DNA from: Crambe crambe
Lineage: Eukaryota; Porifera; Demospongiae; Poecilosclerida; Crambeidae
Direction of reading: 5' to 3'
Length of the DNA: 64,000 bases
Assembly: GCA_963924555.1 (NCBI GenBank)
Contig: OZ004591.1
Span: 4,340,001 to 4,404,000, forward strand
The position numbers and the translations under genes are program-made. Positions 1 to 64,000 of the stretch are shown piece after piece; position 1 is the stretch's first letter, and each line of letters starts with the position of its first letter. Under the pieces are notes generated by a model that had not been told where the DNA came from, ran no database searches, and saw only the letters and a program-made list of their open reading frames with translations.

Positions 1-2133
<2,133 letters not shown>

Positions 2134-2239
2134 AAGAAACATTTTGAAATAACTTTGTCAATAATAATAATATTAACTTTCAAAACCTATACCTAAAAAA
2201 CAACTAAACTAACTTTTTGTGTGTGTATGTGTTCAGAGT

Positions 2240-5200
2240 TCACTCGAATGTTTGGATATTGTCCAGGAGTTCAGCAGCCGAGGGTCTGTTGTCTTTGTCT
2301 TGCTGAAGAATGCATCGTCGGATCAAGTCCACCCAGTGCTGGTCTTGGATAGATGCTATCAACCTCTCACGAGCTGAGACTTCAGGGAATTGACAAGTGC
2401 ACATCTCGACAAGGAGAACCCCAAAACTGAAGATGTCCATCTTGGGGGACTGGAGGGAAGGGTTGTGTGCCTCTGGGGCAGCATACACAGGAGAACCTGG
2501 TCCCACAGTCTGCAGTTGCTGCTGGAAGTTGACTGAGCCATAATCGGTGACTTTTGCTCTCCAGCAATCAGAAGGCAGAGGCTCAAGGAGGACGTTGGCA
2601 CTGCTGATGTCGCGATGGACAATGGGGTCTGGCTGTATCAGGTGGAGGTAGTTGAGGGCTCTGGCCACATCTAAGCTGATGGAAGTCAGTTGATGTGCTG
2701 ACATGTGGAAATCTACCTTCTCCATTTCTCTCCTCAAACTAGTTGGCATTAGCTCCATCAATATCACCATGCCTTCATCCATGCAGGCTCCAATAAACAG
2801 CACCAAGTTAGGATGTCGAATTCTGGAAGCCATGTTCATTTCTCGTACGAATAGAGATTGGTAGTAGCCAGTCCTGATGGACTTGTAAAGCATCTTGGCA
2901 GCAACTTTGACTCCTCTGAATCTTGCAACATTCACTTCTCCCCAGCCTCCTCCTCCCAAATTCTCTTCTGTTAAGTCAATTTCTCTTCTTTGCACCACCC
3001 AATGCCTCTCATCACCTCTTCTCTCTGCCTCCCTTGCACACTGTTCAGCTTGTTGTGCTCTACTTTCTGCTTCAGTAGCTCGCTCTTCAGATGTGTGCAG
3101 TCTTCTTTCAGCTTCACATGCTCTTCTCTCTGCTTCTGTGACTCTCCCCTCGGCTGTGTGTGCTCTTCCTTCAATTTCTGCTGCCCTCCTCTCTGCTTCT
3201 CTAGCTCGTTGTTCAGCTGTTTGTCTTCCTTCTGCTTCCCATGCTCGTTGATTGGATTCTACAAGGGAAGACAATTTTAATGATTGCCACAATTGATATT
3301 GTTGAAGCAATCCAATTACCTGCTGTTAATCTCCTCTCTGCTTCTGTAGCTCTCTCCTCAGCTGTGAGCAGCCTTCTTTCAGTATCACCAGACCTCCTCT
3401 CTACTTCCCTTGCTCGTTGTTCAGCTTCATGTGCTCTTCTCTCTGCCTCTGTGACTCGATTGGACTCTACAGAGGAAGATGATAATTACAACAACTAGCC
3501 ATACCTGCTGACACTCTCCTCTCAGCTTCCCTGACTCTTTCTTCCAGATCCCTCACCACTTGGCTTATCTTCACCATTTTCTCTCTGATCCTCTCACTCG
3601 TCCCTCGCTGGCTGTTGTCAGCTACATCTGTCAGCACCCACTCTCCAGTGAGAGACTCCAACTCTGCAAGACAAAAAAAAGCATTAAGCTGGGACTGCCT
3701 CTTAGGAGAAATTTCTGACAAATCATTGAAAATATGAACATGACCTTCTGATCAACATGACATGTTGATGTTACAGTATCATCATAACTTTGTATATAAT
3801 CTGCTATCATTCACTATCTGAGCAATTGAATAGTACTATGAGCTACTTTCCTTCAATGTTGCAAAAGGAATGCAGATATTCTTCATTTTAGTGATCTGAT
3901 CTACAGGCAACATTGATTAGCTGTTCAGCGAGTGAGCTGATCATGACTCATTGTGTGTTCAGTCAGTGGATGCAGTGAGTAAAGCTGACTCTCAGGTGAT
4001 ATGAAGCCATCCAGACAGTTACATAACTATGTACATGTAGGGAACTGTAATTTTTACCACAAAGCACTTACACTTACTGACAAATGCTGTACAGTCAATC
4101 ATGTTTGCCTATTGCATTAATGCACATGCTGGACACTACTAATCATGACAGACCACCTGGTGAATTTAGAGTGTAGACCTAGATGAGTCATGAGCTATAA
4201 ATAACTAGAACTAGTTATAAAGAGTTAAATAAGTACATGTCAAAATTAACATTGCACTTTGTCCTAGTAGTATAATAAAAGGAGCCTCACCAAATCGTAG
4301 CACAGTGGTCATGGACAACTTCTTGTAGTCATCATAAGTCTTATAATTCTTTGACCACTCAGGACAACCACCAAACATGACGACCTCTGTCACTCCTGAA
4401 CTGATAGTAGAGGCAGCAGCACAATGCCAAAATCTAGACTGGAGACTTGGAACTTGGACCTGCACATCATGCATGTGTTTAAATATACACCTGTACACAA
4501 CATTTGAACAGGACAGCTGAGCTGAGTGGATATCAGCTACAGCAAAGTATGGACACATGTCTATTGTTGGATGGAGCACGTTTGGAATACTCTCATCGTT
4601 ATGACACAGTTCAGGTGAGGTATTGAGCTTGTCACTCAGTAAATCACATTCCCTTACCTCTTTCCACTTCCTTGAGTCTAGATCCAATATCCACACATCA
4701 CTTAGTGCCACATTATTAGCATCATATCCTCCAGTCATTAAAAGTTTAGGGTTGTCCCCACCATAGCCCAAACAGACTGCAACATGAGAACTTCTTTTCA
4801 TTGGACAAGGTACTCCTTCCTGATGGTCAAGTTTACTCCAGTGCTGCATAAAGGTACACAATAGGGAGAAAAATCTATCAATCAAACAATTGTATGGAGG
4901 ATAGCTATGGCACTTATTATTACAAAAAATGGCACATTTTAATCCTTATTATTCATCCATACATCTCACCATAGTAGTCAAGTCTAAGATAAATGCATCA
5001 TTACTCTTCCCTATACCAGTCTGGTAACCCCCAAACAACACTGCATGGTGGCCATCAATCATGGTAAAGGAGAAAGCAGCACAGGGAGGTGGCCTTGTCC
5101 CACTGACATTTGGGGAGGACCATGTACCTGCAATGGATTCATAGAAATATCTGTTATACATAGTAACTGAGTCTTAAATGGAGTACAGTATGTACTGATC

Positions 5201-6330
5201 ATGAAATGAAGTATTACTTCATCATGTGTAATTGTTACAGAACTATGACAAATATTAAGTTTTAGGACTGCATCTTTATAGTGAGATCTTCCAGAACTAA
5301 CAGGTATAGAGGGAAGGAGGTGTCTGGTCGAACTCTTACAATTGACTTGTTCTGGCCTGGGTACGAGGCTAGGAAGGGCTATGGAATTTTGCATGAGGAT
5401 TGTACTGTTAGTACTATGTCATAGTCAGTGAGGTATAGATAAGATGCAATGGAATGTGATACATTGCAATAGCTAACTAGTTATAAACTGCAATGGATTT
5501 GTCATCCATAAAGACAGTCTCCTATAGATAAACAGATCCCTGTCTCAAACAACCTATCACTACATGATATGATACGCCTTATGTTTAGCTGAAGTTCTTG
5601 AAGTGGCTGGTGCGACTTAGAACAAGCCGGTAACATGTATATCCCAGTTAAGAAGTGAATGTGTGATATTATTAATCATACTCAAGTGATGTCTGCTCCC
5701 TGCCTTGAATAGGTCCCATCATGTTTTAAACTTTTCCCCAGTAGCTAAAACCTTCACATTTTTCAGTGAATATTTCTATGCATTTATTGTTTGAGAACAC
5801 AATAATAATGATGCTCCCTCACCTTTTTTGAGGTCAAAGGTGTGCATCTCATTAGTCCACCCATATCCGTTAGTATCTCTTACAAAGTCTGCTCCTGATT
5901 GGGTGGGGCCTGATGGGATGCCATACCCACCAAACAATACACATTTCTCTCCCCACACAACAATACCACAGCTAATTTTCTTCATTGGACTGTCAGCACT
6001 GTGTGGTGCCAATTCCCTCCATGATGACGTCCTAGTGTTGAACTCATATAGAGATCCATAATATGACTGTTCATCACTCCCTCCATACATGTATATGTTA
6101 TGTCCTGAAGATGCACAGGCACCACTGTAGAGCCAAGGAGGAGGATCTCCTTTAGTTGTCTTTCTAGTCCAAGTCTCAAGGTAGGGATCGAAACTCTCAA
6201 TGGACACTATCTTTTTCCCTTTACTGGTAGAAAAATCTTCAGTACATCCTCCCCACATATAGATCTGTCCATCGACGGAAGAAAAGTAGGGACTGAATCG
6301 AGGAGAGGGCTCGTAGAGAGGCACTGTCAT
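2240..6330 (-). CDS. KK-A: Kelch - coiled-coil - protein kinase, intact, 7 exons, ~781 aa
   Basis: My spliced model is exons 6330-5823, 5127-4970, 4843-4658, 4459-4291, 3663-3505, 3466-3320 and 3258-2240; all junctions are GT-AG and the total of 2346 nt stays in frame. Residues 1-340 hold six Kelch blades marked by MWGG, MYGG, LFGG, LFGG, MTGG and MFGG. A conserved linker (SLTGEWVLTDVADNSQRG) follows, then a heptad EAERRA-type coiled coil to about residue 530. The kinase domain has a GGGGWGEV loop (~544), VAAK lysine (~564), HRD Asp (~659), DYG in place of DFG (~681) and APE (~703), so all catalytic residues are present. It is TKL-like by motif; substrate unknown. The Kelch propeller probably binds a protein ligand. 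No signal peptide or membrane helix, so likely cytosolic. Its stop lies about 110 bp from the convergent MCM7 relic. A 3-nt insertion gives CILQQ near the C-terminus. Confidence 0.85.
4460..4657 (-). other. Stop-free 198-nt intron between Kelch exons 3 and 4 of KK-A (possible exitron)
   Basis: The segment between donor gag|gtaag and acceptor gtgcag|gt is 198 nt, a multiple of three with no stop, so retention would add 66 residues. The same 198-nt open intron occurs in KK-B (19879-20076) and KK-F (53814-54011). In C (200 nt) and E (202 nt) its length would shift the frame, and in D an in-frame stop appears. That argues it is normally spliced, with optional retention only in A, B and F. Confidence 0.5.
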
Positions 6331-6374
6331 TTTGCACGAGCCCACCCACCTATCTAGAATGTCACGCCCACAGC

Positions 6375-6381
6375 ATTTATA
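6375..6381 (-). promoter_or_regulatory. Candidate TATA box of KK-A
   Basis: TATAAAT on the minus strand begins 45 nt upstream of the chosen ATG. KK-B (21757-21763) and KK-F (55506-55512) have TATAAAA 44 nt upstream of their ATG, so the position is conserved. The short distance implies a very short 5' leader. Prediction from sequence only. Confidence 0.4.
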
Positions 6382-7177
6382 CAATGTAGCTATAATAACT
6401 AAAAATTAATAAAAAGACTGTCAAGATCAAGACAGGATCTCTTTGATTTCATGATGGATCTGGCACAGAAAGTCTATATATTAAAGTGACTCCTTCCCAC
6501 TGCCCTGCCCCCTTGTCCTCCTTTAGGAGTCTTCTGAAGAATATCTCACTCTTATCCTTTTGCTTGCACACAACCAACTAGAAAAGGAGATAGACATATA
6601 ATTGCTAAGTCAAATACATGAATCATACCATTATCAAGGGAAAATTTGCTGCCAATAATTTGACATAAACTTTTTAGCTTTGTTATGTACATCAAACCAT
6701 ACACTTCTGACTTGCTCACCTTCAGGCAGTGTTGCCTTGAGGCCTGGAGCTGGTCCAAAACACCCCTTACCCGAAAGGACAAAGGATTGTCCAGTGCAGG
6801 GAGAGCATGCTAAACAACAAAGAATTCCACAATCCACATGACCTGATAAGACACATGATGTGGGTACTCACAATTTCAGTATTGATCTGAGCTAGTGAGG
6901 GTACACCAAACACCTTCTGGACAGAGTCGGCTGTCCTATCCACATCGCCATCACCAGACCATTCTCTATATGAATATACAACCATACATAATTCACATTA
7001 TAAGTCACACCACCAAACAAGGTAAATACAGTGGAAGCTCCATAAAGGACACTCCAAATTAGGACAAACCTCTCAAACTCAAGAAAGGACAATCTAAAAG
7101 TACCTCTGTATATGAAATAACTTCCAAAAGAGGACAACCTCTCTACAAAGGGGTCCTAAGTGTGTCCATTAGTCCAC

Positions 7178-7179
<2 letters not shown>

Positions 7180-7208
<29 letters not shown>

Positions 7209-7366
7209 TATGTGTGTATGTATGTATGTATGTATGTATGTATGTATGTATGTATGTATGTATGTATGTATGTATGTATGTATGTGTGTATGTATGTATG
7301 TATGTATGTATGTATGTATGTATGTGTGTATGTATGTATGTATGTATGTATGTATGTATGTATGTG
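7180..7366. repeat. (TATG)n microsatellite
   Basis: About 185 bp of TATG tetranucleotide with a few TGTG interruptions, inside the SEC24-A relic. It opens long Met-Tyr-Val-Cys reading frames on both strands that are not genes. Confidence 0.98.
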
Positions 7367-7383
7367 GGGGTCAGTACTTGTAA

Positions 7384-7798
7384 GTACTATAGATCAGCGC
7401 CTCCCCGTGGTGACCCCTGGGCAGTTGTTACTTGTGACAGCTGGCTGAAGCTGATAAAAAGCACTTTTGGTTGTACTTGTTTTGAACACTGGATGCCAAA
7501 TGATGGCATCACTCAATTCTCGTCAAGAATGCTCTCCTGTGGAGGCTTTGCACGCCTCTCAGGGTGGGAGATCTTTTGGTGTACGTAGAGCAGGTCAAGT
7601 GCAGAATTCTGATGTGTGGGTTCTAGCTTCATGGAATGTGAGAACATTGTTAGATGTGGAAGGGCCAACTGCTAGGCAGAGGTGGTTTGGCTCTCCATAC
7701 ATGTCATGGGAGCTAGAGAGGAGGTGGAAAAATACTTTGACCTTGCTGCCCTAAGGGCTTGCATGACAGTGAAACGGCAGCAATACAGAAGAAGAAGA
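7384..7798 (+). mobile_element. Internally deleted LINE fragment between two TATG tracts
   Basis: Near 7617-7655 the plus strand reads VLASWNVRTLLD, the typical start of the endonuclease domain of LINE-type retroelements. Soon after, the sequence ends in an Arg-rich stretch (QYRRRR) running straight into a TATG microsatellite at 7799, which looks like a LINE 3' tail. The reverse transcriptase is missing, so this is a scrap or a non-autonomous derivative. It sits inside an intron-like region of the SEC24-A relic. The LINE clade cannot be set from this little sequence. Confidence 0.55.
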
Positions 7799-7951
7799 TG
7801 TATGTATGTATGTATGTATGCATGTATGTATGTATGTATGTATGCATGTATGTATGTATGTATGTATGTATGTATGTATGTATGTATGTATGTATGTATG
7901 TATGTATGCATGTATGTATGTATGTATGTATGTATGTATGTATGTATGCAT
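7799..7951. repeat. (TATG)n microsatellite with CATG variants
   Basis: About 150 bp of TATG units with scattered GCATG variants, directly after the LINE-like 3' end. It may be the element's tail repeat. Confidence 0.98.
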
Positions 7952-10135
7952 GCATTATGTCTAGAGCTTACCAAACCAGTTTTTGCCCTGTACATCTCAT
8001 TAGAGGAGGAAGACCCTTCTCATTAGTATCTAGATCATGCTATACATAGTCATAGCAATAATGATCAGAGAGGAACTTGTAAGCATGGAAACCCCTTACC
8101 AAAGCAAACATCCTTGGATAAATGAAAGGACCCACTAAGTTAGTGGACATGTTCAAAAGACAGTGCATCATCCAACACTTCTCGTTAATACTCACAATGG
8201 GAGCTGAGGAAACAAAATAACCACTGATCACAAAACATCAGCAAAATGGAGTCTATCATTAGGTGTGAGCCTAATATGCTAGCATAATTGAGCATAATAG
8301 CAATGCTAGCATATTTGGCAAAATAGCAAGTAGAGTTCCTATGCATGCAGTGCAGGCAATTCTTCAAAGGTCAAGATAACTATTAATGCTCCAAAACTTC
8401 CTTTTGGGGCTCAATCAGCTCTGGAAAGTACTACTTGTACAACTGTCTCGTATCAATCATCATTCCATAAAGTTATCACATGTACTCACTGACTCATAAA
8501 AATTAATCTGTAACTATATTAGACTTTTTGGCTTTGTTTAAAGAACCAAAATTGTGGGTATAACTTGAGCATAATGGGAGTAGTAGTCAATCATAGTTTT
8601 ATGGTTGACAAGGGTGCATTAATTAGATTGTCTCTCAGATATGCCCACACTCACAGATACCTACAGATATTAAAGATGTAAAAGGGCCACTTCTGTATAG
8701 CAGTCATTTCTCCCCGCAGCTCCATTCCAGAGCGAACCACTGGCTCCAACACTCTTGTTGGATGAAAAGATATCAGGAAGCTGAGACAGCAAACTGAACC
8801 AAAAAATAGAGCGAGTTAGCTTGAGAGAGAGAAAGAAAAATGATAAAAAATTTTTTGACATGAATTGGAAAAATAGGTAATCAACTTTACAAGGTTCAGG
8901 CAGAGCTTGTAAGTCCAGGATTAAACTCTATTTCATAACCAGCATTCTCACAGCTAGATATAGAGCCCAACCAACCAACCATTCAGTATTAATTTTAGAT
9001 ACCAAATATCAATACATGTAGGTAGAAAAACATGGCCCCACTGGCTACCGACTACTCTCACCTCTGTCAATACTCCCTTTCACATTGTAGAACTGGATCA
9101 CTCGGTCGTACGTCACAAACCCTACTTGAATGGGGGAGCCCCCTTCATAGTGGCACTGCATCAGTTAAATAATAATGTTTTACTATCAATATCAACATAG
9201 TTTCCCTTCCTATTACCACAAAGCAACAAAAAAAAATTTTCTGTAGCTTGCCAAAATTGAAGTGTGTGGACCATGAAATTTATGACCCTGGTGGTCAAGG
9301 TGGCAGAAATACTCTGAAGGAACTGAAGGGGGGAGCAATGGAATCAAAAACAAACATAACGGAGGAGGATGAAAGAGATCATTACAAATCATTACACAAT
9401 GACCTTTAAAGGAAGATTTTTTAAATCATTAAAACCATGCCCATGAACTCTAATCACTTTTGTGAATGGTGCCTGTATTCTTATAATAGGAGTCAGTGAA
9501 GGTATCTTGATATGATATTTAGAGAGTCCACACAATGGTTGCACTACAATACACTCTATAATTTGTGGACATAATAATTATCTCCATAAAACATTATTGA
9601 CTGAAATGTGAAGTACAACAGTACAATAGAGAGTGATTTGGATTGACTGACTGAATGGTTCAACTAGACTGTTGACTCACATGATAAAAGGGAAGCTGAC
9701 TTGAGGAGACAGTTGGCGTACATGGGGAGGAGTTTGAGGTTCTCGGGGAGAATGAGTTGTCCTGCAGGAGACTGACTGGAGCAGTGCTTACGGTAGCGGG
9801 AGAGGATGACTGCACATTGGTGAGTGAAACTCTCATGGTGTCCAGGGAAGCATTCATGACTGTGTGAAAGATGATTAAAGAAAACCATACATATTTCATC
9901 ATCACACCACTGAAAAATTAGGGAATGTTATGGTACGTCTGATCACTTTTCATGATGCGCTCTTTGATGTGTTGTACACCATTAAGAAAGGTCAAGTATT
10001 TTGGACATCAGAGGCTTCAAAGCACATGAGGGTAGCTCCATTAAAGGTCTTACCATGAGAATCCTCACCTCCCTGGCCCATGTATGGGGACCTTGAATTG
10101 GAGGAACAGTTGATGGCCTTCACTGACAGTATACA

Positions 10136-10999
10136 TAGCCAACCCTATGGTAAGAAGTAGACTATGCTGGACTAGGGATCCACTGAAATACATGGTGGTG
10201 TATAACATAACTCTCACGTACACTATTAGCATAGATATATCTATGGTTCAATCCAGGTCAGACATTTTCATTTTCGACCAGTGTCAAGACGGTTCTAGCT
10301 TTAAAATCTCTAAACCTCGCATATTGGATGGTACTATCAGACTTTACAGAGACAGGTTTTCATGAAAGAGCTGGTTTCATATCGACCCTTTACAAACCAA
10401 ATATCCTGTACGGGGTCGTCACGACACCAGACTCGATTGGATGCACCTATAATGCATACTCTTTTAGTGTAGACGCCTTACCAGACAGAACATTGATCTG
10501 ACATGTCATCTCAGAGTTTTAGTGGAAACTCAGCCACAGAAAGTAGTCAGCATAATTGTCTCCATGAATACCTGAGGACACCCACCAATTTTCCATAAGA
10601 ACCTGTTGGCTGAAGTGACAGAGCATAATGGTCAACAGTTCAAGATCCAAGAGTGCAATCATTATGATTGGAATTTATCAGCCAGTGGCATGATGTAGCT
10701 GAGGTGAGCAGTTATAGGGCTCGCTCCTGGCAGTAGTACACCATTATATGTGGTTCACAATAACAATTAATTTCTGTTTCTGCCCAAAATTCCTCTAATA
10801 AAATCCAGACAATAGTAGTAGCACTGGGTGAAACTTCAAAGTTACTGATTACCTCATGTGCCTTATACCACCACCCTTTAGATGAAAACATTTTTATTTC
10901 TTCTAGAAGTTTGGTACCTTTTCAGCATTATAGTAATTGTATCACTGATTTAGACTGATCGTGAGTTGGCTGAAGCAATCATAAAGAACACTCGTCTCT
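10136..10999. other. Spacer between SEC24-A and MCM7-B, decayed
   Basis: Most of this spacer is paralogous to 28245-29812, where two inverted-repeat elements are inserted upstream. It holds a decayed SEC24 beta-sandwich-type exon end near 10230-10350 on the minus strand, and nothing else I can support as coding. Confidence 0.5.
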
Positions 11000-14081
<3,082 letters not shown>

Positions 14082-14242
14082 CACATGGATAGGCAGACAT
14101 TGTGAATGTTATAAAGCTTCCTGTTAACACCAACTTTTAAAAGAAACATTTTGAAATAACTTTGTCGATGAAAATAATATTAGCTTTCAAAACCTATACA
14201 TAAAAAAACAACTAACTTTTTATGTGTGCATGTGTTCAGAGT

Positions 14243-17200
14243 TCACTTGAATGTTTGGATATTGACCAGGAGTTCAGCAGCTGAGGGTCTGTTGTCTTTG
14301 TCTTGCTGAATGCATCGTCGGATCAAGTCCACCCAGTGCTGGTCTTGGATGGATGCTATCAACCTCTCACGAGCTGAGACTTCAGGGAATCGACAAGTGC
14401 ACATCTCGACAAGGAGCACCCCAAAACTGAAGATGTCCATCTTGGGGGACTGGAGGGAAGGGTTGTGTGCCTCTGGGGCGGCATACACAGGAGAACCTGG
14501 TCCCACAGTCTGCAGTTGCTGCTGGAAGTTGACTGAGCCATAATCGGTGACTTTAGCTCTCCAGTGATTGGAAGGCAGAGGCTCGAGGAGGACATTGGCA
14601 CTGCTGATGTCACGATGGACGATTGGGTCTGGCTGTATCAGGTGGAGGTAGTTGAGGGCTTTGGCCACATCTAGAGAGACAGTGATGGTGAAATTGGCTG
14701 GCAAATTCTTCTGCTTCAGCTGTTGTCGTACATTGGTGGGCATCAATTCAGTGAGAATAACCATCTCTTCTTGCAGTGAAGCTCCAATGAACTGCACTAG
14801 ATTTGGGTGGCGAAGTCTCGCTGCCATGTTCATCTCTCGTATGAAGAGATCATGGTAATACTCGTACTGCAGTTCCTTGTAAAGGAGTTTTGCAGCTACT
14901 TTAGTCCCTCTGAACTTTGCAACCATCACTTCTCCCCAACCTCCTCCACCCAAATTCTCTCTCATAATGATGATTTCGTTTCTCTGCACCACCCAATGCC
15001 TCTCCTCCTCAGCTCTCCTCTCTGGCTGTCTGGTTTGTTGTAAGGACATTCTCAATCTTCTCTCTGCTTCAACTTGCTCCTCTGATATTTGAGCTCTTCT
15101 TTCAGCTTCTGTAGCTCGTCTCTCAACCTCCCTTGCTTGTTGTTCAGCTGCTTGTCTTCTTTCTGCTTCCCTGGCTCGTTGATTGGACTCTACAGGGGAA
15201 GGCAATGAATTTTATATTGGATCTCTAGAATGAAGCTCTCTCTTCAGCTATGTGCAGCTATTAGAGATTATTATACCTGCTGACACTCTCCTCTCAGCTT
15301 CCCTGACTCTTTCTTCTTGGTCCCTTATCACTTGGCTCATCTTCATCATTTTCTCCCTGATCCTCTCACTTGTCCCTCGCTGGCTGTTGTCAGCTACATC
15401 TGTCAGCGCCCACTCTCCAGTGAGAGACTGCAACTCTGCAAGACAGCAAAAATAATAGCATTAGAAGCTGGGACTGCCTCTTATTAGGAGAAATTTCTGA
15501 CCAAAATATGAACACGATCTTCTGATCAACATGACATGTAGATGTTACAGTATTATATATAATCTATCATTCACTATCTGATGAGCTACTTTCCTTCAAT
15601 GTTTCTAAAGGAATGCAGATATTCTTCATTCTAGTGATCTGATCTTCAGGTAACATTGATTAGCTGTTCAGCGAGTGAGCTGATCATGACTCATTGTGTA
15701 TTCAGTCAGTGGATGCAGTGAATAAAGCTGACTCTCAGAATTCATCGTACATGTAGGAAACTGTAATTATTACCACAAAGCACTTACACTTACTGTGGTA
15801 GACTAACACTATAACTATATTAGTATTGTTTATGTAATCATTATTATGGTAATTATGTAATCATACATCACTATTGATATTTTACTCCAGACTACTTAAG
15901 TCATTTCCTCTTGTCATTATGTCAGTTGTGGAGTTGTTGTCTATCATCAGAGAGTGCGGTAGCACTCTCTATGTAGGGTTAGTACGGAATGGGCATGGCT
16001 TCTCTCATTAGAACAATACAAATTAGACTCTCTGCATCTCTTTTACTCGTGCTACAGGCTCAACTAAACTTCTTATATCTGTAGTAGAGTGGCTTAAGGG
16101 AAAAATATTGCATGATGTTTACACGGTGGATAAAAGCATGAAATTTTTGGGGGGAGTTTATATGATCATATAGAACAGAAAAAGGACTGGCTGCAAAAAT
16201 TTTGACAAACAGTGTATGTGCTTAGGCCTCTTTTTGTCGAAAACGCGAAAATAGCACAAACATAGCGCGAAAATACCCAATTTGGATGGCATGTGGTACC
16301 AGAGAATGAAAGTGAAGAAAATGATACACCTTTGCTTCGACATCACAAAGAAGGGTTTGCTGCACAGCTGCAGCAAGCCCAAAGTCTTATTGACACAATC
16401 AATGGCTTTGGTATTCCCTTTGAGGATGACTGTCCTGAGCTTCTTGTATTGAACACACATGCATGTGCAGATGATTTGGTCTTTGAAACTGTGAAGTCCC
16501 TTGAAGCTCTAGGAGAGGCAAAGTATCAGGAGTATAAAAGGAAGTTATCACAGAGCGATTGAAGTCCATTCATGATGCAATAAAGAAAAACTCTCTGGCA
16601 CTGTTCAGTTCACCTAAACAGAACCCAAGACATCACAGGAACTAACAGTTCAAAGAAGTAATACCAGTCTTTTTGGTAGGTTATACATCGCCAATCAACA
16701 GCATGAAGGAGACCCTGCAGAATTCTTCTTGCATGAAAATCAAACCACTCCCCCCTCTTTGTTTGGTAAAATCCGGCTTGGACAGAAGTCACTCCTATTA
16801 TCATGTGCAGATCCTAGCGATCAATCTCCATGTCCTCTTTTTGAATGCAAGATTTTGATGGTGCTGCTGTGGTGCACTTTTTATCACCAAAAGCAATTAA
16901 CCAACACCTTTGCAGACTATGCGCAGCTGACCAACCCTTTTTCTTGCAACAGTTAGAAGGTACAAGCAGAGTTGACTTAGTTTGGGATCGGTACCTTGCT
17001 AAGGTTTGACTAGAGGAAGTGGAGTGAGAATTAAGGTATCTTCACAGTCAAGAAATGGGAAGGCTTTCTGCGTGAGTCCCAAAACAAGACAGAATTATTT
17101 TCGAAGGTGGCCAATGTTAATGTTCCTGAACACAAATCAGTTTATGTTACATCAGGTATAGCTATGTATGTGTCAGTATAAATGCATAAGTGACTTTTTG

Positions 17201-20200
17201 TTGTAATGTTATAGATGATCGAGTGCTCTGTATTGGTAGCGAGTGGCAGATGGCCAATTCAGACCATGAAGAAGCATCACACTTCATGTCTAAGACTCAT
17301 TAGAGAGTGGTTTGAGGAAAATTATGATCTGTACCGTGGACACTGATGTAGTTGTCATTCGGATTGGTGAATTTCACAATAATATGGTTGATAACTACCC
17401 CAATGCAGAACTATTGGAACAGGATCCGTTATTACAGCATCAATGTAAATTGTACTCATTTAGGAAGAGAATGATCCCATTGTCTCCTTGCATTTCATGC
17501 TTTTACTGGGTGTGATATAACATCCTCATTTTTTGGAAGAACCAAGAGCACTGCATGGGCTACTTGGAATACTTATCCAGAAATCAATGAAGCTTTTGTT
17601 TTCATGTACATGCAAAGATTACACAATGTACTCCAACATGTGAAGCGAGCTGTTTTCCAGAGCAGTGTTTGGACCACCAGCCATCAATCTATTCAGAATG
17701 TTCCTTCCCCAGATGAATGGGGTTGGATAAAAGATGATATGGTCATGGATGGGTACCTGTCTGGATGACCATCCCTGAAGAAGCAAGAGCTTCCAGTGAA
17801 CTGATCAATTGTGAGTGCAAATCTAACAGAGGATGTACCAGTTATAAATTCATCAAGGCAGGCTAATTTGTGTACTTGCAAATGTGAAATTTAATGATGT
17901 TATAGCACTAATGTGATTTTCGTGCTGATTTTCGCGTTTTCAACAAAAAGAGGCCTAAGCACACACACTGTTCATCAAAATTTTTGCAGCCAGTCCTTTT
18001 TCTGTTCTATATGATCATAATATAAACTCCCCAAAAAATTTTCACACTTTTGTCCGCCGTGTAAATAAAAACCTCTAAGCCACTCTACTAATGCAGAAGA
18101 TGATGATATGACCACTCAAACTCCTCCAGAACGGCATCAACCATCGGCACCAGCCGCCGCCTAAATCTAAAATTTTTATGATTCATTCATCAGATTCAAT
18201 AAATATTCTTTGACGGCTGTAACTCCATGGTCCTTTTACATACGACAATGAAATTCTTATCAATTTGCGCAGTTATAACCACACAATGTGCTTTTACCAC
18301 CGTTATATCCAACAGTTTCCCTTCAAAATAATCACTCATATCGAACGACTTTTCATTATAACTATGTCAGCCATTTTGAAATGACATCATTTGTCATGCG
18401 CGTGCATCTGCCACTATCACGTGCATGTACACACGTGCCAACCAGCTTATTATTCACAAAAAGTAAACAAACAAGTGAAAAATTATGCTAAATAAAAAGG
18501 CCATGTAGGGTTAGTCTGTACTTTGACAGTTTCTGTCAACAAAAATCAAAATTATGCTGCCTTCAATAATAACCCCTACATCACCAAGCAGAACACTCTT
18601 ATACTGACATGAACAATTAAAGCAGCTTGGTGGGAGGCAATGATGTAGGGATTATTATTGAAGGCAGGATTATTTTGATTTTTGTTGACAGAAACTGTTA
18701 AAGTACAGACTAACCCTACATTATTTAGCATAAATTTTACATTTGATATCCTGCGTGCAAGAGTTACTACACTTACTGACAAAATGCATCATGTTTGCCT
18801 ATTGCATTAATGCACATGCTGGACATTACTAGGTCACCTGGATGAGTCATGAGCTAGACTATACCTAGTCTGAATAGAGCAATTTGATTGGTCAGTTGTA
18901 AGTTTCTACATACTGCATAGTATCCTGCCTATCCGAACCACACCGAAATCCAAACCACAAAGCCCCCCAAGCACTTAGATATCCAATTTTTTTTATGAAA
19001 ATCCCATGACAACAATAATAGTTCATTTTTTGCATCATGGTTCTTTGACTTTTTCCAATCCTCTCTTGATGCAGTATTCAGTGTCAGCTCTTGTTTTCTG
19101 AGGTATGGACTCTTTTCTTGCTTGAGCTACTTCTTCAGCTGTCTTGGGCAATGCAAAGCGTTCTAGAGGTGTTTTATTGTCTCCAGCCCCTCCTCCACAT
19201 GCACACTTCCTCTTCCTTTGCTAGTTTGAGAAAGATTTTGTCAATTTCCTCTGTCGCCAAGGGGCGGTTTCTTCAGGTGCATAGTCTTCACAAAGCCCCC
19301 ATGCACTGCACCAAGGTTTGCCAAGACAGGCATACTGCTGGCATTCATCAATAATTTCTTGGCCGTTTTTATCGAAGCATTTTGCTAGCTGTCCACTGTC
19401 GACAACTATCGTGTAGGAATTTTAGCTTATTACTTGCATGCAGACCGTTGCTACCATAAAAATAATTGCTCTAAATAAGTTAGACACCTCGGCCAATAGA
19501 ATTCACGGTCTTAGAAACCTTCAGGGCCTTTAGTAGAGGCCTCACTTCACTCAGCCTCCACAGCCCAAGGCCCTTCAGGTTTCTAAATTCTGTAGATTCC
19601 AGACCTTGGTGTCTAACTATTATCTAGAACTAGCTATAAAGAGTTTAAAAAGTACATGTCAAAATTAACATTGCACTTTGTCCTAGTAGTATAATAAAAG
19701 GAGCCTCACCAAATCGTAGCACAGTGGTCATGGACAACTTCTTGTGGTCATCATAAGTCTTGGGATTCTTTGGCCACTCAGGAGAACCACCAAACATGAC
19801 AACCTCTGTCACTCCTGGACTGATAGTAGAAGCAGCAGCACAATGGAAATATCTAGACTGGAGACTTGGAACTTTGACCTGCACATCATGCATGTGTTTA
19901 AATATACACCTGTACACAACATTTGAACAGGACAGCTGAGCTGAGTGGATATCAGCTACAGCAAAGTATGGACACATGTCTATTGTTGGATGGAGCACGT
20001 TTGGAATACTCTCATCATTATGACGCAGTTCAGGTGAGGTATTGAGCTTGTCACTCAGTAAATCACATTCACTTACCTCTTTCCACTTCCTTGAGTCTAG
20101 ATCCAATATCCACACATCACTTAGTATCACATTATTATCATCAAGTCCCCCAGTCACTAGAAGTTTAAGGTTGTCCCCACCATAGCCCAAACAGACTGCA

Positions 20201-21713
20201 ACATGAAAATATCTTGCCACTGGATGAGGTACTCCTTCCTGATGGTCAAGTTTACTCCAGTGCTGCATATAGGTACACAATAAGGAGAAAAATCTATCAA
20301 TCAAACAATTGTATGGAGGATAGCTATGGCACTTATTATCACCAAAAATGGCACGTTTTAATCCTTACATCTCACCATAGTGGTCAAGTCTAGGATAAAT
20401 GCATCATTACTCCTCCCTATATCAGGCTGGTAACCCCCAAACAACACTGCACGGTGGTCATCAATCATGGTAAATGAGAAAGCAGCACAGGGAGGTGGCC
20501 TCATCCCACTGACAGTAGGGGAGGACCATGTACCTGCAATGGATTCATAGAAATATCTGTTACATAGTAACTGAGTCTTAAATGGAGTACAGTATGTACA
20601 GATCATGAAATGAAGTATTACTTCATCATGTGTAATTGTCATAAAACTATGAGACTGATGAAGTTTTAGGGCTGCATTTATAGTGAGATCTTCCATAACT
20701 AACAGGTATAGAGGGAAGGAGGTGTCTGGTCAAACTCTTACAATCGAATCTGGGTATTTGCATCATGTGATATCATGAGGATTGTACTGTTAGTACTATG
20801 TCATAGTCAGTGAGGTATAGATAAGATGCAATGGAATGTGATACCTAAATAGTTATAAACTGCAATGGATTTGCCATCTATAAAGACAATCTCCTATAGA
20901 TAAACAGATTCCTGTCTCTAGCAACCTACGTAAGTAAAATATCACCACATGATATATGCCTCTTGCTTATATGAAATGGTTCTTGAAGTGGCTGGTGTGA
21001 CTTAGAACAAGCTGGTAACATGTATATCCCAGTTAAGAAGTGAATGTGAGATATTAATGATTATGTGGGCATACTGAAGTGATGTCTGCTCCCTGCCTTA
21101 AATAGGTCCCATCATGTTTTAAACTTTTCCCAGTACCTAAAACCTTCAGATTTTTCAGTGAATATTTCTGTGCACTTTGTGTGAGACCACATGCTCCCTC
21201 ACCTTTTTTGAGGTCAAAGGTGTGGATCTCATTAGTCCACCCACTTCCATCAGTAGAACTATTATCTCTTATAAAGTCTGCTCCTGACTGGGTGGAGCCT
21301 GATGGGATGCCATACCCACCAAACAATACGCATTTCTCTCCACACACAACCATACTACAGAATATTTTCTTCATGGGACTGTCAGCACTGTGTGGTGCCA
21401 ATTCCCTCCATGATGATGTCCTAGTGTTGAACTCATATAGAGATCCATAATATGACTGTCCATCAGTCCCTCCATACGTGTAGATGATATGTCCTGAAGA
21501 TGCACAGGCACCAGCGTAGACCCAAGGGGGAGGGTCTCCTTTAGTTGTCTTTCTAGTCCAAGTCTCGAGGTAGGGATCGAAACTCTCAATGGACACTATC
21601 TTTTCCCCTCTACTCGTAGAAAAATCTTCAGTACCTCCTCCCCACATATAGATCTCTCCATCGACGGAAGAAGACAAGGGAGAGAATCGAGGAGAGGGTT
21701 CGTAGAGAGCCAT
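14243..21713 (-). CDS. KK-B: Kelch-kinase, intact, 6 exons, ~709 aa, no extra coiled-coil cassette
   Basis: My exons are 21713-21203, 20533-20376, 20262-20077, 19878-19710, 15435-15277 and 15189-14243; 2130 nt, in frame throughout with GT-AG borders. The start MALYEPSPRF matches D and F. Six Kelch GG motifs are followed by the SLTGEW linker exon joined directly to the kinase exon, with no separate heptad cassette. About 90 residues of EAERR-type helix remain inside the kinase exon. The kinase is N-lobe type 2 (KFRGTKVAAKLLYKELQ, IGASLQEEMVIL) with an intact lysine, HRD, DYG and APE. Intron 4 (15436-19709) is 4.3 kb and swollen by a decayed DNA transposon, foldbacks and an unidentified coding relic. 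Substrate and ligand unknown; cytosolic role inferred from absence of signal or membrane segments. Confidence 0.85.
15951..15991. repeat. Dispersed hairpin repeat (GAGAGTGCGGTAGCACTCTC type)
   Basis: An interrupted palindrome of the AGAGAGYGC..GTAGCRCTCTCT type followed by ATGTAGGG. Related copies are at 40725, 40928 and 41134. It looks like the end of a small mobile repeat next to the transposon at 16084. Confidence 0.7.
16084..18088. mobile_element. Decayed ~2-kb DNA transposon with ~180-bp terminal inverted repeats
   Basis: The left end GTAGAGTGGCTTA and the right end TAAGCCACTCTAC are inverse copies, flanked by TA on both sides (16082-16083 and 18089-18090), consistent with TA target duplication. 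Inverted homology extends inward about 180 bp through the AGGCCTCTTTTTGTCGAAAA region. The interior carries plus-strand coding relics in several frames: AQSLIDTINGFGIPFEDD near 16377, KPLPPLC/SLFGK near 16745, YVTSDDRVLCIGSEW near 17140-17250, CTVDTDVVVIRIG near 17330, FHAFTGCDITSSFFG near 17488 and DEWGWIKDD near 17713. I recognise this order from an unnamed, element-borne protein family common in invertebrate genomes. Stops and frameshifts make it inactive. It sits in intron 4 of KK-B. Confidence 0.75.
18477..18738. mobile_element. Foldback element, ~110-bp arms
   Basis: The left arm runs inward from AATTATGCTAAATAAAAAGG through ATGTAGGGTTAGTCTGTAC. The right arm ends GTACAGACTAACCCTACATT and ATTTAGCATAAATTTT, its inverse. 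The loop is near 18600-18630. A related partial copy adjoins the truncated ends of MCM7-D (34850-34985) and MCM7-F (49670-49805). It is a non-coding, MITE-like element in intron 4 of KK-B. Confidence 0.8.
18858..19620. mobile_element. Second insertion in KK-B intron 4 with TTAGACACC-type end
   Basis: Compared with the other KK introns, 18858-19620 is extra. Its right part (19485-19615) is a foldback starting TTAGACACCTCGGCC and ending ACCTTGGTGTCTAA, related to the repeats at 22968 and 26203. It encloses the coding relic at 19221-19421. The outer boundaries are approximate. Confidence 0.5.
19221..19421 (-). pseudogene. Unidentified Cys-rich coding relic inside the insertion
   Basis: The minus strand reads about 66 residues open to a TAG at 19221-19223, including VVDSGQLAKCFDKNG, ECQQYACLGKPWCSAWGLCE and DYAPEETAPW. 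The composition (regular Cys, Trp, charged residues) looks like real protein, but there is no start codon and a stop lies just upstream. I do not recognise the family. It is probably a scrap of a transposon protein or a captured exon. Confidence 0.4.
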
Positions 21714-21756
21714 TTTACTCTAGCCCCACCCACCTCTCTGTCAAAAAAGTCGCGCG

Positions 21757-21763
21757 TTTTATA
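21757..21763 (-). promoter_or_regulatory. Candidate TATA box of KK-B
   Basis: TATAAAA on the minus strand, 44 nt upstream of the MALYEP start; same spacing in KK-A and KK-F. Confidence 0.4.
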
Positions 21764-22076
21764 CAATGTATAATAACCATTTAAAATAATTAATAAAAAG
21801 ACTGTCAAGATCAAGAAAAGATCTCTTTGATTTCACGATGGATCTGGCACAGAAAGTCTATATAAGTGACTCCTTCCCACTGCCCCGCCCCCTTGTCCTC
21901 CTTTAGGAGTCTTCTGAAGAATATCTCACTCTTATCCTTTTGCTTGCACACAACCAACTAGAAAAGGAGATAGATATAAAATTGCTGAGTCAAATACATG
22001 AATCATACCATTATCAAGGGGAAATTTGCTGCCAATAATTTTACACCCACACATAGCTTTCTTATGTATGTCAAAC

Positions 22077-22685
22077 TTAGCCTCATTCCCAGGCCTTCCT
22101 CTCTCACGAGAGGAAGGCCTGGTCCATCTTATCACGTGAGTGACGTCAAGGGTAGAGAGGAGGACTTTAATTGCACGTGGGCATGTTTTACTCTGCAGCA
22201 TGACCATGCCTACGCCTTCTGACAGGACCATCAAACAGATCAGACCGTCTTCGAGATCGTAAGTTTGAATGCTTCAGTTTGCCCTAGGCCTACTGAAGCA
22301 GTCTGTGACATCTAGGATGGTAAAGATCAGGAGTAGACCCAAGAGTATTGAGCTAACTTCTATTTAGCTACGTAACAAAAAAGCTAGCTAGCTACATTGC
22401 ATGCTAGACTGTGTACTTAAATCAGCTATCTATTTCGTGTAGAAGTCTAAAGTCTGCTCCATCTAAGTCGCTTCAGGGTAAAGTGTGGAAGAGATCGTGT
22501 GGGCGCTTGTTTTCTGACGTCATGAGTTAGCTTGCATATCGCCCACGCTCATTAAATATCACGCTGTTTGTGATGTCACTCACGTGATAAGATGGACCAG
22601 GCCTTCCTCTCGCTTATTTTCTTCTTCTTCTTCTTCTCTTCCTCCCGTGCGGTACGTGAGAGAGGAAGGCCTGGGAACGAGGCTA
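22077..22685. mobile_element. hAT-like inverted-repeat element (609 bp) with 8-bp target duplication
   Basis: The left end TAGCCTCATTCCCAGGCC and right end GGCCTGGGAACGAGGCTA are inverted copies (about 31 bp each), and a second inverted block CTTATCACGTGAGTGACGTC lies inward. The flanks are TGTCAAAC (22069-22076) and TGTTAAAC (22686-22693), an 8-bp duplication with one change. Copy A of this SEC24 intron lacks the insert, which confirms the borders. No coding capacity seen. Confidence 0.85.
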
Positions 22686-22967
22686 TGTTAAACTGACTTG
22701 CTCACCTTCAGGCAGTGTTGCCTTGAGGCCTGGAGCTGGTCCAAAACACCCCTCACCCGAAAGGACAAAGGATTGTCCAGTGCAGGGAGAACATGCTAAA
22801 TAACAAAGAATTCCACAATCCACATGACCTGATAAGACACAAGATGTGGGTACTCACAATTTCAGTATTGATCTGAGTTAGTGAGGGTACACCAAACACC
22901 TTCTGGACAAAGTCGGTTGGAAATTGCTGTCCTATCCACATCACCATCACCAGACCATTCTCTATAT

Positions 22968-23425
22968 AATAGTTAGACAACGAGACCAAGGTATCTACGG
23001 TCTATTTAGAAACCTGAGAGCCCTGGGCTGTAGCGTCCCGAGCGCAGCGAGGGCGCTACTAAGGGCCCGAAGGTTTCTAAACAGACCGTAGATCCCGTTG
23101 GTCGAGGTGTCTAACTTATTTAGACTATAGCCAATCACTGGAGTTGTTTAACTTACCTCAACACGCACTTGGAAACAATAACCACGGTTTTTAAATGCAA
23201 CAAACATGAATCAGAGCGCACCTAGAAACAATAACCGTGGCCACCGCGATGCGTTGCTAGAATTGGACCAATTGGAATGACCATCTTTACCGGATTTACC
23301 TAGGGCAAGTGAATTCTAAGTGCTATAAGGCGTGATTCTAAGTGCCATAAGGCGTGATTCTAAGTGAATAGAATTCACCAAATGGACCAATGAGATTCCT
23401 TGATTGTGACTAGCTATAGTCTAAA
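22968..23425. mobile_element. 458-bp composite inverted-repeat element, copy 1
   Basis: It starts AATAGTTAGACAACGAG and ends AGCTATAGTCTAAA, and is nearly identical to 26203-26660. The first third folds on itself around CGTCCCGAGCGCAGCGAGGG. The rest is framed by TTTAGACTATAG and its inverse. The equivalent SEC24-A intron lacks it. No clear target duplication. Confidence 0.85.
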
Positions 23426-23599
23426 CGAATATACAACCATACATAATTCACATTATAAGTCACACCACCAAACAAGGTAAATACAGTGGAAGCTCCATAA
23501 AGGATAAACCTAAAGTATACACCCTGTATGAAATAACCTCCAAAAGAGGACAACCTCTTTACAGAGGGTCCTAAGTGTGTCCATTATTAGGCGGTTTCA

Positions 23600-23651
23600 T
23601 GTATGTATGTATGTATGTATGTATGTATGTATGTATGTATGTATGTATGTA
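23600..23651. repeat. (TATG)n microsatellite
   Basis: About 50 bp of pure TATG, at the site equivalent to the tracts in SEC24-A but lacking the LINE scrap. Confidence 0.97.
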
Positions 23652-26202
23652 GTATTGTACTGCAGGTCTAGAACTTACCAATGATGTAAAAACCAGAGTC
23701 TTGAAGTTTTTGCCCTGTACATCTCATTAGAGGAGGAAGACCCTTCTCATTAGTATCTAGATCATGCTATTCATAGTCATAGCAATATAATGATCAGAGA
23801 GGAACTTGTAAGCATGGAAACCCCTTACCAAAGCAAACATCCTTGGATAAATGAAAGGACCCACTAAGTTAGTGGACATGTTCATAAGACAGTGCATCAT
23901 CCAACACTTCTCATCAATACTCACAATGGAAGCTGAGGAAACAGGAAAACTAAAATAACCACTGATCACAAAACATCAGCAAAATGGAGTCAATAATACT
24001 TGACGTTCAGCCAGCATTTTTAATGGAGAAAATGGCAGAGTCCTCAAATTGGAATGTAAGGACAAGGGTACACTGTCTCTCACACTCACTAATACCAACA
24101 ATATTCATGTAAAAGGGCCACTTCTGTATAGCAGTCACTTAGTTAGATTATGACTAGCTTTACTAGACTGTGGACTCACGTGATAAGAGGGCATCTGACT
24201 TGAGGAGACAGTTGGCGTACATGGGGAGGAGTTTGAGGCTCTCAGGGAGAATGAGTTGTCCTGCACGAGACTGACTGGAGCAGTGCTTACGGTAGCAGGA
24301 GAGGATGACTGCACATTGGTGAGTGAAACTCTCACGGATGCTCTTGTATGTCATGCCCAAAGAAGCATTCGTGACTGCAAGTTGGGAAGGAAAGACCGTC
24401 ACACTGAACTGTTACATTAAAGAATCTGGGTTGAGACTTGACAGTAAATTGCTATAGGCTATAGCTTTATGCACTACTTTTTAATAATAATAAAAAAAAG
24501 GATGACAGATCACTTCGTAAGCCACCGTCTCCGTGACTTTTACTTCTTCTAAATGAAAGAATAACTTACTGCTCTTGGAGAGGAAATTGATGAGAGTATC
24601 AATCTCACAGCTCCTGTAGACTTGGAGGAGCAGTTGAGGGAAAGGTTATGCACACGCAACCTTCGCCGACCGTACACATCAGTATACAGCAGAGCAGTCT
24701 GGTAAAGGGTAGAATAATCATCAACCAATTCACAATGGTCTAAATAATGCCCACCCCACTTTTTGTTCAAAGCGGCCGAACTAAAAATTGTACTGTAGTA
24801 CACTAAGCTGTGCATTATTTAGACCTATTAATCAATATGGTCCATTCTGCATTCACACTGAGGGACTATATGAAAGCATACCTGGAAGAAAGCCATCTCA
24901 TCATCTCTGAGTTTGTCATCATGTTTGATCTCCACAGCAACAGCTTTGTCACAGTCGATATTGCCCATTTCTATGTCTGTAGTGTTGCTCATGTAGAAAG
25001 CACCGTAGAACCCTGTCGGTCTGAGCCCAGTACTGGAACGGACCCTCATCACACAGTCAAAGCCAGTTGGACGACTAAGGCTATGTTTCAAATCATCCAT
25101 CAAACGGTCTCCATCTCTATTTGACTGCACAGCACAAACAAGAGTACAAACATATAATCAATAATTCTGTTGGCTTAATTAAAACTTCATTTGGCAATTT
25201 TAGCATCTACAGAGATAATATTTTCCAATAAACTAGACCCATGTAGTTTGAACTCTTAAATAATATACCCTTCAGTATTTAAAGTCACATGACCAACTGA
25301 GAGAGACTGACCATGAAGTTGTTGTAGTAATGAACTTCTCCTCCAGTGGAGGCAGCAAAGGACCCCAATGTGGCCACGTCACAGTAGGAACTTGGGAATA
25401 AGAGCAGCTCCACCCCCACTCCATACTTGACACACTCCTCTGCCGGTAGGGGGAACTGGCTGGGTCTAAAGTCAGTGTGTGTCAGAATAATAATCACATA
25501 TCTATGGTATTTGTAAAGTTTTAATTCTAAATTTCTATTAGAAGAGTCTGAGTGTATGTATAAGTTGTGGTATGACTCCTATGGTCTGGATGACAGTTTT
25601 GGTGAGAGGGTGATATGATTGATACAAGTTGGTTGGCAGTATCAGTCTATTTATCACCCTTGCTTTCTTCATGCAAGCATGAGTGATAAAGCAAGCATAA
25701 CCAAGCAAGAGATACTTGTTTGGTCATGCTGTACTAGATTTACAAGGGCAGTGCTTTGATTGTCAGTCTACTTACCTTCTCTTTGTCAGTGCCAAGGAGC
25801 TTTGTGTCCAGTCGATTCCTGTGGCCTGGGAAGAGGGGAGAGAAGAGTGGAACAAGTCAACCACAAAAATAGACATCCATTTCTCCCCGCAGCTCCATTC
25901 CAGAGCGAACCACTGGCTCCAACACTGCCTGAGGGGCCTTGTTGGATGAAAAGGTATCAGGAAGCCGAGACAGCAAACTGAACCAAAAAATAGAGCGAGT
26001 TAGCTTGAGAGAGAGAAAGAAAGATAAAAAATTTTTTGGCATGAATTGGCAAATAGGTAATCAACTTTACAAGGTTCAGGCAGAGCTTGTAAGTCCAGGA
26101 TTAAACTCTATTTCATAACCAGCATTCTCACAGCATACTCTGTAGTGCTAGATATAGAGCCCAACAAACCAACCATTCAGTATTAATTTTAGATCAATAC
26201 AT

Positions 26203-26660
26203 AATAGTTAGACAACGAGACCAAGGTATCTACGGTCTATTTAGAAACCTGAGAGCCCTGGGCTGTAGCGTCCCGAGCGCAGCGAGGGCGCTACTAAGGG
26301 CCCGAAGGTTTCTAAACAGACCGTAGATCCGGTTGGTCGAGGTGTCTAACTTATTTAGACTATAGCCAATCACTGGAGTTGTTTAACTTGCCTCAACACG
26401 CACTTGGAAACAATAACCATGGTTTTTAAATGCAACAAACATGAATCAGAGCGCACCTAGAAACAATAACCGTGGCCACCGCGATGCGTTGCTAGAATTG
26501 GACCAATTGGAATGACCATCTTTACCGGATTTACCTAGGGCAAGTGAATTCTAAGTGCTATAAGGCGTGATTCTAAGTGCCATAAGGCGTGATTCTAAGT
26601 GAATAGAATTCACCAAATGGACCAATCAGATTCCTTGATTGTGACTAGCTATAGTCTAAA
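26203..26660. mobile_element. 458-bp composite inverted-repeat element, copy 2
   Basis: Same length and nearly the same sequence as 22968-23425, only 3.2 kb away in the same orientation, inside another SEC24-B intron. The empty site in SEC24-A reads aatacatgtagg. The close identity suggests recent insertion or local copying. Confidence 0.85.
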
Positions 26661-27843
26661 TGTAGGTAGAAAAACATGGCCCCACTGGCTACCGACTACT
26701 CTCACCTCTATCAATACTCCCTTTCACATTGTAGAACTGGATCACTCAGTCGTACGTCACAAACCTTACTTGAATGGAGGAGCCCCCTTCATAGTGGCAC
26801 TGCATCAGTTAAATAATACTCTGGTTTACTATCAACATCAATGAGGCAGTTTCCCTTCCTATTAGCACAAAGCAACAAAGGAATGTTTACTACAATTTTT
26901 TTCCAAAATTGAAGTGTGTGGACCATCAAATTTATGACCCTGGTGGTCAAGGTGACAGAAATACTCTGAAGGAACTGAAGGGGGGAGCAATGGAATCAAA
27001 AACAAACATAACACAGAAAGAGAGAAAGAGCAAATTATTAAACAATGACCCTTACAAGGAAGAATCAAGATTTTTAAAATCATTAAAACGAACTCTAATC
27101 ACTTTTGTGAATGGTGCCTGTATTCTTATTATGGGAGTCAGTGAAGGTATCTTGATATGATATTTAGAGAGTCCACAATGGTTGCACTACAATACACTCT
27201 ATAATTTGTGGACATAATAATTATCTCTACAAAACATTATTGACTGAAATGTCAAGCACAACAGTACAATAGAGAATGGTTTGGATTGACTGACTGAATG
27301 GTTCAACTAGACTGTTGACTCACATGATAAAAGGGAAGCTGACTTGAGGAGACAGTTGGCGTACATGGGGAGGAATTTGAGGCTCTCGGGGAGAATGAGT
27401 TGTCCTGCAGGAGACTGACTGGAGCAGTGCCTACGGTAGCGGGAGAGGATGACTGCACATTGGTGAGTGAAACTCTCATGGTGTCCAGGGAAGCATTCAT
27501 GACTGTGTGAAAGACGATTAAAGAAAACCATACATATTTCATCATCACATCACTGAAAAACTAGGGAATGTTATGGTACGTCCATTGCAATGCTAGTGCA
27601 ATTAAGACAACCAATGGTCTGAGGTAAACTAACAATTCTGATCACTTTTCATGATGTGACTCATGATCACTCTTTGATGTGTTGTACACCATTAAGAAAG
27701 GTTAAGTATTTTGGACATCAGAGGCTTCAAAGCACACGAGGGTAGCTCCATTAAAGGTCTTACCATGAGAATCCTCACCTCCCTGGCCCATGTATGGGAA
27801 CCTTGAACAGTTGATGGCCTTCACTGACAGTATACATACCTAG

Positions 27844-28235
27844 CTAGCCTCGTCCCCAGGCCCCTCCCACGAAGAAGGGAGAGGGCCTGGTACAGACTGT
27901 TTGCGCATGCTCTATTTTCCCAGAAAATCTGGGAATCCGTATATCTTTGTAAAGCACTCAGCATATCTAAGCTGTAAACTTCTAATGTCGCGAACGTCAA
28001 ACGGATAAGCTTAACCTTTGACCTTTCTTTGCCACTTGATTTGACATGCGGTTTCCCAGCCATCACGCGGCAAGCCGTATTTGTGGTCCGTAATATTTCT
28101 CCGTTTTGAATCCATGTAGATTAAACAATGTGCGGAGAAATTTACTGAAATATCGACGGAAAAGTTAGCGCATGCGCAAACAGTCTGTACCAGGCCCTCT
28201 CCCTTCTTCGTGGGAGGGGCCTGGGGACGAGGCTA
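27844..28235. mobile_element. hAT-like inverted-repeat element (~392 bp) with perfect 8-bp target duplication
   Basis: The ends TAGCCTCGTCCCCAGGC and GCCTGGGGACGAGGCTA are inverse, with inverted homology continuing about 65 bp inward to GTTTGCGCATGC. ATACCTAG is repeated at 27836-27843 and 28236-28243. The termini match those of the element at 22077, so they belong to one family. No protein coding seen. Confidence 0.88.
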
Positions 28236-28402
28236 ATACCTAGCCAACCCTATGGTAAGAAGTAGACTATGCTGGACTAGGGATCCACTGAAATACATAG
28301 TGGTGTATAACATAACTCTCACGTACACTACTAGGGATGGAAGTGTCACACATAATGTACCTGAAAGAAAGACAACTCATCACTTCTGAGTGCATGTTCA
28401 AT

Positions 28403-29030
28403 TAGTCTCGCGGGCCCGACCCTTTACCAACCGCGAGGGAAGGATCTAGGAAAGAGTCTGGTCAAATCCAATACACGATCTTGTTGTGCACAGTCAGCAA
28501 TCTTCGGAAGGAGAGGCACGACTATGACGTTATTATACATCACGAATTTAGGAAAAATCTGCGCTCTGGATTTCTTAGCGCTACATGGCTGAGCAGGAAT
28601 ATGATTACAGACTGGAGGCGGCTATTCAAGAGAGTGGGAGGAGGCTTGGAAACAGCTTTCTGGTCAGAAAGTGTCGGAAATTTTTCCAGTGCAACTCCTG
28701 CAAGTACCTGGAGCAGTTCTTTGGCTGATGCACACCCTGGACCATGCAGCCTTTTCTTTTTCCTATGATCACCAATGAGATCTCTGCATACAAGCAAGCA
28801 GCTCATTAACATGACCATAGATATATCTATGACATGACTAAACTCTAGGACTACTCTGTAAGTGCACGCGCGAAAAAATCTGTTTGAGAGCCGTGACGTA
28901 TCGTGACGTTTTGCGCATGCCCCCCACCAAATCTTTGGGCAATTGAAACAAGATCATGTATTGGATTTGACCAGACTCTTTCCTAGATCCTTCCCTCGCG
29001 GTTGGTAAAGGGTCTGGCCCGCGAGACTAA
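28403..29030. mobile_element. hAT-like inverted-repeat element (~628 bp) with perfect 8-bp target duplication
   Basis: The ends TAGTCTCGCGGGCC and GGCCCGCGAGACTA are inverse over about 75 bp, running to GGTCAAATCCAATACA. TGTTCAAT is repeated at 28395-28402 and 29031-29038. It is a different family from 22077 and 27844. It carries a short open frame at 28585-28728. Confidence 0.88.
28585..28728 (+). other. 47-codon ORF carried inside the 28403 element
   Basis: ATG to TGA with residues MAEQEYDYRLEAAIQESG, then a basic, Cys-containing tail (KCRKFFQCNSCKYLEQ). It could be a captured exon or chance. Unknown family. Confidence 0.25.
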
Positions 29031-29812
29031 TGTTCAATCCAGGTCAGACATTTTCATTTTCGACCAGTGTCGAGACGGTTCTAGCTTTAAAATCTCTAAC
29101 CTCGCTCGCATGTTGGATGGTACTATCAGACTTTACAGAGACAGGTTTTCATGAAAGAGCTGGCTTCATATCGACCCTTTACAAACCAAATTTCCTGTAC
29201 GGGGTCGTCACGACACCTGACTCGATTGGATGCACTTATAATGCATACTCTTTTAGTGTAGACGCCTTACCAAACAGAACATTGATCTGACTACTGACAT
29301 GTCATCTCAGTTTTAGTGGAAACTCAGCCACCGAAGGTAGTCAGCATAATTGTCTCCATGAATACCTGAGGACACCCACGAACTTCCATAAGAACCTGTT
29401 GGCTGAAGTGACAGAGCATAATGGTCAACAGTTCAAGATCCAAGAGTGCAATCATAATTATGATGATGACTGGAATTTATCAGCCAATGGCATGATGTAG
29501 CTGAGGTGAGCAGTTATAGGGCTCGCTCCTGGCAGTAGTACACCATTATATGTGGTTCACAATAACAGTTTTTTTTTATTAATTTCTGTTTTTGCCCAAA
29601 ATTCCCCTAATAAAATCCAGACAATAGCAGTAGCACTGGGTGAAACTTCAAAGTTACTGATTACCTCATGTGCCTTAATACCACCACCCTTTAGACGAAA
29701 ACATTTTAATTTCTTCTGGAAGTTTGGTACCTTTTCAGCATTATAGTAATTGTATCACTGATTTAGACTGATCGTGAGTTGGCTGAAGCAATCATAAAGA
29801 ACACTTGTCTCT

Positions 29813-30376
29813 AGCAAGAAGGAGATACAGCTCCAAGAGACCCCCAGGAACACATACCCACCAGAACTCACACGAAGATTGTACGTAAACATAAATAAAA
29901 CTGGTCCATCTAATGTTTCTTTGTTAAAGGTCTTAACAACAGTGGGTGTGGTCCATAGTATTAGAATATTATTTTGGCTATTGAATAGTTAAAGTACACT
30001 ATAAGAGCCAAAAGTGGTACATGGTTATTATATTTTCAGGCAAGATGTGAATGAGGCCATGAGGTTAATGGAAATGTCCAAGCAATCTCTCTACGATGAT
30101 GAGCAAGGCACCAGGTCAGACATTGGATGAGTAGCTGCAAGAATGGAGGTGCAGATGTGTTATCTTTCTCTTTGTAGGAGTTCCAAGCCCATTGATGCCA
30201 TTTATAGCATCCTTAGAGAAATGGCTGACCCTGACACTGTTCGGTTTGATGATGCACGTCAACGCATCCTTGCCAAGGGGTACACACCAGACCAGTTTGA
30301 TGAGTGTCTTGATGAGTATGAGAGACTGAATGTGTGGCAGGTCAACCAATCACGAACCAGGATCACTTTCATATAG
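29813..30376 (+). pseudogene. MCM7: MCM7 pseudogene copy C (mostly deleted)
   Basis: The N-terminal exon relic (TYPPELTRRL, 29820-29882) is fused by deletion to the intron before the penultimate exon. Next come [16 protein letters not shown] at 30043-30105 and the final exon SSKPIDAIYSILREM to NVWQVNQSRTRITFI, ending at 30376. Everything from the zinc finger to the AAA+ core is gone. The terminal exon itself is intact. Confidence 0.85.
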
Positions 30377-30531
30377 CACATGGATAGGCAGACATTGTGA
30401 ACGTTATAAAGCTTCAACTTTTTAAAAGAAACATTTTAAAATAACTTTGTCAATAATAATAATATTAACTTTCAAAACCTATACCTAAAAAACAACTAAA
30501 CTAACTTTTTGTGTGTGTATGTGTTCAGAGT

Positions 30532-33500
30532 TCACTGGAATGTTTGGATATTGTCCAGGAGTTCAGCAGCTGAGGGTCTGTTGTCTTTGTCTTGCTGAAT
30601 GCATCGTCGGATCAAGTCCACCCAGTGCTGGTCTTGGATAGATGCTATCAACCTCTCACGAGCTGAGACTTCAGGGAATTGATAAGTGCACATCTCGACA
30701 AGGAGTACCCCAAAACTGAAGATGTCCATCTTGGGAGATTGGAAAGAAGGGTTGTGTGCCTCTGGGGCAGCATACGCGGGAGAACCTGGTCCCACAGTCT
30801 GCAGTTGCTGCTGGAAGTTGACTGAGCCATAATCGGTGACTTTTGCTCTCCAGCAATCAGAAGGTAGAGGCTCGAGGAGGACATTGGCACTGCTGATGTC
30901 GCGATGGACGATTGGGTCTGGCTGTATCAGGTGGAGGTAGTTGAGGGCTCTGGCCACGTCCAAACTGATGGATGTCAGTTGATGTGCTGACATGTGGAAA
31001 TCTTCCTTCTCCATTTCTCTCCTCAAACTAGTTGGCATTAGCTCCATCAATATCACCATGCCTTCATCCATGCAGGCTCCAATAAACAACACCAAGTTAG
31101 GATGTCGGATTCTGGACGCCATGTTCATCTCTCGCATGAAGAGAGATTGGTAATAGCCAGTCCTGATGGACTTGTAAAGCATCTTGGCAGCAACTTTGAC
31201 TCCTCTGAATCTTGCAACCTTCACTTCTCCCCAGCCTCCTCCTCCCAAACTCTCTTCTGTGATGTCTATTTCTCTCCTCTGCACCACCCAATGCCTCTCA
31301 TCACCTTTTCTCTCTGCTTCCCTTGAATGCTGCTCAGCTTGTTGTGCCCTCCTATCTGCTTCCACAGCTTGCTCCTCAGATGTGTGCAGTCTTTCTTCAG
31401 CTTCACGTGCTCTTCTCTCTGCTTCTATGCATCTCCCCTCAGCTTCTCTTGTTTGCTGTTCAGCTACATGCAGGGGAAGGCAATGAATTTTGATGATTGT
31501 AATCCTATGTTCTCTATTGTAGCCTGCTATTAGAGATCATAATACCTGCTAACACTCTTCTCTCAGCTTCCCTTGCTTCTTGTTCAGCTGCTTGTCTTCT
31601 TTCTGCTTCCCTGGCTCGTTGATTGGACTCTACAGGGGAAGGCAATGAATTTTGATGATTCTCCTCAGCTATGTGCACTATCCCTTCAGCTATTAGAGAT
31701 TATTATACCTGCTGACATTCTCCTCTCAGCTTCCCTGACTCTTTCTTCTTGGTCCCTCATCACTTGGCTCATCATCCTCATCATTTTCTCCCTGATCCTC
31801 TCACTTGTCCCTCTCTGGCTGTTGTCAGTTACATCTGTCAGCACCCACTCTCCAGTGAAAGACTGCAACTCTACAAGATAACAAAAATAATAGCATTGTG
31901 AAGGTGAGACTGCCTCTTATATGAGGAGAAATTTCTGACCATTAATTTTTGTGAATATGACCTTCTGATCAACATGACATGTTGATATGTTACAGTATCA
32001 TCATAACTCTGTATATAATCTGCTATCATTCACTATCTGAGCAATTGAATAGTACTATGAGCTACTTTCCATTGCTAAAGGAATGCAACATAATTATTCT
32101 TCATTCTAGTGATCTGATCTACAGACAACATTGATTAGCTGTTCAGTGAGTGATCTGATCATGACTCATTGTATATTCAGTCAGTGGATGCAGTGAGTAA
32201 AGCTGACTCTCAGGTGATATGAATCCATCCAGACAGTTACATAACTATGTACATGTTGGGAACTGTAATTTTTACCACTAAGCACTTACACTTACTGACA
32301 AAATGCTGTACAGTCAATCATGTTTGCCTATTGCATTAATGCACATGCTGGACACTACTAATCATGACAGACCACCTGGTGAATTTAGAGTGTAGACCTA
32401 GATGAGTCATGAGCTATAAATAACTAGAACTAGCTATAAAGAGTTAAATAAGTACATATCAAAATTAACATTGCACTTTGTCCTAGTAGTATAATAAAAG
32501 GAGCCTCACCAAATCGTAGCACAGTGGTCATGGACAACTTCTTGAGGTCATTGTCAGTCTTATTCTTTGGCCACTCAGGACTACCACCAAACATGACAAC
32601 CTCTGTCACTCCTGGACTGATAGTAATGGCAGCAGCACAATGCCCAAATCTAGACTGGAGACTTGGATCTTGGACCTGCACATCATGCATGTATTTAAAT
32701 ATACACCTGTACACAACATCTGAACAGGATAGCTGAGCTGAGTGGATATCAGCTACAGCAAAAGTATGGACACATGTCTATTGTTTGATGGAGCACATTT
32801 GGAATACTCTCATCGTTATGACACAGTTCAGGTGAGGTATTGAGCTTGTCACTCAGGAAATCACATTTCACTTACCTCTTTCCACTTCCCTGAGTCTAGA
32901 TCCAATATCCACACATCACTTAGTGGCACATTATTAGCACCAAGTCCCCCAGTCACTAAAAGTTTAGGGTCATCTCCACAATAGCCCAAACAGACTGCAA
33001 CATGGTAATTTCTTTCCACTGGACAAGGTATTCCTTCCTGATGGTCAAGTTTACTCCAGTGCTGCATAAAGGTACACAATAGGGAGATAAATCTATCAAT
33101 CAAACAATTGTATGGAGGATAACTATGGCACTTATTACTACCAAAAATGGCACATTTTAATCCTTATTATTCATCCATACATCTCACCATAGTGGTCAAG
33201 TCTATGATAAATGCATCATTGCTTTTCCCTATACAAGGCTGGTTGCCCCCAAACAACACTGCACGGTGGCCATCAATCATGGTAAAGGAGAAACCAGAAC
33301 AGGGAGGTGGCCTCGTCCCACTGACAGTAGGAGAGGACCATGTACCTGCAATGGATTCATAGAAATATCTGTTACATAGTAACTGAGTCTTAAATGGAGT
33401 ACGTACAGATCATTACTTCATCATATGTAGCTATAATTGTTACAGAATTATGAGACTGATGAAGTTTTAGGACTGCATCTTTATAGTGAGATCTTCCAGA

Positions 33501-34628
33501 ACTAACAGGTATAGAGGGAAGGAGGTGTCTGGTCAAACTCTTACAATTGACTTGTTCTGAATGTCAACCTCTTTTTCTGGGTATTTACATCATGTGATAT
33601 TATGGAAGGGCTATAGCCTCATACCCAGTCCAATTTGTTAGGCCTGGGTACAAGGCTAGGAGGATTGTACTGTTAGTACTATGTCATAGTCAGTGAGGTA
33701 TAGATAAGATGCAATGGAATGTGCAATAGCTAACTAGTTATAAACTGCAATGGATTTGCCATCATTAAAGACAGTCTCCTATAGATAAACAGATTCCTGT
33801 CTCAAGCAACCTACGTAAGTAAAATATCACCACATGATATGATATGCCTCTTGATTATATGAGATGATTAGCTGAGGTTCTTGAAGTGGCTGGTGTGACT
33901 TAGAACAAGCCGGTAACATGTATATCCCAGTTAAGAAGTGAATGTGAGATATTAATGACTATGTGGGCACACTCAAGTGATGTCTGCTCCCTGCCTTAAA
34001 TAGGTCCCATCATTTTCAAACTTTTCCCCAGTACCAAAACCTTCAGATTTTTCAGTGAGTATTTCTATGCACTTGTTGTGTGAGACCACAATAATAATGA
34101 TGCTCCCTCACCTTTTTTGAGGTCAAAGGTGTGCATCTCATTAGTCCACCCTCGTCCATCAGTATAACTATTATCTGTTACAAAGTCTGCTCCTGACTGG
34201 GTAGGGCCTGATGGGGTGCCATATCCACCAAACAATACGCATTTCTCTCCCCACACAACCATACCATGACCCAATTTCTCCATTGGACTGTCAGCACTGT
34301 GTGGTGCCAATTCCCTCCATGATGACGTCCTAGTGTTGAACTCGTAGAGAGAACTTAAACCCAACAATCCACGAGTCCCTCCATACATGTAGATAATATG
34401 TCCTGAAGATGCACAGGCACCACGGTAGAACCAAGGGGGAGGGTCTCCTTTAGTTGGCTTTCTTGTCCAAGTCTCAAGGTAGGAATCGAAACTCTCAATG
34501 GACACTATCTTTTCCCCTCCACTCGTAGAAAAATCTTCAGTACGTCCTCCCCACATATAGATCTGTCCATCGACGGAAGAAAAGGAGGGACTTGATCGAG
34601 GAGAGGGCTCGTAGAGAGGCACTGCCAT
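30532..34628 (-). CDS. KK-C: Kelch - coiled-coil - kinase, intact, 7 exons, ~734 aa
   Basis: My exons are 34628-34112, 33345-33188, 33061-32876, 32675-32510, 31870-31709, 31629-31546 and 31463-30532; 2205 nt, in frame, GT-AG. The start MAVPLYEPSPR is shared with E. There are six Kelch GG motifs, a SLTGEW-type linker (here SFTGEW), one 84-nt coiled-coil cassette, and a long heptad helix inside the last exon. The kinase is N-lobe type 1 (RFRGVKVAAKMLYKS, IGACMDEGMVIL) with a full lysine, HRD, DYG and APE. Exon 4 is one codon shorter than in the others (KNKTDND). Probably a cytosolic signalling kinase with a protein-binding propeller; partners unknown. Confidence 0.85.
33614..33658. mobile_element. 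45-bp mini foldback with TAGCCTCRTACCCAG ends
   Basis: TAGCCTCATACCCAG and CTGGGTACAAGGCTA face each other around a 14-nt loop in intron 1 of KK-C. The KK-G counterpart is 62890-62934. KK-A (5355-5371) and KK-D (39685-39702) keep only the right half. The ends resemble the hAT-like family at 22077 and 27844. Confidence 0.6.
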
Positions 34629-34849
34629 TTTGCTCGAGCCCCACCCACCCACAGCACCTCGAAACCACACCTATCGCTAAAAGCGCTGCCCCGCCCCCTT
34701 ATCAGACTTTTATATTCTTGCACACAAAACAACTAGAAAAGGAGACAGAACGATACAATTGCTAAGTCATACGTGCAGACAAAGGCCATTATCTCTGCAG
34801 GAATAGACCTAAGTGGCTCTTCTTTCCTATGATGGGGAAAAATTATAAA

Positions 34850-34989
34850 GGCCATGTATAGGGTTAGTCAGTATAGCAGTTTCTGTGAACATCAAATTAT
34901 GCTGCCTTCAATGAAATCCCTACATGTCATCACTGCCTCCCACCAAGCTGTCATGCCAGCGTAAGAGTGTTCTGCTTGGTTTAGGCAGA
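34850..34989. repeat. Partial foldback element at the truncated edge of MCM7-D
   Basis: The stretch from GGGTTAGTCAGTATAGCAG to TTCTGCTTGGTTTAGGC resembles one side of the foldback at 18477-18738. MCM7-D homology starts immediately after it. The same junction is at 49670-49813. Confidence 0.65.
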
Positions 34990-35600
34990 CTGACTACATT
35001 GCTGCCTGCAAGAAGAAATAGCCGATCATTCCTGAAGGTTTGACTGACTACATAGTGGGTCAGTATGTGGAGATGAGGGACAGTTCCAGGAACAAGGGAG
35101 GGATGAACCAGACCTTCACCTCTGCCAGGACTCTCTTGGCCTTGCTCAGGCTCTCCACAGCACTGGTGAGAGTATTAAAATATATTTTGGCTAAAGTACA
35201 CTATAAGAGCCCAAAGTGGTATATGGTTATTATATTCTCAGGCTCGACTCTGCTTAGGCTCGACTCCGCTTGGCCTCTGTGGTGGAAAAGGAGGATGTGA
35301 ATGAGGCCATGAGGCTAATGGAGATGTTCAAGCAATCTCTCTATGATGATGAGCAAGGCACCAGGTCAGACATTGTGCAGGAATGGAGGTGCAGATGTTA
35401 TCTTTTTTCTTTATGTATATAGGAGTTCCAAGCCCATTGATGCCATTTATAGCATCCTTAGAGAAATGGCTGACCCTGACACTGTTTGGTTTGATGATGC
35501 ACGTCAACGCATCCTTGCCAAGGGGTACACACCAGACCAGTTTGACGAGTGTCTTGATGAGTATGAGTGTGGCAGGTCAACCAATCACGAACCAGGATCA
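34990..35600 (+). pseudogene. MCM7: MCM7 pseudogene copy D (C-terminal third)
   Basis: It begins inside the [13 protein letters not shown] exon at the foldback edge. CAG to TAG gives ACKKK-stop. [17 protein letters not shown] to [11 protein letters not shown] follows at 35034-35165, then a duplicated GLDSAW-like stretch at the next exon start (ggctcgactctgctt repeated). The last exon, 35424-35600, has a 10-nt deletion that shifts YERLNVWQ to YECGRS. Copy F shares all three lesions. Confidence 0.88.
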
Positions 35601-35723
35601 CTTTCATATAGCACATGGATAGGCAGACATTGTGAATGTTATAAAGCTTCAACTTTTTAAAAGAAATATTTTGAAATAAAAAAACAACTAAACTAACTTT
35701 TTGTGTGTGTATGTGTTCAGAGT

Positions 35724-38700
35724 TCACTGGAATGTTTGGATATTGTCCAGGAGTTCAGCAGCTGAGGGTCTGTTGTCTTTGTCTTGCTGAATGCATCGTT
35801 GGATCAAGTCCACCCAGTGCTGGTCTTGGATGGATGCTATCAACCGCTCACGAGCTGAGACTTCAGGGAATCGACAAGTACACATCTCGACAAGGAGCAC
35901 CCCAAAACTGAAGATGTCCATCTTGGGGGACTGGAGGGAAGGGTTGTGTGCCTCTGGGGCGGCATACACAGGAGAGCCAGGTCCCACGGTCTGCAGTTGC
36001 TGCTGGAAGTTGACTGAACCATAATCGGTGACTTTAGCTCTCCAACGATCAGAAGGCAGAGGCTCAAGGAGGACATTGGCACTGCTGATGTCGCGATGAA
36101 CGATTGGATCTGGCTGTATCAGGTGGAGGTAGTTGAGGGCTCTGGCCACATCTAAACTGATGGAAGTCAGTTGATGTGCTGACATGTGGAAATCTTCCTT
36201 CTCCATTTCTTTCCTCAAACTAGTTGGCATTAGCTCCATCAGTATCACCATGCCTTCATCCATGCAGGCTCCAATAAACAGCACCAAGTTAGGATGTCGG
36301 ATTCTGGAAGCCATGTCCATCTCTCACATGAAGAGATCTTGGTAGTAGCCAGTCCTGATGGACTTGTAAAGCATCTTGGCAGCAACTTTGACTCCTCTGA
36401 ATCTTGCAACCTTCACTTCTCCCCAGCCTCCTCCTCCCAAACTCTCTTCTGTGAGGTCTATTTCTCTCCTCTGCACCACCCAATGCCTCTCATTAGTACC
36501 TCTGCTTTCTGCCTCTCTCGTATGCTGCTGCTCAGTTTGTGCCCTTCTCTCTGCTTGAGTAGCTCGCTCCTTAACTTCTTGCACTCTTCTTTCAGCTTCA
36601 TGCATTCTTCTCTCTGTTTCAGTAGCTCGCTCTTCAACCACGTGCACTCTCCTTTCAGCTTCATGTGTTCTCATCTCAGCTTCTGTAACCCTCTGCTCTG
36701 CTTCTCTTACGTGTTGTTCAGATGCTTGTGCTTCCTTGGCTCGTTGATCAGACTCTATAAATGCGATTAAAAAGCTACATTCTTATGATTTTGAAAATGC
36801 AATGTGCAGCCATTTTTTTCCTGCTTTCTATTTATCTTAGCTGCTGTATAATTGCTTGTTAAACTAAATGTAAATAGTGACATTGCATGTCCTCAAGTTC
36901 ATCCTCTAAATTTTGAAGGCTAATTTTTCCCCTCCTCGACAGAAATATATGTACCTGCGGATATTCTTTTTTCAGCTTCTGTCGCTCTTTCCTCGGCTAT
37001 GTGCACTCTTTTTTCAGCTTCTCTGACTCGTTCAGCTGCTTGTACTTCCCTTGCTTGTTGATCAGACTCTGAGAGAAAATTGGCAATTTTAAAGCTAACA
37101 ACTGATCTATCGAAGTCAAGAAAGGGAAGGAGAGAGTATCTAGAATAATAAACTGCAATGAAAATTGAGTAGCTATGTTGCTTCTACATGTACAAATGAT
37201 CAGCATAAGAACTTTCAATATAGACCCTTCAAAATATTTGAGATATCTACTAGGGTTATACCTGCTGATATTCTCCTCTCCACTTCTACAGCAGCCCTCT
37301 TCTCTGCTTCTGTAGCTCTCTCCTCAGCTGTGTGCATTCTTCTTTCAGCTTCACGTCCTCTTCTCTCTGCCTCTGTGACTCGTTCTTCAGCTAAGCGTGC
37401 TCTTGCTTCCATTTCCGTAATCATATTCTCTGCTTCTCTAGCTCGTTGTTCAGCTGTTCGTGCTCTTTCTGTTTCCCTGGCTATTTGTTCTATAGGGAAC
37501 ATCAAAGGAAAGTCAATGTCAATAGTAAATCCACATTTCTACCAGTTTGGCACCCTCTCTCTCATTGACAGGAGAATTATTAATTGAAGCTATAGATATA
37601 CAGAGAAACGATTCTTCTACATATAGGTGGCTAATCTTACCTGCTGATATTCTCTCTGCTTCTGTAGCTCTCTCCTCAGCTGTGAGCAGCCTTCTTTCAG
37701 TGTCACCAAACCTCCTCTCTGCTTCCCTTGCTCGTTGTTCAGCTTCATGTGCTCTTCTCTCTGCCTCTGTGACTCGATCGGACTCTACAGAGGAAGATGA
37801 TAATTACAACAATGATAATTTCAACTAGCCATACCTGCTGACATTCTTCTCTCAGCTTCCCTGACTCTTTCTTCAAGATCCCTCACCACTTCATCCCTTC
37901 CAACCACATCCACTGGTCTTGCTGCTGCTGCACTCTGCATTTGACTCATCTTCACCATTTTCTCCCTGATCCTCTCACTTGTCCCTCTCTGGCTGTTGTC
38001 AGCTACATCTGTCAGCACCCATTCTCCAGTGAGAGACTGCAACTCTGCAAGACAACAAAAATAATAGCATTGTGAAGCTGAAACTGCACCCTATTAGGAG
38101 ACTAATCATTGTGAACACGACATCCTGATCAACATGACAGGTTGATGTTACAGTATCATCATAACTCTGTATATAATCTGCTATCATTCACTATCTGAGC
38201 AATTGAATAGTACTATGAGCTACTTTACATTGATGTTTCTGAAGGAATGCAGATATTCTTCATTCTAGTGATCTGATCTACAGGCAACATTGATTAGCTG
38301 TTCAGCGATTGAGCTGATCATGACTCATTGTGTATTTAGTTAATGGTGCAGTGAGTAAAGCTGACTCTCAGGTGATATGAATCCATCCAGATAGTTACAT
38401 AACTATGTACATGTAGGGAACTGTAATTTTTACCACAAATTACTGACAAATGCTGTACAGTCAATCATGTTTGCCTATTGCATTAATGCACATGCTGGAC
38501 ACTACTAATCATGACAGGCCACCTGGTGAATTTAGAGTGTAGACCTAGATGAGTCATGAGCTATAAATAACTAGAACTAGTTATAAAGAGTTAAATAAGT
38601 ACATGTCAAAATTAACATTGCACTTTGTCCTAGTAGTATAATAAAAGGAGCCTCACCAAATCGTAGCACAGTGGTCATGGACAACTTCTGGAAGTCAGCA

Positions 38701-40663
38701 TCAGTCTTATAATTCTTTGGCCACTCAGGACTACCACCAAACATGACAACCTCTGTCACTCCTGGACTGATAGTAGAGGCAGCAGCACGATGCCAGAATC
38801 TTGACTGGAGACTTGGAACTTGGATCTGCACATCATGCATGTGTTTAAATATACACCTGTACACAACATTTGAACAGGACAGCTGAGCTGAGTGGATATC
38901 AGCTACAGCAAAGTATGGACACATGTCTATTGTTTGATGGAGCATATTTGGAATACTCTCATCGTTATGAGCTTGTCACTCAGTAAATTCGCTTACCTCT
39001 TTCCACTTCCTTGAGTCTAGATCCAATATCCACACATCACTTAGTGTCACATAATTAGCATCAACTCCCCCAGTCACTAGAAGTTTAAGGTTGTCCCCAC
39101 CATAGCCCAAACAGACTGCAACATGGCCACCTCTTTCCACTGGACGAGGTACTCCTTCCTGATGGTCAAGTTTACTCCAGTGCTGCATAAAGGTACACAA
39201 TAGGGAGAAAAATCTATCAATCAAACAATTGTATGGAGGATAGCTATGGCACTTATTATTACAAAAAATGGCACATTTTAATCCTTATTATTCATCCATA
39301 CATCTCACCATAGTAGTCAAGTCTAAGATAAATGCATCATTACTCCTCCCTATATCAGGCTGGTAACCCCCAAACAACACTGCATGGTGGCCATCAATCA
39401 TGGTAAAGGAGAAAGCAACACAGGGAGGTGGCCTTGTCCCACTGACATTTGGGGAGGACCATGTACCTGCAATGGATTCATAGAAATATCTGTTATACAT
39501 AGTAACTGAGTCTTAAATGGAGTACAGTATATGTACAGATCATGAAATGAAGTATTACTTCATCATGTGTAATTGTTACAGAAGTATGACACTGATGACT
39601 GCATCTTTATAGTGAGATCTTCCAGAACTAACAGGTATAGAGGGAAGGAGGTGTCTGGTCAAACTCTTACAATTGACTTGTTCTGGCCTGGGTACGAGGC
39701 TAGGAAGGGCTATGGAATTTTGCACGAGGATTGTACTGTTAGCATTATGTCATAGTCAGTGAGGTATAGATAAGATGCAATGGAATGTGATACATTGCAA
39801 TAGCTAACTAGTTATAAACTGCAATGGATTTGTCATCCATAAAGACAGTCTCCTATAGATAAACAGATTCCTGTCTCAAGCAACCTATCACTACATGATA
39901 TGATACGCCTTATGTTTAGCTGAAGTTCTTGAAGTGGCTGGTGTGACTTAGAACAAGCCGGTAACATGTATATCCCAGTTAAGAAGTGAATGTGTGATAC
40001 TAATGATTATGTGGGCATACTGAAGTGATGTCTGCTCCCTGCCTTGAATAGTTCCCATCATGTTTTAAACTTTTCCCCAGTAGCTAAAACCTTCACATTT
40101 TTCAGTGAATATTTCTATGCATTTATTGTTTGAGAACACAATAATAATGATGCTCCCTCACCTTTTTTGAGGTCAAAGGTGTGCATCTCATTAGTCCACC
40201 CATATCCTTTAGTATGCCTTACAAAGTCTGCTCCTGACTGGGTGGGACCTGATGGGATGCCATACCCACCAAACAATACACATTTCTCTCCCCACACAAC
40301 CATACCACAGTTCACCTTCTTCATTGGACTGTCAGCACTGTGTGGTGCCAATTCCCTCCATGATGACGTCCTAGAGTTGAACTCATATAGAGATCCATAA
40401 TATGACTGTCCACCATTCCCTCCATACGTGTAGATGATATGTCCTGAAGATGCACAGGCACCATCGTAGAGCCAAGGGGGAGGATCTCCTTTAGTTGTCT
40501 TTCTAGTCCAAGTCTCAAGGTAGGGATCGAAACTCTCAATGGACACTATCTTTTTCTTTCTACTCCTAGAAAAATCTTCAGTACGTCCTCCCCACATATA
40601 GATCTCTCCATCGACGGAAGAAGAGAAGGGATCGAATCGAGGAGAGGGCTCGTAGAGAGCCAT
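35724..40663 (-). pseudogene. KK-D: Kelch - coiled-coil - kinase with a nonsense codon in the kinase domain
   Basis: My exons are 40663-40162, 39466-39309, 39182-38997, 38825-38657, 38044-37835, 37784-37641, 37489-37262, 37068-36955 and 36754-35724; 2742 nt and in frame except for a TGA at 36326-36324. There the paralogue F has CGA (Arg) in LFMREMDMAS, so a single C-to-T change truncates the protein just before the alpha-C glutamate: about 713 of 913 residues remain. The propeller (six GG motifs), linker exon (longer, with AARPVDVVGRDEVV) and three coiled-coil cassettes are otherwise intact. It could still make a Kelch-coiled-coil protein without kinase activity, possibly a dominant-negative or scaffold. 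The lesion is young, as the rest of the kinase frame is open. Confidence 0.82.
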
Positions 40664-41180
40664 TTTACTCTAGCCCCACCCACCTCTCTGTAAGAAAGTC
40701 ACGCCCACCGCATTTTATCAGAGAGCGCGGTAGCGCTCTCTATGTAGGGATGACCTATGACCCTCCATAGGACTAATACAAAATGATCTCACAAAACAGT
40801 AAGTTGTAGCTGCTATGACTGCTTATCCTGTCTTTTATGCACATTCTTATCATGCAGGAGAATTTTGGAGGCTGAAAGACTCAACACGGAAGAATAACAA
40901 AAGCGCACTTTTTCATGATTTCTTATGCGGTAGCGCTCTCTATGTAGGGATGACCTATGACCCTCCATAGGACTAATACAAAATGAAGTTGGATTTTCCC
41001 AGAAAACAATAAGTTGTAGCTGCTATGACTACTTACCCTGTCTCTTATACACATTCTTATCATGCAGGAGAATTTTGGAGGCTGAAAGACTCAACATGAA
41101 AGAATAAAGCGCACTTTTCCATGATTTCTGATCAGAGAGCGCAGTAGCGCTCTCTATGTAGGGATGACCTATGACTGTCA
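40664..41180. repeat. Tandem hairpin-repeat cluster upstream of KK-D
   Basis: Two ~200-bp units in tandem (about 40722-40925 and 40926-41130) plus a third partial unit begin with or carry GCGGTAGCGCTCTCTATGTAGGG, then GGATGACCTATGACC and TTGTAGCTGCTATGACT. The first and third have the full hairpin AGAGAGCGC..GCGCTCTCT. The cluster starts inside the position of the KK-D TATA box. No coding seen. Confidence 0.75.
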
Positions 41181-41199
41181 TGCCATATTTGGTCCTGCT

Positions 41200-41258
41200 A
41201 GATTTGGTCCATGAGGACAAGATATGGCTGCCATATTTTGTCCTCATGGACCAAATCT
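41200..41258. repeat. Near-perfect palindrome, 29-bp arms
   Basis: AGATTTGGTCCATGAGGAC... at 41200-41228 is mirrored by ...GTCCTCATGGACCAAATCT at 41230-41258 with one mismatch and a 1-nt centre. It lies within a TTTGGTCCT-rich stretch. Confidence 0.85.
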
Positions 41259-41481
41259 GGTTGCAATATTTGGTCCTCTCTTGCCATATTTTGTCCCCCA
41301 ATAATTATCCCCTTATTTTTTGTCCAGACCTATTGCAATTTCATCCAGACAATTATAGCTACATGTTAGACCCGTCAAGATATAGGGAAAACAAAGTGTG
41401 AATTATTTTAGTTACAGCGAGCGAGCGAAGCGAGTGAGCTGACTCTCAGGTCATGACTCATTGAAATTTTAAATATATAAG

Positions 41482-41582
41482 ACTTATTACACGAGTCAGC
41501 GTGAGATATGGGGAGATATTTCACGAGCCGAAGGCGAGTGAAATATCTCAGCCATATCTCACAGCTGACGAGTGTAATAAGT
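41482..41582. repeat. Foldback repeat, ~48-bp arms
   Basis: ACTTATTACACGAGTCAGC and GTGAGATATGG on the left are mirrored by CCATATCTCAC and GCTGACGAGTGTAATAAGT on the right, with an inner hairpin GAGATATTTCACGAG/CGAGTGAAATATCTC. Confidence 0.85.
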
Positions 41583-41939
41583 GATTTATTCTTACAGTGC
41601 ACTACATATGTCACAACTAACAAGTCTAAGGAGTGTTTATAGCCATCATATAAACATACGTCTGTAGGAAGCTGTTATGAGAACCTGTAATACTCACCAC
41701 GAAGCACTTTAGATACGCCTAGCAGCCTACCGGACCCCACAAACAACTAATGCACTTCAACAAACCGCTGTAAGGTTCAATTAAGCTTGCCTATCATCTT
41801 CAGAAATGTTGGCCAAAAAGGTTACTAGGCTAGTCTGCACATGCGCAGTAGACCGTTGTCTGCCCTAGTAATAACCAGTTTTTTGGTTATTGTACATTCC
41901 TTGCAAGTTAATTTAGAAATCCTATTTGTTGGTTATGCA

Positions 41940-42815
41940 GATTGATGGTTATTGATGATCATACAATCATGGTTATGGTTATGCATGACTATTCATGGCT
42001 ATTATGCATACTGGTTATTCATGATTATTGCTGGTTATGCATGGTTATCCATGGTTATTCATGGTTATTGCTGGTTATTGCTGGTTATCCATGGTTATCC
42101 ATGGTTATTCATGGTTATTGGTGGTTATCCATGGTTATTCATGGTTATTGCTGGTTATTGCTGGTTATCCATGGTTATCCGTGGTTATGCATGGTTATTC
42201 ATGGTTATTGCTGGTTATCCATGGTTATCCATGGTTATCCATGATTATTCATGGTTATTGCTGGTTATGCATGGTTATATTGCTGGTTATCCATGGTTGT
42301 CCATGGTTATCCATGGTTATCCATGGTTATTCATGGTTAAAGCTGGTTATGCATGGTTATTCATGGTTATTGCTGGTTATCCATGGTTATCCATGGTTAT
42401 TGGTGGTTATGCATGGTTATTCATGGTTATTGCTGGTTATTGCTGGTTATCCATGGTTATGCATGGTTATTGCTGGTTATTGCTGGTTATCCATGGTTAT
42501 CCATGGTTATTGCTGGTTATCCATGGTTATTCATGGTTATTCATGGTTATTGCTGGTTATCCATGGTTATCCATGGTTATTGCTGGTTATGCATGGTTAT
42601 TCATGGTTATTCATGGTTATCCATGGTTATTGGTGGTTATCCATGGTTATCCATGGCATGGTTATGCATGGTTACTCATGGTTATCCATGGTTATCCATG
42701 GTTATTCATGGTTATCGATGGTTATTCATGGTTATGCATGGTTTTTGCTGGTTATGCACTGGTTATGCATGATTAATCATGGTTATTCATGGTTATGCAT
42801 GGTCATACATGGTTA
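41940..42815. repeat. ~0.9-kb minisatellite of 10-bp units GGTTATYCAT / GGTTATTGCT
   Basis: More than 80 units alternate mainly among GGTTATCCAT, GGTTATTCAT, GGTTATTGCT and GGTTATGCAT. Because the unit is 10 bp with no stop on the plus strand, it opens long overlapping MVIHGYCWL-type frames in all three plus frames. These are artefacts, not genes. Confidence 0.97.
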
Positions 42816-42984
42816 TAGCTAATTATATCCATACATACTATAGGTGATTAAAACCACAAAGATAAAGTAAACTGCATGCATTGGCAGGTTAGAGGATATA
42901 AATAAGTTGAAGGTAGGGTGTATAATATAGACCACGAGCACATAACTGATTAAAAGTATTTCATACACTCGGATTACAAACCAT

Positions 42985-43400
42985 TGACACCAGTGTTTTA
43001 AAACACCAGAACCCAGCGCCCATGCATGGCACACACCAATTATTATTAAATGATGAACATAAAAATGTTTGTGAAAGTGTAGAGAATTAAACTTCAGTAC
43101 AGTTAAGGCATGTTCCTGAGCATCCTTTTTAGTAATCTTCACATGCATATCTTGTTCACATTCAATGCACTGCACCCACCATGATCGTTTATTTTCCCGT
43201 TTCATCCTGCATACATCCTGTGGACATATTTCTTTTGCATTTCTATCACTCTTCTATAGATAGTAACAATTTCAATCTCCTCCACATCATTTGACTGTTC
43301 TCTTACCTGAACTACAGGACATATTAAAGCATCATCCTCCATATTTGTAGAAACAAGAGGTCTAGGTCTACCTGCTATTCAAACATTATTATAGCATTAT
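42985..43400 (-). other. Unidentified coding-like segment (two overlapping frames)
   Basis: A frame from ATG 43342 to TGA 43205 encodes 45 residues (MEDDALICPVVQV, NDVEEIEIVTIYRRV). Upstream the frame stays open as GRPRPLVSTN. A second frame from 43205 reads MKRENKRSWWVQCIECEQDM. The composition suggests real protein, with a WxxCxxC pattern, but splice or frame relations are unclear. Below 43020 the frame becomes hydrophobic and looks random. I do not recognise it. It sits in the unique gap between KK-D and MCM7-E. Confidence 0.3.
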
Positions 43401-44090
43401 ACGTACCATCATTACCATTGTTAACATACACAATATGTCTTCCTTTGGCGGGCTATCTTCTACAGAATAATAGTACATGCAAAGTAATACCATTGTATTT
43501 ATGAACAAACAAGAACAAAACTAAAGTACTAGCTAGCTAATAGAGTTCAGTAAACTTTACCTTGTAAATTGTAACTTTACCTTTAAATTGTGAACAAGTT
43601 TGTTCCAAACTCCTTATTTCTCTCACCTAAGATAAAATTCAATAGAAAACTAAAACTAATTCTATTGAAGTTTGTTCCAATTTTGCAATGATCACAATAG
43701 TTGACTAAGTGGCAAATATATTATGCTATAAGTAACTTTTCTGGTTCTTTGCTCCACCAATCCAGTTTATATCCCTCCAAAGTGTGTCAGCTATGCAAGC
43801 TAGCAGGGTCAGGGCCTATCATCAATCAGCAGGAAAAAAATTCAGTATAGCTATAAAAGTTCATCAAGGTAGTTGTGAGGTCCAAGCCCCACAGAAACAC
43901 TTGAACACTGATTTGTAACTGTAAGTCTATGTTATGTATGTTGTTAATTATGTCTTGTATAATCACCTTCATGTGTACATGCTGTAATTTCTCTTTCCCT
44001 ACCATATGGATTCCTCTATTGAGTTGTTCCATTGTATGAATAATAAAAAAAAATCGTCATGTGGTCATGTGACTTGTGGTACTGTATGTG
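43401..44090. other. AT-rich spacer before MCM7-E
   Basis: No open frame, repeat or RNA gene that I can support. From about 43998 it becomes paralogous to the intron before the SQYTT exon in MCM7-A. Confidence 0.5.
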
Positions 44091-44095
44091 TGTGC

Positions 44096-45424
<1,329 letters not shown>

Positions 45425-45579
45425 CACATGGATAGGCAGACATTGTGAACGTGATAAAGCGTCCTGTTACACCAACTTTTTAAAAGAAATAACTTTGTCA
45501 ATAAAAATACTGTTAACTTTCAAAACCTATACATAAAAAACAACTAAACTAACTTTTTGTGTGTGTATGTGTTCAGAGT

Positions 45580-48500
45580 TCACTGGAATGTTTGGATATT
45601 GTCCAGGAGTTCAGCAGCTGAGGGTCTGTTGTCTTTGTCTTGCTGAATGCATCGTCGGATCAAGTCCACCCAGTGCTGGTCTTGGATGGATGCTATCAAC
45701 CTCTCACGAGCTGAGACTTCAGGGAATCGACAAGTGCACATCTCGACAAGGAGCACCCCAAAACTGAAGATATCCATCTTGGGGGACTGGAGGGAAGGGT
45801 TGTGTGCCTCTAGGGCAGCATACACAGGAGAACCTGGTCCCACAGTCTGCAGTTGCTGCTGGAAGTTGACTGAGCCATAATCGGTGACTTTAGCTCTCCA
45901 ACGATTGGAAGGCAGAGGTTCGAGGAGGACATTGGCACTGCTGATGTCGCGATGAACGATCGGGTCTGGCTGTATCAGGTGGAGGTAGTTGAGGGCTTTG
46001 GCCACATCTAGAGAGACAGTGATGGTGAAATTGGCTGGCAAATTCTTCTGCTTCAGCTGTTGTCGTAGATTGGTGGGCATCAATTCAGTGAGAATCACCA
46101 TCTCTTCTTGCAGTGAAGCTCCAATGAACTGCACTAGATTTGGGTGGCGAAGTCTCGCTGCCATGTTCATCTCTCGTATGAAGAGATCATGGTAATACTC
46201 GTACTGCAGTTCCTTGTAAAGGAGTTTTGCAGCTACTCTGGTCCCTCTGAACTTTGCAACCATCACCTCTCCCCAACCTCCTCCACCCAGATTCTCTCTC
46301 GTGATGATGATTTCATCTCTCTGTACCACCCAATGCCTCTCCTCCTCAGCTCTCCTCTCTGGCTGTCTGGTTTGCTGTAAGGACATTCTCAATCTTCTCT
46401 CTGCTTCAACTTGCTCCCCAGATATTCGAGCTCTTCTCTCAGCTTCTGTAGCTCGTCTCTCAGCTTCTCTTGCTTGTTGTTCAGCTGTTTGTCTTCTTTC
46501 TGCTTCCCTAGCTCGTTGATTGGACTCTACAGGGGAAGGCAACTAATTTTAATCTAGCTCTCTCCTTAGCTATGTGCACTATCCCTTCAGGTTTATAGAA
46601 ATTTTGCAGATTGGGGATCATGGAAGCTATGTTCTCTATTGTAGCCCTGCTATTAGAGATTATAATACCTGCTAACACTCTCCTCTCAGCTTCCCTTGCT
46701 TGTTGTTCAGCTGCTTGTCTTCTTTCTGCCTCTAGAGGAGGAAGACATGAATGTAACTCTCTCTTTAGCTATGTCCCACTATCCCTTCAGCTATTAGATA
46801 TTATTATACCTGCTGACACTCTCCTCTCAGCTTCCCTGACTCTTTCTTCTTGGTCCCTCATTCTTTCTTCTTGGTCCCTCATCATTTGGCTCATCTTCAT
46901 CATTTTCTCCTTGATCCTCTCACTTGTCCCTCGCTGGCTGTTGTCAGCTACATCTGTCAGCATCCACTCTCCAGTGAGGGACTGCAACTCTGCAATGCAA
47001 CAAAAAATAATAGCATTAGAAGCTGGGACTGCCTCCTAATTAGGAGAGAAATTTCTGACCAATCATTGAAAATAACAACCTTCTGATGGACATGTTGATA
47101 TGTTACAGTATCATCATAACTCTGTATATAATCTGCTATCATTCACTCTCTGAGCAATTGAATAGTACTATGAGCTACTTTCCTTCAATGTTGCTAAAGG
47201 AATGCAGATATTCTTCATTTTAGTGATCTGATCTACAGGCAACATTGATTAGCTGTTCAGCGAGTGAGCTGATCATGACTCATTGTGTGTTCAGTCAGTG
47301 GATGCAGTGAGTAAAGCTGACTCTCAGATGATATGAATCCATCCAGACAGTTACATAACTATGTACATGTTGGGAACTAATTTTTACCACAAAGCACTTA
47401 CACTTACTGACAAAATGCTGTACAGTCAATCATGTTTGCCTATTGCATTAATGCACATGCTGGATACTACTAATCATGACAGACCACCTGGTGAATTTAG
47501 AGTGTAGACCTAGATGAGTCATGAGCTATAAATAATTAGAACTAGTTATAAAGAGTTAAATAAGTACATGTCAAAATTAACATTGCACTTTGTCCTAGTA
47601 GTATAATAAAAGGAGCCTCACCAAATCGTAGCACAGTGGTCATGGACAGGTTCTTGAGGTCATTGTTAGTCTTATAATTCTTTGGCCACTCAGGACAACC
47701 ACCAAACATGATAATCTCTGTCACTCCTGGACTGATAGTAGAGGCAGCAGCACAATGCGAAAATCTAGACTGGAGACTTGGAACTTGGACCTGCACATCA
47801 TGCATGTGTTTAAATATACACCTGTACACTATATTTGAACAGGACAGCTGAGCTGAGTGGATATCAGCTACAGCAAAGTATGGACACATGTCTATTGTTT
47901 GATGGAGCACATTTGGAATAGCTACTCTCATCGTTATGACACAGTTCAGGTGAGGTATTGAGCTTGTCACTCAGTAAATCACATTCCCTTACCTCTTTCC
48001 ACTTCCTTGAGTCTAGATCCAATATCCACACATCACTTAGTGCCACATTATTAACATCACGTCCCCCAGTCATTAAAAGTTTAGGATTGTCTCCACCATA
48101 GCCCAAACAGACTGCAACATGAGTACTTCTTCCCACTGGATGAGGTATTCCTTCCTGATGGTCAAGTTTACTCCAGTGCTGCATAAAGGTATACAATAGG
48201 GAGAAAACCTATCCATGGCACTTATTATTAAAGAAGCAGTTTAATACCCTTATCACTCATCCATACATCTCACCATAGTGGTCAAGTCTATGATAAATGC
48301 ATCATTACTCCTCCTTAGGCCAGATTGTTTACCCCCAAACAACACTGCATGGTGGCCATCGATCATGGTAAAGGAGAAACCAGCACAGGGAGGTGGCCTC
48401 GTCCCACTGACAGTAGGGGAGGACCATGTACCTGCAATGGAGTCATAGGAATATCTATTACGTTGTAACTGAGTCTTAAATGGAGTACTGTATGTACTGA

Positions 48501-49452
48501 TCATGAAATGAATTCATGAGGATTGTACTGTTAGTACTACAGTGAGGTATAGATAAGATGCAATGGAATATGATACATTGCAATAGCTAACTAGTTATAA
48601 ACTGCAATGGATTTGCCATCCATAAAGACAGTCTCCTATAGATAAACAGATTCCTGTCTCAAGCAACCTATCACTACATGATATGATACGCCTTATGTTT
48701 AGCTGAAGTTCTTGATGTGGCTGGTGTGACTTAGAACAAGCCGGTAACATGTATATCCCAGTTAAGAAGTGAATGTGTGATATTAATGATTATGTGGGCA
48801 CACTCAAGTGATGTCTGCTCCCTGCCTTAAATAGGTCCCATCATGTTTTAAACTTTTCCCCAGTACCTAAACCTTCAGATTTTTCAGATAATGTACTTGT
48901 TGTGTGAGATCACAATAATAATGATGCTTCCTCACCTTTTTTGAGGTCAAAGGTGTGCATCTCATTAGTCCACCCACGTTCATCAGTAAGACTATTATCT
49001 CTTATAAAGTCTGCTCCTGACTGGGTGGGGCCTGATGGGATGCCATACCCACCAAACAATACACATTTCTCTCCCCACACAACCATACCACAGGAATGCT
49101 TCTTCATTGGACTGTCAGCACTGTGTGGTGCCAATTCCCTCCATGATGACGTCCTAGTGTTGAACTCATATAGAGATCCAAAATATGACAGTCCATCAAA
49201 CCCTCCATACAAGTAGATGATATGTCCTGAAGATGCACAGGCACCAAGGTAGAACCAAGGGGGAGGGTCTCCTTTAGTTGTCTTTCTTGTCCAAGTCTCA
49301 AGGTAGGAATCGAAACTCTCAATGGACACTATCTTTTCCCCTCTACTTGTTGAAAAATCTTCAGTACGTCCTCCCCACATATAGATCTGTCCATCGAAGG
49401 AAGAAAAGGAGGGACTTAATCGAGGAAAGGGCTCGTAGAGAGGCACTGCCAT
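45580..49452 (-). CDS. KK-E: Kelch - coiled-coil - kinase, open frame, ~739 aa, APE changed to ALE
   Basis: My exons are 49452-48936, 48431-48274, 48178-47993, 47790-47622, 46989-46810, 46731-46669 and 46526-45580; 2220 nt, in frame, GT-AG. The start MAVPLYEPFPR is shared with C. Six Kelch GG motifs, a linker exon with a duplicated RDQEERMRDQEERV block, and a single 63-nt coiled-coil cassette. The kinase is N-lobe type 2 with an intact lysine, HRD and DYG, but the APE triad at the end of the activation segment reads ALE (YAALEAHNP), from CCA to CTA. That Pro is structural rather than catalytic, so activity may be lowered. Its N-terminal half pairs with C while its kinase pairs with B and G, so the gene is a mosaic. 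Confidence 0.84.
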
Positions 49453-49669
49453 TTTGCTCGAGCCCCACCCACCCACAGCACCTCGAAACCACACCTATCG
49501 CTAAAAGCGCTGCCCCGCCCCCTTGTCAGACTTTTATATTCTTGCACACAAAACAACTAGAAAAGGAGACAGAACGATACAATTGCTAAGTCATACGTGC
49601 AGACAAAGGCCATTATCTCTGCAGGAATAGACCTAAGTGGCTCTTCTTTCCTATGATGGGGAAAAATTA

Positions 49670-49813
49670 TAAAGGCCATGTATAGGGTTAGTCAGTATAG
49701 CAGTTTCTGTGAACATCAAATTATGCTGCCTTCAATGAAATCCCTACATGTCATCACTGCCTCCCACCAAGCTGTCATGCCAGCGTAAGAGTGTTCTGCT
49801 TGGTTTAGGCAGA
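49670..49813. repeat. Partial foldback element at the truncated edge of MCM7-F
   Basis: Practically identical to 34850-34989, with the same junction to MCM7 sequence. It was copied with the 3-kb duplication. Confidence 0.65.
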
Positions 49814-49814
49814 C

Positions 49815-50430
49815 TGACTACATTGCTGCCTGCAAGAAGAAATAGCCGATCATTCCTGAAGGTTTGACTGACTACATAGTGGGTCAGTATGTGGAGATGA
49901 GGGACAGTTCCAGGAACAAGGGAGGGATGAACCAGACCTTCACCTCTGCCAGGACTCTCTTGGCCTTGCTCAGGCTCTCCACAGCACTGGTGAGAGTATT
50001 AAAATATATTTTGGCTAAAGTACACTATAAGAGCCCAAAGTGGTATATGGTTATTATATTTTCAGGCTCGACTCTGCTTAGGCTCGACTCCGCTTGGCCT
50101 CTGTGGTGGAAAAGGAGGATGTGAATGAGGCCATGAGGCTAATGGAGATGTCCAAGCAATCTCTCTATGATAATGAGCAAGGCACCAGGTCAGACATTGT
50201 GCAGGAATGGAGGTACAGATGTTATCTTTTTTCTTTATGTATATAGGAGTTCCAAGCCCATTGATGCCATTTATAGCATCCTTAGAGAAATGGCTGACCC
50301 TGACACTGTTCAGTTTGATGATGCACGTCAACGCATCCTTGCCAAGGGGTACACACCAGACCAGTTTGACGAGTGTCTTGATGAGTATGAGTGTGGCAGG
50401 TCAACCAATCACGAACCAGGATCACTTTCA
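49815..50430 (+). pseudogene. MCM7: MCM7 pseudogene copy F (C-terminal third)
   Basis: Nearly identical to copy D: the same foldback edge, the same ACKKK-stop (TAG), the same duplicated exon start, and the same 10-nt deletion in the final exon. A few point changes (for example GTACAG for GTGCAG near 50212) separate them. Confidence 0.88.
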
Positions 50431-50547
50431 TATAGCACATGGATAGGCAGACATTGTGAATGTTATAAAGCTTCAACTTTTTAAAAGAAATATTTTGAAA
50501 TAAAAAAACAACTAAACTAACTTTTTGTGTGTGTATGTGTTCAGAGT

Positions 50548-53500
50548 TCACTGGAATGTTTGGATATTGTCCAGGAGTTCAGCAGCTGAGGGTCTGTTGT
50601 CTTTGTCTTGCTGAATGCATCGTCGGATCAAGTCCACCCAGTGCTGGTCTTGGATGGATGCTATCAACCGCTCACGAGCTGAGACTTCAGGGAATCGACA
50701 AGTGCACATCTCGACAAGGAGCACCCCAAAACTGAAGATGTCCATCTTGGGGGACTGGAGGGAAGGGTTGTGTGCCTCTGGGGCGGCATACACAGGAGAG
50801 CCAGGTCCCACGGTCTGCAGTTGCTGCTGGAAGTTGACTGAACCATAATCGGTGACTTTAGCTCTCCAACGATCAGAAGGCAGAGGCTCAAGGAGGACAT
50901 TGGCACTGCTGATGTCGCGATGAATGATTGGATCTGGCTGTATCAGGTGAAGGTAGTTGAGGGCTCTGGCCACATCTAAACTGATGGAAGTCAGTTGATG
51001 TGCTGAAATGTGGAAATCTTCCTTCTCCTCCATTTCTTTCCTCAAACTAGTTGGCATTAGCTCCATCAATATCACCATGCCTTCATCCATGCAGGCTCCA
51101 ATAAACAGCACCAAGTTAGGATGTCGGATTCTGGAAGCCATGTCCATCTCTCGCATGAAGAGATCTTGGTAGTAGCCAGTCCTGATGGACTTGTAAAGCA
51201 TCTTGGCAGCAACTTTGACTCCTCTGAATCTTGCAACCTTCACTTCTCCCCAGCCTCCTCCTCCCAAACTCTCTTCTGTGATGTCTATTTCTCTCCTCTG
51301 CACCACCCAATGCCTCTCATTAGTACCTCTGCTTTCTGCCTCCCTCGTATGCTGCTGCTCAGTTTGTGCCCTTCTCTCTGCTTGAGTAGCTCGCTCCTTA
51401 ACTTCTTGCACTCTTCTTTCAGCTTCATGCATTCTTCTCTCTGTTTCAGTAGCTCGCTCTTCAACCACGTGCACTCTCCTTTCAGCTTCATGTGTTCTCA
51501 TCTCAGCTTCTGTAACCCTCTGCTCTGCTTCTCTTACGTGTTGTTCAGATGCTTGTGCTTCCTTGGCTCGTTGATCAGACTCTATAAATGCGATTAAAAG
51601 GCTACATTCTTATGATTTTGAAAATGCAATGTGCAGCCATTTTTTTCTGCTTTCTATTTATCTTAGCTGCTGTATAATTGCTTGTTAAACTAAATGTAAA
51701 TAGTGACATTCCATGTCCTCAAGTTCATCCTCTAAATTTTGAAGGCTAATTTTTCCCCTCCTCGACAGAAATATATGTACCTGCGGATATTCTTTTTTCA
51801 GCTTCTGTTGCTCTTTCCTTGGCTATGTGCACTCTTTTTTCAGCTTCTCTGACTCGTTCAGCTGCTTGTACTTCCCTTGCTTGCTGATCAGACTCTGAGA
51901 GAAAATTGGCAATTTTAAAGCTAACAACTGATCTATCGAAGTCAAGAAAGGGAAGGAGAGAGTATCTAGAATAATAAACTGCAATGAAAATTGAGTAGCT
52001 GTGTTGCTTCTACATGTACAAATGATCAGCATAAGGACTTTCAATATGGACCCTTCAAAATATCTGAGATATCCACTATAGGGTTATACCTGCTGATATT
52101 CTCCTCTCCACTTCTACAGCAGCCCTCTTCTCTGCTTCTGTAGCTCTCTCCTCAGCTGTGTGCATTCTTCTTTCAGCTTCACGTCCTCTTCTCTCTGCCT
52201 CTGTGACTCGTTCTTCAGCTAAGCGTGCTCTTGCTTCCATTTCCGTAATCATATTCTCTGCTTCTCTAGCTCGTTGTTCAGCTGTTTGTGCTCTTTCTGT
52301 TTCCCTGGCTATTTGTTCTATAGGAGAACATCAAAGGAAAGTCAATGTCAATAGTAAATCCACATTTCTACCAGTTTGGCACCCTCTCTCTCATTGACAG
52401 GAAAATTATTAATTGAAGCTATAGATATACAGAGAAACAATTCTTCTACATATTATAGATGGCTAATCTTACCTGCTGATATTCTCTCTGCTTCTGTAGC
52501 TCTCTCCTCAGCTGTGTGCAGTCTTCTTTCAGTATCCCCAGACCTCCTCTCTGCTTCTCTTGCTCGTTGTTCAGCTTCACGTGCTCTTCTCTCTGCTTCT
52601 GTGACTCGATTGGACTCTACAAAGGAAGATGATGATTAGCTACAACAATGATGTCTAGGATATTAAGTCCAGCTACCTGTTAATAATCTCCTCTCTGCTT
52701 CTGTAGCTCTCTCTTCAGCTATGTGCACTCTCCTTTCAGCTTCATGCACTTGATTGGATTCTATAGGAGAAATGCAGTAATGAATATGTTTCCTGCTGAA
52801 GAGTTATTTACACCTAACCATACCTGCTGACATTCTCCTCTCAGCTTTCCTGACTCTTTCTTCAAGATCCCTCACCAATTTATCCCTTCCAGCTACATCC
52901 ACTGGTCTTGCTGCTACTGCACTCTGAGTATTTTGACTCATCTTCACCATTTTCTCCCTGATCCTCTCACTTGTCCCTCGCTGGCTGTTGTCAGCTACAT
53001 CTGTCAGCACCCACTCTCCAGTGAGGGACTGCAACTCTGCAAGACAACAAAAATAATAGCCTTGTGAAGCTGCCTATTAGGAGAAATTTCTGACCATTCG
53101 TTGAAAATATGAACATGACCTTCTGATAAACATGACATGTTGATATGCTACAGTATCATCATTACTCTGTATATAATCTGCTTATCATTCACTATCTGAT
53201 CTGAGCAATTGAATAGTACTATGAGCTACTTTCTTCAATGTTGCTAAAGGAATGCAGATATTCTTCATTCTAGTGATCTGATCTACAGGCAACATTGATT
53301 AGCTGTTCAGTGAGTGAGCTAATCATGACTCATTGTGTATTCAGTCAGTGGATCAGTGAGTAAAGCTGATTCTCAGGTAAACTATGTACATGTAGGAAAC
53401 TAATTTTTACCACAAAGCACTTACACTTACTGATAAAATGCTGTACAGTCAATCATGTTTACCTATTGCATTAATGCACATGCTGGATACTACTAATCAT

Positions 53501-55462
53501 GACAGACCACCTGGTGAGTTTAGAGTGTAGACCTAGATGAGTCATGAGCTATAAATAACTAGAACTAGTTATAAAGAGTTAAACAAGTACATGTCAAAAT
53601 TAACATTGCACTTTGTCCTAGTAGTATAATAAAAGGAGCCTCACCAAATCGTAGCACAGTGGTCATGGACAACTTCTTGAGGTCATTGTCAGTCTTATAA
53701 TTCTTTGGCCACTCAGGACTACCACCAAACATGACAACCTCTGTCATTCCTGGACTGATAGTAGAGGCAGCAGCACAATGCATAAATCTTGACTGGAGAC
53801 TTGAAACTTGGATCTGCACATCATGCATGTGTTTAAACATACACCTGTACACAACATCTGAACAGGACAGCTGAGCTGAGTGGATATCAGCTACAGCAAA
53901 GTATGGACACATGTCTATTGTTTGATGGAGCACCTTTGGAATACTCTCATCGTTATGACACAGTTCAGGTGAGGTATCGAGCTTGTCACTCAGTAAATCG
54001 CATTCACTTACCTCTTTCCACTTCCTTGAGTCTAGATCCAATATCCACACATCATTTAGTGTCACTTTATTAGCATCACGTCCCCCAGTCATTAAAAGTT
54101 TAGGATTGTCTCCACCATAGCCCAAACAGACTGCAACATGAGTACTTCTTCCCACTGGACGAGGTATTCCTTCCTGATGGTCAAGTTTACTCCAGTGCTG
54201 CATAAAGGTACACAATAGGGAGAAAAATCTATCAATCAAACAATTGTATGGAGGATAGCTATGGCACTTATTATCACAAAAAATGGCATGTTTTAATCCT
54301 TATTATTAATCCATACATCTCACCATAGTGGTCAAGTCTAAGATAAATGCATCATTACTCCTCCCTATACCAGGCTGGTAACCCCCAAATAACACTGCAC
54401 GGTGGCCATCAATCATGGTAAAGGAGAAACCAGAACAGGGAGGTGACCTTGTCCCACTGACATTTGGGGAGGACCATGTACCTGCAATGGATTCATAGAA
54501 ATATCTGTTATGTAGTAACTGAGTCTTAAATGGAGTACAGTATATGTACAGATCATGAAATGAAGTATTACTTCATCATGTGTAATTGTTACAGAACTAT
54601 GACACTGGTGAAGTTTTAGGACTGCATCTTTATAGTGAGATCTTCAAAAACTAACAGGTATAGAGGGAAGGAGGTGTCTATAGATAAACAGATTCCTGTC
54701 TCAAGCAACATGATATGATATACCTCTTGTTTATATCTGAAGTTCTTGAAGTGGCTGGTGTGACTTAAAACAAGTTGGTAACATGTATATCCCAGTTAAG
54801 AAGTGAATGTGTAATATTAATGATTATATGGTCCCTGCCTTTAATAGGTCCCATCATGTTTTAAACTTTTCCACAGTACCTAAAACCTTCAGTGAATATT
54901 TCTATGCACTTGTTGTGTGAGACCACAATATTAATAATGATGCTCCCTCACCTTTTTTGAGGTCAAAGGTGTGCATCTCATTAGTCCACCCACATCCATC
55001 AGTATGCCTATTATCTCTTACAAAGTCTGCTCCTGACTGGGTGGGGCCTGATGGGATGCCATGCCCACCAAACAATACACATTTCTCTCCCCACATAACC
55101 ATACCACAGAAATACTTCTTCATTGGACTGTCAGCACTGTGTGGTGCCAATTCCCTCCATGATGACGTCCTAGTGTTGAACCCATATAGAGATCCAAAAT
55201 ATGACAGTCCATCAATCCCTCCATACAAGTAGATGATATGTCCTGAAGATGTACAGGCACCATAATAGTGCCAAGGGGGAGGGTCTCCTTTAGTTGTCTT
55301 TCTTGTCCAAGTCTCAAGGTAGGGATCGAAACTCTCAATGGACACTATCTTTTTCCCTCTACTTGTACAAAAATCTTCAGTACTTCCTCCCCACATATAG
55401 ATCTGTCCATCGACGGAAGAAGACAAGGGAGAGAATCGAGGAGAGGGCTCGTAGAGAGCCAT
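50548..55462 (-). CDS. KK-F: Kelch - coiled-coil - kinase, intact, 10 exons, ~946 aa (longest)
   Basis: My exons are 55462-54952, 54481-54324, 54197-54012, 53813-53645, 53036-52824, 52760-52677, 52616-52473, 52317-52090, 51894-51781 and 51581-50548; 2841 nt, in frame, all GT-AG. Six Kelch GG motifs, a linker exon with AARPVDVAGRDKLV, then four separate coiled-coil cassettes (84, 144, 228 and 114 nt), each starting and ending in phase 1. The heptad helix is about 300 residues and highly charged, so it may be a rigid single helix or a long dimer. The kinase is N-lobe type 1 with lysine, HRD, DYG and APE all present, and one extra Glu (MEEKEDF). It is the intact sister of D. It could form higher-order assemblies, but that is inference. 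Confidence 0.86.
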
Positions 55463-55505
55463 TTTACTCTAGCCCCACCCACCTCTCTGTCAAAAAAGTC
55501 GCGCG

Positions 55506-55512
55506 TTTTATA
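55506..55512 (-). promoter_or_regulatory. Candidate TATA box of KK-F
   Basis: TATAAAA on the minus strand, 44 nt upstream of the ATG, in the same context as KK-B. Confidence 0.4.
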
Positions 55513-55559
55513 CAATGTATAATAACCATCTAAAATAATTAATAAAAAGACTGTCAAGA

Positions 55560-57560
55560 TCAAGAAAGGATCTCTTTGATTTCACGATGGATCTGGCACA
55601 GAAAGTCTATATAAGTGACTCCTTCCCACTGCCCCGCCCCCTTGTCCTCCTTTAGGAGTCTTCTGAAGAATATCTCACTCTTATCCTTTTGTTTGCACAC
55701 AACCAACTAGAAAAGGAGATAGATATAAAATTGCTAAGTCAAATACATGAATCATACCATTATCAAGGGAAAATTTGCTGCCAATAATATTACACCAACA
55801 CAATGATTGTTTTTAGCTGCGTGCACATGTTTGTATGCACATACAAGTTAATTATGTTAAATTTAGTGGCTATCAATCAATAACATAAGAACGTGTCTAT
55901 AATGATGCTCCAATATAACAATTGTAGAGCTTCAGTGATCTGGAGGATTACATTTAATTTCAGGCCTGATCAATCGAATCTTTTGCACACAAACAACTAG
56001 AAAGGAGACAATTGCCAAACAATCTGTTGCAGACACATGTCCACACATCAAAGGCCACTATCTCTGCTGCAAAGAATAGACCCAAAGCATTACATGGCTA
56101 TGATTATCTTACGTACCAAACTGAGAGGGTCCATTGGACTGATAATTATGAAACATAGTATTCAGCACTATGAATAATACAAAACAAACTGTGGATGGAT
56201 ATCATGCTACCTAGGTGCAGAGAGAGTTAGAGTTAGAGGGAGGTGTCAGTATAGACAACAATCACTGTTGCATACAGTATACTTCAGTGATACATGTTCA
56301 ATTTGGTGAGTGTGCAAGTGCCAGATTTTTTCCTTCAGTGTTCTGTGAGACTAGAAGTGGCAGTATCAGTAATATTCTGATCACTTTATGAGGGTACACC
56401 TTCTGGACGGAGTCAGTTGGTCTCATCCACATCACCATCACCAAACCATTCTCTATACAATGTCATACAACAATGATCAATATTACAAGTCAACACCATC
56501 AAGTACTCCAGACAGCCAAATATGTGTCCTATTCACTCACATTACTCACACCACAAAATAGATAGCCAAACAAGTTAGAAATGTGTCTGTATTAGTACAA
56601 TGGGTGTCAGTGAAGGTATCTCGATATATTTAGAGAGTCCACAATGGTTGCACTACAATACACTCTAGTCTGGACTGAAATGTCAAGCACAACAGTACAA
56701 TAGAGAATGGTTCAACTAGACTATTGACTCACATGATAAAAGGGCAGCTGACTTGGGCATACATGGGGAGGAGTTTGAAGCTCTCAGGGAGAATGAGTTG
56801 TCTTGCAGGAGACTGACTGGAGCAGTGCTTACGACAGCAGGAGAGGATGACTGCACATTGGCGAGTGAAACTCTCATGGATGTTCTTGCACATCGTGTCA
56901 AGGGAAGCATTCATGACTGTGTGAAAAAATGATAAAGAGAACCACAAATATTATTTCATCACACCACTGAAAAACTAGGTATGGTACTCATCCTTTCTCC
57001 TCTCTTTCTAGAATATTTTATATAGGTACTTGATGCTGCCATGCCAAGAAAATTAGAGGTAATGTCACACAAGTTGGATAGAAACTTCTCCCCTCCCATT
57101 TATATGATATGACTCACGATCACTCCTTGATGTGTTGTAAACCATTGAGAAAAGTTAAGCATATTAGACATCAGAGGCTTCAAAGCACATGAGGGTAGCT
57201 CCATTAAAGGTCTTACCATTGAGAATCTTCACCTCCATGGCCCATGTATGGGGACCTTGACTTAGAGGAACAGTTGATGGCAAGGTTGTGCACATACAGC
57301 CTTCACTGACAGTATACGTAGCCAACCCTATGGTAAGAAGTAGACTACGTATTCTGGACTAGGGATCCACTGTATCAATGGGAGTATGGGAATACATAGT
57401 GGGTCCTGATACTGTATGACATAACTCTCGCGTACACTGTACTAGAGGGATGGAAGTGTCACACTTAATGTACCTGAGAGAAAGCCATTTTACCATTTCT
57501 GAGTGCATGTTCAATCCATTTTCATTTTCGACCAGTGTCAAGACAGTTCTAGCTCTAAAA
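55560..57560 (-). pseudogene. SEC24: SEC24 pseudogene copy G (heavily deleted)
   Basis: Relics in order: a beta-sandwich exon end near 57560-57480, RLYVHNLAINCSS near 57310-57230, the helical exon QCAVILSCCRKHC with LILPESFKLLPMYA at 56915-56730 (cut short and missing NCLLK), a gelsolin-like ENGLVMVMW near 56455-56400 with internal loss, and the C-terminal exon 55706-55560 ending EILS and a stop. The middle exons and the whole trunk are absent. Only the last exon appears intact. Confidence 0.72.
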
Positions 57561-57844
57561 CCTTGCATGTTGGATGGTATTAATGCATACTCTTTTTGTG
57601 TAAACGCCTTTCCAACAGAGCAGAATAAGCCACCGAGGTATTAGATCAGCATAATTGTCTCCATGAATACCTGAGGATACCCACCAATTTTCCATAAGAA
57701 CCAGTATCAGAGTGTAATGCTCAATAGTTCAAGATCCATGAGTGCAATCATATGATGATGACTGGAGTTTATTTCCAATGGCATAATGTAGCTGAAGTGA
57801 GCAGGACATTGATTTATTCATTATTCTGTCACTTTCTGCCCTTC

Positions 57845-60156
<2,312 letters not shown>

Positions 60157-60292
60157 CACATGGATAGTGAATGTTATAAAGCTCCTGTTACACCAACTTT
60201 TTATTTAGAAATAACTTTGTCGATAAAAATAATATTAACTTTCAAAACCTATACAACTAAACTAACTTTTTGTGTGTGTATGTGTTCAGAGT

Positions 60293-63200
60293 TCACTCGA
60301 ATGTTTGGATATTGTCCAGGAGTTCAGCGGCTGAGGGTCTGTTGTCTTTGTCTTGCTGAATGCATCGTTTGATCAAGTCCACCCAGTGATGGTCTTGGAT
60401 GGATGCTATCAACCTCTCACGAGCTGAGACTTCAGGGAATTGACAAGTGCACATCTCGACAAGGAGCACCCCAAAACTGAAGATGTCCATCTTGGGGGAC
60501 TGGAGGGAAGTGTTGTGTGCCTCTGGAGCGGCGTACACAGGAGAACCTGGTCCCACAGTCTGCAGTTGCTGCTGGAAGTTGACTGAGCCATAATCGGTGA
60601 CTTTAGCTCTCCAGCGATTGGAAGGCAAAGGCTCGAGGAGGACATTGGCACTGCTGATGTTGCGATGGATGATCGGGTCTGGGTGTATCATGTGGAGGTA
60701 GTTGAGGGCTTTGGCCACATCTAGAGAGACAGTGATGGTGACATTGGCTGGCAAATTCTTCTGCTTTAGCTGTTGTCGTAGATTGGTGGGCATCAATTCA
60801 GTGAGAATCACCATCTCTTCTTGCAGTGAAGCTCCAATGAACTGCACTAGATTGGGGTGGCGAAGTCTCGCTGCCATGTTCATCTCTCGTATGAAGAGAT
60901 CATGGTAATACTCGTACTGCAGTTCCTTGTTAAGGAATTTTGCAGCTACTCTGGTCCCTCTGAACTTTGCAACCATCATCTCTCCCCAACCACCTCCACC
61001 CAAATTCTCTCTCGTGATGATGATTTCGTCTCTCTGCACCACCCAATGCCTCTCCTCAGCTTTCCTCTCTGGCTGTCTGGTTTGCTGTGATCTTCTCTCT
61101 GCTTCAATTTGCTCCTGATGTCTTCTCTCAGCTTCTTCAGCTCGCCTCTCAGCTTCCTTTACTTGTTTCTCAGCTGCTTGTCTTTTTTCTGCTTCCCTGG
61201 CTTGTTTATTGGACTCTACAGGAGAAAGCAATGATTGTACAATAATTATAACTCTCTCTTCAATTATGTGCACTATCCCTTCAGCTATTATACCTGCTGA
61301 CAATCTCCTCTCAGCTTCCCTGACTCTTTCTTCTTGGTCCCTCACCACTTGATTCATCTTCACCATTTTCTCCCTGATCCTCTCACTTGTCCCTCGCTGG
61401 CTGTTGTCAGCTACATCTGTCAGCACCCACTCTCCAGTGAGAGACTGCAACTCTGCAAGATAACAAAAATAACAGCATTGCGAAGCTGGAACTGCCTTGC
61501 ATTAAGAGATTTTGATCAGCTGTTCAGCGAGTGAGCTGATCATGACTCATAGTATGATTCGGGTGATATGAATCCATCCATCCAGTTACAATTACAGTTA
61601 GGTCTGTAATGTCACAAAGCACTTACACTTACTGACAAAATGCTGTACAGTCAATCATGTTTGCCTATTGCATTAACAGACCACCTGGTGAATTTAGAGT
61701 GTAGACCTAGATGAGTCATGAGCTATAAATAACTAGAACTAGTTATAAAGAGTTAAATAAGTACATGTCAAAATTAACATTGCACTTTGTCCTAGTAGTA
61801 TAATAAAAGGAGCCTCACCAAATCGTAGCACAGTGGTCATGGACAACTTCTTGTAGTCATCATCAGTCTTATAATTCTTTGACCACTCAGGACAACCACC
61901 AAACATGACAACCTCTGTCACTCCTGGACTGATCGTAGAGGCAGCAGCACAATGCATAAATCTTGACTGGAGACTTGGAACTTGGACCTGCACATCATGC
62001 ATGTGTTTAAATATATACCTGTACACAACACTTGAACAGGACAGCTGAGATGAGTGAAGTATAAACACATGTCTATTGTTTGATGGAGCACATTTGGAAT
62101 ACTCTCTCACAGTTCAGGTGACTGAGGTATCGAGATTGTCACTCAGTAAATCACATTCCCTTACTTCTTTCCACTTCCTTGAGTCTAGATCCAATATCCA
62201 CACATCACTTAGTGCCACATTATTAGCATCACGTCCCCCAGTCATTAAAAGTTTAGGATTGTCTCCACCATAGCCCAAACAGACTGCAACATGAGTACTT
62301 CTTCCCACTGGACGAGGTATTCCTTCCTGATGGTCAAGTTTACTCCAGTGCTGCATAAAGGTACACAATAGGGAGAAAATCTATCAATCAAACAATTGTA
62401 TGGAGGATAGTTATGGCACTTATTATTACCAAAAATGGCACATTTTAATCCTTATTATTCATCCATACATCTCACCATAGTAGTCAAGTCTATGATAAAT
62501 GCATCATTGCTCCTCCCTATACCAGTGTGGTAACCCCCAAACAACACTGCACGGTGGCCATCAATCATGGTAAAGGAGAAACCAGCACAGGGAGGTGGCC
62601 TTGTCCCACTGACAGTAGGGGAGGACCATGTACCTGCAATGGATTCATAGAAATATCTGTTACATGTAACTGAGTCTTGTACAGATCATGAAATGAAGTA
62701 TTACTTCATCATGCATAATTGTTACAGAACTATGACACTGATGAAGTTTTAGGACTGCATCTTTATAGTGAAATCTTCCAGAACTAACAGGTATGGAAGG
62801 AGGTGTCTGGTCAAACTCTTACAATTGACTTATTCTGAATATCAACTTTTTTCTTGGTATTTACATCATGTGATATCATGGAAGGGCTATAGCCTCGTAT
62901 TCTGGCCTATTTTTTAGGCCTAGGTACGAGGCTAGGAAGGGGTATGGAATTTTGCATGAGGATTGTACTGTTAGTACTATGTCATAGTCAGTGAGGTATA
63001 GATAAGATGCAATGGAATGTGATACATTGCAATAGCTAACTAGTTATAAACTGCAATGGATTTGCCATCTATAAAGACAGTCTCCTATTAATAAACAGAT
63101 TCCTGTCTCAAGCAACCTACATAAGTAAAATATCGACCCACTTGATATGATATTATGTCTGTTGTTTTTAAATTTATGAGATGTCAGGATACGACAGACT

Positions 63201-64000
63201 AAAAGCCTTACAAGCTTCAAAATCAGCATAGTGACTTAGATCTGGATAGAAGTATGATTGATGGCCGTTTCAACCACTGCAAAGGAGACAGGCAAGCGTT
63301 AGGGATACAAGACTGAAAGCCTGCATGCAAGCTTCAAGTAACTTGGAATACGCATGCGCAATGTAATAATTAAGAACTGATCCAGTATGCTGGATCATGG
63401 AGTCACCAGACCCTTCGGTCTTATTGCGCGAGGGGCGGCTATGCCAGACTATAGTTCTTGAAGTGGCTGGTGTGATTTAGAACAAGCTGGTAACATGTAT
63501 ATCCCAGTTAAGAAGTGAATGTGTGATATTAATGATTATATGGGCATGGCCTTAAATAGATCCCATCATGTTTTTAAACTTTTCCCCAGTACCTAAAATC
63601 TTCAGATTTTTCTTTCTGTGCACTTTGTGTGAGACCACAATAATAATGATGTCCCTCACCTTTTTTGAGGTCAAAGGTGTGCATCTCGTTAGTACACCCA
63701 CTTCCATCAGTACGATTATCTTTTCTTACAAAATCTGCTCCTGACTGGGTGGGGCCTGATGGGATGCCATACCCACCAAACAGTACACATATTTCTCCCC
63801 ACACAACCATACCATGACCCCATTTCTTCATTGGACTGTCAGTACTGTGTGGTGCCAATTCCCTCCATGATGACGTCCTAGTGTTGAACTCATATAGAGA
63901 TCCATAATATGACTGCCCATCAAGCCCTCCATACGTGTAGATGATATGTCCTGAAGATGCACAGGCACCATAGTAGCACCAAGGGGGAGGGTCTCCTTTA
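60293..64000 (-). CDS. KK-G: Kelch-kinase, 5' end beyond the window, HRD changed to HRN (predicted pseudokinase)
   Basis: My exons are 64000(partial)-63660, 62633-62476, 62350-62165, 61987-61819, 61452-61294 and 61215-60293. Frames join cleanly through the visible part. The Kelch motifs and SLTGEW linker are present. There is no separate coiled-coil cassette; the helix (SNKQAREAEKRQ...) lies in the kinase exon. The kinase is N-lobe type 2 with lysine, DYG and APE kept, but the catalytic-loop Asp is Asn (IIHRNISSANVLL, codon near 60658-60660), which should abolish phosphotransfer. The 78-nt last intron (61216-61293) is stop-free and in frame, so retention would add 26 residues. The whole coding frame is otherwise open, so the gene may be kept as a non-catalytic member. 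Confidence 0.82.
62890..62934. mobile_element. 45-bp mini foldback in KK-G intron 1
   Basis: TAGCCTCGTATTCTGGCC faces GGCCTAGGTACGAGGCTA across a short T-rich loop. It is the counterpart of 33614-33658. Confidence 0.6.
63155..63450. other. Unique insert in KK-G intron 1
   Basis: These ~300 bp are absent from intron 1 of the other KK genes. They include GATCCAGTATGCTGGATC (a palindrome, near 63380) and a GC-rich end. No coding seen; probably another small mobile repeat. Confidence 0.4.

What the first reader, a model, noticed from the sequence alone, without database searches (positions are those of the whole stretch)
2240..64000. Tandem array of seven Kelch-coiled-coil-kinase genes
Seven paralogues, all on the minus strand, share an architecture of six Kelch blades, a SLTGEWVLTDVADNSQRG-type linker, a charged heptad helix and a TKL-like kinase. 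I know of no well-described animal family with Kelch repeats N-terminal to a kinase joined by a long helix. Five are fully open across 6-10 exons, so they are likely expressed and useful, for example as a diversified sensor set (inference).
Basis: partly seen in the sequence, partly recalled or inferred. Interest (0 to 1): 0.8.

Follow-up and report, generated by a model that had tools for sequence, protein, structure and literature searches.

The report
Hypervariable Kelch-headed kinase gene array
A sponge-like animal genome carries a long row of closely related kinase genes whose Kelch propeller heads differ mainly at the residues expected to touch a bound molecule, which is the pattern of a diversified recognition-receptor family rather than of ordinary duplicated or dead genes.

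Summary
The seven minus-strand Kelch–linker–coil–TKL-kinase genes are real: six are open end to end in my models, W4 has a stop in its kinase, and W7 has HRN for HRD. They belong to an array of at least 22 kinase and 23 close Kelch units over about 330 kb.

The diversifying codons lie on one face of the propeller (32 of 167 loop codons against 0 of 66 on the other; loops assigned by eye). All six residues after a blade's GG are positive. Without any tree, diversity there is roughly 6–9 times that of introns. The kinases lack the pattern; two other Kelch clusters, and relatives from unnamed contigs, share it. Kelch exons are mosaic and independent of kinase type, so heads are exchanged among outputs. 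Best explanation: soluble, repeat-headed recognition receptors, plausibly for immunity or self/non-self. Expression, ligand and function are untested.

The parts
2240..6330 (-). W1 gene, 781 aa: Kelch exons 6330-5823, 5127-4970, 4843-4658, 4459-4291; linker 3663-3505; coil 3466-3320; coil+kinase 3258-2240
   Evidence: open, all AG/GT; kinase type A
14243..21713 (-). W2 gene, 709 aa: Kelch exons 21713-21203, 20533-20376, 20262-20077, 19878-19710; linker 15435-15277; coil+kinase 15189-14243
   Evidence: open, all AG/GT; kinase type B
30532..34628 (-). W3 gene, 734 aa: Kelch exons 34628-34112, 33345-33188, 33061-32876, 32675-32510; linker 31870-31709; coil 31629-31546; coil+kinase 31463-30532
   Evidence: open, all AG/GT; kinase type A
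35724..40663 (-). W4 gene: Kelch exons 40663-40162, 39466-39309, 39182-38997, 38825-38657; linker 38044-37835; coil 37784-37641, 37489-37262; coil+kinase 36754-35724 with an in-frame TGA in the kinase
   Evidence: codon 676 of 876 is a stop; Kelch part open; probable pseudogene or truncated product
45580..49452 (-). W5 gene, 739 aa: Kelch exons 49452-48936, 48431-48274, 48178-47993, 47790-47622; linker 46989-46810; coil 46731-46669; coil+kinase 46526-45580 (ALE for APE)
   Evidence: open, all AG/GT; kinase type B
50548..55462 (-). W6 gene, 946 aa, reference copy: Kelch exons 55462-54952, 54481-54324, 54197-54012, 53813-53645; linker 53036-52824; coil 52760-52677, 52616-52473, 52317-52090, 51894-51781; coil+kinase 51581-50548
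   Evidence: open, all AG/GT; kinase type A
60293..64000 (-). W7 gene, 703 aa: Kelch exons 64176-63660 (runs past the window), 62633-62476, 62350-62165, 61987-61819; linker 61452-61294; coil+kinase 61215-60293 (HRN for HRD)
   Evidence: open, all AG/GT; kinase type B; catalytic Asp replaced
53814..54011 (-). Intron hidden in the apparent third Kelch exon (W6 coordinates; homologous in all 23 copies looked at)
   Evidence: GT..AG in 23 of 23 copies; frame broken in 14 of 23; distant relatives match its two sides as separate exons

Best explanation
This is part of a tandem array of soluble, repeat-headed recognition receptors. A six-bladed Kelch propeller presents one hypervariable face that binds a ligand; a conserved linker and a variable number of in-phase coiled-coil exons join it to a TKL-type kinase that gives the output. 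Shown from sequence: the architecture, the array, diversifying selection concentrated on one predicted face and its absence from the kinase, mosaic exchange of Kelch exons, and re-use of the Kelch head with at least one other output end. Inferred: that the face binds varied ligands, that the coil oligomerises, that ligand-driven clustering activates the kinase, that the protein is soluble, and that the purpose is recognition of microbes or of non-self.
For: Site selection on 21 distinct Kelch copies: 36 of 346 codon columns diversifying and 36 purifying at PP>0.9. M1a -5390.4 against M2a -5186.6; 10 null simulations gave 0 or 1 positive site each. Exon-specific trees: 34 positive, 30 shared. 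All six blade GG+1 residues positive (p 9e-7; 5 of 6 with exon trees) and 10 of 18 residues just before the next strand's conserved G/H. Loops by topology: 32 of 167 on one face, 0 of 66 on the other, 4 of 108 in strands. Tree-free diversity: introns 0.046-0.061, four-fold sites 0.055, GG+1 codon positions 1+2 0.418, pre-G/H 0.341, rest 0.059. Aligned KLHDC2 pocket residues: 4 of 8 positive, mean entropy 1.56 against 0.38. Kinase: omega 0.63, M2a gains only 2.6 lnL. Two separate Kelch clusters: M2a over M1a by 18.4 and 44.3 lnL; 3 of 5 and 7 of 11 positive positions homologous. Kelch identity does not follow kinase type. 21 distinct combinations at 18 key residues among 22 copies.
Against: No transcript, protein or ligand data. 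Selection is inferred among paralogues that recombine, so tree-based values are approximate; the tree-free figures do not depend on a tree. With exon trees only 3 of 8 KLHDC2-aligned residues stay positive (p 0.036) and 2 of 66 sites on the other face become positive; one of the eight, aligned to W191, is nearly invariant. Third positions of the pre-G/H codons are also raised (0.143). Loops were assigned by eye, after seeing the data, with no structure. The GG+1 idea came from seven copies that are among the 22 tested. One of seven window kinases has a stop and another lacks the catalytic Asp. The two controls with other clusters rest on the first Kelch exon only.
Confidence: 0.62

Rival explanations
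1. The Kelch face is diversified for docking different endogenous substrates or partners (for example C-terminal peptides), so the array is a set of kinases with different targets rather than an immune or non-self system.
For: The solved structure matching nearly the whole propeller is KLHDC2, a C-degron receptor, whose pocket aligns with variable residues. Kinases are mostly intact: VAAK and DYG 24 of 24, HRD 23 of 24.
Against: Endogenous targets would rarely demand an omega of about 7.5 at many codons, ongoing exchange and near-unique combinations (the 'rarely' is my judgement). The same face varies in the 2.0-2.6 Mb cluster, where no kinase was found and the one gene read on has a ROC/COR-like end.
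Confidence: 0.2
2. Allorecognition: the Kelch heads are polymorphic self-markers or self-sensors used when sponge individuals meet.
For: Hypervariability with exchange resembles fungal incompatibility NLRs, whose repeat domains are reported hypervariable, under positive selection and undergoing concerted evolution (passages). P0084, on an unnamed contig, is a W6-like exon differing at three residues by eye, one of them a GG+1.
Against: No obvious membrane anchor in the models (inspection only; no prediction was run), and many paralogues rather than one polymorphic locus. No segregation data.
Confidence: 0.12
3. Relaxed or decaying duplicates: omega near 1 because most copies are dead.
For: Kelch M0 omega is 0.99. 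W4 has a stop, W7 HRN. About 28% of kinase codons fit omega near 1 or above.
Against: 22 of 23 Kelch regions keep all four exons open with AG/GT; 36 sites are purifying; diversity at GG+1 and pre-G/H codons is roughly 6-9 times that of introns, which relaxation cannot give.
Confidence: 0.03
4. A mutational hotspot or gene-conversion artefact, not selection, makes these codons variable.
For: Exchange among copies is strong. Third positions of pre-G/H codons stand at 0.143, above the 0.055 of four-fold sites.
Against: Within the six GG+1 codons positions 1+2 differ at 0.418 but position 3 at 0.082 (interval 0-0.214), and in pre-G/H codons 0.341 against 0.143. Homologous positions vary in separate clusters and in relatives on unnamed contigs.
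Confidence: 0.03

Closest known systems
KLHDC2 and related Kelch C-degron receptors
   Same: Kelch propeller of the same Pfam family (PF24681); KLHDC2 is the solved match that spans nearly the whole propeller (residues 9-317); its ligand pocket aligns with variable residues
   Different: KLHDC2 recognises a fixed C-terminal di-glycine degron for ubiquitination (passages); here the pocket is hypervariable and a coiled coil plus kinase follows
KEAP1/KLHL BTB-Kelch proteins
   Same: Six-bladed Kelch; KEAP1 residues contacting Nrf2 are listed, and their register (after GG, and in the preceding loop) is recalled as the same two loop classes
   Different: No BTB match in the W6 model; not known to me as hypervariable arrays (recalled)
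Fungal NLRs with WD40/ANK/TPR repeats (HET-E group)
   Same: Repeat head reported hypervariable, under positive selection, exchanged among members and joined to different N-terminal domains (passages of PMC4986451)
   Different: They have a NACHT/NB-ARC switch; none matched in the W6 model. Heads are WD40/ANK/TPR, not Kelch
Kelch-Ephrin_rec_like-kinase protein P0026 (unnamed contig)
   Same: Kelch repeats N-terminal to a PK_Tyr_Ser-Thr kinase
   Different: Extra Ephrin_rec_like segment and an apparent membrane span (seen by eye); weak overall match (34% over 21%)
Sponge NLR repertoires (e.g. Dysidea avara)
   Same: Expanded sponge repeat-headed sensors; NACHT-WD40, NACHT-Zu5 and NACHT-Ank architectures are mentioned (passages of PMC12909245)
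   Different: NACHT-centred; kelch was not among the terms I looked up in that paper; 'positive selection' and 'hypervariable' occur 0 times in its main text

Membership tests
Kelch propeller (KLHDC2-type, PF24681) | Six Kelch motifs scoring over the family cut-off | tested here: met
   151 bits against 50; six blade GG motifs at W6 25-26, 81-82, 132-133, 203-204, 261-262, 315-316; a seventh GG at 251-252 lies in a loop of the other face
TKL-group protein kinase | Nearest solved kinases belong to TKL | tested here: met
   best matches CTR1, TAK1, MLK4, TNNI3K; the group name TKL is recalled; no tree was made
Active protein kinase | VAIK Lys, HRD Asp and Asn, DFG Asp | tested here: met
   VAAK 24/24, HRDxxxxN 23/24 (W7 HRN), DYG 24/24; one of the 24 (W4) also has a stop; activity itself not testable
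Diversified recognition receptor family (works like) | Positive selection concentrated on the binding surface of the repeat head and not in the output domain | tested here: met
   the surface is predicted, not solved
Diversified recognition receptor family (works like) | Binds varied non-self or self ligands and triggers a response | not testable with these tools
   no binding or expression data
NLR / STAND receptor | NACHT or NB-ARC domain | tested here: not met
   no such Pfam match in the W6 model at E 0.001
BTB-Kelch (KLHL) E3 adaptor | BTB/BACK domain | tested here: not met
   no BTB or BACK match in the W6 model at E 0.001
KLHDC2-type CUL2 adaptor | Cullin/Elongin-binding helix after the propeller | not tested
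   not searched for
Pseudogene array | Broken frames and absence of constraint | tested here: not met
   22 of 23 Kelch regions open, 6 of 7 window genes open, 36 purifying Kelch sites of 346, 82 of 257 in the kinase

The most novel reading that the evidence does not exclude
Sponges carry a previously unrecognised class of soluble innate receptors: Kelch propellers with a hypervariable ligand face, kept diverse by selection and exon exchange in tandem arrays, and plugged into interchangeable outputs (TKL kinase types A and B; ROC/COR-like GTPase ends). A related kinase end is also found behind a giant ankyrin-like array. It would be a combinatorial receptor repertoire without NACHT, LRR or Ig domains.
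Probability: 0.45. Interest if true: 0.92.

Novelty: new variant of a known kind. Interest (0 to 1): 0.82.

Why it matters
Large diversified recognition repertoires are known from Ig-fold, LRR, NLR and lectin-like families (recalled). A Kelch propeller used this way, with selection concentrated on its predicted ligand face and with interchangeable outputs, would add a new recognition scaffold. It would also give sponge immunity or self-recognition a concrete set of genes and residues to test. It shows as well that a mean dN/dS near 1 can hide strong diversification.

Tried and rejected
Relaxed decay was rejected by open frames, purifying sites and diversity far above introns. A mutational hotspot was judged unlikely because positions 1+2 vary far more than position 3 in the same codons. 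The long third exon (184 aa open in W6) was first taken at face value, then rejected as wholly coding because its middle is broken in 14 of 23 copies. A first coil-exon search misplaced some borders. The first full models of W1, W3 and W4 were off at single borders and were corrected. NCBIfam gave only bacterial kinase names far below their cut-offs for the kinases. Structure prediction was not used, because joined exons are not letter-for-letter readings of the DNA, so the face assignment rests on topology and on the alignment to KLHDC2. Literature: PMC6208332 passages list 'Kelch motif containing' genes down after microbial patterns in two sponges, and PMC11000336 mentions Kelch-type propellers once; neither passage describes this architecture.

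Rows dropped before counts: K4116 (no first two Kelch exons) from all codon work; the two diverged Kelch units at 4.12 and 4.41 Mb from everything; K4208 (identical to K4126) from site tests; K4208 and K4239 from diversity and mosaic tests; L070 (duplicate of L061) from one cluster's site and diversity tests. In one search several exons were cut short by the donor pattern I used, so their last columns are gaps. The two kinases at 5.34 and 5.61 Mb are in the 24-kinase omega but not in the diversity figures. The query left out four of W6's coil exons.
Full report
SETTING. For an unrelated kinase of this genome the first listed hit that bears an organism name is from Halichondria panicea (58%), and a weak relative of the Kelch part is from Amphimedon queenslandica (26%). 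I take it for a sponge; this is an inference.

THE OBSERVATION. Seven minus-strand units carry kinase frames and share long direct repeats of about 82-96% identity. Spliced models have 6-10 exons with AG/GT at every border: W1 781 aa, W2 709, W3 734, W5 739, W6 946, W7 703, and W4 with a stop at codon 676 of 876. Pfam puts Kelch (151 bits) and Pkinase (114 bits) over their cut-offs in W6. Linker and coil exons join in the same phase in the models, so their number can vary without breaking the frame; this accounts for most of the 703-946 aa range. One correction concerns the third Kelch exon, which hides an intron.

SIZE OF THE ARRAY. A whole-genome search finds 22 kinase copies between C14:4115918 and 4445844, all minus, at 79-100% identity, plus two at 92-93% at 5.34 and 5.61 Mb (counts are lower bounds). 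Kelch searches find 23 close units in the array, two diverged ones that I did not analyse (4.12 and 4.41 Mb), and many more distant ones elsewhere on C14. The kinases fall into type A (13 copies, 96% alike) and type B (9 copies, 96% alike), 81% between types. First Kelch exons equal or nearly equal to array copies also occur on unnamed contigs of other lengths in the protein database. That speaks against an artefact of this one assembly, but those contigs may come from the same specimen.

SELECTION ON THE KELCH HEAD. Of 23 units, 22 keep the four Kelch exons open. On 21 distinct copies a codon model gives mean omega 0.99, but 36 of 346 columns are diversifying and 36 purifying at PP>0.9. M2a fits better than M1a by 203.8 lnL units, with classes of 52% at omega 0.07, 36% at omega 1 and 12% at omega 7.5; ten null simulations gave three positive sites in all. 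The code is my own grid method, not HyPhy. Because copies recombine (homoplasy statistic below all 500 permutations at 54 non-selected sites), I repeated the site test with exon-specific trees (34 positive sites, 30 shared) and looked without any tree. In the tree-free form, nucleotide diversity is 0.054, 0.061 and 0.046 in three introns and 0.055 at four-fold sites, but 0.418 at codon positions 1+2 of the six GG+1 residues and 0.341 at the pre-G/H residues; the remaining codons stand at 0.059 and the strands at 0.032. Third positions are 0.082 in the GG+1 codons (six columns only) and 0.143 in the pre-G/H codons.

WHERE THE SITES ARE. Before the test I noted, from the seven window copies, that the residue after each GG and the residues before the next strand's G/H looked variable (note). 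In the test 6 of 6 and 10 of 18 are positive (5 of 6 and 10 of 18 with exon trees); a seventh GG of the sequence, in a loop of the other face, was not counted as a blade GG. By Kelch topology the B-C and D-A loops lie on one face and the A-B and C-D loops on the other: 17 of 84 and 15 of 83 positive against 0 of 31 and 0 of 35, and 4 of 108 in the strands (loops assigned by eye). With exon trees the figures are 28 of 167 against 2 of 66. The match to a solved natural protein that spans nearly the whole propeller is KLHDC2. Its ligand residues K147, Y163, R189, W191, R236, R241, S269 and W270 (passages) align with W6 118, 134, 157, 159, 205, 211, 241 and 242. Four of the eight are positive (three with exon trees), three more are variable, the one aligned to W191 is nearly invariant, and mean entropy is 1.56 against 0.38 overall.

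CONTROLS. In the kinase, omega is 0.63 with 3 diversifying and 82 purifying of 257 columns, and M2a gains only 2.6 lnL. Two other Kelch clusters on C14, at 5.33-5.70 Mb (11 first exons, 10 distinct, 40-45% identical to W6) and at 2.02-2.61 Mb (15 first exons, 38-47%), are separate genes from those tested above. Their first Kelch exon shows M2a gains of 18.4 and 44.3 lnL, and 3 of 5 and 7 of 11 positive positions are homologous to positive positions here (p 0.009 and 1e-5). Four-fold diversity there is 0.098 and 0.064, against 0.36/0.43 and 0.33/0.32 at GG+1 and pre-G/H codons (for the 5.3 Mb cluster the third GG+1 column was taken one place early). Thirteen relatives at 46-52% identity, from unnamed contigs, also vary more at these sites (entropy 1.30 against 0.71, p 0.0009), though W6 position 65 is invariant there and 7 of the 15 most variable positions of the tightest ten are not positive sites here.

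MODULES ARE EXCHANGED. Kelch identity within and between kinase types is the same (difference 0.002, permutation p 0.28, 20 copies), although the kinases differ by 19%. Nearest neighbours change from exon to exon. The gene at C14:5.34 Mb, inside the other cluster, joins a Kelch that is only 60% and 49% identical to W6 in two exons to a linker (83%) and kinase (92%) like those of this array. One gene read on in each of the 2.0 and 5.4 Mb clusters ends not in a kinase but in a long exon with a P-loop-like motif and a weak COR-A match (23.4 and 21.6 bits, below the 35.3 cut-off), followed by repeats that look like ZU5 (recalled; no Pfam match). On C13 a related kinase (59%) lies in an 8104-residue open frame; the 5 kb read there are ankyrin-like repeats by eye and then a coil.

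MECHANISM. Most likely the Kelch face binds a ligand, the coil assembles the protein, and assembly activates the kinase. Only the first step has sequence support, through selection. Kinase residues are intact in most copies; W7 may act as a pseudokinase partner or be dead. No signal peptide or membrane span is evident by inspection of the models, so a cytosolic place is assumed.

KNOWN OR NEW. The parts are known families. The pattern resembles fungal NLRs, whose repeat heads are reported hypervariable and positively selected (passages), but no NACHT/NB-ARC was found in the W6 model, so this is not an NLR. Among the rows listed by the searches I saw no paper on hypervariable Kelch receptors or Kelch-coil-kinase arrays. 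Only open-access papers are searched, searches listed part of their matches, and of the papers opened I read passages only.

Noticed in passing
window 280-651, 12973-13374, 44997-45374 (+): Pieces of an MCM helicase gene lie tail to tail with kinase 3' ends and were duplicated with the unit (PF00493 matches over the cut-off in the first two, a weak MCM_lid match in the third; repeats).
   Followed up: partly
L059 5941-9085; L058 5125-7999 (C14:2.07 and 5.42 Mb): Related Kelch genes end in a P-loop/COR-A-like exon and ZU5-like repeats instead of a kinase.
   Followed up: partly
C13:2745198-2745944 and L086: A related kinase sits in an 8104-residue open frame; the 5 kb fetched are near-identical ankyrin-like repeats followed by a coil. 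Six such kinases lie at C13:2.67-2.83 Mb.
   Followed up: partly
C14:4122993-4124993 and C14:4412621-4414632 (-): Two diverged Kelch units inside the array (65-73% to W6) that were left out of the counts.
   Followed up: no
K4126, K4208, K4295 (C14:4.13, 4.21, 4.30 Mb): Three very recent duplicates: two have identical Kelch exons, the third differs mainly in the first exon.
   Followed up: no
K4239 (C14:4239283): A Kelch unit with open exons but no kinase match listed nearby; its output end is unknown.
   Followed up: no
window 41946-42820: A tandem repeat that is open in three frames and reads as GYPWLFMVI-like repeats.
   Followed up: no
C14:6.02-6.37 Mb, C14:4.64-4.67 Mb, C9:0.75 Mb: Further diverged kinase copies (55-60%); those on C14 have Kelch exons nearby.
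   Followed up: no
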